A stretch of 64,000 bases of DNA from Bdellovibrio sp. KM01 (GTDB lineage: Bacteria > Bdellovibrionota > Bdellovibrionia > Bdellovibrionales > Bdellovibrionaceae): contig NZ_CP058348.1 of NCBI RefSeq assembly GCF_013752535.1, positions 1,674,001-1,738,000 on the forward strand. Direction: 5' to 3'. Below the pieces are notes generated by a model. That model had not been told where the DNA came from, ran no database searches, and saw nothing but the letters and a program-made list of their open reading frames with translations. Position 1 is the first letter of the stretch. The number at the start of each line of letters is the position of its first letter. Below are positions 1 to 64,000 of this stretch, one piece after another. The position numbers were made by a program, and so were the translations under genes.

Positions 1-908
1 CAAGCACGGCACTGTTTGAGTCCGAGGATGAGTTTGGGTATTTGAATGTCATTCCTTTAATTCAGAATGAAAAAAACAAAATGGATCGCTGGGCCATGTT
101 TCACAACTATACATCCTTAGTGGCTCCTTATGGATTTGGTGAGACCTCAACAGTACAGCGAAGTTTGGCGTTATTTCCGACGGCTTTTGCGAAAGATATA
201 AATGACGTTCTGGTTGTAGGCATGGGGTACGGAATTACAACTGAAGCATTCAGTCGTATTCCGGATATCAAAAAAATAACCAGTGTTGATATCCTGCCTT
301 TGGTGATGAGGGCCCAAAGTGCCTTGACGTTTAAAGATAATTCTTATCTGCAAGACCCTCGGGTAGAGAACGTCGCTGATGATGGCCGAAGTTTTATCGC
401 TCTCTCAGACAGAAAATGGGATATCATCACTGTGAATGTTGATCCCTATGGGCCGGGTACCACATATTTGATGTCTCGGGAATTTTACAAGATCGTGCGT
501 GGACATTTAAAACCTGGGGGTATTTATGCCCAGCTTATTTTTGGGGCGAATCGAGATCTAGTTTCCCTGCTTCATACCTTGAGCTCTTCATTTCCTTATT
601 ACCGGATTATGCCAGGATATTCCTATGATGGCTTGATCGTCATCGCAAGCGAAACTCCGTTGCCGGAGTGGTCTGAGGCCTCATTGCAAAGAGTGAAGCC
701 CTTGTTGCCGATTGGGAGCTGGGATGGGGCTTCTCTAGAGAAAAACTCTGACTTCGCATTAGCTGAATCGGTGGCTCGTGGTTGGGTGGAATACGTGCAG
801 CGTGAAGTGCCTGGTCCTTGGAAGTTAATAACGGATGATAATCTTTTGGTTGAATCCAGTCGGACTCGTTTTTCGGATCTCTTATTAACTTATCCGAAGG
901 ATTATTAA
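1..908 (+). CDS. Spermidine synthase-like protein, C-terminal part (5' end outside window)
   Basis: The reading frame is open from the window edge (first whole codon at 3) to the TAA at 906-908, so the true start lies upstream. The visible part is a Rossmann-type spermidine synthase/methyltransferase fold: a glycine-rich nucleotide-binding strand VLVVGMGYG at about nt 208-234, an acidic SVDILP strand end after it, a DDGRSF motif and a DxxxxNVDPYGPG segment where polyamine synthases have their active-site loop. Membrane-bound fusions of an MFS-like domain with this fold are common, and the oppositely oriented neighbour at 905-3079 is one, so this is probably the soluble domain of a similar fusion. 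It overlaps that neighbour by 4 bases, stop to stop. Whether it makes polyamines cannot be told from sequence. Confidence 0.8.
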   Translation, partial: STALFESEDEFGYLNVIPLIQNEKNKMDRWAMFHNYTSLVAPYGFGETSTVQRSLALFPTAFAKDINDVLVVGMGYGITTEAFSRIPDIKKITSVDILPLVMRAQSALTFKDNSYLQDPRVENVADDGRSFIALSDRKWDIITVNVDPYGPGTTYLMSREFYKIVRGHLKPGGIYAQLIFGANRDLVSLLHTLSSSFPYYRIMPGYSYDGLIVIASETPLPEWSEASLQRVKPLLPIGSWDGASLEKNSDFALAESVARGWVEYVQREVPGPWKLITDDNLLVESSRTRFSDLLLTYPKDY

Positions 909-3079
909 AAACATTCTTGGGAGCGGGGTAGGCCTGAGTATTCCGCAAATATATATTCGTCTCGTTGGTAGATATTTTGAATAATATTACGGATCGAAGT
1001 CGCTTCCAAAACGGCACGATCCAGAGTGTTCATCTTGCCACCTACGTAAAGTGGAATGTCTCGGTAAATTGTATTGCACTTAAGATTGAAAATGGGTTTT
1101 TTCTTTAAAGTTTCATTGTAAAAATGGGCATCACCTTCACGAAGAAACGATTCCATGGGGCCCGCAGTTAAGGTGCGGTTTTCATTGTAGGCAATCAGGA
1201 TGGGGTAGTATCCCGCGATAATGTCGATATGTTTAAAGTGAGCTTGAATGGGAGCTAGGAAGTCCGCCAATTGTTCAGTGTTGTGAACGGTTGAGCCGTC
1301 GAAATAGGTTTGATAGACACCATTTGGCTTCAGGCAGTTTTTCACCAGTTCGATAAATTCAAGAGTATACAGTTTCGCTGCATTGAAGTTTCCTGGGTAG
1401 GTTGCCGTGTTGACTATTAAATCATAGCTTTCAACAGGGCAGTTTCTTAAATACGACATTCCATCGATCAGATGAATGGATGTGTGGGCATTGTTTGCAA
1501 GATCATTATTGTATTCTTTAAAGACCTTCAGATTTCTCAAAACAGTCGGGGATATTTCAATCAAATCTGTGTGCTCGCTGATTGCAGTGACACCCCAGGA
1601 AGTCTGTCCGGTGCCTACTCCGATGACGGCGGATTTTTTTAAAGTATCGGGAAAGTATCTTCGTGCATACAGTCCGATTAAATTTTCTGTGCCCCTGTCG
1701 ATAATGTGTGAACGATGTCCATCAATGATGTAGTGATGTGATACTTGGTCATCCGTAACGGGGTCTTCCATCACGGCAATCGATGAAAAGGCTTCCGAGA
1801 ATATCTGTGAATTGATAGTGGCCGGTCTGATTTGCTTAACGAAGCGATTGTTGAATAATCCCGAAGCCTGGTCTTTTTGAAATGCGAAGAATGCAAAAAC
1901 AATAAGAGCCGCGAAGCCCCAGGATGTCGAGACGTACTTTTTGTCGAAATAGGTAAGAATCATAATGGCGACAATCGCTATCGATAAAGCGATGGAAAAA
2001 TAGAAATTCGTCCATAGGTACGGGGCCATAAAGGCAGCAAGCACCATCCCCAAAATATTCCCCAGGCACGCGATCGCATTCAAGTATCCGCTAGCCTGAT
2101 CGACTGCAAAATGAACAGATAATTCTTGAGTGCTTTTGATGAAAACCAGACTGGATGCGAAAACAGGGAGTGTTAAGCAAAGTGCCTGAACGGAAGACCA
2201 AATAAAATAGTTGGGCAGCTCGCCCGTAAAATTCTCGCTAATAAAGGGGGGGAGTGTTGAAAAGCTTGCCTGCAGAACTAGTATTGCCGCTGCCCAGGCA
2301 AAAAACCAGAACGTCCGGGAGGCATTTTGCAGATGTTTTTCGCTGAATCCAGCAATCGTCATCCAAAAGAACACGGCTGCCGAAATTAAAGTGGCGTGCA
2401 GGCGAAATGCTTCAGTTAAAAACACTTGGGTTTTTAATGCCCAAAAAACTTGATATGAGCTCAATATGGAAATTAGAAAGACCGAGATCGGAATAACCAG
2501 GAATTTTTTGGATAGAAGTTTTTTCCACGCTCCTGCGGGACTCTGATCAAGGTGAAATATATCGTGATTCAACAAGAACACCAAGACCGCTCCGAGGCCG
2601 ATTTGAGCTAACGAGAGCGCCAATAAGGAAGCTTTAACAGAGAGCCCGTAAGTAAAATAAATTTCAAAAGCCAACAGACCTATGATGGCTCCGCCATGAT
2701 AAAGGCCATAGATAAAATTAAAGCGGATTTGGCGTAGGTAGTAACTGTAAAGAGGAAGTTGGATGCCCAGTGATATCGCCGGTATCAATAGCCCCAGAAC
2801 AACCACGTATTGTGGAAGTTGGATTTTGTAAAAGTCTAAAGAAAGTGCCAGGAATAAACAGAGGTTGTAAATCCCCGTCAGAATTTCAACCCAAGGTAAA
2901 AAGCGACGGACTTTCGCACTAAGCAGGCTTCCCAGTGCAGTTCCGGTAATGAAAGTCAGGGTGACTAATAAGAATGTAATATAAAGATCGCCCAAGGTCA
3001 TTGAGACGATCTTTTGATAAAGGATTTGAGATGATAAATTGAGTAGCCCTGAGACCAGGGCTACGAAACTCAAAAACAT
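905..3079 (-). CDS. Membrane-bound spermidine synthase-like fusion protein (MFS-like plus SpeE-like)
   Basis: A 724-residue protein. Roughly residues 1-400 are a long series of hydrophobic helices, resembling an MFS-type transporter. Residues about 440-700 form a spermidine synthase-like domain with the motif AVIGVGTGQTSWG near residue 485, an acidic DLIEISP strand end and DxIVNTATYPG. It starts with ATG in a TAATG overlap with the ER/K-helix gene upstream, so the two are translationally coupled and probably continue the operon that starts with prepilin cassette 1. The canonical aminopropyltransferase residues are not obvious, so the substrate is unknown. It is convergent with a second protein of the same family at 1-908. 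Confidence 0.8.
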   Translation of the reverse strand: MFLSFVALVSGLLNLSSQILYQKIVSMTLGDLYITFLLVTLTFITGTALGSLLSAKVRRFLPWVEILTGIYNLCLFLALSLDFYKIQLPQYVVVLGLLIPAISLGIQLPLYSYYLRQIRFNFIYGLYHGGAIIGLLAFEIYFTYGLSVKASLLALSLAQIGLGAVLVFLLNHDIFHLDQSPAGAWKKLLSKKFLVIPISVFLISILSSYQVFWALKTQVFLTEAFRLHATLISAAVFFWMTIAGFSEKHLQNASRTFWFFAWAAAILVLQASFSTLPPFISENFTGELPNYFIWSSVQALCLTLPVFASSLVFIKSTQELSVHFAVDQASGYLNAIACLGNILGMVLAAFMAPYLWTNFYFSIALSIAIVAIMILTYFDKKYVSTSWGFAALIVFAFFAFQKDQASGLFNNRFVKQIRPATINSQIFSEAFSSIAVMEDPVTDDQVSHHYIIDGHRSHIIDRGTENLIGLYARRYFPDTLKKSAVIGVGTGQTSWGVTAISEHTDLIEISPTVLRNLKVFKEYNNDLANNAHTSIHLIDGMSYLRNCPVESYDLIVNTATYPGNFNAAKLYTLEFIELVKNCLKPNGVYQTYFDGSTVHNTEQLADFLAPIQAHFKHIDIIAGYYPILIAYNENRTLTAGPMESFLREGDAHFYNETLKKKPIFNLKCNTIYRDIPLYVGGKMNTLDRAVLEATSIRNIIQNIYQRDEYIFAEYSGLPRSQECF

Positions 3080-3897
3080 TACTTATTAGAACCTGATGAT
3101 GAAGAGCAGACCCTTTTCCCAGCAACGCAACCAGAACTTGATCTGCCTGGTGCAGAGAATGAGTACAAACTGTTGCCATTCGTGCAGGCGTAATATCTTG
3201 TAGACGTTGTATAACCTGAGTTCTTAGTCGTTTGCACGTAATTACTTTCCGTACAAGTCGGCGTCGCTGAACATCCTGAGCAAGTCGGATTTCTTTTTTC
3301 CTCTTCCTCTTTTTTCCTTTTCTCCTCAGCGATTCGCGCCGCTTCCGCTTCTTCAGCTTTACGTTTTTCTTCGGCGAGTCTTGCAGCTTCCTCGGCTTTG
3401 CGTTTTTCCTCGGCTAGTCTCGCTTCTTCTTCCGCGCGGGCTTGGGCCGCGGTTTTGGCAACACAATTCGCAGATTCAAGGATAGTCGTACCATTTACGC
3501 ATCGTATATTCAGGGTGCCAGCTGTCGTGGGATATCCGTCCATATTTCTCATGGTTGGTTGGGCAGCCGTGCAATCGAAATTGGCTGCTTGGCCATTGTT
3601 CAAGCGACCCACTGTCAAACGAGATTTCCCTAAGTCGTTAGGGCTATCAAACACGGTGTTCAGCAACAGTACGGAGTCGCGACAGTTAGCATTACCACTA
3701 CCAGTGTTCACTGGGGAAGTCGGTGCCACCGGCTCATTTTTCGTTGTTGAAGACGTCGTTGCCGGAGTGTCTTGTTGGTAGCGATATTCATACCGGTTTC
3801 CCGATTTTACCCGTGAAAAACCTGTTTCTGAAATCACTGCAATTACGAATAACAGCAAAACACCGGATGCTAATTTAAAATGAGTTTGCCTTTTCAT
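3079..3897 (-). CDS. Membrane-anchored protein with charged ER/K helix and Cys-rich C-terminus
   Basis: A 272-residue protein of no family I recognise. Residues about 8-28 are a single hydrophobic segment (signal anchor or signal peptide). A Thr/Ser-rich stretch and a small Cys-containing domain follow. Residues about 153-203 are a near-continuous run of Glu, Arg, Lys and Ala built on the repeat AEEKRKAEEA, predicted as a long single alpha helix. The last 60 residues hold CSGC and several further cysteines, then a Ser/Gly tail. The start is an ATG with GGGAGG five bases before it. It lies 30 bases after the EF-hand gene of cassette 1 and overlaps the next gene by one base, so it is probably co-transcribed with the cassette. 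A stalk or periplasm-spanning role is inference only. Confidence 0.75.
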   Translation of the reverse strand: MKRQTHFKLASGVLLLFVIAVISETGFSRVKSGNRYEYRYQQDTPATTSSTTKNEPVAPTSPVNTGSGNANCRDSVLLLNTVFDSPNDLGKSRLTVGRLNNGQAANFDCTAAQPTMRNMDGYPTTAGTLNIRCVNGTTILESANCVAKTAAQARAEEEARLAEEKRKAEEAARLAEEKRKAEEAEAARIAEEKRKKEEEEKRNPTCSGCSATPTCTESNYVQTTKNSGYTTSTRYYACTNGNSLYSFSAPGRSSSGCVAGKRVCSSSSGSNK

Positions 3898-3927
3898 GGA
3901 ATCCTCCCAGAAAAAATGCTATCTCAA

Positions 3928-5136
3928 TTAGGGAACAATTTTAAGAAAAATATCCCAGACGCGGCCTTTCTTAATGTCGCCTTTTTTATTTCGGTAAGTA
4001 AACTCGCCCGGGCCGACCACCTTAGCATGATTGTTTAGGTCCTGCGTGGTGTTTTCGTACTTTAAGGAAATGGATTCTACGCCCATGTCTTTAAGAGTTT
4101 TTATTTCCTTTGCAGCGCTTTTGCCGTCGTGATTGGAGTCTCTCCAAAGGCGGAGATGAGCCCAGATCGGATCTTTCACGTCAATGACTCCATCGTTATT
4201 GCTGTCATAAGCCTGAAGGTTTTTGAAGCCATCCTGGTAGTTATTGATGTCGCCAAAGAGCTCCGACCCAGCGTCAACTTTTCCATTTTTATTCGCGTCA
4301 TACACTAATAGATAGGTCTCGCTCTTAAATGACGGCCAAGAGATCTTATGAGGAGTCCCTTCAAACAGCGGGAAATAAGAAGTCTTATCCACAACGGGAA
4401 GGCTGTCGTCCTCGAACTTCAGTACGATAGGGGAGAAATAACCGCCACAGAACTTGTTTTCACCAGGAAAAGACGCAAGCATAGTTAACGTTTTTCCGTT
4501 TTCAGAGACATACCATTGATTGGAAGCAGTAACTGGACCATTAAAGGCCATGAATTGAGAAGGAGTGGTTGCCACTTCCTGTCTGAAACTGACGTCTTTA
4601 ATGAACTCAGATTTAACTGCAAACTCTGAAAGTTTGGTGAAATCGGTTCCCGAAGCCAAAACGTCAACGGGGATGGTTTTTGCTTCGGATAGGTTGATAC
4701 GAATCAGGTTGCCTTTTAGTGACGCATTCAAGTGAACCTTTGCATCGCCATTGACTACCGTATTATCTGTTATGTTTTGCGCGGCACCAGCGCCATACGT
4801 ATTCATGGTCGCCGTCGCTGGAAATTTGATCTCAACTTGTTTGTAAGCGCCACTCACGGTCAAGTATTTGAGATTCGCAAACAGCTGTGAATATTCAGAG
4901 ATTGGATTCGGCACGGAACGAAGATTGGTCCCGAAGCAGCTGACATAAATATCGAGTGTAGTAATGGCCCCGCTGGAGCCGTTTACTACCAATTGCGAAT
5001 CCAAGACCACGTCATTTAGATTCGGACCCGTAAAAGGCAGAACACTTGTCGTGGCAGCTTTAGTATCCGCGGCAAACGCAGTTGAACTTATCAAGGAACT
5101 CATCGTAAGGAGTGCAGTTAGGAATCTAGGTGTCAT
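3928..5136 (-). CDS. Secreted triple EF-hand protein, cassette 1
   Basis: A 402-residue protein with a cleavable signal peptide (residues 1-22, ending AFA). Three calcium-loop motifs lie near residues 280 (DANKNGKVD followed by ELFGD), 311 (DSNNDGVID) and 333 (DSNHDGKS), with the ELFGD...GF spacing known from calcium-binding regions of large surface proteins. A SFPGE...FCGG motif before the loops and a final WDIFL motif are shared with the proteins at 37881-39149 and 43920-45191. The ATG overlaps the TGA of the PilW-like gene (ATGA) and has GGAGG seven bases upstream. By position after three minor prepilins it resembles PilY1 in type IVa pilus operons, but it is not homologous by eye. A calcium-dependent tip or adhesive role is inferred. 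Confidence 0.85.
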   Translation of the reverse strand: MTPRFLTALLTMSSLISSTAFAADTKAATTSVLPFTGPNLNDVVLDSQLVVNGSSGAITTLDIYVSCFGTNLRSVPNPISEYSQLFANLKYLTVSGAYKQVEIKFPATATMNTYGAGAAQNITDNTVVNGDAKVHLNASLKGNLIRINLSEAKTIPVDVLASGTDFTKLSEFAVKSEFIKDVSFRQEVATTPSQFMAFNGPVTASNQWYVSENGKTLTMLASFPGENKFCGGYFSPIVLKFEDDSLPVVDKTSYFPLFEGTPHKISWPSFKSETYLLVYDANKNGKVDAGSELFGDINNYQDGFKNLQAYDSNNDGVIDVKDPIWAHLRLWRDSNHDGKSAAKEIKTLKDMGVESISLKYENTTQDLNNHAKVVGPGEFTYRNKKGDIKKGRVWDIFLKIVP

Positions 5137-6170
5137 CTGATGACCTCCATGCTAATAAGCGGAAGTGTCACTGATTTACGAACGAAAGTGGCAGACTTCA
5201 GGTCTGAGAGGAGCACATTTTTATCAACATATTGTCCTTGTTGATATATTTGAAAAACCAATTCATTTTTACTAGTCTGCGCATTAAGTCTAATCGTCAA
5301 TCGTGATAAGTTGACTGGCTCAACTTTGACAAAGGGAGCCGCACCACCCACTGGAGGAAGCGTTCTCAGAAAAATGTCAGCATTGTTATAGCTTGCGTTT
5401 GTAACTGGATGCGTATTTTGAAAGTTCACCGAGGCGAGAGCTGTCGTCATAGGAATCAAATCGTCGCCTGCAACGCGCCCCAGATAAGATGCAAAACGAG
5501 GTGCCGTTAGAATATTAATTCCCCCAGCACTGTTTAGCGGACGCAGGTAAGTCGGACAGGAGAGCAAGAATAGTTTTCCGTCTGCCCAGCGGTTTGAGAA
5601 AACCTTGGTCATTGTACCAGCGTTAGGGCCGCCGGCAGTACCGGTTACATTAGCAACGGAATTCAAACCTACATATTGAATAGATCCGTTGTTCATTAGA
5701 TCAGGGGAATTCCCTGCATTTTTATAAGCAAACATAGGGTCAAAGACCAAAGAGTCGAACTGGTCTTCTTCTGTCTGCAGCAGGTAGAAATATTTGCCTG
5801 CGGTTAAAGTTAACTTTCTTTCTGCGATATTCGCTTTGCTTAAAGTGGAGAATGGCACATCAGGATAGTAGTCATAAAAGTTTTTGCCGGTATCGTCGGT
5901 CAAGGAAAGCTTGTTAAAGCTCGCCGCGGATTTCTTAAGAATGTTGACGGTTGCGATATTTAAAGTTGAAAGATCGGCTTCGCCTTCAGAGCGTGCAGTT
6001 TGTTTTTTCAATGCCGTCGTAAAGTCAGCAATAAATTTGGCATTGCCCAGGGCCACAACGCCAATTAAGCCAACGACAACCATTAATTCCGTAACAGTCA
6101 TCCCACGCTTATTGAGAAGAGGATTGTGCTTCGCTATTTTACAGTGATGAAATAAGTGTACTTTTTCCAC
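5133..6170 (-). CDS. PilW/GspJ-like minor prepilin, cassette 1
   Basis: A prepilin of 345 residues from the GTG at 6170. The mature N-terminus follows KRG and reads MTVTELMVVVGLIG, with the conserved Glu at mature position 5 and one hydrophobic helix, so a prepilin peptidase should process it. The leader of about 24 residues is long. Motifs shared with the other two cassettes include DDTGKNFYDYYPD, FDPMFAY and FLRTLPPVGG. An in-frame ATG at 6185 is less likely because the Shine-Dalgarno AAGGAGGA falls inside the first codons after it and lies just before the GTG. It overlaps the small prepilin gene by 37 bases and the EF-hand gene by 4. It probably sits in the tip complex of a pilus or pseudopilus. 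Confidence 0.85.
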   Translation of the reverse strand: MEKVHLFHHCKIAKHNPLLNKRGMTVTELMVVVGLIGVVALGNAKFIADFTTALKKQTARSEGEADLSTLNIATVNILKKSAASFNKLSLTDDTGKNFYDYYPDVPFSTLSKANIAERKLTLTAGKYFYLLQTEEDQFDSLVFDPMFAYKNAGNSPDLMNNGSIQYVGLNSVANVTGTAGGPNAGTMTKVFSNRWADGKLFLLSCPTYLRPLNSAGGINILTAPRFASYLGRVAGDDLIPMTTALASVNFQNTHPVTNASYNNADIFLRTLPPVGGAAPFVKVEPVNLSRLTIRLNAQTSKNELVFQIYQQGQYVDKNVLLSDLKSATFVRKSVTLPLISMEVIR

Positions 6171-6604
6171 TGATCCTCCTTCCATTTGTTAGCAAGGATG
6201 TTCTGACTTGCCAGGGTAATTTTAATGTCGACCTGATAAAGATTACGTACGAACAAACTCGGGATGATAACGTAACCAAAATAGGCCTGACAGCCATCTT
6301 TTGCACATTGAGCTCTTGGAATTAAATTACCATTCGAAATTCCGTAGGGAAGTTTGTCTGCTGCCAGCAAAGCCTCTTCCTTTTTGACATTGGTTTCGAA
6401 GGTCACTTGATACATAGAAAGATTAAAGCGAATGCTTTCAACGATCGCCTGAACATTGTCGTTCGCAACACGCGATAGTTTTAGTTGTGATGTCATACCC
6501 GCAATGTAGCTGATATAGTAATAAGTCGAGTAGCTGACGATAATACCGATTGCGACAGCCGCTAACAACTCTATCATTGTGAAACCGCGATTACCGAGCT
6601 TCAT
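6134..6604 (-). CDS. Small PilV/GspI-like minor prepilin, cassette 1
   Basis: A 156-residue prepilin with a 7-residue leader ending NRG and mature start FTMIELLAAVAIG. Glu is at position 5 and the hydrophobic helix reaches about residue 36. The body shares YQVTF, a paired-cysteine segment (QC then GC five residues on) and GYVI with the small prepilins of cassettes 2 and 3. Start ATG 6604 has AAAGGG eight bases upstream and lies one base after the giant prepilin gene. It is expected to be cleaved by a PilD-type peptidase and to assemble with the two neighbouring prepilins into a tip complex. Assignment to pilus or T2SS cannot be made here because no assembly ATPase, secretin or platform gene is in the window. 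Confidence 0.85.
   Translation of the reverse strand: MKLGNRGFTMIELLAAVAIGIIVSYSTYYYISYIAGMTSQLKLSRVANDNVQAIVESIRFNLSMYQVTFETNVKKEEALLAADKLPYGISNGNLIPRAQCAKDGCQAYFGYVIIPSLFVRNLYQVDIKITLASQNILANKWKEDQWKKYTYFITVK
6174..6181 (-). promoter_or_regulatory. Ribosome binding site that sets the GTG start of the PilW-like gene
   Basis: AAGGAGGA on the minus strand lies three bases before GTG 6170-6168. It falls within the coding end of the upstream small prepilin gene, which supports translational coupling and excludes the ATG at 6185. The spacing is short. Confidence 0.6.
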
Positions 6605-6605
6605 A

Positions 6606-9110
6606 CTATAAACCCTTTCCGCGGCTAACTTCTTTGATTAAGAAGCGATTGGTTTGTTTTTTACATTTTACTATAGAGTCTTTAGCAGAAACGATTCCGC
6701 AATCCGGGTCTACCGTTGTCCACTTGAATGGATCCGAAGTTCTTAAGCTCACGGGGTTACAGATCCAATGCTGATATCGGTCGTTAATACCAATATTCGA
6801 CTGCCACAGAGGGGCAAGTGTCGCATTAGAACAACCTAAGTAGTTACCAGCTTTATCCTGGCCCAGGATCTTTGCATTAATAAGTTCTTGGACGGCTTGT
6901 GGCTGATAGATACTGCTCCAACGAATTCCTGCGGTGTAGGCAGTCGGGTGGATATTTAGCTGATTCGTGATAATTGTACCAATGATACGCAGTGGCTGCG
7001 TACGCTGGTTGATTGTCAGTCTTTCACAGACAAAAAAGCCCGTGATAAAAGTTTGATCCTGGGTAATCACACAGTTTGCTACCAATGAATCCGTGCGGAA
7101 TTTACCGCCCGAAAGGTTCACGGTTCCTTCATTGTATCCCGGATCATTGTTGTTCGCATAGGCGGGGTTGAACTTCCAAGCATGGCGCGCCTGTTCAGAG
7201 AAATCCGTATTCCATTTTGCCGCGGGAAAAGCTGAATAGTCTGATCCAGCGTCGCCCGGATCAGGCGATGCAAAACAGCGATCATCAAATTCGGCCAAAT
7301 TCTGCGCAGCTTCTGGAGGGCGGTGCAGTTGGTCGTACCCAGCTTCATTCGGCATCGGGTATTGCGGATCGTCCGCTCCAGCCATGCCCGAATAGTTCAC
7401 CCATTTCGCAGGGGTGGAACCATCTGGAAGTGTACCAGTCAGTACCATGGCACTTCCGACCTTGGTAAAATTCACGCCATTTGTTTTTTTATAGAATTCA
7501 CTGGTGGTATTTTGGCGCAGGTTTTTTCCGTCCAGATAACCATAATCGTAAGCTTCAAAAAGAAATTTAATACTTGGGGCAGATTTAACGTTATTGTTTG
7601 CGGCGCCATTTGAATAAGGTGCCAGGTTCACTTCACCATTGAATGTGAACTTAAGGTCTACTTGGTTGAACTGCTGACGACCCGCTACAACCAGAGGAGT
7701 GGATTGAATGACAATCGATGCACCACCCATGCCGGAAGGATAGAGAGTCACTTGTCCCTCGCGGTGAATGTAAAACTCAGTATAGTAAATCCCACGACTT
7801 CCCGTCGGACCTTGCAAACCATTGTAATAAACTTTGGCCTTCATGATGGGAGTACCTTGTGCCACTGTCACCGCAGCATTTGCAAGAACGCCCGGGACGT
7901 TGGTTACCGAGCTATAACCATCAACATCACCCTGTTCGATGAAGTTATCAATGTTACCTAGGTTAAATTGAACAACGGCAGAGTTCGTTTGCGATAGCGT
8001 CGGTCGCACCCATAATTGAGCCGAGGCTGTTTGATTCAAGTCATAGGATGCCATGATACGCTTGCGACACATTTTCTGAACATCGAAGATGCTTTCGCTG
8101 GCCTTAATGATATTAAATAAGTAATCAAGACCCGTATCACGTGTAGCATCCAGCTCAAATCCACCCAACATACCTGAAAAATTAGGCATGCTATAATTGT
8201 ACATATACCCATCACCACCGGCAGTTTTAACGATGTAGGGGGCGTTGTCCATTTTGATAGTTCCGCCACCCAGAACAACTTTGTCGACAAAGACAATGTT
8301 ATTCATCGCAGGCGTGGTATTGCTTGGAGGAAGGCTTAGATCGCCATTGATAAAGACGGGACTTTCAAAGCGAAGTCCGCCGTTGGAATTTTGAACATTG
8401 ATATTATCAAGACGAATATTGCCCGTACCCGCATCGTTCGTCCCAGAGGCTAAATTCAAGTTGTTTGAAACTATCAAAGCGAAGTAAGTAAGCTCACGCG
8501 GGTAGACGATATTTCTGGAAGTCAAAGTTTGATTCAACTCGGGGTTCGTCTTGTGTTTTAAGAACACAGTAATTCGCAACGGCACTTCGCGACCGCGTAC
8601 AGCGGAGATCGCCGTCGAATCACGATCGATGGTGATTTTTGCGGATTCAAACTCATCAATAATCGGTGTGACAACCGAATAAAGCGGATGGCTGTTCGTC
8701 AAAGTGCTGAAATTAATATTTCCCGTGATATTCATCAGGCGAGTGCTTGCCAATGGTTCAGGATGTGGAGTCTCTGAGTTTTTAATGAATAAAAGAGTTT
8801 CATCTGAAAGCAACAGACGTTGCGTATATCCCGAGCTCGTCAGATTGCAGTTCATATCCTGCGACCAGTTAGGCGATAAGCACCAGCTCTGTTTAATCGC
8901 ATTCACTGTATAAGAGTAAACCCCGTCCAACACGACACGGTGATCCGTTTTAGTAGCCGCCTTGTTTAGAACTTTTGCCTGACTTTCGATATAAGCGATG
9001 GAGGCGAAGAACATAATGCAAATCACCACCCCACCAATCAATGTGGTGAGGAGCACGGAGCCCTGTTGCGAGCGCAACAATCGCTTATGAAACGCACTTT
9101 GCTGGTTCAA
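6606..9110 (-). CDS. Giant GspK/PilX-like minor prepilin, cassette 1
   Basis: An 834-residue prepilin if it starts at TTG 9110. The leader ends QQG and the mature chain begins SVLLTTLIGGVVICIMFFASI. It lacks the Glu at position 5, as does GspK, the capping pseudopilin of type II secretion. The frame extends to 9236, but the longer N-terminus is unlike a prepilin leader, while TTG 9110 has AAGGGG just upstream and gives a 16-residue leader. The C-terminal part shares NCVITxxxTFxTGF, PLRIIGT, SSIYQPQ and DPFKWTxVDPDCG with the proteins at 33242 and 39359. Unlike them it has no coiled-coil/Pro-rich insert. It is far larger than classical GspK (about 300 residues). First gene of the cassette. Confidence 0.8.
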   Translation of the reverse strand: MNQQSAFHKRLLRSQQGSVLLTTLIGGVVICIMFFASIAYIESQAKVLNKAATKTDHRVVLDGVYSYTVNAIKQSWCLSPNWSQDMNCNLTSSGYTQRLLLSDETLLFIKNSETPHPEPLASTRLMNITGNINFSTLTNSHPLYSVVTPIIDEFESAKITIDRDSTAISAVRGREVPLRITVFLKHKTNPELNQTLTSRNIVYPRELTYFALIVSNNLNLASGTNDAGTGNIRLDNINVQNSNGGLRFESPVFINGDLSLPPSNTTPAMNNIVFVDKVVLGGGTIKMDNAPYIVKTAGGDGYMYNYSMPNFSGMLGGFELDATRDTGLDYLFNIIKASESIFDVQKMCRKRIMASYDLNQTASAQLWVRPTLSQTNSAVVQFNLGNIDNFIEQGDVDGYSSVTNVPGVLANAAVTVAQGTPIMKAKVYYNGLQGPTGSRGIYYTEFYIHREGQVTLYPSGMGGASIVIQSTPLVVAGRQQFNQVDLKFTFNGEVNLAPYSNGAANNNVKSAPSIKFLFEAYDYGYLDGKNLRQNTTSEFYKKTNGVNFTKVGSAMVLTGTLPDGSTPAKWVNYSGMAGADDPQYPMPNEAGYDQLHRPPEAAQNLAEFDDRCFASPDPGDAGSDYSAFPAAKWNTDFSEQARHAWKFNPAYANNNDPGYNEGTVNLSGGKFRTDSLVANCVITQDQTFITGFFVCERLTINQRTQPLRIIGTIITNQLNIHPTAYTAGIRWSSIYQPQAVQELINAKILGQDKAGNYLGCSNATLAPLWQSNIGINDRYQHWICNPVSLRTSDPFKWTTVDPDCGIVSAKDSIVKCKKQTNRFLIKEVSRGKGL

Positions 9111-9133
9111 ACAATCCCCTTTGTTCCATATTA

Positions 9134-9141
9134 ATATCGGC
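9134..9141 (-). promoter_or_regulatory. Candidate FliA-like -10 element for cassette 1
   Basis: The minus strand reads GCCGATAT, against the sigma-28 -10 consensus GCCGATAA. It lies 23 bases before the proposed TTG start at 9110. Matching boxes lie 22 and 21 bases before the lead genes of cassettes 2 and 3. No convincing -35 TAAAGTTT lies at the right distance, so this is a suggestion. Confidence 0.35.
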
Positions 9142-9336
9142 AGAATTGTTCCCTTATGTGAGTAAACGCTGCCAAAAAAAATTGACGGTCTTGTCTGAGA
9201 TTGAGACATAATATTTTCAGGTGTGCCATATGCCATCTGAGGATTGCGAATAAGTATTCATATTCCGGTCTTGAGGTCGGTTCCTCGAGAGAGCTTCCTT
9301 GGTAGTCTAAAGAAACCATACAAAAGGGAGGTCCCT

Positions 9337-9522
9337 ATGTCTCGCCATAACAAAGGAAAAGGATTTAGTCAGACCAGCAAACGTTATGATGGAAACATCA
9401 AGGAACAGCGAAGAGCTGCGCATAACAAACAGATGGATCACTCATCAGATGTTCAAGGGGAAACACACAGTGAAAATCAGTCCAGCGGGGAGAAGAACCC
9501 TAGCACGAGCCGCCGACAATAA
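9337..9522 (+). CDS. Small basic hydrophilic protein, unknown function
   Basis: A 61-residue protein starting MSRHNKGKGFSQ and rich in Lys, Arg, Gln, Ser and His, without hydrophobic segments or cysteines. The frame is open from 9244, but GGGAGG at 9327-9332 lies directly before ATG 9337, so the shorter form is chosen. It stands alone between the divergent cassette 1 and a convergent Lys-rich secreted protein gene. I do not recognise a family. Such small, charged, probably disordered proteins may bind nucleic acid, but nothing here proves it. Confidence 0.6.
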   Translation: MSRHNKGKGFSQTSKRYDGNIKEQRRAAHNKQMDHSSDVQGETHSENQSSGEKNPSTSRRQ

Positions 9523-9539
9523 TTCTGTATAAATAAACT

Positions 9540-9920
9540 TTATGGAGAGCCTTGGCCGGTGACAGAACCAGTGCCAGGGCTTTTCTTTTTCGTGGATTTC
9601 GCTTTTTTTCCGGTCGATTTTTTCACGCTGGCACTGGAGCGATTCTTCTTTTTGGAAGCTGTTTTGCTATGCGATTTTTTGGATTTTTTGCGGGATTTTT
9701 CGGCGCCGTATTTCTTTTTCGCTTCTTTGCGGATCGCGGCGTTTTCCTGAATGTAGGGAAGCATTCCTTGGTAGCCCGTGACAGGTTCTGTTGGTGAGGC
9801 GGATGCAGATTCTGCTGGTGGAGTTGCAGGAGGCGTAGTTTCTTGCGCCAAAGCCGTCACGCAAAATAATGCTGAAAATGAAATCACCAAGGTGTTTTTC
9901 AAGAGTTGTTTTATGTTCAT
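9540..9920 (-). CDS. Secreted Lys/Ser-rich protein with histone H1-like tail
   Basis: A 126-residue protein from ATG 9920, with a signal peptide (hydrophobic core about residues 7-24, ending ALAQ). A short Pro/Ala/Ser linker and a segment GYQGMLPYIQENAAIRKEAKKKYG follow. The last 55 residues are almost only Lys, Ser, Ala, Thr and Arg, resembling the low-complexity tail of histone H1. In a cytoplasmic protein this would suggest DNA binding, but the signal peptide points to the periplasm or beyond, where it could bind peptidoglycan, LPS or prey DNA (inference). No good Shine-Dalgarno precedes the ATG. A TTG two codons upstream is a less likely start. It is convergent with the 61-residue gene. 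Confidence 0.65.
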   Translation of the reverse strand: MNIKQLLKNTLVISFSALFCVTALAQETTPPATPPAESASASPTEPVTGYQGMLPYIQENAAIRKEAKKKYGAEKSRKKSKKSHSKTASKKKNRSSASVKKSTGKKAKSTKKKSPGTGSVTGQGSP

Positions 9921-9955
9921 GAGCAAAGACTAACGTGAATTATCTGTAAGCTCAA

Positions 9956-11098
9956 CTACTTCCACACAGCTAATTCATCCCACGCGCTGCGATTTTCAAT
10001 CTGGCTGAAGTCATACACATCAATATGTGGAACATTTTTTGAGATGACCTGCAAACTTTGTTGAAACTCCTCCAGATTCGGAGTGACGGTGCTGTGTTGC
10101 CCGCGCCAAGGCGAGATTTCAATGTGAATGATGGAATCACTTCGGCCCGCTACAAGAGCTTCGAAATCTTTCGAGGCCGGTAAAGTCCATTCTGGAGTAA
10201 ATACGGGAGTTCCATATTCCGCGCGCCACTGCTGCCACAGCAGTTCACCCACGATGAAATCAATTTTCTGCTGATTTTTTAAACTCAAGATTTCATCCAA
10301 ATCAAAACCCACTGCATCGCGCATTTTTTCAGAAGTAAAAAGATGTCCTGCGGATTCTGCAGGCCAAGTTTGCACCACGCCGGCCTGGATATTTTGTGCA
10401 TGGCTGATATCAGCCATCATTCCTAAAAGTTCAGTGACACCTAAGGCACGCACCTTTTTCCAGTTATCATCACCTAATTTCCCATAGGGAAATCGCGCAA
10501 AATATGCTTTATTCGCTTCAGAATTAAAGTCGGCTTCCCCTCGCCAGTAGCAATCGACAGTGGGTTCGACGGCCTCGACAGCATACAGCCCAGGAAAACG
10601 TGCAACGAGATCCTGCAAAAATCCTTTCAGCCACGCGCGGTACTCGGGATGCCAGGCCGAAAGAAAATACGTTTGCGGCATCGGTTTATAATCGTGACCC
10701 AAACTGTTTTTTGAGCGCCACTCGGGGCGAGCCTCCCAAACAGTTTGATAGTCGGTAAGAGAAACGACGGCGACGACGTTAAAGTGATTGGCACGAGCCA
10801 AGCTGTACAGTTCCTGAAAAATATTTTTTTCGCCAAAATGAGTTTCAACTTCCGTCAAAGGATACTCGGTCGGATAGAAGGCTCCATGATTTGAAACATA
10901 GGCATAGACGAACAATGTATTTACATGGGCTTCTTGCGCTCGAGAAATCACTTTTTGCGCAATTTCGGCAGCTGAAAGATGGGGATACAATTCGTAAAAG
11001 TAGGAGGGATCGACACGCAGGCCACGCAAAGATTCGCCGGCCCATAAGAAAGAAGGCAGAAAAAAGAGTAAGAGGGCAGAGATCCATCTCGTCATCAT
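9956..11098 (-). CDS. Secreted TIM-barrel glycoside hydrolase-like protein
   Basis: A 380-residue protein with a signal peptide (ending LWAG). The mature part begins with the strand LRGLRVDP and continues with HVNTLFVYAYVSNHGAFYPTEYP, an arrangement typical of the hypothetical glycosyl hydrolase families related to the C-terminal domain of PgaB. Later segments VAVVSL, AVEAVEPTVDCYWRG and DFIVGELLWQQW look like successive barrel strands with acidic residues at their ends. ATG 11098 has AGGAG four bases upstream. Periplasmic or secreted polysaccharide hydrolysis is the likely role, but the substrate is unknown. Family assignment is by overall pattern, not by a diagnostic motif. Confidence 0.6.
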   Translation of the reverse strand: MMTRWISALLLFFLPSFLWAGESLRGLRVDPSYFYELYPHLSAAEIAQKVISRAQEAHVNTLFVYAYVSNHGAFYPTEYPLTEVETHFGEKNIFQELYSLARANHFNVVAVVSLTDYQTVWEARPEWRSKNSLGHDYKPMPQTYFLSAWHPEYRAWLKGFLQDLVARFPGLYAVEAVEPTVDCYWRGEADFNSEANKAYFARFPYGKLGDDNWKKVRALGVTELLGMMADISHAQNIQAGVVQTWPAESAGHLFTSEKMRDAVGFDLDEILSLKNQQKIDFIVGELLWQQWRAEYGTPVFTPEWTLPASKDFEALVAGRSDSIIHIEISPWRGQHSTVTPNLEEFQQSLQVISKNVPHIDVYDFSQIENRSAWDELAVWK

Positions 11099-11153
11099 GA
11101 GCTCCTAAAAGGGTCATGGTAACGAGGCTTAGTTTAGGAATCTACCGGCGATG

Positions 11154-11627
11154 CTATGGTATTTGACAAGCGCGACGAAGCAGCTCTGCTTCACGCCAAG
11201 TTTGTAGGTCGCGAAGCGCGCCTTTTAAGTACCACATGATTTTAAATTGTTCATTAAATGGAAGCTGACAAAAACCTGTGTCCACATAGCAGCTCACATG
11301 ATCATCAATGGCTTTGGTTTTAATGTCGCCACACTGCAAGCCCTCAACAGTGTCACGAAGTCGTTCCTGCAAACACAAGCGAACATCTTGCAGCCACAAC
11401 TGACTTGAAATTTTAAATTTGGATTCATCTTTCACGAAAAGTTCGCAGTAAGGAATTCCAAAATTCTGCCAATAACCTTTTTTACCACAAGGCTGTTCCT
11501 GTTCCATGCAACGATAAAACTCACAGGAGTTATTAGAAATCGGGCAGTCCAAGCCGCTTGCTTTGGCAGCAAAGGGCAGGGTCAGGCTAGAAATAAGAAT
11601 AAGGATCCAATTTTTAAATATTTTCAT
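11154..11627 (-). CDS. Secreted cysteine-rich protein, unknown function
   Basis: A 157-residue protein with a clear signal peptide (residues 1-23, ending AKAS) and ten cysteines spread over the mature part, an even number consistent with five disulfide bonds after export. No domain is recognised. The start ATG 11627 is preceded by a GGGG-containing weak Shine-Dalgarno. It is transcribed divergently from queA across a 150-base spacer holding an inverted repeat. Function is not inferred. Confidence 0.7.
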   Translation of the reverse strand: MKIFKNWILILISSLTLPFAAKASGLDCPISNNSCEFYRCMEQEQPCGKKGYWQNFGIPYCELFVKDESKFKISSQLWLQDVRLCLQERLRDTVEGLQCGDIKTKAIDDHVSCYVDTGFCQLPFNEQFKIMWYLKGALRDLQTWREAELLRRACQIP

Positions 11628-11652
11628 GAGATTCCCCGGACTTTCTCAAAGA

Positions 11653-11777
11653 AGGGGGCTTTTAGCAATTTCGGAGAGCCTGAAGGGAAATAAGTATCGA
11701 AAATCCTAGGTTTTTGACAGGTAAAAGTTACTCCCCGAGCTTCATTCCCGGGGGGAGCTGTGGTAAGAAAGCCCCCT
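11653..11777. repeat. 10-bp inverted repeat between divergent genes
   Basis: AGGGGGCTTT at 11653-11662 and its exact complement AAAGCCCCCT at 11768-11777 are 105 bases apart. The right arm touches the queA ATG and the left arm is 26 bases from the start of the Cys-rich gene. Between them CTCCCCG (11731-11737) and a CGGGG/GGGGAG run can form a smaller hairpin. A looped operator or an mRNA structure is possible but unproven. Confidence 0.35.
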
Positions 11778-13942
<2,165 letters not shown>

Positions 13943-13997
13943 CTGACATAACTATTGATTCTTCCATGGAATAATGCTGAATTTTAGCGTCATCATT

Positions 13998-14003
13998 GGA
14001 GGA
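13998..14003 (+). promoter_or_regulatory. Ribosome binding site fixing the yajC start
   Basis: GGAGGA lies three bases before ATG 14007, whereas no such site precedes the in-frame ATG at 13974. It selects the shorter YajC form. Confidence 0.7.
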
Positions 14004-14006
14004 ATC

Positions 14007-14348
14007 ATGTTATTCAGACTACTAGTTAATGCAGCATTCGCGCAATCTGCTCCAGCAGCAGGCGGCCAACCATCTACTCTTGAGATGTTTGTACCATTCA
14101 TCTTTATCTTCGTTATTTTCTATTTCCTTATTATCCGCCCTCAATCAAAACGCCAAAAAGAACATCAGAAGTTTTTGACTGAACTTAAACGCGGTGACGA
14201 AGTCATCACGTCTTCTGGTATTTTGGGTCGTCTTGAAGGCATCACTGACCAATTCGTGACTGTAGAGATCGCGGATGGCGTGAAAGTTAAAATGCTTCGT
14301 ACACAAATCGCGACAACTCAGAAAGCAGCAACAGAGGAAAAGAAATAA
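14007..14348 (+). CDS. yajC: Preprotein translocase subunit YajC
   Basis: A small inner-membrane partner of SecDF in the holotranslocon. From ATG 14007 it has 113 residues: a short periplasmic N-terminus, one membrane helix (about residues 26-46, MFVPFIFIFVIFYFLII), then RPQSKRQKEHQKFL and a basic cytoplasmic domain with RGDEVITSSGILG, the YajC signature. Its stop overlaps the secD start (TAATG), as expected for co-translated partners. An upstream in-frame ATG at 13974 would add 11 residues but has no ribosome binding site. Confidence 0.95.
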   Translation: MLFRLLVNAAFAQSAPAAGGQPSTLEMFVPFIFIFVIFYFLIIRPQSKRQKEHQKFLTELKRGDEVITSSGILGRLEGITDQFVTVEIADGVKVKMLRTQIATTQKAATEEKK

Positions 14349-16036
14349 TGGAAGGACTACGTTGGAGAACCATCGGCGCGGCCGCTGGTATCGTATTGGC
14401 TCTCGTATGGTTTATGCCGAATATCGTTAGTTTCGGCAATTCATGGTGGCCATCTAAGCAAAAAATGAACTATGGCTTGGACATTCAAGGTGGTTTGCAT
14501 CTTGTAATGGGTGTTGACGTTGATGGCGTGGTGAAAGAATCCACGACTCGTTTGATGGCATCAATTAAAGCAGACACTGCGAAAGATAACATCGCATTGA
14601 CTGATGTTAAATCTGAAAAGCCTGAATCAGGCGAGTTGACTCTGCATTTTGCAGCGGGAGACAAAGCTAAAGTCCTTAAATACATGGCTGATAAACATCC
14701 TGCAGACCTGCAAGAGGTTGGTACGACGGATACAACAGCGACTTATCGTTATTTCGATGCGTATTTGAATGACTATAAAAATCGCGTGATCCAGCAGGCG
14801 ATTGAAACGATCCGTAACCGTATCGATGAGTTCGGTGTAGCGGAGCCTTCAATCTCTCAACAAGGTGCAAATCGTATCCTGGTTCAGTTGCCAGGTATGG
14901 CCGATGCTGAAAAAGCAAAACAGTTGATCAATACAACTGCGAAACTTGATTTCATGATCGTGTCTCACGAAAAAACTCCACAAGAACTTCAAGTTTTGAT
15001 TGCTGAAGCTGAAAAAGCTGGCGGTTATAAATTGGAAGGCATGAAGTATTCTGACTACGTAACTCGTATCAATAACGACCTTAAAGGCAAATTGCCTGAA
15101 AAGTCTGTGGTGTACTTCGAAAAATCTTCGAATGCAGCAACAATGGAAGCTGGTGCGGTTCCGTATCTTCTAAAAACAGATACGGATCTAACGGGTTCAG
15201 CTTTGGATGACGCTTCTGTTGGTTATGACCAATACGGCGCTCCGATGGTTACTCTTCGTTTCAACTCTGCGGGTGCAACTAAGTTCAGTGACCTGACGGG
15301 TGCAAACGCGGGCAAACAAATGGCGATCGTTTTGGATAAAGTCATCAAATCAGCTCCAAGTATTCGTGAGCGTATTGGTGGTGGATCTGCGACTATCACA
15401 TTGGGTGGCGGTCGTGACCGCAACCAAATGATGGATGAAGCGAAAATGATTTCAACAGCTCTTCGTGCCGGTGCATTGCCTGCATCTTTGGAGCAGTTGG
15501 AAGAACGTCGTGTAGGTCCTACTTTGGGAGCTGACTCCATCAATAAAGCTAAATTGGGTGCCTATATTGGTGCGGCTTTGATCATTCTATTTATGCTTAT
15601 GTATTATAAAGGAATGGGCGTTGTGGCGACCGTTGCTTTGGCAGTGAACGTATTGGGTGTTTTGGCACTGCTTACTTCATTCGGCGCAACTTTGACTCTT
15701 CCGGGTATTGCTGCGATTGCCTTGACGGTGGGTTTTGCGGTGGATGCGAACGTTCTGATCAACGAACGTATCAAAGAAGAATTGGCGGCGGGACACAGTT
15801 TGAAAGTGGCGATTAAAGAAGGCTACAACCGTGCGATGTCTGCGATCATCGACTCCAACGTAACGACTGGTGCAACTGCGGTTGTTCTTTTGTATTTCGG
15901 TACGGGGCCAGTGCGTGGTTTCGCGGTGAACTTGTTGATTGGTATCGTGACAACATTGTTTGCAAACGTATTCTTCTCCAAAGTGATCGTGGATCAATTG
16001 GTTTACAAATTTAACGTGAAAAAGTTGTCAATCTAG
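14348..16036 (+). CDS. secD: Protein translocase subunit SecD
   Basis: SecD works with SecF and YajC to pull exported proteins through SecYEG using the proton gradient. The 562-residue protein has an N-terminal membrane helix (about residues 8-25), the family motif YGLDIQGGLHLVMGVD, a large periplasmic domain including TIRNRIDEFGVAEPSI and ILVQLPG, and a C-terminal block of five helices with GFAVDANVLINERIKEE. The size is normal. It is coupled to yajC by a TAATG overlap and followed 13 bases later by secF. Confidence 0.97.
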   Translation: MEGLRWRTIGAAAGIVLALVWFMPNIVSFGNSWWPSKQKMNYGLDIQGGLHLVMGVDVDGVVKESTTRLMASIKADTAKDNIALTDVKSEKPESGELTLHFAAGDKAKVLKYMADKHPADLQEVGTTDTTATYRYFDAYLNDYKNRVIQQAIETIRNRIDEFGVAEPSISQQGANRILVQLPGMADAEKAKQLINTTAKLDFMIVSHEKTPQELQVLIAEAEKAGGYKLEGMKYSDYVTRINNDLKGKLPEKSVVYFEKSSNAATMEAGAVPYLLKTDTDLTGSALDDASVGYDQYGAPMVTLRFNSAGATKFSDLTGANAGKQMAIVLDKVIKSAPSIRERIGGGSATITLGGGRDRNQMMDEAKMISTALRAGALPASLEQLEERRVGPTLGADSINKAKLGAYIGAALIILFMLMYYKGMGVVATVALAVNVLGVLALLTSFGATLTLPGIAAIALTVGFAVDANVLINERIKEELAAGHSLKVAIKEGYNRAMSAIIDSNVTTGATAVVLLYFGTGPVRGFAVNLLIGIVTTLFANVFFSKVIVDQLVYKFNVKKLSI

Positions 16037-16049
16037 GATCGGTAGTAAA

Positions 16050-17003
16050 ATGGCTAATAATAATACAAAAACAATGGCAACTGAATCTTCTGGCAAATAC
16101 GACTTTATCGGTAAAGTAAACCTGTTCGCGGGTATCTCAGTTTTGTTGGTGGTTCTTTCTTTGGTTTACTTGGGCGTAAAAGGCATCAACTACGGTATCG
16201 ACTTTAAGGGCGGTACCGAGTTCCAGGTCAAATTCGATAAAGGTGTGACTATCGATCAGGTTCGTAAATCTGTAGATGAATTGCACCTGGGTGAAGTCGG
16301 TGTTCAATCTTTCGGTGATAACGACGAATACATCATCCGTTTCCAAGGTAAGCAGGGTGCTTCCGATAAAGAGACGAATGAAATCTTGAATGCAGATATC
16401 GCGAAAATTAAGGATATCGTCCTTAAAACTTTTGCTGCAAACAATCCTGAAATCCGACGTGTTGATACAGTAGGTCCTCAGGTGGGTGCGGAGTTGAAAC
16501 GTAACGGATTGCTGGCGGTATTCTATTGCTTGCTTGTGATCTTGATCTATGTTGGTCTTCGCTTTGACTATAAATACGCACCAGGTGCCGTATTCTGCTT
16601 GTTCCATGATGCAGTGATCACTTTGGCGATCTTCGTAGCTGTGGGTAAAGAAGTGAACGTACCTATCTTGGCGGCAATTCTAACATTGATCGGTTACTCG
16701 CTGAATGACACGATCGTCGTGTTTGACCGTATTCGTGAAACAGATTCGCATTACCATGACAAAGGCTACGGCTTCATCATCAATAAAGCGATTAACGACA
16801 TGTTACACCGTACATTGATGACTTCCGGAACAGTATTCACATCAGCATTGTGCTTGTGGTTGTTCTCGGGTGGTACAGTTGGTGATATCGCATTTGCGAT
16901 CTGTGTGGGTATCGTGTTCGGTACTTACTCATCTATTTACGTGGCAGCTCCAATTGTCTTGATGATGGATAAATTGACGGGGAAGAAAACAGCTAAAGCT
17001 TAA
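16050..17003 (+). CDS. secF: Protein translocase subunit SecF
   Basis: The 317-residue SecF has one N-terminal membrane helix, the GIDFKGGTEFQVKF motif that mirrors SecD, VGPQVGAELKRNG before the second helix, and a five-helix C-terminal block with GYSLNDTIVVFDRIRE. It forms the SecDF complex with the gene upstream. A strong intrinsic terminator follows directly, so it closes the queA-tgt-yajC-secD-secF operon. Confidence 0.97.
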   Translation: MANNNTKTMATESSGKYDFIGKVNLFAGISVLLVVLSLVYLGVKGINYGIDFKGGTEFQVKFDKGVTIDQVRKSVDELHLGEVGVQSFGDNDEYIIRFQGKQGASDKETNEILNADIAKIKDIVLKTFAANNPEIRRVDTVGPQVGAELKRNGLLAVFYCLLVILIYVGLRFDYKYAPGAVFCLFHDAVITLAIFVAVGKEVNVPILAAILTLIGYSLNDTIVVFDRIRETDSHYHDKGYGFIINKAINDMLHRTLMTSGTVFTSALCLWLFSGGTVGDIAFAICVGIVFGTYSSIYVAAPIVLMMDKLTGKKTAKA

Positions 17004-17009
17004 AAACTT

Positions 17010-17032
17010 AAAGGCCCCCAAAAGGGGCCTTT
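17010..17032 (+). terminator. Intrinsic terminator after secF
   Basis: A 9-bp perfect stem AAAGGCCCC / GGGGCCTTT (17010-17018 with 17024-17032) with loop CAAAA. It begins seven bases after the secF stop. The T-run is short (TTTGTG). It ends just before recJ, so recJ may be partly insulated or read through. Confidence 0.8.
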
Positions 17033-17038
17033 GTGCTT

Positions 17039-17042
17039 GGAG
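17039..17042 (+). promoter_or_regulatory. Ribosome binding site for the recJ GTG start
   Basis: GGAG lies five bases before GTG 17048. The in-frame GTG at 17033 lies right at the terminator stem and has no such site, so the shorter form is preferred. Confidence 0.55.
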
Positions 17043-17047
17043 AATTT

Positions 17048-18775
17048 GTGAATCCATTGTGGAAGTTAAGAGAGTCAGATACCGAGGTGGCAACACCTTC
17101 AAAAGTCGAGGGGCAATGGCCGTCCTTGATTGGTAAGCTCTTGGCTGCGCGTGGATTCACTCAACCCCAAGAGGTTGAAAAGCTGTTATTTCCAAAGCTC
17201 GTGGATTTGAAAGATCCTCTTTTGTTAAAGGGGATGTCTCAAGCACTGGAGCGTCTGGGCCAAGCTTATCTGAATAAGGAAAAAATCTGCATTTATGCGG
17301 ATTTTGATTTGGATGGTACTTCAGGGCTCGCGCTTTTAAAAACCGGGATGCAGGCTTTAGGTTTTACTGAAGTTTTGCATTATCAGCCCAAACGTTTGTC
17401 TGAAGGTTACGGCTTTCATGCGGCAGCGGTTGAGGAGCTAAAGTCCCAGGGTGTGTCTTTGATTATCACCGTTGACGTGGGTATCACGGCTCATGCGGCG
17501 ATCGATAAGGCTCGCGAGCTAGGTGTGGATGTGATCCTAACGGACCATCACTTGCCGGCGGAGACTTTACCTCAAGCCTACGTCATCATTAATCCCAATC
17601 AGGGAACTTGTGAAAGTGGTTTAGGTTATTTGTGTGGCGCGGGTGTTGCTTTTTATCTGCTTCGTGGATTAAAAAGATACTTTCACGATCACGCAGAACT
17701 ACCTAAAAGCAAATGGGATTTAAAAGAAGTCTTAGATTACTTTACGATCGGTACTTTGACCGACATGGTCCCATTGGTTGACGATAATCGCGTGTTGGTA
17801 AAACACGGTCTGGTTAAACTTGCCGAGACGAAAAGAGCCGGACTTCGAGCACTACTTGAAGAGTTGGATTTGCAAGATCGTGCATTAACCAGCCAAGATG
17901 TGGCAATCCGTTTTGCTCCCAAATTAAATGCTCTTTCCAGAATGGAATCGGGGATTCTTCCGATTGATATCTTTCTATTAGACGACGTTTCTAAAGCTCG
18001 CGACATGGTTCGTCAGGTGATGAAGAACAACTCGACGCGGGTTCAGCTCCAAAGTGATGCGGAAACAGAAGCTCAAGAATTACTTAAAGAGTGGCCACAT
18101 AAAGACTTTGTATTTGTGGCATCTCCAAACTTCCATCGCGGGGTGGTGGGTTTGATCGCAACGAAGCTGACTCAAGTTTATAACAAGCCAGCTTTTGTCG
18201 GTTCAGTGGGGACAGACGGTATGATCGTCGGATCCGCTCGTTTGCCACAAGGCCAGGAAGCTTGTCTGGTCGAAGCGATGGGTTCGGCTGCAGAGTTGAT
18301 GAGTCGTTTTGGTGGTCACTCGGCGGCTGCGGGGTTTGAAATCGCAGAGACGAAAGTCGCTCAGTTTGTAGATCGCTTGAGTGGGCATTTTTCGGATCTT
18401 CGCGAAAAGCCGAAGCCATTAGAAATCTTTTACGATGTTCAAGCAAGTCTTCCGGAAGTCAGCGCTAGCCTGATGAAGTGGTATGATTTTGTCGGTCCTT
18501 TTGGGGCGGGGTTTGCGATCCCATTAATTCATTTTTCGAATATTCAGATTTTATCTAAGCGTGAGCTTAAGGGTGGTCATCTGCGCTTAAAGTTGTTTGA
18601 TCCTGATAGCAACGCGACGATGGAAGCCCTGTTATTTACACCGACTCCTCGTCAGGTGGAAACTTTGCACACGGTGCCGGGTTTTTATGATATCTTAGGG
18701 GAGCTTCAGTGGAATTACTTTGCTGGGCAAAAAACAATTCAAATCCTGATTCGTGATCTGAAGGCCATGTCATGA
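17048..18775 (+). CDS. recJ: Single-stranded-DNA-specific exonuclease RecJ
   Basis: RecJ is a 5'-3' single-strand exonuclease of recombination and mismatch repair. The 575-residue protein belongs to the DHH phosphoesterase family: IYADFDLDGTSG (metal-binding Asp pair), LIITVDVGI, LTDHHLP (the DHH motif), and the DHHA1 signature FGGHSAAAGFEI near residue 420, followed by an OB-like C-terminal domain. The size is usual for RecJ. The start is GTG 17048 on the basis of GGAG at 17039. Its TGA overlaps the queC ATG by four bases. Confidence 0.93.
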   Translation: MNPLWKLRESDTEVATPSKVEGQWPSLIGKLLAARGFTQPQEVEKLLFPKLVDLKDPLLLKGMSQALERLGQAYLNKEKICIYADFDLDGTSGLALLKTGMQALGFTEVLHYQPKRLSEGYGFHAAAVEELKSQGVSLIITVDVGITAHAAIDKARELGVDVILTDHHLPAETLPQAYVIINPNQGTCESGLGYLCGAGVAFYLLRGLKRYFHDHAELPKSKWDLKEVLDYFTIGTLTDMVPLVDDNRVLVKHGLVKLAETKRAGLRALLEELDLQDRALTSQDVAIRFAPKLNALSRMESGILPIDIFLLDDVSKARDMVRQVMKNNSTRVQLQSDAETEAQELLKEWPHKDFVFVASPNFHRGVVGLIATKLTQVYNKPAFVGSVGTDGMIVGSARLPQGQEACLVEAMGSAAELMSRFGGHSAAAGFEIAETKVAQFVDRLSGHFSDLREKPKPLEIFYDVQASLPEVSASLMKWYDFVGPFGAGFAIPLIHFSNIQILSKRELKGGHLRLKLFDPDSNATMEALLFTPTPRQVETLHTVPGFYDILGELQWNYFAGQKTIQILIRDLKAMS

Positions 18776-19467
18776 AGAATAAGAAAAAAGTCGTTGTCCT
18801 TTTGTCGTCGGGCTTAGACTCGACTGTTAATATTTTTGAAGCGATCAAGCACCATCACGAAGTGGTGCTGGCTTTGACTTTTAATTATGGTCAAAAGGCT
18901 GCAAAGAAAGAAATCGAACAGTCTGCTAAAATTGCGAAATTCTTAGGTGTGCCCCATAAAGTTTTGGATGTGACTTGGTTTAAGGAATTTAACAAGTCCT
19001 CTTTGTTGGTTGAAGATCAAAAAGTTCCCACGGGCAGTGATGTTGAAATCGATAATATGGAAAAATCAGCCGAATCTGCAAAGTCCGTCTGGGTTCCAAA
19101 TCGCAACGGGATTTTTCTGAATATTGCCGCGGCCTACGCGGAAGCTTTGGGAGCAGACTCTGTGATTCCGGGATTCAATGCTGAAGAAGCCGCGACATTC
19201 CCTGATAACTCTATTGATTTCCTAAAAGCTTCTACTCATGCCTTTTCGTTTTCCACTTCCAATAAAGTCACAGTGGGTTGTTACACGGCTCACTTAAATA
19301 AACCTGCGATCGTCCTTTTAGGGCAGGGACTGGATGTTCCTTGGGAATTGACGTGGCCATGTTATTTCGCCGGCGACGAGTGGTGCGGGCAGTGTGAATC
19401 TTGTAAGCGTGCAAAGCGCGCCTTTGCCTCGGCAAATGTTGACGTGAAAAACCTCTTTAAGGAGTAA
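18772..19467 (+). CDS. queC: 7-cyano-7-deazaguanine synthase QueC
   Basis: QueC converts 7-carboxy-7-deazaguanine to preQ0 with ATP and ammonia, an early queuosine step. The 231-residue protein shows a PP-loop LLSSGLDST (consensus SGGxDS), NYGQKA, VWVPNRNGIFLNIAAA and a C-terminal zinc site made of the cysteines in CYFAGDEWCGQCESC. It overlaps recJ (ATGA) and is followed by a DUF366-like gene six bases on. Other queuosine genes queD, queE and queF are not in the window. Confidence 0.95.
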   Translation: MKNKKKVVVLLSSGLDSTVNIFEAIKHHHEVVLALTFNYGQKAAKKEIEQSAKIAKFLGVPHKVLDVTWFKEFNKSSLLVEDQKVPTGSDVEIDNMEKSAESAKSVWVPNRNGIFLNIAAAYAEALGADSVIPGFNAEEAATFPDNSIDFLKASTHAFSFSTSNKVTVGCYTAHLNKPAIVLLGQGLDVPWELTWPCYFAGDEWCGQCESCKRAKRAFASANVDVKNLFKE

Positions 19468-19472
19468 TTGCC

Positions 19473-20042
19473 ATGGAAATGCATTTTATTGAAAAAAAAT
19501 TCGCTTACGATGGCAGTCAGCTTCATTCCTTGTTCGCTTATCTGGACCACGGTGTTTTGGGGCCCTCCATTATTTCCTGGATGGGGCGTTGTGATATTCC
19601 CTTTTCACACATGGTAGACGGTGAGGATTTACTTGCGAATGCCGTGATTGCTGGCGATGAGATGCTTCACTTTATTATTGAAGTATTCGATCGTGATCTG
19701 TTCAGCGGAGTGGCGTTGCAACGACTGTTTGCATCGATTGCCCGCGATTATATGCAGGCCCATGCGGGGAGTGCCTTAAAAACTGAAACACTTATCCGTG
19801 ATGGTGACGACATCTATTGGGGAGATCGCAAACTTTCCATCAGTATCGCCACACGCTCACCGGTTTCCACGATGGTTCATTTTGCGATGAACATCACGAA
19901 TGAAGGCACGCCGGTGAAAACAGCTTGCCTGAATGACTGGAAAGTCGATCCCCGCAGAACTGCGGAAGATCTCATGACTTTGTTCAAAAAAGAATACGAG
20001 ACGATTGTTACGGCGACTCAAAAAGTTCGCCCCGTTCCTTAG
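19473..20042 (+). CDS. DUF366 family protein
   Basis: A 189-residue protein matching the DUF366 pattern as I remember it: IEKKFAYDGSQLHSLFAYLDHGVLG, HMVDGEDLLANAVI, MLHFIIEVFD, RKLSISIATRSPVSTMVHFA, NEGTPVKTACL and a final KVRPVP. ATG 19473 has AAGGAG eight bases upstream. It lies six bases after queC and probably shares its transcript, which hints at a role in 7-deazaguanine metabolism. The biochemical function is not known to me. It overlaps the convergent metal-binding-like gene by 4 bases. Confidence 0.75.
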   Translation: MEMHFIEKKFAYDGSQLHSLFAYLDHGVLGPSIISWMGRCDIPFSHMVDGEDLLANAVIAGDEMLHFIIEVFDRDLFSGVALQRLFASIARDYMQAHAGSALKTETLIRDGDDIYWGDRKLSISIATRSPVSTMVHFAMNITNEGTPVKTACLNDWKVDPRRTAEDLMTLFKKEYETIVTATQKVRPVP

Positions 20043-20479
20043 TGTCGAGAATGATCTACCGCTGGGACACCCGTGGTCTTGGTGAATTTTTTTAAAGGTA
20101 GATCATAGACGACTTCATTACCCACAGCATTTTCACGAACAGCTTTGATTTTAAGCTGGCCTTTGCCTGAGATTTTTCCTTGTGGCACGCAATGAAAATG
20201 GTTCCCACCCATGATTCCGCATTTGTAATCGATCACTTTTGCGCTTCCTTTTTCATGGAACTTCGCAGTTACAGAGGAGTTTTGAATCGTAGGATTTTTA
20301 AACTCCATGTCTAATAGAAAAATATGCGCGCCTTGTACTGAGTCGATTTCAAGTTCGGTGTGAAAAGGCCCTGGCATTTTAAGATGCCCGCCATTGGGCC
20401 CAGGATTCTCTTCGCCGTGGGCAAGGACTAAAAGAGGGGAGAAGGCTAAGGCAATTGTAAGAAGGGTTTTATAAATCAT
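20039..20479 (-). CDS. Periplasmic protein with His-rich N-terminus, possible metal binding
   Basis: A 146-residue protein with a signal peptide ending VLA. The mature N-terminus HGEENPGPNGGHLKMPGPFH resembles the GPHGG-type motif of some periplasmic heavy-metal efflux proteins, and CGIMGGNHFHC and the final DHSRH add His and Cys. It is probably a periplasmic metal-handling or nickel/copper-related protein, but the family is not certain. The start is ATG 20479 with AAGGAG seven bases upstream; an in-frame ATG at 20497 lies before that site. It is convergent with the DUF366-like gene. Confidence 0.6.
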   Translation of the reverse strand: MIYKTLLTIALAFSPLLVLAHGEENPGPNGGHLKMPGPFHTELEIDSVQGAHIFLLDMEFKNPTIQNSSVTAKFHEKGSAKVIDYKCGIMGGNHFHCVPQGKISGKGQLKIKAVRENAVGNEVVYDLPLKKFTKTTGVPAVDHSRH

Positions 20480-20535
20480 GGCAGGCTCCTTATCCAATAT
20501 TAGGAATCAGGAGCTGGTTTTGTGACAAAGAATTT

Positions 20536-23500
20536 CTATTTTTCCGGACTTGCAGCTGCAGGTGTTTGAGGTACCGCGGGAGCTGTGACTGCCGGAGTTG
20601 ACTTTGGAGCTTCTGCGGTCGGAACCATTGGCGCGGGTGCTGTTACGCTGGCTGGAGTTTTGTTCGGAACAATGGCAACTGTCGGAGATGGGGATGGCGG
20701 CTTAGGTGGCTCGGTTTGAACCAAGTGAGGCGGTGTCGAAGAAGTCACCTGACTTGCTAAAGCTGCGGCCTTATCTTTTGGCATCGAGCGCAGTGTGCCA
20801 GCGATAATCATGTTCAAAGTGTTTTTCATCGGGATGAAAGCCTCTGAGCTGATTTTTTTTCCGGCAATAGCTTTATCAATATACCGTAAAGACTTTTGCG
20901 CCGTCATTGGATTGAAATCGATCATGGCTCTGGCAAAATATACCTCTGCCAATCCCTTCAGACATTTTTCATTGTCAGGGGAGTGAGACAGACCCTTGGC
21001 AAAAAGTTGTTCAGCCGTATCTAAAGACTTCGCTTGATCCAGGGGATTCTTAGCCGCTTGCGTGCGGATATTTGTACCTTTGCCGGCATAGGCGTCGGCT
21101 AAAGATTTCTTCGCCATGCCGTATGGATTTGTTTTTACAACTTCTTCGCCCACGGAAATGGCATCATCCCATCGGCCGAGTTGTTGGATATAGGCCGTGA
21201 AGTTACCGGCAAGCCAAGAATTACCCGGGTCTGCCTTGATCGCGTATTTATAAAATGCGATCCCATTTTCGACTTTACCTTGTTGAATTAACAACTCACC
21301 CAAGGCCGCGCCCGCACGGGCTTTGTCAGCATTGTTGTGGGCAATCTCTAGCGCTTTATTGTAAGAGCCAATTGCCGCCTGATTTTGATTTAGTTCTTCC
21401 AGAACCTTTCCGCCCAGGAAATATAAATCAAAGTCTTTTTGAGAGGCCTTGTAAGTCTGATTGAAAGTATTCGAAAGACTGGATTTGTCGTCACGAGACA
21501 AAAGAATCCACGTTTTCTGTTGCAGAATTTTTGGATCATTCGGGTAGGCACTATTCAGCTTTTCCACAATTTGTGACGCCAGGTCCAGGTATTCTTTTCT
21601 ATCCACACCGTTATGGATGTAGTTGATGCGTCTTAAGGCGCGAGCCTTCACCAGCAAAGCGTCTTTGTTTTCAGGATCTCTGTCTAAAATTTGGTTGGCG
21701 ATGTGATACGCATCGTGGGCGCCTTGAATTGATTTTGGTCCACCGATGTCGAGTTTTTCATTGGCCTTCACGATTGTGTAGTCGTCCAGACGGCTTTGCA
21801 GAGTTGCTGCAGGCGCAATGGGGTTGATCAAAACCTGACGGCCCTTAAAGCACTCAGGGATATCTCCCGTCATATATTGGAATTTGTCTGAATTTAAATC
21901 CTTGGCAGAGATGCGCACTTCATTGAAGGCAATATCATCGACGATTTTGAATCCACCATCTTCTTTGATAAAGTCGCGGGAAATCGTGTACCACGGGGTG
22001 AAAATCGAACAACCTTCTTGATAGCCAACAAAATCGAATCCTTTGACGTGAGTGATAGTTTTTTCCGAGTAACGTGCGATAAGGTTCGCATCTGTCACGC
22101 GGTAACCCATAAGCGCCATGGTATATAAAACTGTCTGCGGGAATCCGGTGTCCAGATAAAGCTTTTGATCATGCCAAGTGGTGAGTTCTTCACCAATGGT
22201 CTTCTGGGTCCCAGAGATTTTGTTGACGATGCGGTTCCTGAAGTTAACCCCTTCGTACATACCTTTGGAGTTTTCAGGGTTCGAGCGCAAGTAAGTCATG
22301 ATGGTTTTCTTACCTGCATCTTCGCTTTTTGCTAAGGAAGCTTCGATCATGTATTTTGCGTACTCGCCCGTCGCTTCAAATTTTGTTGTCGTGTCGGAGG
22401 TATTGTCTTGGTTGATTTTGATTGTTTTATCAAAAGTCAGCAGGGACTCGCCGGATTTTGGATACGGCAGGTATTCCAAAGCTTTGGCCTGGTCGCTGAC
22501 TTCAATTGCATGTGAACCCGCGATATCTGCAAACACGTAGCCGGAGTTACTCACCATATTGGTCGGATCCACCCAAAGTATGTTGTCTCCATCTTTAACT
22601 TTTACGATCGCATGATTGAAAAGAGAAGGATTAACCAGCTCCGGAGCCGATAGTTCTGGTTTTAAACGAGACAATTCTTCCAGGCCAGAGCGTTTAACCA
22701 GAGCCACCTTCGCATCCAAACCCAGAGCTCTTAACATTGCCGTCGTCGCTAAAGAGAAGTCTTTGCAGTCTCCGGTTTTAGTGCGGGCAATATCTTTTAA
22801 CGGTTGCGCGATGTACATTTTCTCAAGACTTGTCCAGTTGCCAGAATAAGTCATGACGTTGGCAAGTTCTGACGTCACGATATCGATTTTCTCTGTCGTG
22901 GTCGCGGCCTTTTTGGCTTTATTAACAATGCGAGTGAAAGGAGCCGGCAATGTTTTTACAGCCAGGATCTTTTCCCATTTTTGAGAAACGGGAGTGATAA
23001 ACTCCGCCCAGTTATTCATCGTGCTGACGTCGACCCGAGAGATTTGGTCTTTACGAAGGATTGCCAAAGCTTCTTCAGGAACTTTAAACAAAGGCTTTAC
23101 TTGTTTAAATTCGAAAACGTAGTATTCGCCTTCTTTACTTTCCTTGGTTTCCAAAACTTTCCAAGGGTCATTGATGTTAACGTACAGGGGCAGCAAGGAC
23201 TTGATTTTTGCACGGCCAGCCCATTCCGGAGCGTGCACACCCATAACATAGGTTTGCTGAAAAAGTCCTTTTACCAGGTTCTTTTTGGTTTTTATTTTAA
23301 CCGTGTATTTAGTGATGGAGCCGATCTTGATGTTGTTAAATGGAATGACCATTTCGCGAAGGTGGTTGATACCTTGTTGGGGGCCCTTGGCACTTCTTGT
23401 TGTGACATCTTTAGGGTTTACCGGTGACTCAATACCATCTGTGAAAGTCGAGCCTTTGACAAAGGTGACGGTGGCTGCATCCGGAGCAAAGGGAATGGTT

Positions 23501-23712
23501 TGTAAAACCAACTCGTTACGACCTTTTTCATTCATCACTTTCATTTCCGATTCCAAAGTGGATTCGGCAAAACCATTTTTGTCGATGATGGCTTCATGAG
23601 AGCTGTTCACGATGGTGAAGGGCATTTCTTGTTCTTGCATCCAGTCAGCATGGGCAGAAAATGACATAGACAAGAAAGCTAGCGATGTTAGTGAAATCAG
23701 TCGTGTTTTCAT
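20536..23712 (-). CDS. Secreted DUF3857/transglutaminase-like protein with TPR repeats
   Basis: A 1058-residue exported protein. The signal peptide is residues 1-22 (ending AHA). Residues about 25-240 look like DUF3857. A transglutaminase-like core follows with TKTGDCKDFSLATTAMLRALG (Cys near 317), FNHAIVKV (His near 367) and WVDPTN (Asp near 381), a complete Cys-His-Asp set. Residues about 680-960 contain helical repeats of the TPR kind, and the last 75 are Pro/Ala/Thr-rich. The gene stands alone, divergent from copA. A peptide- or protein-crosslinking or cleaving role in the envelope is possible; the substrate is unknown. Confidence 0.8.
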   Translation of the reverse strand: MKTRLISLTSLAFLSMSFSAHADWMQEQEMPFTIVNSSHEAIIDKNGFAESTLESEMKVMNEKGRNELVLQTIPFAPDAATVTFVKGSTFTDGIESPVNPKDVTTRSAKGPQQGINHLREMVIPFNNIKIGSITKYTVKIKTKKNLVKGLFQQTYVMGVHAPEWAGRAKIKSLLPLYVNINDPWKVLETKESKEGEYYVFEFKQVKPLFKVPEEALAILRKDQISRVDVSTMNNWAEFITPVSQKWEKILAVKTLPAPFTRIVNKAKKAATTTEKIDIVTSELANVMTYSGNWTSLEKMYIAQPLKDIARTKTGDCKDFSLATTAMLRALGLDAKVALVKRSGLEELSRLKPELSAPELVNPSLFNHAIVKVKDGDNILWVDPTNMVSNSGYVFADIAGSHAIEVSDQAKALEYLPYPKSGESLLTFDKTIKINQDNTSDTTTKFEATGEYAKYMIEASLAKSEDAGKKTIMTYLRSNPENSKGMYEGVNFRNRIVNKISGTQKTIGEELTTWHDQKLYLDTGFPQTVLYTMALMGYRVTDANLIARYSEKTITHVKGFDFVGYQEGCSIFTPWYTISRDFIKEDGGFKIVDDIAFNEVRISAKDLNSDKFQYMTGDIPECFKGRQVLINPIAPAATLQSRLDDYTIVKANEKLDIGGPKSIQGAHDAYHIANQILDRDPENKDALLVKARALRRINYIHNGVDRKEYLDLASQIVEKLNSAYPNDPKILQQKTWILLSRDDKSSLSNTFNQTYKASQKDFDLYFLGGKVLEELNQNQAAIGSYNKALEIAHNNADKARAGAALGELLIQQGKVENGIAFYKYAIKADPGNSWLAGNFTAYIQQLGRWDDAISVGEEVVKTNPYGMAKKSLADAYAGKGTNIRTQAAKNPLDQAKSLDTAEQLFAKGLSHSPDNEKCLKGLAEVYFARAMIDFNPMTAQKSLRYIDKAIAGKKISSEAFIPMKNTLNMIIAGTLRSMPKDKAAALASQVTSSTPPHLVQTEPPKPPSPSPTVAIVPNKTPASVTAPAPMVPTAEAPKSTPAVTAPAVPQTPAAASPEK

Positions 23713-23874
23713 AGTATCTTTTTCGGATTTTAAAGGCCCAACTTAATTAGTTATCTGTTTATATTGTTCCTGGACCTACCATTCCCAATTTGATTCGCTG
23801 AATTTTCTGTTTTTTGTATAGGAATCTGTCACAAAGCTCGACCTTGTGCCCTAATACTACGGCAGGGAGATTTT

Positions 23875-26037
23875 ATGAAATCGCAGCAATCAGAACATTC
23901 AAATTCAGTGACGGATCTTCAATTGGTGGGAATGTCTTGCGTAAACTGTGCTGCAAAAATTGAGAAGACCCTCAATGCCATTCCTGGAGCCGTGGCCACG
24001 GTGAATTTTGCGACTGAAAAAGCACATATTGAGCATTCAAGATCTGTGGATCCAGAGGATTTGATTAAAGCGGTCCAAAATGTTGGTTATCAAGCATTTC
24101 AAATGAATTCGCCAACAGATATTCAGGCTTTTAAAAATGAAGCCGCTGCAGAATATCGTCGTGATCTGATTCATTTTACCGTTTCAGCGGTCTTAACAGC
24201 TCCATTTTTGCTTGAAATGGCAATGATGTTTTCTGGTCATCATGAGTTTGTTCCTCGGCAGTTACAATTGATCCTCGCGACACCCGTACAATTCTGGATT
24301 GGTTGGCGCTTTTACCGGGGATCCTATTTTGCCTTAAAAAATAAAAGTGCCAATATGGATGTCCTGGTCGCATTGGGCACCACGATGGCCTATTTGTTAA
24401 GCGCCGTCGTGACTGTTTTAAATTGGCACCAGCAGCATGTGTATTTCGAAGCAAGTACTGCTGTAATCACTCTGATTCTTTTAGGAAAATTGATGGAGTC
24501 CCGCGCGAAAGGAAAAACTTCTGAGGCTGTAGAAAGCTTGATTCGTCTGCAGCCAAAGTCAGCGATGGTCAAAAAGGGCGTTGAGTGGGTCGCAACGTCT
24601 ATTGAGCATGTTTTAGTTGGAGATGTAGTCCTGATTAAAAACGCGGAATCTATTCCTGTAGATGGTGTGGTCGTCCAGGGTTCATCAACCGTCGATGAAT
24701 CTATGTTGACCGGTGAAAGCATGCCCGTGGAAAAAAGGATTCAGGATCATGTTTTCGCGGCCACTCTAAATCAAGATGGAGTTTTACAGGTTCGAGCTAC
24801 GAGTGTGGGTTCTAAAACACAGCTCGAACAAATTATTAAAATCGTTTCAGCAGCTCAAGGATCCAAGGCCCCCATTCAACGGCTCGCAGATAAAATATCA
24901 GGAGTGTTTGTGCCCGTCGTGGTTGCAATCAGCATTGTAACTTTCTTTGCAACTTGGTTGATTGTGGGTGATTTGCAGGCGGCATTTATCTCATCGGTAT
25001 CAGTTCTGGTCATTGCTTGTCCGTGTGCATTAGGGTTGGCAACACCCACGGCGGTGGTGGTGGGAATCGGGAAGGCTGCTCCTTTAGGGGTCTTATTCAA
25101 AGATGCGAAAGCTTTGGAGCAAGCGGAGAAAATTGATTTCGTGGTTTTAGATAAAACCGGAACCATCACTGAAGGACATCCCGTTGTAACGGCGCACACC
25201 TCCGAAGAAGTTTTAAAGCTCGCGGCGAGTCTCGAGCGAGGCTCCTCGCATCCATTAGCTCATGCGATTATCTCTGAAGCGCAACATAAGGGCTTCGGAT
25301 TGTATGAGGTGAAAGACTTCGAATCTGTGACCGGTCTTGGCGTCGAAGGTTTGATTGGTGGGGTAAAGTATCGTCTGGGGCGTCCTCATTGGGTCTTGAA
25401 CGGTCAGGGGATTTCGCCGGAAATGATAGAAGCCGAAGGCAAAGGACAAACAGTGATGGTTCTGGCAAGCGAGACGAACGTGTTAGGATTTATCGCCGTA
25501 GCCGATAAAGTCCGTGAAACCTCGAAGCAGGCTATTGCCGCGTTAAAAGACCTGGGTATCACTGTGATAATGTTAACCGGGGATAACGAAGGAACTGCAA
25601 AAGAAATCGCAAGGCAGGTTGGTATCACCGAGTTCAGGTATGGTGTAAAACCATCCGACAAAGCCAATGTCATCGTATCCCTGAAGCGCAAAAAACACGT
25701 GGTCGCTATGGTGGGTGATGGAATCAATGATGCCCCGGCATTGGCGATGGCAGACGTAAGTTTTTCTATGTCGTCAGGAACGGATATTGCCATTGAAACC
25801 TCGGATGTTACTTTGATGAATAACGATTTGATGTCCATTGTTCACGCCGTGAAGCTGTCGCAAGGCACTTTAAAAAAGATTCGGCAGAATCTATTCTTTG
25901 CGTTTATTTATAATACGCTGGGTATTCCGCTCGCCGCATTGGGAATGTTAAATCCAGTAATCGCAGGCGCCGCGATGGCAATGAGCTCAGTTTCTGTCGT
26001 CAGCAATTCTCTATTGCTTAAGAAAACAAAAGTTTAA
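23875..26037 (+). CDS. copA: Copper-translocating P-type ATPase
   Basis: A P1B-type ATPase exporting Cu(I). The 720-residue protein has one N-terminal HMA domain with GMSCVNCAAKIE (residues 19-30), the membrane metal motif CPCALGLATP near 382, the TGES actuator motif, the phosphorylation site DKTGTITEG near 426, a SSHPLA nucleotide-domain signature and GDGINDAPALAMADV near 614. The size is normal. ATG 23875 follows GGCAGGGAG. The 162-base spacer to the divergent transglutaminase gene holds a possible -10 TATAGG, but no clear CueR or CsoR operator was seen. It overlaps the convergent gene at 26034 by 4 bases. Confidence 0.93.
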   Translation: MKSQQSEHSNSVTDLQLVGMSCVNCAAKIEKTLNAIPGAVATVNFATEKAHIEHSRSVDPEDLIKAVQNVGYQAFQMNSPTDIQAFKNEAAAEYRRDLIHFTVSAVLTAPFLLEMAMMFSGHHEFVPRQLQLILATPVQFWIGWRFYRGSYFALKNKSANMDVLVALGTTMAYLLSAVVTVLNWHQQHVYFEASTAVITLILLGKLMESRAKGKTSEAVESLIRLQPKSAMVKKGVEWVATSIEHVLVGDVVLIKNAESIPVDGVVVQGSSTVDESMLTGESMPVEKRIQDHVFAATLNQDGVLQVRATSVGSKTQLEQIIKIVSAAQGSKAPIQRLADKISGVFVPVVVAISIVTFFATWLIVGDLQAAFISSVSVLVIACPCALGLATPTAVVVGIGKAAPLGVLFKDAKALEQAEKIDFVVLDKTGTITEGHPVVTAHTSEEVLKLAASLERGSSHPLAHAIISEAQHKGFGLYEVKDFESVTGLGVEGLIGGVKYRLGRPHWVLNGQGISPEMIEAEGKGQTVMVLASETNVLGFIAVADKVRETSKQAIAALKDLGITVIMLTGDNEGTAKEIARQVGITEFRYGVKPSDKANVIVSLKRKKHVVAMVGDGINDAPALAMADVSFSMSSGTDIAIETSDVTLMNNDLMSIVHAVKLSQGTLKKIRQNLFFAFIYNTLGIPLAALGMLNPVIAGAAMAMSSVSVVSNSLLLKKTKV

Positions 26038-27629
26038 GCAGAGTCTTTTTCTTTGGATTTAATATAGGCGTCCACCAACCACAGGCGAATGTGTTTAAGG
26101 TAGGCGTCCTTCATTCCAAAAAAGACGAAATGATTTAAATAACCTTCATCGGTTTTGTTCTCTTCAGAGTAATTGACCGTCGCAATGATCTCAGGATTTT
26201 GATGTTCTTCCATGCGCCATAGGATGAATTCGCGGAAAGCGCCAGTGCTGATTGCCCGGTGATATTTCATTACCACACCAGCTTCAGAGATTTGCGTGAT
26301 TTCAACGGGATTCGCCACTTTCGCATCAAACACGGCTTTAACATACGGAAGTGTTGTTGGTTCCACGGTGGTGATCGCAAAGTTCGTGATAAGTTTCTTT
26401 GCGATATACATTTTATCAAGCGGCGTGAAGTAAATGTCCTTACACCAGCGACTCATATCAGCCACTTCTGGCGGTGTAATTTTAGTACGAGAAATAATAA
26501 TCAACGGGGGAGTTTCTTTCCACTCAGTGCTATGTTTTTTCGCGCGTTCTTTCATTTTCTCAACCAGCGCGTTCCAGGTTTTCTCTTTCTCGATATCCAG
26601 CATGTGATAGTTGATAATTATCAAATCAGGATTGATGGGAGGATTTTGGCGCTCTTTGCTGTCCAAATCCTGCAGGTCTGAAAGAAGCTGTCCCTGGCTT
26701 TTATAGCTAAAGACTTCCACATTTTGAAAACGCTGATTTAGCATGGTTTTAAACTCGATATCCAGGGGCTCGTCATCATTCAAAAGAATAATGCGAGTTT
26801 TTAAGTTCCCCAGGGGAGTTTGTAAATCCAAGGTTTGGTGACTTTTATTTTGTAAAATGTCCCGGCGGATCTTGGCGATTTGTGCCGGATCAGCAGCGAC
26901 GAATTGGAATGTGCACAGATACTCTTTGATAGAGATTTCTTTGCAAGCGACACAAACGGCGAGCAAGCTTTTCTTGTTATCAGAAGAAAAGGACTCGCTA
27001 TAGTACTTGGTGATCGCACCGATTTTAATTTCGTGATTGTTCAAGCTTGTAAAACCAATCTCAGACAATGACTGCAGCTGTATATCTTTAAGCATTTCAA
27101 TAGTGGCTGATATCTTCGCAGCGGTTAGTGTCGAGCTTGTTACAGGGTGGTGACCCGTCAAAGCGTATTGCAGATGCTCTTTGATGATTAATTTATCAAA
27201 GGGCTTATAGAGTACGTTATTGATAATGCGATCTTCCGCAAGCTTGATATCAAAAGTAGGACTTTCAAAAGCCGTCAAAATCAATGCGGTGGGTTCTTGT
27301 TCAGAACACATTTTTTTACGAATGAAAAAATCACGGGCGCGTCGAACAAGGCCCAAATTTTTTGTGCCTAGGAATTCATCTTTTGCAATGACCAGACGAA
27401 GCTCATCGGCAATAGAAGGCTCTGTTAAATCGGAAAGGTCTGAGGGGTGTTTACTGCCGGCATGGGCCAAGGCTTTAGCGCCTTCGTGGACGGCGATTTT
27501 CAGGAATTCATGAAAGCTTGCAAGATCCTTGAAGAAGCGAATATGAAGCTGAGGATCTATACTTTTAAGGCTGTCATATAGATCCTGACTTGTTCTCTCA
27601 TCATCTTCGAGTATCAGGATAAACTTCAT
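26034..27629 (-). CDS. Two pseudo-receiver domains with PilZ-like segments
   Basis: A 531-residue cytoplasmic protein. The N-terminus FILILEDDERTSQDLY and the later ALILTAF and LYKPFDK outline a receiver domain, but the usual PDLVILD phosphoacceptor strand is replaced by LRLVIAKDEF after an insert. A second receiver starts near residue 278 (TRIILLNDDEP) with PDLIIINYHML, where Asn stands in place of the phosphorylated Asp. Segments after each receiver (residues about 160-265 and 420-530, e.g. EITQISEAGVVMKY) resemble PilZ-type barrels. It is probably a scaffold or c-di-GMP-linked signalling protein rather than a standard response regulator. The PilZ call is tentative, and no kinase is adjacent. 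Confidence 0.6.
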   Translation of the reverse strand: MKFILILEDDERTSQDLYDSLKSIDPQLHIRFFKDLASFHEFLKIAVHEGAKALAHAGSKHPSDLSDLTEPSIADELRLVIAKDEFLGTKNLGLVRRARDFFIRKKMCSEQEPTALILTAFESPTFDIKLAEDRIINNVLYKPFDKLIIKEHLQYALTGHHPVTSSTLTAAKISATIEMLKDIQLQSLSEIGFTSLNNHEIKIGAITKYYSESFSSDNKKSLLAVCVACKEISIKEYLCTFQFVAADPAQIAKIRRDILQNKSHQTLDLQTPLGNLKTRIILLNDDEPLDIEFKTMLNQRFQNVEVFSYKSQGQLLSDLQDLDSKERQNPPINPDLIIINYHMLDIEKEKTWNALVEKMKERAKKHSTEWKETPPLIIISRTKITPPEVADMSRWCKDIYFTPLDKMYIAKKLITNFAITTVEPTTLPYVKAVFDAKVANPVEITQISEAGVVMKYHRAISTGAFREFILWRMEEHQNPEIIATVNYSEENKTDEGYLNHFVFFGMKDAYLKHIRLWLVDAYIKSKEKDSA

Positions 27630-27695
27630 AGTACTATTGTATCTTGAAATGGGACTAAAAACTAGATGGCTGGATTTTAGTCTCGAAATGAGAGC

Positions 27696-28034
27696 TTAGC
27701 GAAACAGGAAGTACACCGCTCCAACAAGGCAAAGTCCCGCATAGAGATAATCCATCTTAAGTGGTTGGCCCATATACCAATAAGAAAATCCCGCAAAGAC
27801 CACCATCGTAATAACCTCTTGGATGATCTTTAGTTGTGGCAAAGTATAAACTTGGGAACCCAATCTGTTAGCCGGAACCTGGAAGATATATTCAAACAGT
27901 GCAATACCCCAGCTGATTGCGATGGCAATCCAAAGGGCTGAGCTCTTAAGGCTTTTCAAATGCCCATACCAAGCAAAGGTCATAAAGATATTTGAAATCA
28001 ATAGTAGAACAACGGGACTCACGTACTGAAGCAT
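27696..28034 (-). CDS. DMT family membrane protein (DUF486)
   Basis: A 112-residue protein with four hydrophobic helices. It matches the DUF486 pattern: NIFMTFAWYGHLK, ISWGIALFEYIFQVPANR, TLPQLKIIQEVIT and a final GLCLVGAVYFLF. It is a small member of the drug/metabolite transporter superfamily with no known substrate. Its ATG overlaps the stop of the Na/Pi cotransporter gene (TAATG), so the two are one operon. Confidence 0.85.
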   Translation of the reverse strand: MLQYVSPVVLLLISNIFMTFAWYGHLKSLKSSALWIAIAISWGIALFEYIFQVPANRLGSQVYTLPQLKIIQEVITMVVFAGFSYWYMGQPLKMDYLYAGLCLVGAVYFLFR

Positions 28035-29641
28035 TACTTATGCGTCCTTTGATTGTAGGCGTGATTGCACAGAAGACTTGCGATGCGACGATACTCACTC
28101 AATAAATCCAAATGGATCGAGCTGGTATTGATTGAAGTATTCAGGCCGCGATTCAAGCGGCTGATGTGATTTTCACGCAAAGAAATTTCAAGTTTCGCCA
28201 AATCACGTTTTAGCTGAATGGCTTCCTCGCAAAGATCACGGTTTTGGTAAGCGTTGACCGCCATCGCAGCAACCTTCACAACTTGTTCGTGCATTTCGCG
28301 AATTTCCGCCCAACCCTCGCCCGAAAATTCAAGCTTTAGGGCGTTCTTCTTGATAGCCAAGGCCAGAATGTTGATGTCAATGGCATCTGCCGCACGTTCC
28401 GCATCGCTCAGGAACATGATCATGTTCATGATGTTTTGATGAACCACGGTGCTGGATTTATTGGCGTGATCCAATAAGAACATTTTGGTTTCGCGGTAAA
28501 GGAAGTCGACCTTGTTGTCGCGATCCTTGATCGAATCAAAAACTTTGGGATCATTGGTTTCAAATAGCTTGATCGAATCCTTGATCATGCCGATCACGAT
28601 GTCGGCCGTGCGCATGATTTCGCGGTTCGCATAAGACACCGCCAGAGCAGAACTCTGGTAGTTGTTCATGTTTACGAACTCAGTACCAAATTCCTCAGAG
28701 GCGGCTTTCGGGAACATTTTCTCAATCCACTGAGCCCCTTTATCGATGAACGGATAAAAGAGGATCGCTGAAATAATATTGAAAATCAAATGGGCATTCG
28801 CGATAGAGCGCGCCACTGTCGTATCAAAGGTCATTAAGAAATCAATAAAGAGCTGCGTAAAGGGGTAAAAGATCACGACACTGATGGTTTTGTAAAAGAA
28901 ATGGGCCCATGCGACCTGACGCCCGATGTAGTTGCCGCCCGCTGCGGAAATCAATGCAACGGACGTCGTTCCGATATTAGCTCCGTAAACCCAGATCATG
29001 GCATCATAAAAAGTGATCGCTTTCACTGCCGCCAAGCTCATCGCCAGACCGATCGTGATCGCAGAGCTTTGCACAAAGGCGCAGAACACGATGGAAATCA
29101 TCAAAGAGTATCCCGGATTGTCGCGAACACTTTGGAAGAACTCCGTTAGCATCGGATTTTCTGCAAAGTGATGAGAGGCCGTGGAGACCAGCTTAAGACC
29201 TAGAAACAGTAATCCAAAACCCATGCACGCCAGTGCCAGATTTTTAAAAACTGTTTTTTTGGCTTTAAAATAAAAAGCAAAAGAAATCGCAAAAACGGGA
29301 AGTGCATACTGAGTCAGATCAAAAGAGATCAACTGCACCGTCAAAGTGGTACCAATTGCGGTACCAATGATAACGCCCATCACTTGGCGCAAATTAATCA
29401 CGCGCGCTGAACCCAACCCCACAAGCATGGACGTTGCCGCTCCTGAGCTTTGCATCAAAGTGGTTAAGCCCACTCCCGTCAAGATTGCCAAAAGTTTGCT
29501 TTGAGAAAGGTGATTTAAAAGACTTGTGATCTTTCCGGCCATCAACTTTTCAAGTGACGAGCTGGTTATGGACATTCCGTATAGGAAGAGTGCTACACCG
29601 CTGACAAGTAAAATAAAGAAGGAATTCTGTGTATCAATCAT
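28034..29641 (-). CDS. Na/Pi cotransporter family protein with PhoU-like domain
   Basis: A 535-residue protein. The N-terminal 310 residues form a helical membrane domain with the repeated signatures GVGLTTLMQSSGAATSMLVG and VFCAFVQSSAITIGLAMSL (QSS motifs) of the NptA/PNaS family of sodium-phosphate symporters. Residues about 340-530 are a helical PhoU-like domain. It would take up phosphate, or organic phosphates, in symport with sodium. No good Shine-Dalgarno precedes ATG 29641. It is divergent from the Nudix gene across 83 bases and coupled to the DUF486 gene downstream. Confidence 0.9.
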   Translation of the reverse strand: MIDTQNSFFILLVSGVALFLYGMSITSSSLEKLMAGKITSLLNHLSQSKLLAILTGVGLTTLMQSSGAATSMLVGLGSARVINLRQVMGVIIGTAIGTTLTVQLISFDLTQYALPVFAISFAFYFKAKKTVFKNLALACMGFGLLFLGLKLVSTASHHFAENPMLTEFFQSVRDNPGYSLMISIVFCAFVQSSAITIGLAMSLAAVKAITFYDAMIWVYGANIGTTSVALISAAGGNYIGRQVAWAHFFYKTISVVIFYPFTQLFIDFLMTFDTTVARSIANAHLIFNIISAILFYPFIDKGAQWIEKMFPKAASEEFGTEFVNMNNYQSSALAVSYANREIMRTADIVIGMIKDSIKLFETNDPKVFDSIKDRDNKVDFLYRETKMFLLDHANKSSTVVHQNIMNMIMFLSDAERAADAIDINILALAIKKNALKLEFSGEGWAEIREMHEQVVKVAAMAVNAYQNRDLCEEAIQLKRDLAKLEISLRENHISRLNRGLNTSINTSSIHLDLLSEYRRIASLLCNHAYNQRTHK

Positions 29642-29724
29642 AAAGAATCATCTTAGCAGCATTTTTTTAGTTTTAGGAAGCAGCAATTCTGATTTATGCT
29701 GAGTCTTCCTCGAAGGAGTTTTCG

Positions 29725-30138
29725 ATGTCGGATCTGAAAAAGCCTGTTTTGGTAGTAGCCGCAGTCATTCGTAAAGAAAATGACCCGGATAAGCGCATTT
29801 TGCTGGTGCGTCGAGGCCCTGACCAGAGCGGTGCGGGATTTTGGGAGTTCCCCGGGGGGAAAGTTGAGCTGTCGGAGTCTCCCGAACAAGCTCTTCGCCG
29901 GGAAATAGATGAAGAACTTGGTATTGCTATCACGGTAGGCACGCTTATTGGTGAAAAGGATTTTGCTTACCCGTCAAAAACTATTCGCCTCAGAGTTTAC
30001 GAAGCTTTGACCAGAACTGCGGAAATTACGTTAACAGAGCATGACGACTTAAAGTGGTTAAAGGCTGAGGAAATCATCAAAGATGAGCTTTCGGCAGCGG
30101 ATCGGCCTTTTGTGGAAATGCTTCAAGGTAAAAGATAA
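29725..30138 (+). CDS. Nudix hydrolase, MutT-like
   Basis: A 137-residue protein with a full Nudix box: GKVELSESPEQALRREIDEELG fits the Gx5Ex7REUxEExGU pattern. The preceding FWEFPGGK and LLVRRGP resemble MutT (8-oxo-dGTP diphosphatase), which cleanses oxidised nucleotides, and the length fits. ATG 29725 has AAGGAG eight bases upstream. The 3' end overlaps the convergent DCC-family gene by 16 bases. MutT specificity is likely but not proven. Confidence 0.88.
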   Translation: MSDLKKPVLVVAAVIRKENDPDKRILLVRRGPDQSGAGFWEFPGGKVELSESPEQALRREIDEELGIAITVGTLIGEKDFAYPSKTIRLRVYEALTRTAEITLTEHDDLKWLKAEEIIKDELSAADRPFVEMLQGKR

Positions 30139-30533
30139 GTTCTTTCATTTGGAGTGGGAAGGCGGCAAAAGTCTCTTTTCCCAAACCACGAATAACGATT
30201 TTTTGCGACAAGTTTATAGAGATTGTCTCGGATAAATCCAGGGAAGATCCACCCAAGTCGAGACAGACCATAGACTCCACCCAAACCCGAAAGAATTTTA
30301 AGAACCGCTGCAGATCGGTGATAGATCTTACCTGACTCATAGTAGATCACTGTATCCAGGTTTTCACGATCTTGAGCGGGAAGAAGCGCCTCCGCCGTTG
30401 AACCTTGGAGTGGAGCGAACAAAAAACGATGCTGTGGATCGCGAGTAATGACAGCGTCCACGAAGCCATTACAAAGATGGCAGACGCCGTCGAAAAACAC
30501 CACATTTCTCATTTTAACATCTACCTTTTCCAT
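30123..30533 (-). CDS. DCC family thiol-disulfide oxidoreductase-like protein (DUF393)
   Basis: A protein of up to 136 residues with the family signature NVVFFDGVCHLCNGFVD near the N-terminus, where the CHLC pair would be redox-active, followed by FLFAPLQGSTAE and VIYYESGKIYHRSAAVLKIL. Members are small thioredoxin-like proteins of unclear partner. ATG 30512 is an alternative start seven codons in, since family members begin close to the NVVFFDG strand. It is divergent from the LON-domain gene and convergent with the Nudix gene. Confidence 0.85.
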   Translation of the reverse strand: MEKVDVKMRNVVFFDGVCHLCNGFVDAVITRDPQHRFLFAPLQGSTAEALLPAQDRENLDTVIYYESGKIYHRSAAVLKILSGLGGVYGLSRLGWIFPGFIRDNLYKLVAKNRYSWFGKRDFCRLPTPNERTYLLP

Positions 30534-30589
30534 AGCAATCCCAGGCTACAATCATTATACTACTTAAACAAGCTGTGGGGGCCTCACGA

Positions 30590-31207
30590 ATGGAAGTATT
30601 TTTGTTTCCTTTGGTCAATGTGACGTTGTTTCCGCATACGACCAAACCCCTGAATATTTTTGAACCTCGATATCTGACCATGGTGAAAAACGCCGTGGCC
30701 AATAATATGCCCATTGCGATGGGTTATATCGAGGACCCGTCCAAAGTTGCTCCGGTTCCTCCGGGTGAGCCAGTGCCTTTTGTCCGTGAAATCGCTGGCT
30801 ACGGTTATGCCCAGATTATCGAAGAACGAGTGAATGGAACTCTTCTGGTCTTTTTGCAGGGCCAAGGCAAGTTACGTTTAAAACATACTGTGGATTACAA
30901 AACGCCTTATATCGTTTGTCAGTCTGAAATCATCCCGGAGCAAACGATCGTTGATCCACAGCACCTGGTGCGCTTGCACGCGCTTAATAAAGTGCTTATT
31001 CGTTGGATTCATACGCACATCCCAGATCCTGCTCAGCGGGACATGTTTTTACGAAATTTAAATCGCCCGGAAGAAGTTGTGGGAGCGTTTGCCTCTTACA
31101 TGGTGCGCGATTATGATTTGCAGCAGATGGTGCTCGAGTATAACGACATTAACGAGAAGGTGGATTTTCTCCACCGTCTGACTGAATCAAATGAACTGAC
31201 AACTTGA
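30590..31207 (+). CDS. LON peptidase substrate-binding domain protein
   Basis: A 205-residue protein consisting only of the N-terminal LON domain: FLFPLVNVTLFPHTTKPLNIFEPRYLTMV, GYGYAQIIEERVNGTLLVFLQGQGKLRL, and a helical C-terminus. The ATPase and protease domains of Lon are absent, as in the known stand-alone family. It may bind or deliver substrates, but its role is unknown. ATG 30590 is chosen because the domain begins there; a GTG at 30575 is in frame. The 5' region to the divergent DCC gene is only 56 bases. Confidence 0.85.
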   Translation: MEVFLFPLVNVTLFPHTTKPLNIFEPRYLTMVKNAVANNMPIAMGYIEDPSKVAPVPPGEPVPFVREIAGYGYAQIIEERVNGTLLVFLQGQGKLRLKHTVDYKTPYIVCQSEIIPEQTIVDPQHLVRLHALNKVLIRWIHTHIPDPAQRDMFLRNLNRPEEVVGAFASYMVRDYDLQQMVLEYNDINEKVDFLHRLTESNELTT

Positions 31208-31211
31208 GGAC

Positions 31212-32129
31212 TTAACTCGCGGATTTCGCAGGATTACGCGTAAAGAAAACCCATTGCAGTAAAACTACCCAAATCACTTGAGCCAAGCAAAGGTGCGTGA
31301 TCTTCATCCAGGTAGGCGCGTGTAAAAAGAGCGTGCTGAAGCCAAACAGAATTTGCACAATTAAAATCACACTCATTTGCACAGATTTCTTCTGAAGCAA
31401 GACGTTTTCCGTGGTCTGCGCTTTAAGCCAGAAAAACAAAGCAAGGCTTCCAGCCCCCAGAACCGCAAGAACCGGGTGAAGTCCGCGCAGGCGAATCAGA
31501 TAGTGAGAGTCTGAAGATAAATCTGCTAGCAAGCCTTCCATGATATTATCAGTCGGGAACAGGGAATTTGAAAGGGCCGCCCAAGCACCCGTCGTCCCAA
31601 GAACTACGATAATCCACGGAAGCAGTTTGTACTTTTTGTAGTTTGCAAGGGGAGTCGGTGTTGTGTCATTCAAAGCGGCCGCTGCATAAGCCAAAGCCAC
31701 AGCTCCGGTTAACATAAATGAATTCACCTGATGCAAAGCCATCACGAAGGCACGATACGGTGTATCGTTTGTTGTCACCAGTTTAAAAAGGACCAGTTTG
31801 GCTCCCAAGAGCGCTTCTGTGATCATGAAAATCAGTGTTGCTACAGCGGCTTTACGTGCAAAGTGACCGATGGGATAAAGTTTTCGCGCCATCCAGAAAA
31901 AGTAAATCACGACAAAACCATAAATACCCGACATCAGGCGATGACCGTACTCCACCCAGGTTTTTCCGCGCTGGGCTTCAGGAATCAGCTGGCCGTGGCA
32001 AAGTGGCCAAGTGTCGCCACACCCGTCGCCAGAGTGAGAGATACGCACCCAAGCGCCCCACAAAATCACCAGGATCGTGTAAATCAAAAGCCCAAATGCA
32101 AGTTTCTTGTATTGAGTTCGTGTCATCAT
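31212..32129 (-). CDS. ctaA: Heme A synthase, CtaA/COX15 family
   Basis: CtaA oxidises the C8 methyl of heme O to give heme A for aa3-type cytochrome oxidases. The 305-residue protein has eight hydrophobic helices and the signatures VILWGAWVRISHSGDGCGDTWPLCHG (cysteine pair), VEYGHRLMSG, MALHQVNSFMLTG (His) and LRGLHPVLAVLG and ITHLCLAQ (His). ATG 32129 is chosen; a TTG at 32165 is in frame but would leave only 21 bases to the divergent CDF gene. No other heme A or oxidase genes are nearby. Confidence 0.88.
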   Translation of the reverse strand: MMTRTQYKKLAFGLLIYTILVILWGAWVRISHSGDGCGDTWPLCHGQLIPEAQRGKTWVEYGHRLMSGIYGFVVIYFFWMARKLYPIGHFARKAAVATLIFMITEALLGAKLVLFKLVTTNDTPYRAFVMALHQVNSFMLTGAVALAYAAAALNDTTPTPLANYKKYKLLPWIIVVLGTTGAWAALSNSLFPTDNIMEGLLADLSSDSHYLIRLRGLHPVLAVLGAGSLALFFWLKAQTTENVLLQKKSVQMSVILIVQILFGFSTLFLHAPTWMKITHLCLAQVIWVVLLQWVFFTRNPAKSAS

Positions 32130-32186
32130 GGGCAAAGGGCTATCATGGGCTTGAAACTCGGTCAATAAACGGCTCTAATAGACCGC

Positions 32187-33116
32187 ATGAGTAATCAACA
32201 TCACCATCATCACCACAGTCATAGCTCAGGCCATCATCACCATCACAGCCATGGAGCTGCCATTGGGCGTATGCGCTTTGCATTTATCCTCAACCTGGGG
32301 TTTGCCCTGGTGGAGTTGGTGGGTGGCTATTTGACGAACTCCGTTGCGATCATGAGTGATGCTCTTCATGATTTTGGGGATGCGCTAGCGATGATTATTG
32401 CTATTGTGATGGAGAAAGTTTCTCACAAAACCAGTGATCAGAAATTTTCCTATGGTTACCGCCGTTTTTCTGTCTTAGGCGCTGTTATTACGGGCATGGT
32501 GTTGATCATTGGCTCCGTTTTTATCTTGATTGAAGCAGTTCCTCGTCTTTTAAACCCGCAGCAAGTCCATGCTGATGGGATGTTGATTCTTGCGGTGTTC
32601 GGTGTGGCAATCAATGGTTTTGCAGCACTGCGAGTTTCCAAAGGCACTTCCTTGAATGAACGCATGCTAATGTGGCACATGATCGAAGACGTTTTGGGTT
32701 GGGTTTTGGTTTTGATCGGCGCATTGGTGATGAAGTTTTGGGATGTTCCTCAGGTGGATGCGGGGCTTGCCGTCGCATTGTCGCTGTGGATTTTATTTAA
32801 CGTCTTTAAAAACCTGCGTGAAGCGATGAAGGTTTTTCTGATGGCTTCTCCAACGGGGGCCTCTGTTGAATCTGTTTCTGAGAACATCAAAAAGAACCCG
32901 CTTGTCGTGGATGTTCATCACGCGCATCTTTGGTCTTTAGATGGCGAGAATCACGTTTTTACCGCTCATATAGTTCTAAAAGGGGATGCAACCCCGGCGG
33001 ATATGGAAGCTGTGAAACACCAGATTAAAAAACAAGTTAAAGAATTTGGGATCATAGAAGCGACTATTGAAACAGAACTTATGGGCGTTTCCTGCGTCGA
33101 TCCTCATCACGCCTAA
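32187..33116 (+). CDS. Cation diffusion facilitator (zinc exporter) with His-rich N-terminus
   Basis: A 309-residue member of the CDF/CzcD-ZitB family: six helices beginning FAFILNLGFALVELVGGYLTNSVAIMSDALHDFGD with the HxxxD metal site, a second D-rich helix pair, and a C-terminal cytoplasmic domain with VDVHHAHLWSLDGENHVFTAHIV. The first 25 residues contain about thirteen histidines in two clusters, plausibly a zinc-sensing or chelating tail. It would export Zn2+ or similar divalent cations in exchange for protons. A weak Shine-Dalgarno precedes ATG 32187. Confidence 0.9.
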   Translation: MSNQHHHHHHSHSSGHHHHHSHGAAIGRMRFAFILNLGFALVELVGGYLTNSVAIMSDALHDFGDALAMIIAIVMEKVSHKTSDQKFSYGYRRFSVLGAVITGMVLIIGSVFILIEAVPRLLNPQQVHADGMLILAVFGVAINGFAALRVSKGTSLNERMLMWHMIEDVLGWVLVLIGALVMKFWDVPQVDAGLAVALSLWILFNVFKNLREAMKVFLMASPTGASVESVSENIKKNPLVVDVHHAHLWSLDGENHVFTAHIVLKGDATPADMEAVKHQIKKQVKEFGIIEATIETELMGVSCVDPHHA

Positions 33117-33211
33117 GCTGAAACATTGTTCTCATTGTATTCGGAATATTCTATAAGGATCTGAAAAATCACGATAACTCGCGGATGTTCGTGGTGTCTT
33201 GTTTGTTTTAC

Positions 33212-33219
33212 TCCGATAA
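33212..33219 (+). promoter_or_regulatory. Candidate FliA-like -10 element for cassette 2
   Basis: TCCGATAA (consensus GCCGATAA, 7 of 8) ends 22 bases before ATG 33242, the same placement as in cassettes 1 and 3. No -35 TAAAGTTT match lies at the right distance, so a sigma-28 promoter is only suggested. Confidence 0.4.
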
Positions 33220-33241
33220 GGAGCGATCAAACGAGGCTTCT

Positions 33242-36200
33242 ATGTCGGTGAAAAACAAGTCAGGGAACGCTATTTTGCAGGTGCTTGCCGCACTAGTGGT
33301 TATGGGCATTAGTTTCTATTTCTTGTCGGCCTACGTAATCGCTCAACGAAAACAAATCGTAAAAACTAAAAATGTGGTGACGTTGAAATTCGCAGTGAAC
33401 AGTGCGATGGACTATGTCGTATTTGGTGTTCGTCAAAAGTATTGCTTTGATAACGGCACGATTCTGCAAAATATTGATGCCTGTAATTGGAAGCACGCAG
33501 GCAACGTTGAGCGCCTGGTGATGTCAGATGAGCAACTTCAATCTTTAAGAGAGATGGTTGCAGCGGGTGCGAACATCGGACCGCATGACACTGATATGAA
33601 TAAGCTGCGCCTGGATAAGATTGACCTGATGTTAAACTTTCCAGTCTCTCCAGCGCATCCCTTGTTTCCGATCGTTGATGCTTTAAAAACAGTAGTGAAT
33701 GAAACCAATGGCCAAGTGATCAAGGTTAAAGGAATTCACATCGTACTTAATCGTCCTGAAAACAGTGGTTATCTTCCCAAAGCAGGACGCGAAGTCTACA
33801 TCATGGCCGAAGCCTCGCTGTTAGATGATAGTGGTGATGTGATTCAGGTGGGGCGCGTGCCTTTAAGCGTTCGCTCGCAGATTGCCATTTACCCTCGGGA
33901 AATGGGCTCCTTCGCTTTGGTTCTGCCTAAAGATCTTCATATGGATAAGTCGTGGAATGCTTCAGCCACTGACGGAGATGTGAATCTTCACAAGTTCGAC
34001 GACAGAGCCTCTCTTGGTACAAGTATGGGTCTTGTTTTTAACAGTCCGGTCTTTGTGAACGGCAATATCTATTTACCAAATGACACGGGAGACGCGGGTA
34101 CCTCCAATTATGCAGCCGTTACATTTGCTGATCGTGTTTACATGGGTAATGGGTGGATTTTGAAATCCGACGGCAATCCCTATGCTCCTGCGACATTGGG
34201 AGGTTTGCCGGATCGCTATTGGTCGGACTCTCGCGTGTTCGGTGGTTTTTTAAATGGAATTGAAAATGACGGAAGTTCCGATGCCGGGTTGGAAGTAATG
34301 TCGGGGCAGGTGAGTAATTTGCCCGCTGGAGATTTTGATTGGAATCGTATTTGTGCCGATTACAATAAAAAGACTGTCGACATTGGCACCATGAAAGTTT
34401 CTAAGATCAAAGCCAAGATGGTCGATGATTCAACGAATGGTTCAACGCAAAATTCTAAATATAAGATTACTCTCAGTAACTACAATCAGTACTATCCGCA
34501 GAAAAACACCATTCCGGCTCCGAACGTTGAAAAATGGAAGCCGGGTACGATTTCGGTTAGTAACATCAATAAATGGGGTGACTCCACGACCACGGGTGCA
34601 GTGACGTCTCTCATTCTTGCGTATGGAACTGGTTCTGATTATCGCGAAGTTGTCTTTGATATGACCAAATATGGAACCGCTATTTTACTACCCCAGGTTA
34701 TAAATGAAGATCGCCGAAAAAATTTGGAGGCGGCTCTTAAAGAGGCCAACGACACCATTAATAAATCGTCCGATAAAACCAATGCTCTGCAATCGGATCT
34801 GAATAAATCTATGACGGATTTAGCGGCCGCAAATACGGAATTGGCAAAAAAGAAAGATGAGTTGAATACCGAGTTGGCGAAACCTGTCTATGCAAGTCCT
34901 TCCCCAAGTCCCTCGGTAAGTCCAAGCCCCAGTCCCAGCGCAAGTCCCACTGTGAGTCCTTCGCCGACAGTGTCGCCTTCTCCCACGGCCTCTCCGACTG
35001 TTTCGCCTTCAGTGTCGCCAACGGTGTCACCGTCTGTATCTCCAACAGTTTCGCCAACGGCGTCAGCCAGCGTAACTCCTTCGCCATCGGCGACGACAAG
35101 TCCTTCGCCGACACCCGCACCCACTGTTGGTGATCCAACGCTTTATCAAAATCCTGATACAATAGCCAAGTTGAATCAGGAGATCGAAGCATTGAACAAA
35201 AAGATCAGTGATCTTCAGGCGCACATCGCAGATCTTAAAAATGTGCAGATCCCTGCCAATGATAAAAACAATTCGGACGCTAAAGCCACGGTGTCTTCTG
35301 CGACAGCGGCCTTGGCAGACTATCAACAAATGATCGACAACCCTCCAAAATTTACGATTGAAATGGATGCGATGAAAACGGGGAGCGGTCGTGAATATCT
35401 GGATCGTGCTTACCTGTCCGTCAATCTTACCAATGCAGCTAATCTAAGAGACATAGACGGAAACAAAATTACCGTTTTCTCCGTTCGCTTTAAAGCTTAC
35501 GACGGCACCTATTGGAATAGTGCGCCGGTGTGGCCGGATGAAAACAGTGACAAGCATCTCATGGGCTATCTTAACTATTCGATTGATAGTGGCGGGAATC
35601 TGATTAGACCGTCTGGACTTTCAGCGACAGCAAATACTTCAGGGGCAGAGGAAGACGAATCTGGAAATTCCACTGATATCGCTCAAGCCTGTGAAGATTT
35701 TTACGACAATATGAATTCTCAATCTTTTGGCGCTGCCAACTGGGGGACAAGTTTTGCAGGAGGCACGCGCTCTTCTTGGAATTTTGCAGGGGTTGACAGT
35801 TCAGTTCCTAAAGAAAAGGGACATGAAAGTGAACCTATATTGGAGGAAAGAATCTTTAGCGCTGACAGCACGGACTTTATGGTAAATTCAATTGTAGGTA
35901 ATTGTGTTATTAAAGCAGGCGCAACTTTTGTCACGGGTTTTTATACTTGTGACAATCTGACTATTGAAGGCGGGCGCACGAAACCTTTAACCATTGTCGG
36001 GACCTTTATCATCGGTAAGACTTTAAAAATCAACGAACAGGCTATTCGCACCGGCATTCAGTGGAACAGCATTTATCACCCACAATCCACACGGATTTTG
36101 CGTTCACGAAAAATCTTAAAACCTATGACCGAGCCAGACAATGTGGCTAAGTGTGATAAATTGCCTTCTCCGATTTGGCATCCAATCCCATCTATTCAAG

Positions 36201-36385
36201 AAACTGCAGATCGCATGGCCTGCAACGTGATCAGTCTGCGTGCGAAAGCAGATCCATTTAAGTGGACGGCTGTGGATCCAGACTGTGGTGTGGATCCCGC
36301 CAAGAAACAAACGGTTCCAACATGCAAACGTCGTATTATTCGTTACTTCGTGGTTGAACAATCCCGGGAAGGGTTGGGGATGTGA
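33242..36385 (+). CDS. Giant GspK/PilX-like prepilin with coiled-coil hairpin, cassette 2
   Basis: A 1047-residue prepilin from ATG 33242 (GAGG five bases before; an ATG frame from 33185 is rejected). The 8-residue leader ends KSG, and the mature chain NAILQVLAALVVMGISFYFL lacks Glu5, as in GspK. Residues about 487-548 and 640-699 are two heptad-rich helices joined by a Pro/Ser/Thr-rich linker (553-628). The insert is absent from the cassette 1 protein. The C-terminal domain keeps SFGAANWGTSF, NCVIKAGATFVTGFYTCDNLTI, GTFIIGKTLKI and DPFKWTAVDPDCG. TGATG overlap couples it to the small prepilin. A tip protein with a projecting hairpin is inferred. Confidence 0.85.
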   Translation: MSVKNKSGNAILQVLAALVVMGISFYFLSAYVIAQRKQIVKTKNVVTLKFAVNSAMDYVVFGVRQKYCFDNGTILQNIDACNWKHAGNVERLVMSDEQLQSLREMVAAGANIGPHDTDMNKLRLDKIDLMLNFPVSPAHPLFPIVDALKTVVNETNGQVIKVKGIHIVLNRPENSGYLPKAGREVYIMAEASLLDDSGDVIQVGRVPLSVRSQIAIYPREMGSFALVLPKDLHMDKSWNASATDGDVNLHKFDDRASLGTSMGLVFNSPVFVNGNIYLPNDTGDAGTSNYAAVTFADRVYMGNGWILKSDGNPYAPATLGGLPDRYWSDSRVFGGFLNGIENDGSSDAGLEVMSGQVSNLPAGDFDWNRICADYNKKTVDIGTMKVSKIKAKMVDDSTNGSTQNSKYKITLSNYNQYYPQKNTIPAPNVEKWKPGTISVSNINKWGDSTTTGAVTSLILAYGTGSDYREVVFDMTKYGTAILLPQVINEDRRKNLEAALKEANDTINKSSDKTNALQSDLNKSMTDLAAANTELAKKKDELNTELAKPVYASPSPSPSVSPSPSPSASPTVSPSPTVSPSPTASPTVSPSVSPTVSPSVSPTVSPTASASVTPSPSATTSPSPTPAPTVGDPTLYQNPDTIAKLNQEIEALNKKISDLQAHIADLKNVQIPANDKNNSDAKATVSSATAALADYQQMIDNPPKFTIEMDAMKTGSGREYLDRAYLSVNLTNAANLRDIDGNKITVFSVRFKAYDGTYWNSAPVWPDENSDKHLMGYLNYSIDSGGNLIRPSGLSATANTSGAEEDESGNSTDIAQACEDFYDNMNSQSFGAANWGTSFAGGTRSSWNFAGVDSSVPKEKGHESEPILEERIFSADSTDFMVNSIVGNCVIKAGATFVTGFYTCDNLTIEGGRTKPLTIVGTFIIGKTLKINEQAIRTGIQWNSIYHPQSTRILRSRKILKPMTEPDNVAKCDKLPSPIWHPIPSIQETADRMACNVISLRAKADPFKWTAVDPDCGVDPAKKQTVPTCKRRIIRYFVVEQSREGLGM
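34898..35127 (+). repeat. Degenerate Pro-Ser/Thr codon repeat
   Basis: About 77 codons encoding repeats of Ser-Pro and Thr-Val-Ser-Pro. Codon choice varies (TCC, TCG, TCT, AGT), so the DNA is a degenerate rather than perfect microsatellite. It encodes the flexible loop between two coiled-coil helices of the cassette 2 prepilin. Confidence 0.85.
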
Positions 36386-36834
36386 TGAAAAAGCTAAACA
36401 CTCGTGGGCAAACAATTGTCGAATCATTGGTGGCATTGGGACTCATTTCCTTTATCGGTTTGATTTTTTTTGGTGGTTTGGTTCAGCTTCGTAAAACCAC
36501 ATCTGATAGCTTGCTTGATTCTGCAACCGACAGACAGATTTCCGACATTGCCGAAAACATTAAGGCCGGTGTGCAAAAGTATCAGGTGAATTTCAATCTC
36601 GACAAAGCGGCACTGGAAACTTTGCTTAAACCTGAAAATCTACCCATGGTTTGGGATGTTGGTGTGGTGGCGGAAAAAGGTCAGTGCGATCGCTGTCAGG
36701 GGACTTATGGTTATGTGATTCAGCCCTTTGATAAGTATCGTGGGCTTTACATGGTGACTTTGCGTCTTTCTCATAAGAGCTGGCTTCCTTCTGAGACGTA
36801 CCGTGACTATAACTTTATTGTGAGTGCAAAATAA
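36385..36834 (+). CDS. Small PilV/GspI-like prepilin, cassette 2
   Basis: A 149-residue prepilin from ATG 36385 in a TGATG overlap (a GTG three bases earlier would add one Met). The leader ends NTRG and the mature N-terminus QTIVESLVALGLISFIGLIFF has Glu5. The body contains YQVNF, a conserved CDRC pair, GYVIQPFDKYRGLYMVTLRLSHKSW and a final FIVSAK. It is close to its cassette 3 copy and more distant from the 6134-6604 protein. Its stop overlaps the next start (TAATG). Predicted minor pilin of the tip complex. Confidence 0.87.
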   Translation: MKKLNTRGQTIVESLVALGLISFIGLIFFGGLVQLRKTTSDSLLDSATDRQISDIAENIKAGVQKYQVNFNLDKAALETLLKPENLPMVWDVGVVAEKGQCDRCQGTYGYVIQPFDKYRGLYMVTLRLSHKSWLPSETYRDYNFIVSAK

Positions 36835-37832
36835 TGTTGAAAAACCAAAAGGGTTTAACCTTAGTAGAAATGATGCTCGGGATCGGATTATTCGCGATCG
36901 TGATTTCTATTGTTGTTGCTGTCCAGGTGAAAATGTCGCAACAGCAGGTGGAGATGATTAGAAAGCTGGATGATTCCGTGGACCAGCATTTGGCTGAAAG
37001 GATTCTTTTTAAAGATCTAAGCGGGATCGATATTTCCTATAACAATCTTTTGGTTAAAGATGACCATGGGAACAACTTTTATGATTTTTATCCTGACATC
37101 ACAGAGAATATTTTAAAAGTTCGAACTGATCGCGAGCTGAATTTAACTCTCGCAGGGAAGGATGCATTTTACGTTTTTTCGCAAAATTCTGCAGCCGGTC
37201 CGCTTTTAACCTTTGATCCTATGTGGGCCTATGATGTGGGACCTGAGCCCGCAGATCCCAATACGCCTGCTTCACTCGAGTTTAACGGTGAAAAAAATCG
37301 CAAGTGGATTTCTAATGAGAGTAACGGCGGGCGGCCCGGATTTTGGAAAGTTGGACATCTTCTTTTTTATGATACTCCAAGCCGGATTCGACCCAGTGTC
37401 GGTGATGTCATAGATAAAACCATTCCCCCACGGAGTTCATTTTTTCTGGGCGCGGTGATCTCTGGAAGTGACCTACTTCAAAAGGTGTCCGGTGATGCCG
37501 CTGGGTTGTTTAATATGACCGAGCCCGATACGGGCGACGCGATCAACAGTCTTGATGATTTTCTAAGAAAAGTTCCTGCTGTCGGAGGCGGACAAACCGT
37601 TGTTCGCGTGCGCGCTGCCAGATTGGTTAAATATTATATTGAACCAGATACCAAAAAAAATGCAGAACTTTATAAAATAGCTCCTGCCAACTTTTTTATG
37701 GCGGAGTACCGCAATGGCCAGTTCGAACAGCCGACGTTATTGGCCGATGGAGTGGGCAGAGTGTTGTTTCGTCGCGATTCAGTAGTTAAGAAAATGATTT
37801 ATTTTAAAATCGAAAAAGCCGAGTTGAAATAG
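36834..37832 (+). CDS. PilW/GspJ-like prepilin, cassette 2
   Basis: A 332-residue prepilin with leader MLKNQKG and mature start LTLVEMMLGIGLFAIVISIV, Glu at position 5. Shared family motifs are DDHGNNFYDFYPDITENIL, FDPMWAY, KWISNESNGGRPGFWK, YDTPSRIRP, FLRKVPAVGGGQT and FRRDSV. The start is in a TAATG overlap with the small prepilin gene. The size exceeds GspJ (about 200 residues) and fits larger PilW-like proteins. It should be processed by the prepilin peptidase and packed next to the giant prepilin. Confidence 0.87.
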   Translation: MLKNQKGLTLVEMMLGIGLFAIVISIVVAVQVKMSQQQVEMIRKLDDSVDQHLAERILFKDLSGIDISYNNLLVKDDHGNNFYDFYPDITENILKVRTDRELNLTLAGKDAFYVFSQNSAAGPLLTFDPMWAYDVGPEPADPNTPASLEFNGEKNRKWISNESNGGRPGFWKVGHLLFYDTPSRIRPSVGDVIDKTIPPRSSFFLGAVISGSDLLQKVSGDAAGLFNMTEPDTGDAINSLDDFLRKVPAVGGGQTVVRVRAARLVKYYIEPDTKKNAELYKIAPANFFMAEYRNGQFEQPTLLADGVGRVLFRRDSVVKKMIYFKIEKAELK

Positions 37833-37880
37833 TTTATTCAGTAAATGTTCAGTGCGTATTTTTTGTACAAGGGGAGCGTT

Positions 37881-39149
37881 ATGAAAGACTTAAATTTCTT
37901 GATAGCAGCAGTCTTGGGGTTATCGGCACCTGCTCATGCCGATCAGGAGTCTGTGGTGACCGTCAGCAAAGATGTCCCAATGGCCGTCAATTCTGTTTCG
38001 GCTGGAGAGTCTATTTCGGGAGCGCCGGCTTCAGGAACGGTCACTCGTTCGGGAAAAAGTACCATGACAGTTCGGTTGATCAATTCGTGTTTTGCCACGA
38101 ATTTGCGTGCAGTTTCCAATCCCTTGGCAAAGAGCTCTTTAATTAATGCCGATATTGAACTCAAAGTCGGAGGCGTCACATATAAACTCTTTGCTGAATA
38201 TCCTGCGGCTCTTGTGGGTGCCGGAGGCAGTGGCGTGCCAGCTTCGGGGACGGTCTCAAACTTTACCGCCTCTAAAGCGAGTGTGGAGCCGGTCGGGGGA
38301 ACTGTTGCAGCGTTTGGTAATATCGTCGAGTTCAAAACAAAAATTCCGACATCTGTGACGGTCGATAATGAAGCTACGATCACCATCTCCAAAGATTCTG
38401 TTTCTTTAGGAAAGATGTCCTTTCTGCAAAGCGTGCAAGATTGCAGCACGGGACCTGTCTTCGGTGATTATGGTTGGTCCTCAAAAATGCCCACTTATAA
38501 ATGCGGCAATTTTATGGGAAAGGACGGTGATATCACCGCGACATTTGGTGGCTTTAACGTCGCTCCCGATCGCTCCTTGGTTGAACTTTTCATCAGTTTT
38601 CCGGGTGAAACAGGTTTCTGTGGGGGATTTTGGTCACCGTTGATGGTTTTCTTTGATGATAAACTTCCAAAGTTTAATACACTCTCTGATTTTCCTTTGA
38701 ACCCAGGGGGAAAAGTCTATTGGCCAGATGCCAAGAGTCCTGGATTTTTTCTGGCGATGGACCGCGATCGCAATGGCAAAATTGATCAGAAGGATGAACT
38801 TTTTGGAGATAACAACTCCGCCATCAATGGCTTTGAAGCGTTAAAGAAGCTCGACACCAATCATGACGGCCTCATCGACGCCAAAGATAAAGATTTTAAA
38901 AGGTTGGTGTTATGGAATGACAAGAATGCTGATGGTATCAGTCAGTCGAAGGAACTAACGGATGCAGGGCTGAAGCTCAGCAAAATTTCATTGAAGTATC
39001 GAATGAGCGCCGAAAGTTTAGGAAACGCAGAAATTCGCGAGCGGGCAAAGTTCTGGTACACCGATGCGAAAGGAAAGCAGCGCTCAGGAAATATTTATGA
39101 CATTTGGCTAGCACCTCATATTCCGACCCAACTTGCGGAATCGAAATAA
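37881..39149 (+). CDS. Secreted triple EF-hand protein, cassette 2
   Basis: A 422-residue protein from ATG 37881, with GGGGAG five bases upstream; a frame start at 37845 is unlikely. The signal peptide ends AHA. The mature N-terminus VVTVSKDVPMAVNSVSAG is almost identical in cassette 3. Calcium loops start near residues 294 (DRDRNGKID then ELFGD), 325 (DTNHDGLID) and 347 (DKNADGIS). SFPGETGFCGG and FWYTDAKGK are shared with the third copy. Last gene of the cassette, probably exported by Sec and acting outside with the prepilins. Adhesin or calcium-gated tip function is inferred. Confidence 0.87.
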   Translation: MKDLNFLIAAVLGLSAPAHADQESVVTVSKDVPMAVNSVSAGESISGAPASGTVTRSGKSTMTVRLINSCFATNLRAVSNPLAKSSLINADIELKVGGVTYKLFAEYPAALVGAGGSGVPASGTVSNFTASKASVEPVGGTVAAFGNIVEFKTKIPTSVTVDNEATITISKDSVSLGKMSFLQSVQDCSTGPVFGDYGWSSKMPTYKCGNFMGKDGDITATFGGFNVAPDRSLVELFISFPGETGFCGGFWSPLMVFFDDKLPKFNTLSDFPLNPGGKVYWPDAKSPGFFLAMDRDRNGKIDQKDELFGDNNSAINGFEALKKLDTNHDGLIDAKDKDFKRLVLWNDKNADGISQSKELTDAGLKLSKISLKYRMSAESLGNAEIRERAKFWYTDAKGKQRSGNIYDIWLAPHIPTQLAESK

Positions 39150-39309
39150 TGAGTTCACAGATCTCAAGTAGATACGTTTCCGAGATTGAGATTTCAGGGC
39201 TTGGTTGGATATGTTTTTAATTGAGACGGAAGGATTACTTGATTGATACAAAAGTAAGCCGTTAGTTAGCGTAATTACCTAAAATCGTTTGAAAAGTCCC
39301 GTTGTTCCA

Positions 39310-39337
39310 TAAGGTTTGTCGGGATCTTTACCGATAA
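39310..39337 (+). promoter_or_regulatory. Candidate sigma-28 (FliA) promoter for cassette 3
   Basis: TAAGGTTT at 39310-39317 (consensus TAAAGTTT, 7 of 8), 12 bases, then ACCGATAA at 39330-39337 (consensus GCCGATAA, 7 of 8). The usual spacing is 11, so this is one base longer. The -10 box ends 21 bases before ATG 39359. It would make cassette 3 independently transcribed and co-expressed with motility genes. Confidence 0.55.
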
Positions 39338-39358
39338 GTTCTCACAGGAGCCATCGGT

Positions 39359-42300
39359 ATGTTTATGAAAACGAGTAAACAAAAAGGTAACGCAATTCTG
39401 CAGGTCCTTACCGCCATCGCGGTGATGAGCATCAGTTTCTATTTTTTATCTGCATACGTTATCTCTCAACGAAGACAAGTAGTTAAAACCAAGAACGTGG
39501 TGAATCTTAAGTTCGCAGTGAACAGTGCGATGGACTACGTTGTCTTTGGTATCCGTCAAAAGTACTGCTTTGATAATGGATCACTTCTTCAAAACACAAC
39601 AAGCTGTGATTGGAACAACCCAGGTAACGTCGAACGTTTGGTGATGTCAGATGAGCAGTTGGCCTCCCTTAAGGGAATGGTGGCTGCTGGTGCGAATATT
39701 GGTCCTCATGATTCCAATTTGGATAAATTACGTCTTGATTTCATCGATATGACATTGAATTTTCCGGTGTCGTCAGCCCATCCTTTATTTCCTGTCGTGA
39801 ATAATTTGAAACGCGTGGTGGACGAGCAAACGGGTAAAGAGATTCCGGTTCAAGGTATTCGTATGTATCTAAGTCGTCCAGCGAACTCGGGTTACTTGCC
39901 GAAAGCAGGACGTGAAGTATATGTCTCGGCACAGATTTCATTAATTGATAAAAATAAAAATGTCATCCAGATCGGAAGTGCGCCTCTTGAAGTGCGTGCT
40001 CAAATCGCTATTTATCCACGCGAGCTAGGTTCCTTTGCGCTGGTGCTTCCCGGCGACCTTCGCATGGACCGTACGTGGGATTCAGTACCACCGAAAAATG
40101 GCGACGTTATTTTCCATAAATTTGCAAACAAAGCGACCATGGGCACAAGCCCCGGCATGATTTTTAAAAGCCCCGTTTTCGTAAACGGTAACATCAATTT
40201 ACCTGTGGATAGCGGCAATGCTTCTAACTCGAACTATGCTGGCGTAACCTTTGCGGATCGCGTGTACATGGGGAATGGTTGGATTTTAAAACCGGACAAC
40301 TCTCCTTATAATCCTCCAACTCAGGGTGCACTTCCTGATCGTTATTGGTCAGATTCCCGCGTGTTTGGAGGATTCTTAAGAGGTATAGAAAACGATGGTA
40401 TGCGTGACTTGGGTCTTGATGTTATGTCGGGGACCGCGAGTGGCTCTTCTGGTACCGAATTCGACCTTAATAAAATTTGCGCTGAACTTAATCAGAAAAG
40501 CACGCAACTTGAATCAATGGAGGCGTCTAATATCAAGGCCACGCCTGGAAAGAATCCAGACGACCCTTATCGTGTTGTCCTTACTAATTACAATACGTTT
40601 TATCCTCAAAAAAATCAGTTACCAGCTCCAACGACATCAGGGGACTGGAGTACGGGTAAGTGGTCCATTGATAATAAAAATAAAATAACGGGCGCCATCA
40701 TGAATGTTGAATTTTCATATGGTACAGGTGCTGATGCCCGTTCATTTAGTGTCGACCTTGTTAAGGACGGGAATGTTACAATTTTCCCTCCGGTTCTAAA
40801 TCCTGCAAGAAAAGCGGCAATTGTTGCGAACTTAAATCAGGCAAATACCGATTATAAGAATGCTAAAAATTCAGACACATCGAATACGGACAGCTTAACT
40901 AAACTAAAAAAGAAGTTAAACACCGCAGAATCAGAACTCAGTGATTTGGAAGATCAATTGGATGCAGAACTAGCGAAGCCGGTCGAGCCGGTGGCAGCGC
41001 CGTCTCCTTCACCGACGGCCACGGCAACAGTTTCTCCAAGTCCGACGGCGACAGCTACGGCAAGTGCATCACCGACGGCCACTGCGTCAGCGACTGCTTC
41101 ACCGACTGCTACGGCTACGGCATCGGCGTCTCCGACAGCTACAGCTTCTCCAACTGTAACAGCAACTACAACTGCTACGGTATCACCAACAGTTTCTCCG
41201 ACCGTGACTCCGCCTCCTGGGGGGTACCAGGATGCTGATAAGATCAAAGACTTAAAGGCACAAATTTCAGCCAAAAAGTCTGAAATTTCTGATTTAAAAA
41301 ATCAGATCACCGCTGCTGAAACAAATTCGACGAATTATACTAAGGCGATGGCAGACGCCCAGAATAATATTGCGAAGTACACGGCACAGCTTGATGCCTA
41401 TACGGCATTGGAGAAAAATCCTCCATCATTTGAAATTGACTTGGACAAAGCTTACAGCTGGACAGGAAAAGAATATAAAGACCGTTTGGATGTTTTAATC
41501 GGTATCAATAACGGCTTGTACCTTATGAATGCTGCGGGTGTCCGTATTGCTGATTTCTCAATTCGTTTAAAAGGTTACGACGGCACTTACTACAACAGTA
41601 TCCCGGTCCGTTCAACGGCGGATCCAGCCCATCTGCGTGGTTATTTGAACTACCATATCGGAGCGAGTGGCAATATCACTCGTCCTACCGGTCTTTCATC
41701 AACGTCTTCAACGGGTGATACTTCTGAAGATACGGCGGACATGGCTGCGAAGTGTGAAGACTACTATAATATGATTAACTCCCAGTCTTTCGGGGCTGCG
41801 AACTGGGGTGTGAGCTTCTCTCCAGGGACAAGAAAGTCATGGAACTTTGCGGGTGATCTAAACGCGACAGCTGCAGATCCAGTGGTTCCAAGCAGAACTT
41901 GGACGATGGATGACCAGGACTTCTATGTTCGTTCTATCGTGAAAGACTGTGTGATCACTCCAAAAGCCAACTTCGTTGCGGGTTTCTATACGTGTGACAA
42001 CTTAACGATCCAGGGTGGTCGTACAAAACCATTGCGCATCATCGGTACCTTTATCATTGGTAAAACTTTGAAAATTGATGAGCAAGCAATTCGAACGGGT
42101 ATCGTTTGGAGCAGTATCTATTATCCTCAGGCGACACAAGAGCTCAGAGAGCGTGGAATTTTGCATCCTTTGTCCGAGCCTAGTAATATAACGAAATGTG
42201 ATAATTTGCCGTCACCAATCTGGCATCCAATGCCCTCGATTCAAGAGACAGCGGATCGCATGGCTTGTAACGTGATCAGTTTGCGCGCGAAAGCAGATCC

Positions 42301-42430
42301 ATTTAAGTGGACAGCGGTGGATCCGGATTGTGGTATCCCAGTGGGGGCAACACAAACTGTTCCGACTTGTAAGCGTCGTATTTACCACTACTTCGTTGTC
42401 GAGCAGTCTAGGGAAGGTTCAGGACTATGA
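39359..42430 (+). CDS. Giant GspK/PilX-like prepilin with coiled-coil hairpin, cassette 3
   Basis: A 1023-residue prepilin whose leader of 10 residues ends KQKG and whose mature N-terminus NAILQVLTAIAVMSISFYFL lacks Glu5. AGGAG lies nine bases before ATG 39359; ATG 39365 is an alternative. Residues about 480-545 and 625-684 are heptad-rich helices joined by a Pro/Thr/Ala-rich linker (about 548-621) that differs in composition from the Pro/Ser linker of cassette 2. The flanking regions are highly similar to cassette 2, including NPGNVERLVMSDEQL-type and SFGAANWG motifs and the C-terminal DPFKWTAVDPDCG. Its ATGA overlap couples it to the small prepilin. Confidence 0.85.
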   Translation: MFMKTSKQKGNAILQVLTAIAVMSISFYFLSAYVISQRRQVVKTKNVVNLKFAVNSAMDYVVFGIRQKYCFDNGSLLQNTTSCDWNNPGNVERLVMSDEQLASLKGMVAAGANIGPHDSNLDKLRLDFIDMTLNFPVSSAHPLFPVVNNLKRVVDEQTGKEIPVQGIRMYLSRPANSGYLPKAGREVYVSAQISLIDKNKNVIQIGSAPLEVRAQIAIYPRELGSFALVLPGDLRMDRTWDSVPPKNGDVIFHKFANKATMGTSPGMIFKSPVFVNGNINLPVDSGNASNSNYAGVTFADRVYMGNGWILKPDNSPYNPPTQGALPDRYWSDSRVFGGFLRGIENDGMRDLGLDVMSGTASGSSGTEFDLNKICAELNQKSTQLESMEASNIKATPGKNPDDPYRVVLTNYNTFYPQKNQLPAPTTSGDWSTGKWSIDNKNKITGAIMNVEFSYGTGADARSFSVDLVKDGNVTIFPPVLNPARKAAIVANLNQANTDYKNAKNSDTSNTDSLTKLKKKLNTAESELSDLEDQLDAELAKPVEPVAAPSPSPTATATVSPSPTATATASASPTATASATASPTATATASASPTATASPTVTATTTATVSPTVSPTVTPPPGGYQDADKIKDLKAQISAKKSEISDLKNQITAAETNSTNYTKAMADAQNNIAKYTAQLDAYTALEKNPPSFEIDLDKAYSWTGKEYKDRLDVLIGINNGLYLMNAAGVRIADFSIRLKGYDGTYYNSIPVRSTADPAHLRGYLNYHIGASGNITRPTGLSSTSSTGDTSEDTADMAAKCEDYYNMINSQSFGAANWGVSFSPGTRKSWNFAGDLNATAADPVVPSRTWTMDDQDFYVRSIVKDCVITPKANFVAGFYTCDNLTIQGGRTKPLRIIGTFIIGKTLKIDEQAIRTGIVWSSIYYPQATQELRERGILHPLSEPSNITKCDNLPSPIWHPMPSIQETADRMACNVISLRAKADPFKWTAVDPDCGIPVGATQTVPTCKRRIYHYFVVEQSREGSGL
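41000..41223 (+). repeat. Degenerate Pro-Thr-Ala codon repeat
   Basis: About 74 codons encoding units such as SPTATAS. The codons are varied. It occupies the same place as the Pro-Ser repeat of cassette 2 but has diverged to a different residue mix and ends in TPPPGG. Confidence 0.85.
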
Positions 42431-42885
42431 TTAAAAAATCATTTCTCCAACAATCAAAAGGTCAATCCATCGTTGAAGCACTGGTGGCTTTAGGTCTGAT
42501 CTCAGTGATCGGTCTTGCTTTCACAGGCGGACTGGTGCAGTTACGTAATACTTCGAAATCGAGCTTGCTGGCATCTGCGACAGATCGTCAGGTGTCAGAT
42601 ATTTCCGAGAACATCAAGGCCGGCGTTCAAGACTATCAAGTGAACTTTGACTATGATCCTTCACAGATTGATACGTATCTGGCTTTGAACAATCTGCCCA
42701 TGCAATGGGATGTGGGCAGAGTTGCAGCAAAAGGGCAGTGTGATACTTGTCAGGGAACTTATGGCTATTTGATTCAACCCTATGAAAAGTATCGTGGTCT
42801 TTATTTAGTGACCTTGCGTATGACTCATAAAAGCTGGTTGCCTGAGAAATTTAGAGACTACACATTCGTGGTGAGTGCAAAATGA
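42427..42885 (+). CDS. Small PilV/GspI-like prepilin, cassette 3
   Basis: A 152-residue prepilin: leader ending QQSKG, mature start QSIVEALVALGLISVIGL with Glu5. It shares YQVNFDYD, CDTC, GYLIQPYEKYRGLYLVTLRMTHKSW and FVVSAK with the cassette 2 copy. ATG 42427 overlaps the stop of the giant prepilin gene (ATGA), and its own TGA overlaps the next start. The CxxC pair is conserved and may form a disulfide. Predicted minor pilin in the same tip complex. Confidence 0.87.
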   Translation: MIKKSFLQQSKGQSIVEALVALGLISVIGLAFTGGLVQLRNTSKSSLLASATDRQVSDISENIKAGVQDYQVNFDYDPSQIDTYLALNNLPMQWDVGRVAAKGQCDTCQGTYGYLIQPYEKYRGLYLVTLRMTHKSWLPEKFRDYTFVVSAK

Positions 42886-43898
42886 TGATTCGAAATCAAA
42901 AGGGTCTATCACTAGCAGAGCTTCTGGTCGGGATAGGGTTATCCGCGGTGGTCATTTCTGTGGTCGTTGCAGTTCAGGTCCAAATCACGAAAGAGCAAAC
43001 AAAACTGACAAGACAACTGGACGATTCCATTGACCAGAATCTTGCCGAGCGTATTACATTTAAAAATCTGAATGGTGTGGAAGCTTCCTATAACAACATC
43101 GTTGTTAAAGACGATAACGGGAACAACTTTTACGACTATTACCCTGACGTTACGGAAAATGTTCTAACAGGCAAGACCGACCGTGATTTCACGTTGATCT
43201 ATTCTGGCAAAAGAGCATTTTACGTTGTGACCCAGGATATGGGAGCAGGGCCTCTTTTAACTTACGATCCGGTATGGGCGTATATCATCGGTACGGATCC
43301 TGGGGATCCTAATAAACCAGCGTCTCTTACTTTTAGTCCCGCGAATAACAGAAAATGGATTTCTAACGAAGCCAATGGCGGACGCCCGGGCTTTTGGAAA
43401 GATGGAAATCTATTGATGTACGATACTCCAAGTCGTATTCGTCCTGCACCTGGGGGCGTGATAGATATGAAGATTCCACCACGCAGCCCCATCTATGTAG
43501 GTTCAGTTTCCACGGCGGCGGGTGATTCGTTGCAGGGGTTGAATAATGAAGCGGCAAGCTTATTTAAGAATACACAACCGTATAATGGTAAAGTGATTGA
43601 TAGTTTAGATACGTTTTTGCGTACACTTCCATCCGTGGGTGGGGGGCAAACCATTGTACGTACAAGAGTTATTAAAATCGCAAAATACTATGTTGAAATC
43701 GATACCAAGAAAAAGGCCAGTGAATATAAAACAACACCTTTGAATTTATATGTTGCTGACTACAGAAATGGAAAATTCGACAACCCAACGTTGCTTGCAG
43801 ACGGGGTGGAAAAAATGATTTTCCGCCGCGACTCAGTTTTGAAAAGAATGATTTATTTTAAAATATATAAAGCGGAAAGATTAGACGGACAAAACTAG
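42882..43898 (+). CDS. PilW/GspJ-like prepilin, cassette 3
   Basis: A 338-residue prepilin with leader ending QKG and mature start LSLAELLVGIGLSAVVISVV, Glu5 present. DDNGNNFYDYYPDVTENVL, YDPVWAY, NEANGGRPGFWKDG, YDTPSRIRP, FLRTLPSVGGGQT and FRRDSVLKRMIYF are nearly identical to the cassette 2 copy, so the two arose by a recent tandem duplication. ATG 42882 overlaps the preceding stop by four bases, with a second ATG at 42885 possible. Confidence 0.87.
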   Translation: MMIRNQKGLSLAELLVGIGLSAVVISVVVAVQVQITKEQTKLTRQLDDSIDQNLAERITFKNLNGVEASYNNIVVKDDNGNNFYDYYPDVTENVLTGKTDRDFTLIYSGKRAFYVVTQDMGAGPLLTYDPVWAYIIGTDPGDPNKPASLTFSPANNRKWISNEANGGRPGFWKDGNLLMYDTPSRIRPAPGGVIDMKIPPRSPIYVGSVSTAAGDSLQGLNNEAASLFKNTQPYNGKVIDSLDTFLRTLPSVGGGQTIVRTRVIKIAKYYVEIDTKKKASEYKTTPLNLYVADYRNGKFDNPTLLADGVEKMIFRRDSVLKRMIYFKIYKAERLDGQN

Positions 43899-43919
43899 TA
43901 TCCGCTTTAGGGGGACGTT

Positions 43920-45191
43920 ATGAAAACAATAGCTATTTTGGGAGGCGCGCTGGTCTTGTTGACTTCCAGTGCTTTCGCAGACCAAAACAACGTTGTGACG
44001 GTCAGTAAGGACGTGCCGATGGCCGTCAACTCGGTAAGCGCCGGGGAATCTGTCGTGGGAGCTCCGGCTTCTGGCACAGTCACTCGTTCTGGCCGAGATA
44101 CGATGACTGTTCGTCTGGTGAATTCATGTTTTGGTACGAATCTTCGTGCTGTGACAAATCCACTGGCTAAAAGCTCTCTTATCACTGCTGATATAAATAT
44201 CCTGGTCGGTGCCACAAACTATAATCTGGGTGTTGAGTATCCAGCAGTTATCGTAACTCCGGAAGGTACGGGGAATGTCGGTAACGGTAGCGTGGGCAAC
44301 ATTAAAGCCTCTAAGGTAAGAATGAACCCTGCCGGTGGTACAGCCGCGGTTTACGGGAATATCGTTGAATTTAAAACGAAAATCCCAACGGGTGTGACAG
44401 TTGATAACCAAGCAAACATCTCCGTTTCAAAATCAAATGTTTCTTTGGGGAATATGAGTTTTGAACAAGAGATCTTGGATTGTAAAACGGGCCCGGTTTT
44501 CGGGGACTACGGTTGGTCATCCAAAATGCCAACCTATGGCTGCGGCGACTTCATGGGTAAGGATGGCGCCGTGACTGCCACAATCGGTGGTTTTAACGTT
44601 TCTCCAGACCGCTCCACAGTTGAAATCTTCATCAGCTTCCCAGGTGAAACGGGCTTCTGTGGTGGTTACTGGTCGCCACTTATGGTGTTCTTTGATGACA
44701 ATTTGCCAACGTTTGAAAACGTAAGTTCTTTTCCTCTAAATCCAGGTGGAAAAGTGTATTGGCCGAATGCCAATCACCCGGGATATTTCTTAGCTCTTGA
44801 CCGCGATAAAAACGGAATGATCGATAAGAAAGACGAGCTTTTTGGTGACAACAACACGGCGATCAATGGTTTTGAATCCTTGAAGAAATTCGATTCCAAT
44901 AAAGACGGCGTGATCGATGCCAAAGACAAGGAATTTAAACGCTTAGTTCTTTGGAAAGATATCAACGGTGACGGCGTTTCGCAAAAAGGTGAAATGACCA
45001 AGGCTGCTTTGAAGTTGGACAAGATTTCTTTGAACTATGAAAATTACGAGGAAGCTCGCGGTAAAAACGCTGAGATCCGCCAACGTGCGAAGTTCTGGTA
45101 CACCGATGCCAAAGGTAAAAAGAAAACCGGAAACGTTTACGATATTTGGTTCGCACCTTATATCCAAACGAACCTAGCTGATACCAAATAG
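43920..45191 (+). CDS. Secreted triple EF-hand protein, cassette 3
   Basis: A 423-residue secreted protein; the signal peptide ends AFA. ATG 43920 follows an AGGGGGA Shine-Dalgarno. Calcium loops start near residues 294 (DRDKNGMID then ELFGD), 325 (DSNKDGVID) and 347 (DINGDGVS). VVTVSKDVPMAVNSVSAGES, SCFGTNLRAVTNPLAKSSL, SFPGETGFCGGYWSPL and FWYTDAKGK are shared with cassette 2. The stop at 45191 touches the end of the convergent TlpA-like gene with no gap. Predicted extracellular or surface calcium-binding partner of the prepilins. Confidence 0.87.
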   Translation: MKTIAILGGALVLLTSSAFADQNNVVTVSKDVPMAVNSVSAGESVVGAPASGTVTRSGRDTMTVRLVNSCFGTNLRAVTNPLAKSSLITADINILVGATNYNLGVEYPAVIVTPEGTGNVGNGSVGNIKASKVRMNPAGGTAAVYGNIVEFKTKIPTGVTVDNQANISVSKSNVSLGNMSFEQEILDCKTGPVFGDYGWSSKMPTYGCGDFMGKDGAVTATIGGFNVSPDRSTVEIFISFPGETGFCGGYWSPLMVFFDDNLPTFENVSSFPLNPGGKVYWPNANHPGYFLALDRDKNGMIDKKDELFGDNNTAINGFESLKKFDSNKDGVIDAKDKEFKRLVLWKDINGDGVSQKGEMTKAALKLDKISLNYENYEEARGKNAEIRQRAKFWYTDAKGKKKTGNVYDIWFAPYIQTNLADTK

Positions 45192-45686
45192 TTATTTCGC
45201 GTTCAGCAAGTCCTGAACGGTTTTCTCTAAAGCCTGTGCTTTCTTAGCGTCAAAGCCGCGAACGAAAGTCACAGGCTTTGTGTTTTTATCGAACACGAAA
45301 ACTGTGGGAATCGCCACGACATCAAAGGAATTCATAAATTTTCGATCGGGATCTGTAAAGACAGGAAACGGGTAGGGAGATTTCTTTAAATAAGCATCTC
45401 GTTCCTTTTCGTTGTCGTCTTCATTCACTGCCAAAACCACTAAGCCTTGGTTCTTATACTTCTTATAAAGAGCTGAATAGTGTGGCAGAGCCTCTTTGCA
45501 GGGCTCACACCAAGTCGCCCAGAAATCCACCAGAACGACTTTGCCCTTTAAATCCTCAAAGCGAATCTTGTGTTCGTTAATTGAATGGCCTGGAAGCTTA
45601 TTGAAGGAAATGTTCAAAGCCGTATCAGCAGCAAAAACTTGAATCGAAATCAAAGAACATAACACCAGGGCTAAGGCACGTAACAT
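45192..45686 (-). CDS. TlpA-like secreted thioredoxin
   Basis: A 164-residue exported protein with a signal peptide ending FAA. The thioredoxin-like fold is shown by FEDLKGKVVLVDFWATWCEPCKEALPHY with the redox-active WCEPC motif, LVVLAVNEDD and the cis-Pro segment VAIPTVFVFD. Such proteins reduce or maintain thiols in the periplasm, for example in cytochrome c maturation. It lies six bases after the ABC1-kinase gene on the same strand and is convergent with cassette 3. A role in disulfide handling of the Cys-containing prepilins is possible but rests only on position. Confidence 0.88.
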   Translation of the reverse strand: MLRALALVLCSLISIQVFAADTALNISFNKLPGHSINEHKIRFEDLKGKVVLVDFWATWCEPCKEALPHYSALYKKYKNQGLVVLAVNEDDNEKERDAYLKKSPYPFPVFTDPDRKFMNSFDVVAIPTVFVFDKNTKPVTFVRGFDAKKAQALEKTVQDLLNAK

Positions 45687-45692
45687 AAAACA

Positions 45693-47123
45693 CTAATCCA
45701 TTTTGTTTAGGTACTTAAGAAGCAGGTCGCGGCCGCGCATTTTTGCTTTTAAGATTGATAGGAAAATAAAGACACCACCGGTTTTGCGATCCAGAAAAAT
45801 AATTTCCCGTGGTGGAGTTCTAAATGAAAACTGACGGGCAATCTGAAAAACTTTTTTTGACAAGCGTTGCGGCAGATCCGTATTTTTCCAGTCGTAATTA
45901 CCCTGTTGGTCAATGACTCCCAAAGTGTTGCGAGGATCATTAAACTCAATAAAGGGCTCGACCGTCTCAAAGCAGAAAGCTTCGAACACTGATTTCAATT
46001 CAGCACTATCGCCTTCTTTGATAAAGCCCAGTTTTAAAGCTGCTTCCGTGAACATATCCCGATGATTGAACAAGGAGCCTTTCACCATTTGGCGATAAGG
46101 AATCAAAAAGGAAGCGTCGTAAACGCGGGTTGCACCGAAATCCAAAAGGATCAGTTGATCATGTCCCTGGGGATCAATGCGAATACGATAGTTACCGCTG
46201 TGTGGATCGGTTTGTACCACACCCCATTCAAAAATCTCTTTAAAATACAGATCCAGGAAATTCGTCGCCAAGCGATTCCGACGTTCCTGAGGTAAAGATT
46301 GAATCACAGGATCGTCAGCACGAAGTCCGCGCTCAAACGAGGTCGCTAAAATTTTCGGCCCCGAAAATTCACGGAAAACTTTAGGGACGACAAAACGTTT
46401 ATCTCCCTCCAGGCGGCGGTGATAGTCTTCCGTGGCATCGGCTTCTTGAAGGTAGTCCGTTTCCTGCAGAAGCATCTCGCGAATTTCAGCAAACAAAGAA
46501 TCCGTATTAAAGTCCTTAGGAATCAGCTTTAAAGTGGACAGCAAGGTTTTAATCGCGCGTAAGTCGCTATCGATGGCTTTATCCACATTGGGATACTGAA
46601 TTTTTAAAACAATCAGTTCCCCGGTGGCTTTGATTTTTGCGCGATGAACCTGGCCCATGGATGCTGAAGCCAGGGCTTCTTTTTCGATTTCAAGCTGTGC
46701 CAATTTCTCAGGTGGCAAAAGTTCCTTTAGGCGCTTCTCGATGGCGGCCCAATTCAGTGAAGGGGAGTCCGACTGCAAGGACTTCAGAAACTCATTCGCC
46801 TCCGGCGGCAGAAAGTGCTCCCCATACATGGAAAGCATTTGCCCGGCCTTCATCAGGCTGCCTTTAAGCTGACCCAATTCGGTGCTGATATTGGAGGCTT
46901 GGGTTTCTAAGAGCTTTTTCCAATTGGCTTCTTTAAATTCTTTGGATTTTAAAACCGTTGTGACTCCATGCTGCGCCACGGATGCCCCGGTCTGTAGGGT
47001 GAGCTTCGCGATAGAAAGACCTCGAGAGAAAACTGAGGACTTAATTTTATGAAGCCCCAGATCTTCTTTCTTGGATGCCTGCGCATCATTATTTTGTTTT
47101 TTAGCAGACTTTTTCTCATCCAT
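45693..47123 (-). CDS. ABC1/UbiB family kinase-like protein
   Basis: A 476-residue member of the ABC1 (UbiB/ADCK) atypical kinase family. The family KxGQ motif is in GSLMKAGQMLSMYGEHFLPPE, the alanine-rich loop in ALASASMGQVHRAK with the ATP-binding Lys in IVLKIQYP, the catalytic segment in GVVQTDPHSGNYRI and the metal Asp in LLDFGATRVYD. Members support ubiquinone or other lipid metabolism. The N-terminal 30 residues are Lys-rich and unstructured. It probably forms an operon with the TlpA-like gene. Confidence 0.9.
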   Translation of the reverse strand: MDEKKSAKKQNNDAQASKKEDLGLHKIKSSVFSRGLSIAKLTLQTGASVAQHGVTTVLKSKEFKEANWKKLLETQASNISTELGQLKGSLMKAGQMLSMYGEHFLPPEANEFLKSLQSDSPSLNWAAIEKRLKELLPPEKLAQLEIEKEALASASMGQVHRAKIKATGELIVLKIQYPNVDKAIDSDLRAIKTLLSTLKLIPKDFNTDSLFAEIREMLLQETDYLQEADATEDYHRRLEGDKRFVVPKVFREFSGPKILATSFERGLRADDPVIQSLPQERRNRLATNFLDLYFKEIFEWGVVQTDPHSGNYRIRIDPQGHDQLILLDFGATRVYDASFLIPYRQMVKGSLFNHRDMFTEAALKLGFIKEGDSAELKSVFEAFCFETVEPFIEFNDPRNTLGVIDQQGNYDWKNTDLPQRLSKKVFQIARQFSFRTPPREIIFLDRKTGGVFIFLSILKAKMRGRDLLLKYLNKMD

Positions 47124-47211
47124 GCTTCAGAATTTTACCCGTAACTTGATCAATGTTAAACCTTAAATGTCCACGCGCCGCATGAGTGTGTTACTGGGCA
47201 AAGAGGATCCC

Positions 47212-48510
47212 ATGGTTATTTTCTGGTTTCGTCGCGATTTAAGGCTGAATGACAATGCAGGCCTCTATCACGCCTTAAAAGAGAACACGGCCGTTCAACC
47301 GCTTTTCATTTTTGATTCAGATATCTTAGATAAAATCGAAGATAAGGCCGACGCCCGGGTGTCGTTTATTTACGACACCGTGTCGGATATTAAAGCCTCC
47401 CTCCAAGAAAAAGGATCGGACCTTTGGGTGCGCCATGGGAAGCCGCAAGATATCTTTAAAGAGCTCTTTGAAAAAAACAAAATCACGGCAATTTATACGA
47501 ATGGTGATTATGAACCCTATGCCCGAAAAAGAGATAAAGAGATCGCAAATATTTCTAAATCCTTCGGTGCTGAATTTAAATCGTACAAGGATCAAACTCT
47601 TTTTGAAAAAGATGAAATTCTAACTGGTCAAGGTAAGCCCTATACGGTCTATACTCCCTATAAGAATAACGTGTTAAAAAGTCTGACGCCTTTTTACTTG
47701 AAGTCTTATCCGAATGATAAGTACGAGTCAGCGTATCTAAAAAGTAAAATGGCAGAAAAGCTTCCGAGTCTAAAAGACCTGGGATTTAAAAGAACTGCTA
47801 TTCAGTTTCCACCTCTCCAGATTTCGGCAAAGACTCTCAAGAACTATGCAAAAAACAGAGATCTTCCTGCTATGGAAGGTGGAACATCGCACTTGGGCCT
47901 GCATCTAAGATTTGGAACGGTCAGTGTTCGCGAACTTGCAAGGGAGGGAAATAAATTTTCCCCAGTGTGGCTCAGCGAATTGATCTGGCGGGATTTCTTT
48001 ATGCAGATACTTTGGCATTTTCCGGAAGTTGAAAAACGCAGCTTCCGTCCTGAATACGATAAGATCGCTTGGCGCAATTCCAAAGCTGATTTTAAAAAGT
48101 GGAGCGAAGGCCAGACCGGGTATCCGCTGGTGGATGCCGGTATGCGCGAGCTCAATGCCACGGGTTTTATGCACAATCGCGTGCGCATGGTGGTCGCAAG
48201 CTTTTTATGCAAGCATCTTTTAATTCATTGGTCGGAAGGCGAGAGATACTTTGCCAAAAAGCTTTTAGATTATGATTTGGCTGCCAACAATGGCAACTGG
48301 CAATGGGCGGCGGGCTCGGGTTGTGATGCGGCTCCTTATTTCCGAATTTTTAACCCTGAAACCCAGGCGAAAAAGTTTGATCCTGATAATGAGTATATAA
48401 AAAAATGGGTGCCGGAGTTTGAAACAGAACAGTATCCTAAACCCATGATTGATCACAACGAAGCTCGTGGTCGTTGTCTGCAGGAATTTACGAAAGCGCT
48501 TAAAAAATAA
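47212..48510 (+). CDS. phrB: Deoxyribodipyrimidine photolyase
   Basis: A class I CPD photolyase of 432 residues that repairs UV-induced pyrimidine dimers with light. MVIFWFRRDLRLNDN begins the antenna domain, GGTSHLGLHLRFGTVS and WLSELIWRDFFMQIL the FAD domain, and NNGNWQWAAGSGCDAAPYFRIFNP is the classic FAD-binding signature. ATG 47212 with GAGG upstream gives the usual family start; an in-frame start at 47167 adds 15 residues unlike the family. It is followed after 12 bases by the epimerase-like gene. Confidence 0.93.
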   Translation: MVIFWFRRDLRLNDNAGLYHALKENTAVQPLFIFDSDILDKIEDKADARVSFIYDTVSDIKASLQEKGSDLWVRHGKPQDIFKELFEKNKITAIYTNGDYEPYARKRDKEIANISKSFGAEFKSYKDQTLFEKDEILTGQGKPYTVYTPYKNNVLKSLTPFYLKSYPNDKYESAYLKSKMAEKLPSLKDLGFKRTAIQFPPLQISAKTLKNYAKNRDLPAMEGGTSHLGLHLRFGTVSVRELAREGNKFSPVWLSELIWRDFFMQILWHFPEVEKRSFRPEYDKIAWRNSKADFKKWSEGQTGYPLVDAGMRELNATGFMHNRVRMVVASFLCKHLLIHWSEGERYFAKKLLDYDLAANNGNWQWAAGSGCDAAPYFRIFNPETQAKKFDPDNEYIKKWVPEFETEQYPKPMIDHNEARGRCLQEFTKALKK

Positions 48511-48522
48511 AGGACGTGCCCA

Positions 48523-49887
48523 GTGAAAATATTGATGACCGGAGCTACAGGCCTGATTGGTAAAGAACTTGGAAAAAAACTTGCAAGCGAAGGACATGAA
48601 ATCACGGTGATCAGTCGCAGTCTTGCGAAAGCTCGTGAAGTCCTCCCTTTCCCCTGCGAAGTCGTGGTGGGAGATTTAGTTCATGGGAAAATCGAAGATA
48701 AACGCCTCGAGCACATCGAAGCAGTGATCAATCTTGTGGGCGAACCCGTGGTCGGCATGCGCTGGTCTGAGGATAAGAAAAAAGCGATCTACCAATCCCG
48801 AGTTCTTGCGACCGAAAACCTCATTAAAAGTATCCCGCAAGATGTTCGTGTCTTTGTGGCAGGTTCCGCCATCGGCTATTACGGGAGCTGTGCTGATGCG
48901 ATTTTAAAAGAAGATCATCCTGCCGGTATGGATTTCCTAAGCGAAGTTTGTAAAGAGTGGGAGCGCGCCTCCAGTCACGCTCCAGGTCGAAAAGTTTTTA
49001 TTCGCACCAGTATCGTACTGTCAAAGCATGGCGGTGCCTTGGATGAAATGCTCTTCCCTTTTAGGGCGGGTGTTGGCGGTGTTTTAGGTGATGGAAAGCA
49101 CTGGATGAGCTGGATTCATATCGACGACATTGTTGCGATGTTTGCCGAGGCATTGACGAACAATAGCTACGTCGGTCCTATTAACGGCAGTACTCCGCAT
49201 CCGGTTACGAACCGGGAGTTTTCTCAAACCTTGGTAGATGCTCTGGGTAAATCGCTAGGCCCAGCCGTACCACCCTTGGCGCTAAAAGCTCTCTTTGGAG
49301 AAGCTGCAGAAGTGGTTTTATCTTCTATTCGCGGCAGTGCTGAAAAAGCCATGAGTTTGGGGTTTACATTTCAATATCCCAATCTGCGTAATGCTTTAGA
49401 GGAGATCTGTGCTCCCTATAAAGAGGGTGAAGAAATCTTTTACGCAGAACAATTTATTCCGCAACCGCCTGATGAAATCTTTCACTTCTTTAAAGATCCA
49501 GGAAACCTGGAAACAATCACACCGCCGAGTTTGAATTTTCATATCGAATCGGTTTCAACCCCGGAAATCGAGCAGGGAACAGTGATTGATTATAAATTAA
49601 AGATTCACGGTTTTCCCGCTAAATGGAAAACAGAAATTGACGAATGGAAGCCACCATTTCGCTTCGTGGATAATCAAAAAAAAGGTCCTTATCAGCTATG
49701 GCATCACACGCATGAGTTCAGACCGTTTTTAGGCGGCACTCTGATGGTGGACCGAGTCCGCTACCGTTTGCCATTGGGATATATCGGGTGGCTGACTGCA
49801 AGTAAGTTTGTCAGAAAAGACGTCGAGGAGATCTTTAAGTACCGCCGCAGTTATATTTCGCGAATGGACACGCCAAGAAAGCCTTAG
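48523..49887 (+). CDS. TIGR01777 epimerase-like protein fused to SRPBCC domain
   Basis: A 454-residue two-domain protein. Residues 1-300 are a TIGR01777/YfcH-type short-chain dehydrogenase-like NAD-binding domain starting MKILMTGATGLIGKELGKKL, with VINLVGEPVVGMRWSEDKKK and FIRTSIVLSKHGGALDEM. Residues about 310-454 look like the SRPBCC ligand-binding fold seen in cyclase/dehydrase-like proteins (PPDEIFHFFKDPGNLETITPPSL, LWHHTHEFRP). The start is GTG 48523 with AGGA upstream. Photolyase linkage suggests light or oxidative stress response, but the substrate is unknown. Confidence 0.85.
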   Translation: MKILMTGATGLIGKELGKKLASEGHEITVISRSLAKAREVLPFPCEVVVGDLVHGKIEDKRLEHIEAVINLVGEPVVGMRWSEDKKKAIYQSRVLATENLIKSIPQDVRVFVAGSAIGYYGSCADAILKEDHPAGMDFLSEVCKEWERASSHAPGRKVFIRTSIVLSKHGGALDEMLFPFRAGVGGVLGDGKHWMSWIHIDDIVAMFAEALTNNSYVGPINGSTPHPVTNREFSQTLVDALGKSLGPAVPPLALKALFGEAAEVVLSSIRGSAEKAMSLGFTFQYPNLRNALEEICAPYKEGEEIFYAEQFIPQPPDEIFHFFKDPGNLETITPPSLNFHIESVSTPEIEQGTVIDYKLKIHGFPAKWKTEIDEWKPPFRFVDNQKKGPYQLWHHTHEFRPFLGGTLMVDRVRYRLPLGYIGWLTASKFVRKDVEEIFKYRRSYISRMDTPRKP

Positions 49888-49899
49888 AAGAATAAAAAA

Positions 49900-50025
49900 A
49901 TGCCACCTTCAACGAAGTTCGCCCCAGAAAATCCGGACGGAAAAATGAAAATCCGTCGCGGCGTTTGGGCTATTCTGTGTAAACCTAAAAAATACCTGGT
50001 AGCCAGGAAACGTAGCATTGCTTAA
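49900..50025 (+). CDS. Possible small basic protein
   Basis: A 41-codon ORF of basic composition (ten Lys or Arg in the last 26 residues). Start ATG 49900 has only a weak AGAAG upstream; ATG 49945 is also possible, with a poor GGA-type site. It lies right after the epimerase-like gene. No family is recognised and the ORF could be chance. Confidence 0.2.
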   Translation: MPPSTKFAPENPDGKMKIRRGVWAILCKPKKYLVARKRSIA

Positions 50026-50238
50026 AGATATTTAAGAATAATTTGTTTGACCAGAGTTGGTGCTTTCATAGAGCGACCTGGTTGAATTAATTTACGCCGA
50101 ATCAGCAGCGTCTCGTTTGTTTGAAGATCACGCCTTGGTAGGCCCCTAACGCTCTTTTATATGTTGTTTTTTGCAACTTACACATCTTATTTTATCGGTG
50201 AAAAACACCAGAAAATAGAAAAATAAAACCCATGTTAT
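50026..50238. other. Non-coding stretch before the HNH-like gene
   Basis: Part of the 379-base gap between 49887 and 50267. No ORF over 30 codons, tRNA or strong promoter was seen. A short ACCAG/CTGGT inverted pair lies at about 50043-50075. TTATCGGT at 50192-50199 is a minus-strand ACCGATAA with no gene in place, which shows that this motif also occurs by chance. Confidence 0.4.
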
Positions 50239-50260
50239 AACTCCTTCATAAAAAGGAGTT
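50239..50260 (+). promoter_or_regulatory. Hairpin sequestering the Shine-Dalgarno of the HNH-like gene
   Basis: AACTCCTT (50239-50246), loop CATAAA, AAGGAGTT (50253-50260): an 8-bp perfect stem. The right arm contains AAGGAG, the ribosome binding site of ATG 50267 at 8-base spacing. In the closed form it would block translation. No U-run follows, so it is not a terminator. Confidence 0.6.
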
Positions 50261-50266
50261 TCCTCT

Positions 50267-50932
50267 ATGGATCTATCAAAATTCTCAAACAATGAGCTTG
50301 TCGGTCGACTTGAAAGTCTTTGCCACAGTGAACGTAAAATCACGCATTTAATTTTGTGGCATATCGTAGAAATTGAAACTCGAAAACTTTATTTGGAAAT
50401 GGCGTACGATTCGATGTTTTCTTATCTGACGAAAAAACTTGGTTACAGTGAAGATGCGGCTTATCGTCGAATAAGTGCAGCCCGAGTCTTAAAGAAAGCT
50501 CCGGAGATATCTAAAAAAGTGGAAGAAGGTTCGGTGACATTGACTCAATTGGCGCAAGTTCAAAAGTGTCTTAAACAAGAAAAGAAATATGGTGGCGAAG
50601 TCACAGAAGCCCGCACCTTGGAAATCGTCGAGCAGATCCAGAATAAATCCAATTTTGAAACTCAAAAAGTTTTGGCAGTTGAATTCAATCAACCGGTTCA
50701 AGCGCGTGAAACCTTAAAACCGCAGAAGGATGATTCTGCTCGCTTAGAACTCACTTTTAATTCAGAACAGATGGCGTCGCTTAAACAAGTTAAAGATCTC
50801 CTATCTCATGTACTGCCAGATCCGACTTGGGCTGAGCTGATCTCTCACTTAGCGAATAAGCAAATCCAGAAAATATTAGGCAAACAAGATGCGACCGACG
50901 CGAAGCTTCTTGGTAGCCAGGTTGCTGTGTAG
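50267..50932 (+). CDS. Orphan N-terminal domain of HNH-endonuclease-family protein
   Basis: A 221-residue protein. SNNELVGRLESLCHSERKITHLILWHIVEIETRKLYLEMAYDSMFSYLTKKLGYSEDAAYRRISAARVLKKAP, followed by VTLTQLAQVQ, matches from memory the N-terminal helical part of DUF222-like HNH proteins common in Bdellovibrio. The C-terminal HNH motif (H-N-H around cysteines) is missing; the protein ends instead with an EL-LTFNSEQMASLKQVKDLLSH segment and a short tail. It may bind DNA without cutting or be a degraded copy. The start has a hairpin-buried Shine-Dalgarno, and a strong terminator follows. Confidence 0.65.
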   Translation: MDLSKFSNNELVGRLESLCHSERKITHLILWHIVEIETRKLYLEMAYDSMFSYLTKKLGYSEDAAYRRISAARVLKKAPEISKKVEEGSVTLTQLAQVQKCLKQEKKYGGEVTEARTLEIVEQIQNKSNFETQKVLAVEFNQPVQARETLKPQKDDSARLELTFNSEQMASLKQVKDLLSHVLPDPTWAELISHLANKQIQKILGKQDATDAKLLGSQVAV

Positions 50933-50946
50933 TCAAAAAAATTTGC

Positions 50947-50985
50947 AAAAGGCGGAAAAGTCTTTGAATTCCTTTTCCGCCTTTT
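50947..50985 (+). terminator. Strong intrinsic terminator
   Basis: A 14-bp perfect stem, AAAAGGCGGAAAAG (50947-50960) with CTTTTCCGCCTTTT (50972-50985), loop of 11 bases. It starts 15 bases after the HNH-like stop. The symmetry also allows termination of the leftward ade transcript, so it is probably bidirectional. Confidence 0.9.
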
Positions 50986-51019
50986 GAGATTCCGATTAAG
51001 AAAAAGGTGTCGATCTTAT

Positions 51020-52780
51020 TTAAACCGTCGCTTCCAGCGGAATGAATTTAAACTGAGTCACATCGACCAAGCCCTTATCCGTAAGTTTCAAGGTCGGAAT
51101 CACTGGTAGTGCCAAAAATGCCATTTGAATAAAAGGTTCTTCTAAAACCACACCCTGACTTTTAAAGGCAACTTTCAATTTCTCGATACCAGCTTTGATG
51201 TTATCTGCACTTTGCAGACTTAAAAGACCCGCGATTGGAAGTTCGACGGATGCCTTCACTTGTCCCTGATCCGCAACGACAAAACCGCCACCTGTGCGAA
51301 TGATCTCGTTCACGGCCACGCACATATCGCGAAGATTGGTTCCGATCACCATAATATTATGGGAATCGTGGGCTACGGAACTTGCCAGCGCCCCGGATTT
51401 TAAACCCGTTCCCTTAACGAATCCCAGTCCCGGTGGAAGGTTTTGACCATAGCGTTCGATATTTGCCATATACAAAACATCATTTTGATCGAACTGCACA
51501 CCATCATAAAAGCTCTTTACATGCTTCGTTATGATTTCGTTGTGCACGATCTCGATCACGTTATAGTGACCTTGTTTAGTTGGATATTTCAATTGGCTCT
51601 CTTTCAAAAGAGAGCGTTTAATCGTATTTTCCATTGGAGGCTGTGAAGCCTGCAATTTTGCCGGAACTTCGTCGTGTAAACGCAGCTCAGAAACAAAGCG
51701 ACCGCCAATCATCACATCCGTGATTTTCACTTGCGACAGATCACTCAAAAGAACCAAGTCCGCTTTTTTGCCCGGCGCTACAAGTCCCAGACGTTTCAAA
51801 CCAAAATGTTTCGCAGCGGAATAAGTGGCTAACCGATAAGCGACATGAATCGGCACTTTGTGGGTGTTGATTAATTCCTTAATGATATAATTGATATGAC
51901 CTTCATGCGCGATCTCAAAGGGGTTGCGATCATCCGTGCAAAGAAGACATTGAGGAGAGGAGAAATCACTCACCAGTGGCGCCAGTGTCTTGAGGTTTTT
52001 AGCCACACTGCCTTCGCGAATGATCAGGCCCATTCCTTTTTGCAGTTTTTCTCGGCCCTCTTCCAAGGTGACGGTTTCATGACAATTTTGAATTCCCGCA
52101 AGTAAATAAGCATTTAATGCTTTTCCGCGAAGCAGGGGAGCGTGACCATCCAGATTCAGATCAGAAAAGGCTTCCACCTTGTCTAAAACATCTTTGTCGG
52201 CATTGATCACGCCTGGAAAATTCATCATTTCAGCCAGTCCCAAAACGGCTGGATGGTCTTTGAGGTGTTTCATCTCGCTTAAAGTAAAATCAGATCCCGT
52301 GGTTTCAAATCCAGGTAAAGCTGGCACGCAAGAAGACATCTGCACGAAAAGATTTTGCTTCGTCAGTTCCGCGCACCTTAAAAACCACTCAAAACCACGA
52401 GCGCCCAGGACATTCGTGATTTCGTGGGGATCACAGATAGCAGTCGTCGTACCCAGAGGCAAAGTGGCGGCTTCAAATTCAAAAGGCGACATCATCGAAG
52501 ATTCAATATGCAAATGCCCATCGATAAAACCAGGTGTGATAAAGGCCCCGGCACCATCAATCACGCGCTTTGCTTTCGCATCCTGGTAATCAAGACCGAC
52601 GCCGACGATATATTCCCCGCCAATGGCGATAGCACTGGGATATGTTTCGCCCGTGATGACGTCTAGAATTTGGATGTTCCGGATTAACACATCCAAAGTT
52701 TCATCACCCCGAGCCTGGGCCAGTCTTGTCGGTAATTCAGTGCGGGAAATATTTTGCGTTCTTTTGTTTTGCAAAGACAC
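51020..52780 (-). CDS. ade: Adenine deaminase
   Basis: Hydrolyses adenine to hypoxanthine and ammonia. The 586-residue protein of the amidohydrolase family shows the metal site PGFIDGHLHIESSMMSPFEFE, TTTAICDPHEITNVLGARGF, the DGHAPLLRG segment, CTDDRNPFEIAHEGHI, and C-terminal AVNEIIRTGGGFVVADQG and SVAHDSHNIMVIGTN, all typical of Ade. The GTG start 52780 follows AGGAG at ten bases. Last gene of the operon xdhA-xdhB-xdhC-ade, so its product hypoxanthine would feed xanthine dehydrogenase. Confidence 0.93.
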   Translation of the reverse strand: MSLQNKRTQNISRTELPTRLAQARGDETLDVLIRNIQILDVITGETYPSAIAIGGEYIVGVGLDYQDAKAKRVIDGAGAFITPGFIDGHLHIESSMMSPFEFEAATLPLGTTTAICDPHEITNVLGARGFEWFLRCAELTKQNLFVQMSSCVPALPGFETTGSDFTLSEMKHLKDHPAVLGLAEMMNFPGVINADKDVLDKVEAFSDLNLDGHAPLLRGKALNAYLLAGIQNCHETVTLEEGREKLQKGMGLIIREGSVAKNLKTLAPLVSDFSSPQCLLCTDDRNPFEIAHEGHINYIIKELINTHKVPIHVAYRLATYSAAKHFGLKRLGLVAPGKKADLVLLSDLSQVKITDVMIGGRFVSELRLHDEVPAKLQASQPPMENTIKRSLLKESQLKYPTKQGHYNVIEIVHNEIITKHVKSFYDGVQFDQNDVLYMANIERYGQNLPPGLGFVKGTGLKSGALASSVAHDSHNIMVIGTNLRDMCVAVNEIIRTGGGFVVADQGQVKASVELPIAGLLSLQSADNIKAGIEKLKVAFKSQGVVLEEPFIQMAFLALPVIPTLKLTDKGLVDVTQFKFIPLEATV

Positions 52781-52793
52781 GGGGAGAGATCTC

Positions 52794-53597
52794 CTAGTTT
52801 TTAGAATTTAATATGGCATCTCGGGTTTTTAAAATTTGCGCAACAATACTAAAGGATATTTCCGCTGGATTATTGCCACCAAAAGTTTCACCCATAGGAC
52901 AGTAAAATTCTTTGAGCAGGTTTTCAGAAATACCTGCAGACAAAAGATCACTCTCCAGGCGTTTTCGCTTCTGATCGCTCCCGACATTCCCGACATAACT
53001 AAAGCGACTGCGATTTTTCATAACCTCAACTAAGACGGGTAAATCCGAAGAATGCCCCATGGTCATGAGTGTGACATAAGAGTTGTCTGGAAGTTTTGCG
53101 ACTTCGTCTGACAGTTTATCCGTCACCACAGTTTTCAATTTTGAAGATTGGGGCAGGCGGGAAATCCATTCCTCGCGTTGATCAAAGCAAGTGACGTGGC
53201 AGTCCAGGAATAAAAGCATTCGAACAAATTCCTGCGAGATATGTCCGGCTCCGAATACGGCGATATGAAAAGGATTTTGCGATTTATGAAGTTCAAAAAA
53301 GAAACTTACGACTCCACCGCAGGTCATGCCGATGTCTTTTTGTAAATTCCAATCCACAAAGTGATTCTTATGGTCTTCACGGATCATACGTTGAGCTTCT
53401 TTGATGGCAGCAGCTTCTACTTTGCCACCACCCACGGTACCAAACTCCAGTCCATCAAGACTCACCAGGGCTTTTGCACCCACATCCTGAGGAGCAGACC
53501 CAATTTGTTTAACCATGGTGACCGCGACAAAGTTTTTTCCTGCTTCTTGCAGTTTTTTATAAGCGCTCAGGAAGGTTTCAAAATTAGGCCCGGTCAT
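52794..53597 (-). CDS. xdhC: Xanthine dehydrogenase accessory protein XdhC
   Basis: Inserts or sulfurates the molybdenum cofactor before it enters XdhB. The 267-residue protein has the N-terminal XdhC/CoxI domain (VTMVKQIGSAPQDVGAKALVSLDG, GTVGGGKVEAAAI, GMTCGGVVSFFFEL) and a C-terminal Rossmann domain (HIAVFGAGHISQEFVRML). Its final PMGETFGGNNPAEISFSIVAQIL is also typical. It overlaps xdhB by 14 bases and ade starts 13 bases after it. Confidence 0.9.
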   Translation of the reverse strand: MTGPNFETFLSAYKKLQEAGKNFVAVTMVKQIGSAPQDVGAKALVSLDGLEFGTVGGGKVEAAAIKEAQRMIREDHKNHFVDWNLQKDIGMTCGGVVSFFFELHKSQNPFHIAVFGAGHISQEFVRMLLFLDCHVTCFDQREEWISRLPQSSKLKTVVTDKLSDEVAKLPDNSYVTLMTMGHSSDLPVLVEVMKNRSRFSYVGNVGSDQKRKRLESDLLSAGISENLLKEFYCPMGETFGGNNPAEISFSIVAQILKTRDAILNSKN

Positions 53598-55917
53598 AGC
53601 GTGAAAGCTCCATCAAAACCACTTCTGGAGTAGCTGGTGAAATGATCTGCGGGATTTTCCCCTGAGCTTTATAGCGAAGAGCATCCTTAATCGCGGTCCA
53701 AGCACTAATTCCCAACAAAAATGGTGGCTCGCCCACAGCCTTAGAGCCGTGAATATTTGCCGTATTTCCATTGTTCTCGATGAATTCGACATTAAATACG
53801 CGAGGCGTATCTTGCACATTCGGAATTTTATAAGTCGTTGGCGAATGGCTTAATAGTCTTCCGTCTTTATTGTGGTAAAGCTTTTCAGAAGTGACCCAGC
53901 CCATGCCTTGCACAAAAGCACCGGTCACTTGCCCGCGATCAATACCGGGATTTAAAGGTCTCCCCAAATCCATCAAGATATCCGTGCGAAGCATTTTGTA
54001 TTCGCCAGTATAGGTATCGATCTCAACTTCAGTTGCTGCGACCCCATTCGTGAAATACTTAAAAGGTGTGCCTTTGCCCGTGGCTTTGGAATAACCCAAA
54101 CCTTCGGTTTTAAAGTGAGCATACTCACCCAAACTTACGCGGTTAAAGTAAGCTTTTAAAAGCAATTCCACCCACGAATGCTGCGTCTTAGTCGGCAAAT
54201 GGGTGACGGTACTGTCTTTGAATTCAAAGTCATCAAATTTAAGAGTCGCCTCATCAAACGCCGGGCACTCCGCGATATCGTCCATCGGAGCCTTGGCCAA
54301 TACTTGTTGAAAGACCCAAGCTAAACGCTTGCGAATCCCCATGGCCGCTTTTAAGGCGGCGGCCCCATTGATATCGGCACCACTGGATGCAGCCGTCGGT
54401 GAAGTATTGTGATTTTTCTCAGTCGAGGTCGCCATCACGCGCACTTGCTCTGCGGGAATTCCAAAGCAGTGTGCAACGATTTGTTGGATCTTGGTGTTTA
54501 CACCCTGACCCATTTCGGTCGCACCCGTTGAAACCTGCACGGTTCCATCTTTGTGTACATTCACCGAAGCGTTGCCTTGATTTAAGAAGCGCGCAGTAAA
54601 GGCAATCCCAAACTTAGTCGCTGAAACAGACAGGCCGCGAATTTTCCCTTGAGAGTTTTTATTAAACTCATCAATCGCCAGACGTCTCTTATCGTAATCA
54701 CAGTCTTTACGCAGACGAGTGAAGAGCTCTGTGAGGGGAGTGTTTTCAAGCTTTTGTCCATAGTGAGTGGTATTGCGAGTGTGTTCCTGGTAACAATTTC
54801 TCTCGCGAATTAACAGGGCATCAATCTTTAAGTGAGCGGCCATTTCCTCAATAATGCTTTCAATGGTCATCGTTCCTTGCGGACCACCGAAACCACGGAA
54901 GGCGGTATTAGAGTACATGTTGGTGCGAACGACATGACCTTCAATGAAAGCATTGGGCAAATAGTAAGCGCCATCGATGTGAAACAAAGCGCGATCTAAA
55001 ATAGAACTAGACAGATCGGCATAGGCTCCACCATCCGCATAAAGATGACATTTAAGTCCCAAGATCATTCCTTGGTCATCAAAAGCCACATCCCAAAAGT
55101 TTTTAAACGGATGACGTTTGCCAGTCATCGCCATGTCGTCGTCTTTTGACAATATTAAGCGCGCAGGACGATTCATTTTTTGCGCGACTAAAGCAGCCAT
55201 TGCTGCAAAAGGAGCGGCCTGACTTTCCTTGCCACCAAAGCCTCCACCCATGCGTTTCACCACGCAGACGACTTGATGAAGTGAAAGTCCCAAGGCTTCC
55301 GCCACCAGATGTTGAGTTTCCGTGGGATGTTGAGAACTGGAATGAACTTCGATCTGGCCATCCTCTAATGGGTAAGCGATACAAGCCTGAGATTCCAAAT
55401 AGAAATGCTCCTGGCCACCACACTCAAAAATTCCACTTAATCTGTGGGGCGCTGAAGTCATCGCTGTATCCACGTCGCCGCATTTCATCGGTCCCGCGTG
55501 ATACATGAAATCTTTCTTTTCAATACCAGCATCAATGGTTAAAACCGCATCGGCGTTTTCAATATCAAAAGTGATCAACTGACGGGCTTGTAAAAGTTGG
55601 TCGTAATTTGTTCCGACCAAAATCATTGCCGGCTCTTCGTAATAACCAATTTTGCTTTCAACCAAAATAGGTTGCTCGACGACGATCGTGCCCCAGGTAT
55701 TGTGATGCAAATCCTTAGCTGTAAAAGCCGCAAGAACTCCCGGGGATTTCAAAGCTTTTTCATAATGGATGGCTTTAAGTGTTCCCGCCGCAGCAGGCAC
55801 ACCCACGGGCAGGACCAAGACCTCTCCGTGTTGCATAAGTCGATCATCAATAAAAACACTGGTGCCACTGACATGGCCTAAAGAGGAATCATGCGGGATG
55901 TTTTTTCCTATGGACAT
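53584..55917 (-). CDS. xdhB: Xanthine dehydrogenase, molybdopterin-binding subunit
   Basis: The large catalytic subunit (777 residues) that hydroxylates hypoxanthine and xanthine. Signatures include VKRMGGGFGGKESQAAPFAAMAA, AFRGFGGPQGT, GATEMGQGVNTKIQQIVA, and the catalytic glutamate segment KAVGEPPFLLG near the C-terminus. GGAGG four bases before ATG 55917 supports the start. It overlaps xdhA by 10 bases and xdhC by 14, so translation is tightly coupled. Members of the wider family also oxidise aldehydes or CO, but the XdhC and Ade neighbours favour purines. Confidence 0.93.
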   Translation of the reverse strand: MSIGKNIPHDSSLGHVSGTSVFIDDRLMQHGEVLVLPVGVPAAAGTLKAIHYEKALKSPGVLAAFTAKDLHHNTWGTIVVEQPILVESKIGYYEEPAMILVGTNYDQLLQARQLITFDIENADAVLTIDAGIEKKDFMYHAGPMKCGDVDTAMTSAPHRLSGIFECGGQEHFYLESQACIAYPLEDGQIEVHSSSQHPTETQHLVAEALGLSLHQVVCVVKRMGGGFGGKESQAAPFAAMAALVAQKMNRPARLILSKDDDMAMTGKRHPFKNFWDVAFDDQGMILGLKCHLYADGGAYADLSSSILDRALFHIDGAYYLPNAFIEGHVVRTNMYSNTAFRGFGGPQGTMTIESIIEEMAAHLKIDALLIRERNCYQEHTRNTTHYGQKLENTPLTELFTRLRKDCDYDKRRLAIDEFNKNSQGKIRGLSVSATKFGIAFTARFLNQGNASVNVHKDGTVQVSTGATEMGQGVNTKIQQIVAHCFGIPAEQVRVMATSTEKNHNTSPTAASSGADINGAAALKAAMGIRKRLAWVFQQVLAKAPMDDIAECPAFDEATLKFDDFEFKDSTVTHLPTKTQHSWVELLLKAYFNRVSLGEYAHFKTEGLGYSKATGKGTPFKYFTNGVAATEVEIDTYTGEYKMLRTDILMDLGRPLNPGIDRGQVTGAFVQGMGWVTSEKLYHNKDGRLLSHSPTTYKIPNVQDTPRVFNVEFIENNGNTANIHGSKAVGEPPFLLGISAWTAIKDALRYKAQGKIPQIISPATPEVVLMELSRYDRA

Positions 55918-57386
55918 AAAACCTCCAGTGGTGACGACAACTCGGTCTTCATTTCATGGAAACATTTTTTAAACAGATTTTCCGTCACCAGGTGGCGATA
56001 CTCGGCACTGGCGCGCAGATCTGAAATCGGCTTAATCGATCCGGAAGCCAAAGCCCCCGCCGCAGCAAAGGTCATTTCGTTAAAGGATTTGCCGAGAAAA
56101 TGAGCTTCAACGGAAGGCATACGCGTAACGGTAGGGCCCACGCCCCCCATCGCGACACGAGCTTCAGAAATATGAGATCCATCTAACTTTAAAACCACAG
56201 CACAAGTAACCGCGGAAATATCCAAATCTTTACGCAACGAAACTTTGAAATAGCGATGCAGATAGTTGCCTTTAAGGGTTGGAACGAAAATGCCTGTGGC
56301 GATTTCATCTTCTGCTTTATCAAAGACCTTATAGCCCTGGTAGTAGTCATTTAGTTTTACCGTGCGTGCGCCACGAGTCGACTGCAGTTGGATTTCCGCA
56401 TCCAACACCATCAGTGCCGGAATACTATCACCAATCGGGGAGCCATTCAGAATATTGCCCAGCAACGTGCCCTGGTTTTTGATCTGCGGAGATGCAAAGA
56501 TATGCAAAAGACGTTTTAGTTCCGGGTGAGCGGATTTAACAAAATTCTCAACATCGGTCAGTGAAGCCATGGCGCCAATCAAGATTCCATGGGTCGAGCC
56601 GTTAACTGTATGGACGCCTGAAATTTTATTAAGAACCAAAATCTCCTGCAAAAAGGTTCTAGCCTTATTTACTAAAACACCCAGATCTGTGGCGCCAGCG
56701 ACCAAGCGCACTTGTTTGGACATAGCTTTAATCTGCAAGGCCTCAGACAGCGTCGCAGGCATATAAAGTTTTTTATTTTCGGAAGTAATCTCAACTCCAG
56801 CGTCGATTTCAGATTGGAAGTGAGTCGTTAAGGCTGAAGTTAAATAGCGGGTCGTCAAAGACTCCCATTTATTTAAATCCAAATTCGTTGCTGCTTTTAA
56901 GATCGGCTCATAGCCCGTGCAACGACATAAATTTCCAGTCAGGTAATTGCGTGCCTTTTTCTCGGTGACTTCTTGTTTGGACTCTTTGCAGTCCTCTGCC
57001 AGTTGAGCCATCGAGCACACCATTCCCGGTGTACAAAAGCCACACTGGCCCCCATGGAATTCGCGCATTTTATTTTGCACTTCACTTAAAGACTCCGCAT
57101 GCTTCATGCCTTCAACAGTCACGATGCAAGAAAGATCAAAAAGATAAACGGGAGCGATACAGGAATTAATTGCGCGCAAGGGAGTCCAACCGTCTTGACG
57201 TAAAGTCGCAGTGACAACGGTGCAGGCCCCGCAGTCGCCTTCAGCGCAAACAACCTTCGTTCCGGGCTTATGAAGAGTATTACGTAAGAATTGAGCAAGG
57301 GGCTGAAAAGCCTCTTCGCCGGAGACTTTTATCGTCTCGCCATTGACGTTTACTATAAGATGATTTCTTTTTGCTATTTGACCCAT
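55908..57386 (-). CDS. xdhA: Xanthine dehydrogenase, iron-sulfur/FAD subunit
   Basis: The 492-residue fused small subunit. Residues 1-170 carry the two [2Fe-2S] clusters: CAEGDCGACTVVTA (plant-ferredoxin type) and QCGFCTPGMVCS with NLCRCTGYEPIL. Residues about 195-490 form the FAD domain with VAGATDLGVLVNKA, SPQIKNQGTLLGNILNGSPIGD and YFKVSLRKDLDISAV. It receives electrons from XdhB and passes them to NAD+. First gene of the purine operon; a terminator for the opposite neighbour lies in the 126-base spacer upstream. Confidence 0.93.
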   Translation of the reverse strand: MGQIAKRNHLIVNVNGETIKVSGEEAFQPLAQFLRNTLHKPGTKVVCAEGDCGACTVVTATLRQDGWTPLRAINSCIAPVYLFDLSCIVTVEGMKHAESLSEVQNKMREFHGGQCGFCTPGMVCSMAQLAEDCKESKQEVTEKKARNYLTGNLCRCTGYEPILKAATNLDLNKWESLTTRYLTSALTTHFQSEIDAGVEITSENKKLYMPATLSEALQIKAMSKQVRLVAGATDLGVLVNKARTFLQEILVLNKISGVHTVNGSTHGILIGAMASLTDVENFVKSAHPELKRLLHIFASPQIKNQGTLLGNILNGSPIGDSIPALMVLDAEIQLQSTRGARTVKLNDYYQGYKVFDKAEDEIATGIFVPTLKGNYLHRYFKVSLRKDLDISAVTCAVVLKLDGSHISEARVAMGGVGPTVTRMPSVEAHFLGKSFNEMTFAAAGALASGSIKPISDLRASAEYRHLVTENLFKKCFHEMKTELSSPLEVLCP

Positions 57387-57456
57387 CCTATAGGCGTCTC
57401 ATGGATTTTGTGAGGTAGCAAGTAGTCTGAAGTATCTAACGAGGCAGAGCGTAAAG

Positions 57457-57485
57457 AAAAAGGCCCTCCATGGGAGAGCCTTTTT
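57457..57485 (-). terminator. Intrinsic terminator of the 57513-58031 gene
   Basis: On the minus strand a stem GGCTCTCC...GGAGGGCC (one mismatch; core GGAG/CTCC and GGC/GCC, loop CAT) sits between A-rich and T-rich arms and is followed by TTTTT, 27 bases after the stop at 57513. It also lies in front of xdhA. Confidence 0.75.
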
Positions 57486-57512
57486 TAATTTATTGCAATA
57501 GTGGGGACTAAA

Positions 57513-58031
57513 TTAGTGGCGAACGATATCTGTCGCAGTTTCTTTAGCCACTTCATTCAAGCAATCAGCAAAGAATTTGCAAACCATGAACAGGTGAATT
57601 TGTTCATCTTGCTCAAGGGCTGGTTCCAAATCTGGAGACATGAAAAGCTCTTCGATCATATAGTTTACAAGCTCAGGTTGGCCTTCGGCTTTTGCGCGCT
57701 CTTGAATTTGCGTGATCATCTCGTCGTTCATTTGCAGGTAAGATTCCATTTCTGGTTCTGCTTTTTCAAAACGAGCCACAACTTCATCTTCAGTGATCGG
57801 GCGAAGTTTTTTATATTTTTCTTCAAAGGCGCGGTTCAAGATCAACGCCATCATGAAACCCAAGTCTTGAGCGCTCTCAGACATGTCTTCGATGAATTCC
57901 ATGAAAAACCCACCCAAATCTGGTTGCACGTCAAATAGGTGCTCGGACGCTTTTTCCAAATCTGCTTCAGTGGTCATGCCGCAGATCACGTCGATAGAAT
58001 CTTGTACAACTTCAAATGGGATTTTTTCCAT
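57513..58031 (-). CDS. Acidic cytoplasmic protein, unknown function
   Basis: A 172-residue acidic helical protein from ATG 58031, chosen because AGAGGA lies five bases upstream (an in-frame ATG at 58085 lacks it). No signal peptide or membrane helix. The segments CGMTTEADLEKASEHLFDVQPDLGGFFMEFIEDMSESAQDLGFMMALILNRAFEEKY and NYMIEELF look like repeated helices. The family is not recognised. It is divergent from the cis/trans isomerase gene with a 55-base spacer. Confidence 0.75.
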   Translation of the reverse strand: MEKIPFEVVQDSIDVICGMTTEADLEKASEHLFDVQPDLGGFFMEFIEDMSESAQDLGFMMALILNRAFEEKYKKLRPITEDEVVARFEKAEPEMESYLQMNDEMITQIQERAKAEGQPELVNYMIEELFMSPDLEPALEQDEQIHLFMVCKFFADCLNEVAKETATDIVRH

Positions 58032-58086
58032 GCTATTCCTCTTACTTGTGTTTACTATGGCAGAGGATACAGGGGAGATCGGCACG

Positions 58087-60414
58087 ATGCAATTCTTTAA
58101 GACATTAGTTATGATGCTGTTTACGACGCTGGGCTTCTGCTTTTACACTGGGGCATTGGCCGCAGAGACGCTTTCTGAAGACCTTTTCACTCACAAAATT
58201 CAGCCCCTTTTTGACAATCGCTGCCTGGCTTGTCACAGCTGTTTCAATGCCCCTTGTCAGCTGAATCTTCAAAACTTTGATGGCTTTGCCCGGGGAGCAA
58301 ATAAATTCAACGTCTATGATGGCACTCGCAGTAAGAGCGTTGAGCCCTCGCGCATCTGGATCGATGCAAAATCCACCAAAGAGTGGCGTGCGAAGGGGTT
58401 TTTCACGGTTCATAATTCCATCGAACCTGAGAAAAATATCTTTTTTCAAGTGCTGAATTTGCGAGCAATTAATACGTCTTCTGTTAAAGCGCAGGTGCAT
58501 GAGAGCCAAGTCTGCGCAGCCAACAGCGAAGAGTTAAATGCCATGAAATCGGCCCAACCGCAGCTGGGGATGCCTTATGGTCTGCCGGCTTTGCACGAAG
58601 GGGAGCTTGAAACTATCAAAGCTTGGATTTCCAAAGGGGCCCCGGGGCCAAGTATGGATGCGGATAAAAAAGCCCATTCCATTCCTACGAAACTGCAGCC
58701 TCAGGTGGAAATTTGGGAAAAGTATTTCAATCAAAATGAACTGAAGCAAAAACTGGTCAGTCGTTATCTTTTCGAACATCTTTTCTTGGCCCACATTTAC
58801 TTTCCAGAGGAACCGCGAACATTTTTACGCCTGATTCGTTCTAAAAATCCGTGTAATAAACCCGACGAAATTGCCACGCGCAGACCCAATGACGATCCGG
58901 GCGTTAAAAAATTTTATTACTGTTTCGTGAAATTTCCGGGCACGATCGTTTCAAAAACGCATTTACCTTACGAATTATCCCACCAAAAGCTGGCGCGCTT
59001 TAAAGAGCTATTTGATCAAAAGTGGGATGTGCAAACCTTGCCGTCCTATGAATCCGGAGTGGCGGAAAATCCTTTCGTCGCCTTTCAAGATATTCCTGTG
59101 AAGCTTCGTTATCAGTTTTTACTTGACGATGCTCAATACCACGTTGCGACCTTTATTAAAGGGCCTGTATGTAATGGCACCATGGCTGTTAATTCCATTC
59201 AAGAGCAGTTCTATACGTTTTTCTTAAATCCTGATTCTGACAATATGGTTCTTTCCAGGGACTATGAAAAGCAAGCCGCCCCTCTGTTGGCACTCCCTGG
59301 AAAATTTGGCTCTGATGTGGAGTTTACGTCGGCGCCAATAGACTTAAAACGTATCACTGATTATCGTGAGGCCTATCGACTGCTTCGCAGTAAAGAGCTT
59401 ATTAAAAATCGTCCAGACGGTTATACCCTGAATGATATCTGGAATGGTGATGAGAAAAATAATAACGCCGCATTGACTATTTTCCGTCATGACCAAAATG
59501 CCGTGGTGATGAAGGGGGCGGTTGGTGATCTTTCAAAAACTGTTTTCGTTCTGGATTATCCACTTTTTGAAAGATTGGTTTATAACCTGGTCGTGAATTT
59601 TGATGTTTTCGGAAATCTCGGGCACCAGCTTCTGACTCGAGTATACATGGATATGATTCGAATGGAGGCCGAAGAGTTGTTCTTAAGATTTTTACCTCCC
59701 GAAGAGCGACTTCAATACCGTCGCACCTGGTATCAAGGAATTTTGACTAGCGCAAAAATGGAATATATTTTTCCTCCGGTAGGGGCTGGGGAGCCCACGG
59801 GAGTTCGCTTCACCAAGGGCACGCAAACCAAGCGGCAAATGGTTGAAAAAATACTTTTTTATCGTATGAATGAAAAAGTGCGAGGTGAGATTGATGACAT
59901 TAACTGGAAGAAAGTCACTCCGCCAGCAAGTTCAGGTCTTAAAGTAAATGCCACGGGACTCAACAAAGAATTCCGGAAAATATCTTCCATCGCTGCAGAA
60001 AGCAGCTCTCCCTTTGCGCGCTATTTTCCTGATGTGGCCTTTGTGATGGTTAAAGGAAAAGACCAAACTCGAGTCTTTTCACTCATTCATAATAAAGAGC
60101 ATGAAAATGTCTCTTGGATCACAGCCGAGTCCTTACGCATGTCTCCGAAAGAAGATACTCTCACTGTGCGAGAGGGTTACTGGGCTTATTATCCGAATAT
60201 GATTTTCCAAGTGCCAGAAAAGGAATTGCCGGCATTTACATCTTTCATCACGCGTATAAAAAATGAACAAGGCTATGAAGCCCTGGTAGACAAGTGGGGA
60301 GTGCGTCGACAAAATCCTCATTTCTGGAGTGCCTACGATGAACTACAAAAAGTGTATCTGGATTACGACAGAATAAACGCCGGCTACATCGACCTAACCC
60401 GCTACTCCCTCTAG
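58087..60414 (+). CDS. Fatty acid cis/trans isomerase
   Basis: CTI converts cis-unsaturated membrane fatty acids to trans and rigidifies the membrane under solvent or heat stress. The 775-residue protein has a signal peptide (ending ALAA) and a heme c attachment motif in RCLACHSCFNAPCQL, as in known CTI. Later motifs are KSVEPSRIWID, PYGLPALHEGE, FEHLFLAHIYF and KGPVCNGTMAVNSIQEQF. ATG 58087 is chosen with AGGGGAG nine bases upstream. The frame is open back to 57883, but that part overlaps the opposite gene and has no export signal at its front. Confidence 0.85.
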   Translation: MQFFKTLVMMLFTTLGFCFYTGALAAETLSEDLFTHKIQPLFDNRCLACHSCFNAPCQLNLQNFDGFARGANKFNVYDGTRSKSVEPSRIWIDAKSTKEWRAKGFFTVHNSIEPEKNIFFQVLNLRAINTSSVKAQVHESQVCAANSEELNAMKSAQPQLGMPYGLPALHEGELETIKAWISKGAPGPSMDADKKAHSIPTKLQPQVEIWEKYFNQNELKQKLVSRYLFEHLFLAHIYFPEEPRTFLRLIRSKNPCNKPDEIATRRPNDDPGVKKFYYCFVKFPGTIVSKTHLPYELSHQKLARFKELFDQKWDVQTLPSYESGVAENPFVAFQDIPVKLRYQFLLDDAQYHVATFIKGPVCNGTMAVNSIQEQFYTFFLNPDSDNMVLSRDYEKQAAPLLALPGKFGSDVEFTSAPIDLKRITDYREAYRLLRSKELIKNRPDGYTLNDIWNGDEKNNNAALTIFRHDQNAVVMKGAVGDLSKTVFVLDYPLFERLVYNLVVNFDVFGNLGHQLLTRVYMDMIRMEAEELFLRFLPPEERLQYRRTWYQGILTSAKMEYIFPPVGAGEPTGVRFTKGTQTKRQMVEKILFYRMNEKVRGEIDDINWKKVTPPASSGLKVNATGLNKEFRKISSIAAESSSPFARYFPDVAFVMVKGKDQTRVFSLIHNKEHENVSWITAESLRMSPKEDTLTVREGYWAYYPNMIFQVPEKELPAFTSFITRIKNEQGYEALVDKWGVRRQNPHFWSAYDELQKVYLDYDRINAGYIDLTRYSL

Positions 60415-60448
60415 GGTGCCAGGTCCTGTTTCTGTATGCGCTGCAGAA

Positions 60449-60928
60449 CTACTGGCACTTAGAACACAGCCCGAAAAAATCCAAGCGGTGAGAGACTTGT
60501 TTGTAACCCATTTTCTCCACCATTTGGATGTGCTGATCCAAATCGCAGATATGCAAAGGTTCCACGCGCTGGCAGTTACGGCAAATCACGTGATGATGAT
60601 GATGGCCCGATTCCAGTGTCAGCTCAAAACGAGCCACGCCGTCGCCAAACTCCAAACGTGAAACGAGCAAAGTCTCTTCGAATTTTTTTAGAATGCGATA
60701 AATTGTAACCAGATCTACACCGGCGTCTTTGCCGCCCAGTTTTTTAAAGATCTCGTCCGCAGAAATAGGTTCAGGATGATGCAAAAGAATTTTAAGCATC
60801 TGACTGCGTTGCTGGGTCAGTTTCATGCCCGCTTTGCGCACTCTTTCTTCAAGAGTATCGATATCGATATTTTTACGTTCCTGACTGCATTTATTCACCG
60901 GGCCAAGATAGCTGATTTGTGTCCACAA
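60449..60928 (-). CDS. Fur family transcriptional regulator
   Basis: A 159-residue (or shorter) regulator with the Fur winged-helix (AGMKLTQQRSQMLKILLHHPEPISADEIFKKLG, VDLVTIYRILKKFEETLLVSRL) and dimerisation domain (GHHHHHVICRNCQRVEPLHICDLDQ). Cysteine pairs CRNC and CSKC form the structural zinc site, and the GHHHHHV cluster is typical for metal sensing. Fur, Zur, PerR or Mur specificity cannot be assigned. The start is unclear: TTG 60928 or GTG 60898 are in frame, both with poor ribosome binding sites. It stands next to the EI24 gene on the same strand. Confidence 0.85.
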   Translation of the reverse strand: MWTQISYLGPVNKCSQERKNIDIDTLEERVRKAGMKLTQQRSQMLKILLHHPEPISADEIFKKLGGKDAGVDLVTIYRILKKFEETLLVSRLEFGDGVARFELTLESGHHHHHVICRNCQRVEPLHICDLDQHIQMVEKMGYKQVSHRLDFFGLCSKCQ

Positions 60929-60953
60929 AGCCAGCCCGGTGTTGTGAATATAC

Positions 60954-61679
60954 TTAGGTTTTCTTAGATCTCAGCACTGTAAGTGCGTTTAATGCGTAAT
61001 AGGTGTAGCAGATGGCTGCGAAGACGGGAATAAAGAACAAAGCAAACGGAATATAGGCGCAAAACCCCAGGATCAGGCCCATGCCAAAAAGAGCTTTTCC
61101 CTCTTTTTCCTCAATCAACTGGCGTTCTTCCTCGCTCGCATAATCCTGTAAAACGTCGTACAAAAAGACCCTTTTGTTGAGCCAGGAAGTCAGACTTAAC
61201 GGCACCAGGACCGGCCCCATAGGCAGCAACCACAGCGGCAAAGTCACTGTGAACCAAAAAATAAATAAAGCCGTCGCATACAGAGTATTCCAAAGACTTC
61301 CAATAAAAGTGCCACCACGTTTTTTCTCAAGGTGAGGGAAATCTTTTTCAGCAATCCATTTTAAAGCCAGTGGTAAGACAAAAATCGAAACGAGAATAAG
61401 AGCCGACAAAAAGCACGCAGGTACAAAAAGCAGCACTAACAAAATTGCCGCAATCGCATCAATGTAACCCTCTGCCCCCGTGAAATTATGAATCCATTGA
61501 AAGGGCCACAATCCCTGTAAGAAACCTTCAAGCCCCACTGTCCAACTGCCCCAGAAAAAAAAGAAAACAGCAAAAACCGCGATGACGGCAAGAATGGGAG
61601 GTAAGAATGTCAGAAGCAAAAGGCGGGAGCTAAACAAGGATTCAAAAGACTGTCTGAAAGTTTTGATTATCTTGTGCAT
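60954..61679 (-). CDS. EI24/CysZ-like membrane protein
   Basis: A 241-residue inner-membrane protein with four to six hydrophobic stretches. The pattern RQSFESLFSSRLLLLTFLPPILAV, then FVPACFLSALILVSIFVLPLAL, then FWFTVTLPLWLLPMGPVLVPLSLTSWLNKRVFLYDVLQDYAS, is that of the EI24 domain family, which includes the sulfate transporter CysZ. No sulfate assimilation genes are near, so the substrate is unknown. It lies 25 bases upstream of the Fur-family gene on the same strand, and divergent from the histidine phosphatase. Confidence 0.8.
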   Translation of the reverse strand: MHKIIKTFRQSFESLFSSRLLLLTFLPPILAVIAVFAVFFFFWGSWTVGLEGFLQGLWPFQWIHNFTGAEGYIDAIAAILLVLLFVPACFLSALILVSIFVLPLALKWIAEKDFPHLEKKRGGTFIGSLWNTLYATALFIFWFTVTLPLWLLPMGPVLVPLSLTSWLNKRVFLYDVLQDYASEEERQLIEEKEGKALFGMGLILGFCAYIPFALFFIPVFAAICYTYYALNALTVLRSKKT

Positions 61680-61733
61680 GAAAACATTTTTCCTCTTTTA
61701 AATTCAGCTTGCAAGTGTTTCAATGAGTCGATC

Positions 61734-62324
61734 ATGAGAAAAACGATTTATCTTTTCAGACACGGACAAACTGACTGGAATCTGGTGCGCAGACTCCAAG
61801 GACATTCCGATATTCCTTTGAATGAGGAAGGCCGCAGGCAGGCACAATGCCTGCAAAGTTTTTTCAGCGAAAACCCGGTTGAAATCATGGCAAGCAGTGA
61901 TCTTTCCCGCGCACAGCAGACAGCTGCTATTGCCAATGAAACCCTCAATGCGCCCACATTTTTCTCTGAAAATTTCCGCGAAGTATTTCTAGGAGATGCT
62001 GAAGGTATGTCTCAAGATGAAATCCTAGAGAAACACGGCGAAGACAACTGGAAACGATGGACCTCTCATGAAACCAAACATTTTGATTTTACGTATCTAA
62101 ACGGGGAGTCAGGTGTTGAAGCTGTTGAGCGATTTAAAAAGGGCTTATTAGATTTCTGTGAAGGCGAAGACTTCACTGTTGCCGGTCTTTGCACTCATGG
62201 ATTGATGCTGAAAAGATTTTTGCACTCGCTTCGTCCTGATTTACAAGAGCCCCTGCCGATTCCAAACTGTGTCGTTTACAGAATCGAATGGAGCCCGGAA
62301 GCAGGCTTCGAATTTAAACTTTAA
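61734..62324 (+). CDS. Histidine phosphatase family protein
   Basis: A 196-residue member of the phosphoglycerate mutase-like histidine phosphatase superfamily. The catalytic RHG motif is in TIYLFRHGQTDWN near residue 10, followed by GHSDIPLNEEGRRQAQ, SDLSRAQQTAAI and a second His in LCTHGLMLKRFLHSL. Similar proteins include alpha-ribazole phosphatase and broad phosphatases. The substrate cannot be told. The start ATG 61734 is chosen because the family begins there; the frame opens at 61674. Confidence 0.85.
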   Translation: MRKTIYLFRHGQTDWNLVRRLQGHSDIPLNEEGRRQAQCLQSFFSENPVEIMASSDLSRAQQTAAIANETLNAPTFFSENFREVFLGDAEGMSQDEILEKHGEDNWKRWTSHETKHFDFTYLNGESGVEAVERFKKGLLDFCEGEDFTVAGLCTHGLMLKRFLHSLRPDLQEPLPIPNCVVYRIEWSPEAGFEFKL

Positions 62325-62325
62325 T

Positions 62326-63834
62326 TTACTGCAGTCGTGGAAGTCGCATCACGAAAGTGGTGTTCGCGGCACCGCGGTCCAAAAACAGACTTCCTTTGTG
62401 ATTTTTCATAATCCCCGAGGAAATGCTTAGTCCCAAACCGGTTCCTTTACCAAGTTCCTTGGTTGTGAAAAAGGGTTGCATGATTTTTTCAGCCACATCA
62501 TCAGGGATTCTTGGTCCGGAGTCGACCACGCGAATATCGATATAGTCTCCATACTCGACCGCGTCGACACGGATCCATTTTTCCTCTGACTTTTGTGCTG
62601 CATCGAATGAGTTATTTAAAAGGTTTAAAAGCACTTGCTCCACTTGAATAACACGGCATTCGATTTCGAAATCTTCGTCGATAGGGGAAACTTCAAGTTC
62701 CACACCGTAATTGTAAAAACGCGTTTTACAGAATTCCAAAGTTTCTTCAACCATCGCTTTGGCCGAAACAAACTCAAACGGATCTTGTTCGCCTTCACGG
62801 GAAAAGGAACGTAAGGATTTAATGATTCTAGCGATTTTATCGGCGGTCTTGCTGATGCTTTCAGCGGCCTGTTTTATTTTTTCAGGATCTAGTTTTCCTT
62901 GCTCCACCATTTGAGCCAGTTGAAAGGAACGCGCCTGAATAACGGTCAAAGGGTTGTTGATTTCGTGAGCGATGCCCCCGGACATTTCACCAAGTGCTGC
63001 CATTTTCGCTGCGGAAATCATTTTCGCTTGGGTTTCCGCAATTTGTGTTTCGTTTTGAATTTCACGTGTTGAATCCCAGGCTACGCCATAAAATCGAGTG
63101 CCCATCTGTGATTCTTGTTTTCGGCCATACATGTTGATGTGATGAACCGAGCCATCATCGTGGCGAACTCGATAGCGAACATAGATTTCGGGATCGTTGC
63201 GATTATAAGCATCCATAAATGATGTATAGGAAGGCTCACGGTCTTCCGGCAATACCCGACGTCGGAAGGTCTCTAAAGGATCGTCATTGGGTTCTTCTCC
63301 GTGAAGCTCAAACATGCGTTTGTCCCAAACACCAATCGGGCCCACCGGGTCGTACTCAAATGTCGCCATCTTTGCAGCTGACAACGAGAGATTTAGTTTC
63401 TCCAAAGTTTGCGAAAGCTGCATTTCGTGTGCTTTTTGATCGTCAATGACCGCTGCAATTCCGACAACGCTGATCGGAACACCTTTATCATCGCGCTTAA
63501 AAACAGAGATACGATCATCAATCCAATGATACTGCCCCCATACATCTTTAAAGCGATACTCAAAGTGCATGACTTGGCCATCGACCATTTTGTTTAAAAC
63601 ATAATCACGGGTTTTCTCCAGTGTTCCCAAATCGTCAGGATGCATCACTGTGGGCCAATAATTTTGGCCCATGGCTCGAAGCTGTTCTTGAGTCCAACCA
63701 AAGCGACTGGCGACATTTTCGTTAAACCACGCCATGGTTCCTGCTTGTAAATCAAACAGATAGACCGCACTCGGCAGGAATTCGAAAACCTGCTCCACAA
63801 GATTTTTTTGATTCTTCAAAATTTCTTCAGCCAT
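62326..63834 (-). CDS. PAS domain sensor histidine kinase
   Basis: A 502-residue cytoplasmic kinase from ATG 63834 (ATG 63903 is in frame but extends it without a clear feature). Two PAS domains are visible: residues about 10-125 ([35 protein letters not shown]) and about 150-265 ([26 protein letters not shown]). The HisKA motif is [15 protein letters not shown], and HATPase_c shows [20 protein letters not shown] and [14 protein letters not shown]. There is no membrane helix and no adjacent response regulator. It would sense an internal signal and relay to an unlinked partner. Confidence 0.9.
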
Positions 63835-63950
63835 ATGGCTTAAAATGATAGCTTGAACCACCTCATAACGCAAAATGGCTAAATCATAATCAAACCTTAA
63901 CAATACACAAAAAATACCCCGTGCTAGATTCCGTTCGAATGGGAAAGTGT

Positions 63951-64000
63951 ATGAAATACCTTCAGTTACTGTCAGCTTTGCTTATATTTGCAGCATCTTT
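63951..64000 (+). CDS. Start of a secreted protein, 3' end outside window
   Basis: ATG 63951 begins MKYLQLLSALLIFAAS and runs off the window end. The basic residue followed by a hydrophobic core is a signal peptide. Upstream GGGAAAG gives a plausible Shine-Dalgarno. Nothing of the mature part is visible, so its role is unknown. Confidence 0.5.
   Translation, partial: MKYLQLLSALLIFAAS

Follow-up and report, generated by a model that had tools for sequence, protein, structure and literature searches.

Three paralogous prepilin cassettes of Bdellovibrio sp. KM01 as probable alternative type IV pilus tips carrying an SPM-like calcium-binding protein

A 64,000-nucleotide stretch of the Bdellovibrio sp. 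KM01 genome (here called the window) contains three sets of prepilin genes, each ending in a gene for a secreted protein, which raises the question which filament these sets serve and what the secreted protein does there. They had originally been predicted to encode alternative tip complexes of a type IV pilus (T4P) or of a T2SS pseudopilus. As shown in Table 1, ORF calls located three paralogous four-gene operons at the predicted coordinates, each with the order giant prepilin without Glu5, small prepilin, PilW-like prepilin, secreted EF-hand protein, the last resembling the self-processing module (SPM) of FrpC. Neighboring genes within a cassette either share a few bases or have gaps no longer than tens of bases between them. 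Compared with cassette 1, the giants of the other two cassettes show 27-30% identity and the secreted proteins 34-37%; between cassettes 2 and 3, identity is 61-70% (the giants being compared over the C-terminal 280 residues). Judged by sequence, the three cassettes are homologous far beyond chance.

Table 1. Features of the cassettes and adjoining genes (window coordinates)
Feature	Position	Strand	Remarks
Cassette 1 giant prepilin	6606..9110	-	834 aa from TTG at 9110; longer ATG ORF to 9236; no Glu5; ComZ-like modelled fold
Cassette 1 small PilV/GspI-like prepilin	6134..6604	-	156 aa; Glu5
Cassette 1 PilW/GspJ-like prepilin	5133..6185	-	350-aa ORF; Glu5
Cassette 1 secreted protein	3928..5136	-	Sec signal; N-terminal beta-sandwich; C-terminal SPM-like Ca2+ domain; S-P at FrpC D-P site
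Cys-rich single-TM protein	3079..3897	-	272 aa; also found with cassette-1-type blocks of other species
Membrane protein with spermidine-synthase-like domain	905..3079	-	724 aa; accompanies cassette-1-type blocks
Cassette 2 giant prepilin	33242..36385	+	1047 aa; ORF from 33185; no Glu5; coiled-coil and Pro/Ser/Thr-rich insert
Cassette 2 small prepilin	36382..36834	+	150 aa; Glu5
Cassette 2 PilW-like prepilin	36834..37832	+	332 aa; Glu5; co-ortholog of Bd2210 together with its cassette 3 counterpart
Cassette 2 secreted SPM-like protein	37878..39149	+	ORF from 37845
Cassette 3 giant prepilin	39359..42430	+	1023-aa ORF; no Glu5; coiled-coil and Ala/Thr/Ser/Pro-rich insert
Cassette 3 small prepilin	42427..42885	+	152 aa; Glu5
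Cassette 3 PilW-like prepilin	42882..43898	+	338 aa; Glu5
Cassette 3 secreted SPM-like protein	43920..45191	+	423 aa; SPM-like domain at about residues 253-417 (DNA 44676-45170)

The type III leaders of all nine prepilins have Gly at position -1, and six of the nine mature sequences carry Glu5, as predicted. In cassettes 1, 2 and 3, respectively, the processing sites read RSQQG/SVLLT, KNKSG/NAILQ and SKQKG/NAILQ in the giants, which lack Glu5, GNRG/FTMIE, NTRG/QTIVE and QSKG/QSIVE in the small prepilins, and NKRG/MTVTE, NQKG/LTLVE and NQKG/LSLAE in the PilW-like prepilins. Across the family, Glu5 was present in 0/48 giants, 48/49 small prepilins and 48/48 PilW-like prepilins. Its absence from the giant only corresponds to the PilX/GspK-position pilin of the type IVa pilus (T4aP) minor-pilin/PilY1 priming complex. 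Each cassette has three prepilins only, and no FimU/GspH-like prepilin was found in the cassette block.

The prepilin helices matched N_methyl/TIGR02532 (Pfam/NCBIfam, E up to 1) and T4a pilins, whereas no match to TadE/TadF/TadG or Flp-class families was obtained in the same searches. This argues against the cassettes being tips of a Tad/Kil-type pilus, like the exchangeable tips of the Kil pilus of Myxococcus. The Kil report (PMC12075869) describes three-minor-pilin sets whose largest member exposes a variable domain, and mentions structural analogues in B. bacteriovorus, but the Kil tips as described there are missing a separate secreted fourth protein, and we consider this alternative quite improbable.

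A gene-neighborhood survey of Bdellovibrionota found the complete four-gene block in 48 of 49 sampled loci, the 49th being truncated at the edge of a contig, and divergence of the four genes is correlated across loci (r 0.84-0.93); the block is inherited as a unit. Giants occurred in 59 of 320 Bdellovibrionota genomes. Giants are absent from the other 261, almost all of which have PilT, and from two members of the genus itself, so that the cassette is not required for T4aP in the phylum. The phyletic pattern was also considered as a means of telling T4aP from T2SS, but with PilT in 299 and GspK in 288 of the 320 genomes it did not discriminate. The apparent absence of GspK from three cassette genomes turned out on closer inspection to reflect divergent GspKs.

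The giants had been labeled GspK-like, which holds for their position and the missing Glu5. Family searches (Pfam/NCBIfam) gave no match to T2SSK or NF037980, and membership in the GspK family was rejected for lack of any GspK sequence match; a recognizable separate GspK is encoded in the T2SS operon of the same genome. Comparison of the giant profile with PDB sequences returned coiled-coil chance matches only. For the modelled giant (pLDDT 83.6, pTM 0.76), Foldseek gave no significant match and GspK was not among the structural matches listed, an absence that carries no weight. The best structural match of the cassette 1 giant model was ComZ (Z 8.1, 284 residues), a modest match with an overall rmsd of 12.8 that spans residues 58-834 and suggests a ComZ-like fold. 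ComZ has been argued to occupy the tip position only (PMC6561018).

The term EF-hand protein understated the identity of the secreted partner, the C-terminal part of which is the Ca2+-folding SPM of FrpC (Z 19.0, 154 residues, 2.6 A; profile match E 1.9e-28). Ser takes the place of the scissile FrpC Asp in all three window copies and in 45 of the 46 cassette homologues overall, and the following Pro, two Trp and the distal Asp are invariant (46/46). Given Ser at the cut site, Ca2+-triggered cleavage and formation of the Asp-Lys link are expected to be absent. Ser-Pro was rejected as a mark of pilus-linked SPMs, since many SPM-like proteins without pilin neighbors share it, Asp-Pro being rare; the domain is therefore not pilus-specific. 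A lipoprotein encoded at genome position 2.528 Mb is ambiguous as an intact Asp-Pro SPM, two alignments placing the cut site differently. In a second, unrelated cassette type, present at no fewer than nine other loci, the SPM protein measures about 1000-1130 aa and is accompanied by PilW-like and PilV-like prepilins; a Glu5-less third prepilin was present in those loci that were read fully. In the N-terminal part of the SPM-like protein, residues 16-58, modelled at low confidence, might act as a donor strand paralleling PilX-PilY1 strand complementation, which is suggestive only.

In B. bacteriovorus HD100, the operons Bd2209-2212 and Bd2723-2726 contain the same four genes, alike in order and of corresponding size. 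Cassettes 2 and 3 occupy the location of Bd2209-2212, between CDF transporter and thioredoxin/ABC1-kinase genes, where HD100 has a single copy instead of the tandem pair; HD100 has no cassette-1-type set, its other operon being of the Bd2726 type. The original view that such an arrangement had not been described no longer holds, as a 2025 paper presented the HD100 products as predicted complexes of four proteins in which the giant forms the hub, without naming minor pilins or an SPM (PMC12034629). The orthologues are expressed in attack phase (PMC12034629, PMC6561027), disruption of either operon by a transposon reduces predation, and Bd2210::tn fails to attach, like a pilT mutant (PMC6561027). 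Because both operons are affected in this way, it is doubtful that the cassettes are alternative in the sense of redundant. The HD100 data also bear on the idea that the prepilins form a pilus tip and the SPM-like protein is an effector or adhesin released by the filament rather than a structural part. Its Sec-dependent secretion and non-pilin nature would fit, and TcpF delivery by TCP provides a TcpB-TcpF precedent (cited in PMC12075869), but the HD100 protein is predicted to be held within the complex (ipTM 0.84-0.85; PMC12034629) and the SPM-like protein co-diverges one-to-one with the prepilins, making release unlikely.

Which filament is served was approached by elimination. The cassettes lie at genome 1678-1719 kb and the T2SS operon at 1578-1594 kb. 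If the cassettes encoded extra T2SS pseudopilus tips, with the SPM-like protein as dedicated T2SS cargo or plug, GspK/J/I-like roles would agree with prepilin sizes and the missing Glu5, and T2SS is present in most of the phylum; prepilin peptidases, common to several systems, count in the same direction. The T2SS operon already has its own complete GspG, H, I, J and K set, however, none of the cassettes adjoins T2SS genes in the loci read, and the attachment defect of the HD100 Bd2210 mutant resembles that of a pilT mutant (PMC6561027), so that a T2SS role appears improbable. Because the T2SS set is complete, the assignment leans toward T4aP. A direct link of the cassettes to PilA, PilQ or PilB was not found. 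The PilY1 beta-propeller (PF05567) gave no match in this genome or 320 relatives, in a search in which no positive control gave a match either.

We therefore favor, with a probability of roughly 60%, the reading that each cassette encodes one alternative type IV pilus tip/priming complex in which the SPM-like protein replaces PilY1. It is based on the complete, co-diverging block, the PilX/GspK-like Glu5 pattern, the ComZ and SPM matches, the missing PilY1 domain, the wide occurrence of PilT, the separate T2SS set, the second SPM cassette type, the HD100 phenotypes and the M. xanthus precedent. Counted against it are the many genomes without giants, the lack of FimU/GspH and of a PilA, PilQ or PilB link, the PilY1 search without a positive control, the modest ComZ match and the SPM-like domain not being pilus-specific. 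Of the original prediction, three minor prepilins with a dedicated secreted Ca2+-binding partner, probably forming a tip/priming complex, stand, whereas the choice between T4P and T2SS is unproven.

In the favored reading, the filament would most likely be the T4aP of the cell. The Glu5-less giant would serve as a ComZ-like hub at the GspK/PilX position, its N-terminal helix packing with the PilV-like and PilW-like prepilins so that the filament is initiated. The fourth protein, exported by Sec and without a pilin helix, would sit outermost on this hub and take over the job of PilY1. Its SPM-like domain is expected to fold only with Ca2+, providing a possible switch, and since Ser stands where the self-cleaving Asp would be, the domain should remain in place instead of releasing itself. 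Prey might be contacted by its N-terminal domain and the inserted domains of the giants, and three cassettes would yield three tips. Tentatively, and with slightly less than even odds, we propose that Bdellovibrionota have given up PilY1 and build T4P tips on a repurposed, cleavage-dead FrpC SPM in at least two unrelated cassette types, and that duplication and swapping of cassettes with giant hubs diversify the prey-facing surface.

New here are the FrpC SPM identity, the Asp-to-Ser exchange, ComZ as the nearest fold of the giant, the lack of a detectable PilY1 domain in 320 genomes (with the control result noted above) and the second SPM cassette type. Little is understood of how B. bacteriovorus takes hold of its prey, and Bd2210, the gene of a non-attaching mutant, was a "hypothetical protein"; Bd2209-2212 and Bd2723-2726 now become a testable pilus-tip complex with a candidate prey-binding surface. 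The analysis suggests how T4aP may work without PilY1, and how a self-cleaving bacterial module may be reused as a Ca2+-dependent structural part with its chemistry apparently switched off.

Compared with known systems, the cassette domain has the fold of the FrpC SPM and retains three of its four Ca2+ loops, both residues of the Trp pair, the distal Asp and the Pro that follows the cut site (PMC7078468; PDB 6sjw), but the cut-site Asp is Ser, the first Ca2+ loop is missing and, unlike FrpC, the protein is not RTX/type-I-secreted. ComZ of Thermus thermophilus is a large pilin of GspK-like kind, and its sizeable beta insert, placed ahead of the last strand of the pilin fold, may have a counterpart in the giants; it is bound to the small GspI-like pilin PilA2, its tip location has been argued, and an SPM partner is not described (PMC6561018; PDB 6qvi). 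The giants differ in being larger, in an Ig-like insert, a conserved Cys pattern and the absence of a sequence match, and those of cassettes 2 and 3 have an additional coiled-coil/Pro-Ser-rich insert. Kil (Tad) tips 1-4 of M. xanthus likewise are several interchangeable minor-pilin complexes acting in predation, but consist of Tad-class pilins, a dedicated secreted fourth protein not being described in the report (PMC12075869). In M. xanthus, three minor-pilin/PilY1 clusters serve one T4aP (PMC7541494). Clusters 1-3 share with the cassettes three paralogous minor-pilin sets, a Glu5-less PilX position, one secreted protein per set, putatively at the tip in the cassettes, and a Ca2+ dependence that is predicted for the cassette protein (PMC7541494, PMC13190605). 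In KM01, by contrast, FimU is missing, PilY1 is replaced by the beta-sandwich and SPM-like protein, and a giant of 834-1047 aa occupies the PilX position. Finally, cluster 1 or 3 alone suffices in M. xanthus (PMC7541494, PMC13190605), whereas in HD100 both operons matter.

The 12 open reading frames (ORFs) of the three paralogous cassettes were all confirmed at the predicted positions and strands by translation of the window, each cassette encoding, as the original prediction had it, a giant prepilin, a small PilV-like prepilin, a PilW-like prepilin and a secreted EF-hand protein (the fourth protein). The claims about the leaders and Glu5 held as well: the cleavage sites read from the translations have Gly at position -1 in 9/9 prepilins; the small and PilW-like ones, six in all, carry Glu5, and the three giants lack it. 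Cassettes 1, 2, and 3 could be aligned gene by gene (four alignments, one each for giants, small prepilins, PilW-like prepilins and EF-hand proteins), and the genes within each cassette overlap or almost touch, as in an operon. In the complete source genome (KM01, 3.96 Mb), the only true matches to a profile of the giant were the three window giants, the remaining matches being confined to the profile's insert region.

Features in the window and in further genome stretches (L numbers)
Feature	Location	Description
Cassette 1	window 9110-3928, minus	
Cassette 2	window 33242-39149, plus	
Cassette 3	window 39359-45191, plus	
Companions of cassette 1	window 905-3897	Cys-rich 272-aa gene and 724-aa membrane/spermidine-synthase-like gene
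Second-type cassette	L123:6437-13652	1130-aa secreted SPM protein and three minor prepilins, unrelated in sequence to the giant cassettes
Giant prepilin with Glu5	L036:7176-10097	973 aa; KM01 genome 84000-100000, outside the window
Neighbours of this giant	L036:6204-7229, 5425-6192, 3215-4798	
Small group of prepilins	L034:7024-10069	KM01 genome
Small group of prepilins	L035:6624-8969	KM01 genome
Longer SPM-like protein	L095:9182-11413	743 aa; genome G056, a second such protein, at the opposite flank of a giant cassette
SPM-like domain in very long ORF	L155 (G056:C12:62000-72404)	open frame 5987 aa; possibly a large adhesin
Lipoprotein-like SPM-domain protein	L208, KM01 about 2.528 Mb	kept in related species

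Giants of this family were detected by profile search in 59 of 320 sampled Bdellovibrionota genomes, 22 of the 59 being in the same genus, and as a deeper profile returned the same 59 genomes, the family is sharply bounded. The gene-neighbourhood survey that the original prediction had proposed for the phylum found the block complete: all three partners adjoin the giant in 48/49 loci, and the one exception is truncated by a contig end within the fourth gene. The gene order is changed in five loci, which have the EF-hand gene immediately upstream of the giant rather than last. Pairwise distances of the four genes are correlated (r 0.84-0.93); the four genes diverge together. Glu5 is found in 0/48 giants but in 48/49 and 48/48 of the partner prepilins, and the C-terminal cysteine pattern of the giants is largely fixed.

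The fourth protein of cassette 3 (423 residues) was modelled from a 46-row alignment (pLDDT 75.7, pTM 0.55); most of its C-terminal EF region (about 320-411) scored above 90. The self-processing module (SPM) of Neisseria meningitidis FrpC was found in this protein by Foldseek (E 2e-9), by structural comparison (Z 19.0, 154 residues, 2.6 Å, 30% identity) and by profile match (E 1.9e-28). As modelled, the fourth protein contains an SPM of the FrpC type. The predicted "triple EF-hand" thus stands with respect to the three Ca2+ loops, but the domain itself is an SPM lacking the first loop of FrpC. The FrpC module needs Ca2+ to leave its unfolded state; it then folds cooperatively, cuts the Asp414-Pro415 bond and is able to join the Asp to a lysine (PMC7078468). 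The Pro after the cut site and the counterparts of W451, W519, and D579 are invariant in the fourth-protein homologues (46/46), but 45/46 have Ser where FrpC has the cutting Asp. Given this replacement, cleavage by the published route appears unlikely, while Ca2+-driven folding is likely. The N-terminal part (57-244) is modelled as a beta-sandwich that weakly resembles pilus adhesin domains of Gram-positive bacteria (Z about 5), and model confidence is low from the signal peptide to the start of the sandwich. The lipoprotein-like SPM protein of KM01 has no pilin neighbours, and its cut-site residue could not be safely aligned.

The cassette-1 giant was modelled (pLDDT 83.6, pTM 0.76) as a long N-terminal helix followed by more strands and an extensive beta region, which includes an Ig-like domain (363-553); the final strand is at the extreme C-terminus. 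Its best structural match was Thermus ComZ (Z 8.1, 284 residues, model 58-834), a GspK-like pilin carrying a beta-solenoid insert; according to its authors, a pilus tip is the only place where this pilin would fit (PMC6561018). As the overall rmsd was 12.8 and Foldseek with this model gave nothing significant, the likeness to ComZ is a lead rather than evidence of membership. The giants of cassettes 2 and 3 carry a coiled-coil and Pro/Ser/Thr-rich insert that is absent from the cassette-1 giant. The companions of cassette 1 accompany blocks of its type in several species. The further KM01 giant, divergent from a 341-aa prepilin, also adjoins a spermidine-synthase-like membrane protein (PF01564); pilin loci and such proteins thus recur together.

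A second cassette type was found in G157, a genome of the same genus without giants, where a secreted protein of 1130 residues with an SPM-like domain at its end (SWSPLLLDIGGTGI) is followed by PilW-like (543 aa), Glu5-less (546 aa), and PilV-like (179 aa) prepilins. An SPM-only profile was positive in 107 of 369 genomes, and among 60 further neighbourhoods at least nine other loci had an SPM protein next to a Glu5-bearing prepilin of PilW-like size, usually together with one of PilV-like size. A Glu5-less prepilin was seen in the second-type loci read at the N-terminus (L159, L164, L165, L187). Several such blocks then carry a membrane protein of ~500 aa, glycosyltransferase-like by eye. Among the comparative evidence, the best argument that the SPM-like protein belongs to the minor-pilin complex is that this composition comes back in cassettes of unrelated sequence. 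SPM-like domains, mostly likewise with Ser-Pro, are found as well in proteins that have no pilin gene next to them, indicating recruitment of the module from a wider family.

In KM01, the T2SS operon already encodes a separate GspG, H, I, J, and K, and PilA and PilT of a type IVa pilus were found. The cassette prepilin helices match T4a-type pilins and no Tad families. By elimination, the type IVa pilus is the likeliest owner of the cassettes; phyletic patterns do not decide the matter. A PilY1 domain was not found in KM01 or 320 relatives, an absence that is provisional since no positive control responded.

One sampled genome, G073, has two giant loci (ORFs of 995/153/328/418 and 924/162/325/384 residues) that match in size Bd2212/2211/2210/2209 (995/153/328/414) and Bd2726/2725/2724/2723 (901/162/325/384) of B. 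bacteriovorus HD100 (PMC12034629). Position 2110823, assigned to Bd2212 (PMC3013116), falls within a G073 giant, and from these agreements we infer that G073 is HD100. Cassettes 2 and 3 form a tandem pair, as in G209 and G118, and occupy the same site as Bd2209-2212, with a CDF transporter upstream and thioredoxin and ABC1 kinase genes downstream. Cassette 1, with its Cys-rich and spermidine-synthase-like neighbours, is a separate type corresponding to neither HD100 cassette, and the Bd2726 type is absent from KM01.

The original prediction's view that the arrangement was not known as described is only partly right: both HD100 operons were published in 2025 as predicted four-protein complexes with the giant as hub (ipTM 0.852 and 0.837), attack-phase expression, and predation loss for Bd2210, Bd2211, Bd2212, and Bd2723 (PMC12034629); their minor-pilin identity is not named there, the word "pilin" being absent from the main text. 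A Bd2210 mutant showed attachment, killing, and rounding defects that group it with a pilT mutant, and Bd2726 is listed among predation-required genes (PMC6561027). Since insertions in either HD100 operon have an effect, simple redundancy among the tips is unlikely. In the mechanism we propose, the three prepilins would prime the filament at the inner membrane, the giant being on top. The SPM-like protein, exported by Sec, would dock on the giant and travel out at the pilus tip, with Ca2+ fixing its fold; prey would be contacted by the free domain of this protein and by the inserts of the giant, and retraction would draw the predator in. The cassettes are a real and conserved family of duplicated, probable tip cassettes, some of which had already been described in part from HD100. 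New are its extent in the phylum, the parallel second cassette type, and the identification of the cassette products as minor pilins accompanied by a repurposed SPM, which would stand in for PilY1.

Follow-up and report, generated by a model that had tools for sequence, protein, structure and literature searches.

The genome under study, from the genus Bdellovibrio, is a single contig of 3.96 Mb. The window, that is the whole stretch of 64,000 nucleotides which was analysed, possesses three copies of a four-gene cassette composed of a giant prepilin, a small prepilin, a middle prepilin and an EF-hand-like protein. Such cassettes were found in nearly every genome of the genus, and no publication describing them was found in the literature searched. 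The genes and the parts of the insert discussed below are as follows.

33242-36385, plus strand: cassette 2 giant prepilin, 1047 aa counted from MSVKNKSG, the likely start (the ORF opens at 33185)
34679-34885, plus strand: cassette 2 hairpin arm 1, 69 aa, AILLP to AKP
34886-35143, plus strand: cassette 2 loop at the hairpin tip, Pro/Ser/Thr, 86 aa
35144-35341, plus strand: cassette 2 hairpin arm 2, 66 aa, YQNP to N
36382-36834, plus strand: cassette 2 small prepilin, 150 aa, Glu at +5, in the GspI/PilV position
36834-37832, plus strand: cassette 2 middle prepilin, 332 aa, Glu at +5, in the GspJ/PilW position
37845-39149, plus strand: cassette 2 EF-hand-like protein, 434 aa, predicted as likely exported; last gene of the conserved operon
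39359-42430, plus strand: cassette 3 giant prepilin, 1023 aa (AlphaFold2 model m9055f57ca145)
40775-40981, plus strand: cassette 3 arm 1, 69 aa (model helix 482-538 at 40802-40972)
40982-41224, plus strand: cassette 3 loop, Pro/Thr/Ala, 81 aa
41225-41419, plus strand: cassette 3 arm 2, 65 aa (model helix 626-686 at 41234-41416)
42427-42885, plus strand: cassette 3 small prepilin, 152 aa
42882-43898, plus strand: cassette 3 middle prepilin, 338 aa
43920-45191, plus strand: cassette 3 EF-hand-like protein, 423 aa
6606-9236, minus strand: cassette 1 giant prepilin, 876 aa as ORF, no insert (AlphaFold2 model m533f9dee340c)
about 7680-7710, minus strand: cassette 1 site equivalent to the insert, a tight turn after VTLYP
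3928-6604, minus strand: cassette 1 small and middle prepilins and EF-hand-like protein (the latter at 3928-5136)

The interval 34898-41223, under which the insert had first been described, begins near the start of the loop in cassette 2 and reaches about as far as the loop in cassette 3 does, with three other genes in between. The operon order is kept in 49 of 55 relatives, and most of the exceptions lie at the ends of contigs or stretches. The product of the fourth gene is predicted to be exported and to have EF-hand-like calcium loops, and it is kept across the family. Its gene occupies the slot held in other pilus operons by PilY1, a calcium-binding protein. The PilY1 profile (PF05567) found no match in this genome, but the control genomes gave none either. 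Elsewhere in the window, at 51020-57386, reading of the ORFs showed an adenine deaminase-like gene beside xanthine dehydrogenase-like genes, which suggests purine breakdown.

The giants carry a type IV prepilin (class III) signal, with a short basic leader, Gly at -1 and a long hydrophobic helix. Cleavage of the cassette 2 giant falls at G^NAILQ, with Gln and not Glu at +5; in the AlphaFold2 model of cassette 3 the pilin helix spans residues 11-66. In all giants read, position +5 is occupied by Gln, Thr, Leu, Ala or other residues and never by Glu, while Glu at +5 is near-invariant in the small prepilins and invariant in the middle ones. This pattern of giant and partners is that of GspK/PilX-type tip pilins. 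PilX and GspK are likewise without Glu5 (PMC7541494), and GspK or PilX together with their partners show the pattern of the giants and the operon pilins (PMC7541494; PMC10191384). N_methyl matches were present in the small and middle prepilins, one above its cut-off, and the similarity of these proteins to GspI and GspJ is confined to the first 46-61 residues. The giants gave no Pfam match to T2SSK/GspK, and profile comparison with the GspK of this genome gave a probability of 0.3%. PilX_N (PF14341) had no match in the genome at E 0.1, although two control genomes did match. Family assignment by sequence searches of Pfam, NCBIfam and PDB was given up, as these yielded chance coiled-coil matches only. 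A candidate for a second GspK-like giant, at genome position 3012799, proved to be a Tex-like protein, in which the helix-hairpin-helix had caused the match. Type II secretion is encoded in this genome by a complete locus with its own GspH, I, J and K, and there is also a PilB-PilC locus. As the type II secretion system has its own GspK, the giants are not needed there, and from the two loci together we infer that they most likely cap a type IVa pilus.

The best structural match of the hairpin-free cassette 1 model was ComZ (6qvi), the competence tip pilin of Thermus thermophilus, at Z 8.2 over 290 aligned residues and the full length (next match 6.8), and the cassette 3 model matched ComZ at Z 8.7; values of about 8 are reachable by unrelated models, and the rmsd is 12.8-15.1 Å over split domains, presumably as a result of differently oriented domains. 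No sequence similarity to ComZ was found in the giants. Ice-binding solenoids matched both giant models, and these are the relatives reported for ComZ itself (PMC6561018), in which an ice-binding-like beta-solenoid is inserted in a GspK-like pilin head. A weak Ig-like resemblance (Z 4-5) was observed at residues 374-562 of cassette 1 and 389-769 of cassette 3, where the hairpin splits the region. The predicted fold of the giants is thus one of nested domains: a pilin helix without Glu5 would be followed by a head carrying a ComZ-like beta-solenoid, an Ig-like domain would be inserted in this solenoid, and one turn of the Ig-like domain would bear a coiled-coil hairpin in the giants of cassettes 2 and 3. 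The Bdellovibrio giants differ from ComZ in their larger size, in the Ig-like domain, in the hairpin with its loop and in their operon. ComZ binds DNA (PMC6561018), whereas nothing suggests DNA binding by the giants.

The hairpin insert was confirmed as a real and sharply delimited feature. It comprises 215-221 residues in the cassette 2 and 3 giants and is situated at one exact beta-turn, where cassette 1 has a short turn. In the sequence alignment the same two strands are spanned in cassette 1 by 17 residues, and its AlphaFold2 model places strands at 476-486 and 489-502 with a tight turn between them at high confidence. The preliminary description was right, for this genome, that two of the three giants carry the insert. 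The AlphaFold2 model of cassette 3, based on 42 aligned sequences, has two long helices (residues 482-538 and 626-686) in which most blocks of ten residues show pLDDT values of 82-92, the first block of helix 2 being lower. The low-complexity loop between them is disordered in the model, with pLDDT about 30. With VIA-align both helices together fit the single antiparallel hairpin 9cpb_6D (123 of 123 residues, 1.5 Å, Z 12.9) and the hairpins of colicins E9 and E3 (Z about 11); Z values of this size are common for long helices, and such matches speak for the arrangement and not for kinship. The periplasmic adaptor hairpins of EmrA and AcrA were also among the matches, and a structural search of viral proteins gave no useful match. 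At 1.5 Å per residue the arms would be about 8.5-9 nm long. The helices had also been called heptad-rich, which holds for the column averages but only marginally for single sequences. Periodicity of hydrophobic residues was significant in both arms of the cassette 2/3 type when averaged over columns (P 0.005-0.015) and very strong in the loop-less paralogues (P ≤0.0002), and in single cassette 2 and 3 sequences it was marginal (P 0.01-0.14). These results support an antiparallel coiled-coil hairpin with arms of near-equal length, as had been proposed. The insert sits on the outside of a domain, so it is probably projecting, in agreement with the spike envisaged at first. With a pTM of 0.58, the cassette 3 model does not fix where the arm points.

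The comparison of orthologues for insert presence and loop length, which had been suggested as a check, covered a set of 55 giant proteins. An insert is present at the site in 43 of them, either as a hairpin only or as a hairpin with loop, and is thus the commoner state; the loops range from 10 to 95 aa. A tree built from the core alone distinguished three lineages, namely cassette 1-like proteins without insert, proteins of about 930 aa having the hairpin without loop, and the cassette 2/3 lineage, in which the hairpin usually bears a loop. Two further insert-less proteins were placed within the hairpin side of this tree. Within the cassette 2/3 lineage the loop was lost or shortened at least three times. 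Each cassette of the window represents a lineage of its own within a single family of paralogues. In the genus, the cassette 1 type is seldom found together with the loop-less type of about 930 aa; among the genomes read only one (G017) has both, as if one type had taken the place of the other.

Modular tip pilins are a known kind of protein, of which the giants would be a variant. Like the tip subunits GspK (type II secretion) and PilX (type IVa pili), they are without Glu5 and are predicted to have an extra domain inserted in the pilin, and their operon includes two smaller prepilins keeping Glu5, as in GspK-I-J and PilVWX. They are far larger than GspK and PilX, and an EF-hand-like protein stands in place of PilY1. 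PilB and PilC of Streptococcus sanguinis likewise carry grafted domains on a tip minor pilin (PMC8179133, PMC9934059; reviewed in PMC10191384); those grafts are vWA and lectin domains, whereas the giants are predicted to have a nested solenoid, Ig-like domain and hairpin. The Kil Tip complexes of Myxococcus xanthus (PMC12075869) resemble the Bdellovibrio cassettes in that Myxococcus, too, is a predator and has several paralogous cassettes for minor-pilin tips. Their large subunit has variable outer domains, and the alternative tips differ by prey (PMC12075869). They differ in that the Kil pilus is of the Tad (type IVc) kind with three pilins per tip, and the main text of that report mentions no coiled coil (PMC12075869).

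Minor-pilin tips initiate pilus assembly and face outward. The operon, with its K-like giant, I-like small, J-like middle and EF-hand-like members, would most likely encode the tip complex of a type IVa pilus, and the K-like giant would occupy the very end of the pilus. The hairpin would act there as a rigid antiparallel arm with the disordered loop at its end, presenting this loop toward the surface met, at a distance of up to 9 nm from the Ig-like domain. Type IV pili are required for Bdellovibrio invasion according to work cited in PMC11003981 and PMC3818213, and Bdellovibrio has many, partly redundant adhesins (PMC11003981). On balance we favour the reading that the giants are tip pilins of nested domains in which the hairpin is an arm holding a changeable loop, prey being the surface that it would most plausibly meet. 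Going by Myxococcus, the cassettes could provide alternative tips, with the hairpin as an arm that lengthens their reach. With paralogous tip operons, an unusually nested giant and a single removable module, the locus offers a concrete candidate for how Bdellovibrio pilus tips meet prey.

The arms are nearly fixed in length. They measure 61-62 and 55-59 aa in most members (typically 62/59) and 69 and 64-66 aa in the cassette 2/3 clade (one outlier 67/58), a difference of +7/+7 residues, i.e. about one extra heptad per arm. As the +7 in both arms traces to one clade and few events, the correlation of arm lengths is kept as a description only. It provides a clean case of a coiled-coil arm that changed in length by one whole heptad in both strands while the end loop turned over freely. 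The flanks had been described as conserved, which stands for their length and fails for their sequence, as the arms of cassettes 2 and 3 are 40-41% identical and the cores 62-63% (identity values of the loop are inflated by composition). The best conserved part of the insert is formed by the loop-facing arm ends, which keep the motifs AKP before and YQDP after the loop along with regular Leu/Ile. This observation fits a rival explanation, that the hairpin is an assembly part which packs against a further subunit of the tip, against the EF-hand-like protein or a second giant, or against the secretin of the outer membrane, with the loop as a neutral connector. The locking of the antiparallel arms in length, the retention of the same arms in loop-less paralogues, the ability of the loop to shrink to 10-12 aa and the EmrA and AcrA matches also agree with it. 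A docking surface which diverges more than the core would be unusual, however, and the cassette 1 type manages in the same kind of operon without hairpin; we regard an assembly role as unlikely, though a serious alternative.

The fast evolution claimed for the loop was borne out in that the loop is disordered and changes faster than the rest, but not in the sense of adaptive evolution. Of the 14 recent indels seen in four pairs of close relatives, 10 are in the loop, a region amounting to about 8% of the protein (P 1e-8); the arms have none. The loop changes mainly by indels in repetitive codons, and its DNA has imperfect repeats only. Loop dN/dS tends to lie above core dN/dS; it is ≤0.23 wherever computable (several values are saturated), and positive selection on the loop found no support. 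In one case, close species with cores 91-93% identical have loops of 10 and 81 residues; on this ground the loop may be no more than a spacer. Its make-up among the relatives is P/S/T, P/T/A or Gly/Ser/Thr-rich, or the loop is nearly absent. Long Pro/Ser/Thr stretches also follow just after lipoprotein-like signal sequences in this genome (L005, L007), where the same type of linker is reused. Since this type recurs in lipoprotein linkers and the loop of relatives may be Gly/Ser/Thr-rich or near-absent, the make-up is not specific. The picture is thus of a spacer prone to slippage on a neck that stays fixed, which is compatible with a binding role or with none. A bolder extension of the favoured arm-and-loop reading, that the loop is swapped or resized at the conserved neck (AKP...YQDP) of alternative ComZ-like tips and thereby sets which prey surfaces are gripped, is speculative and on present evidence would hold with low probability.

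It is still less probable that the loop is a bristle selected for diversity, for example as O-glycosylated Ser/Thr/Pro or as a target varying to escape phages or prey. The differences in loop length and make-up between close species (P/S/T to P/T/A to G/S/T) and the raised loop dN/dS would suit such a bristle, but the dN/dS ceiling, the indels in repetitive codons as slippage would give them and the similar lipoprotein linkers all tell against it. That the hairpin is an artefact of predicting low-complexity sequence which is really disordered is very improbable, as the marginal heptad signal of single sequences and a Pro halfway along arm 2 of several members are outweighed by the agreement of column-averaged heptads, exact arm lengths, the paired +7, high pLDDT and the strong periodicity of loop-less paralogues.

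Some more distant relatives possess an insert of different make-up. In the relatives at L104-L106 the EF-hand-like gene precedes the giant gene instead of coming at the end, and the insert cannot clearly be called a coiled coil. Another relative (L108, 3991-8160, minus strand) is a giant of 1389 aa with a far larger, cysteine-containing insert near the same place.
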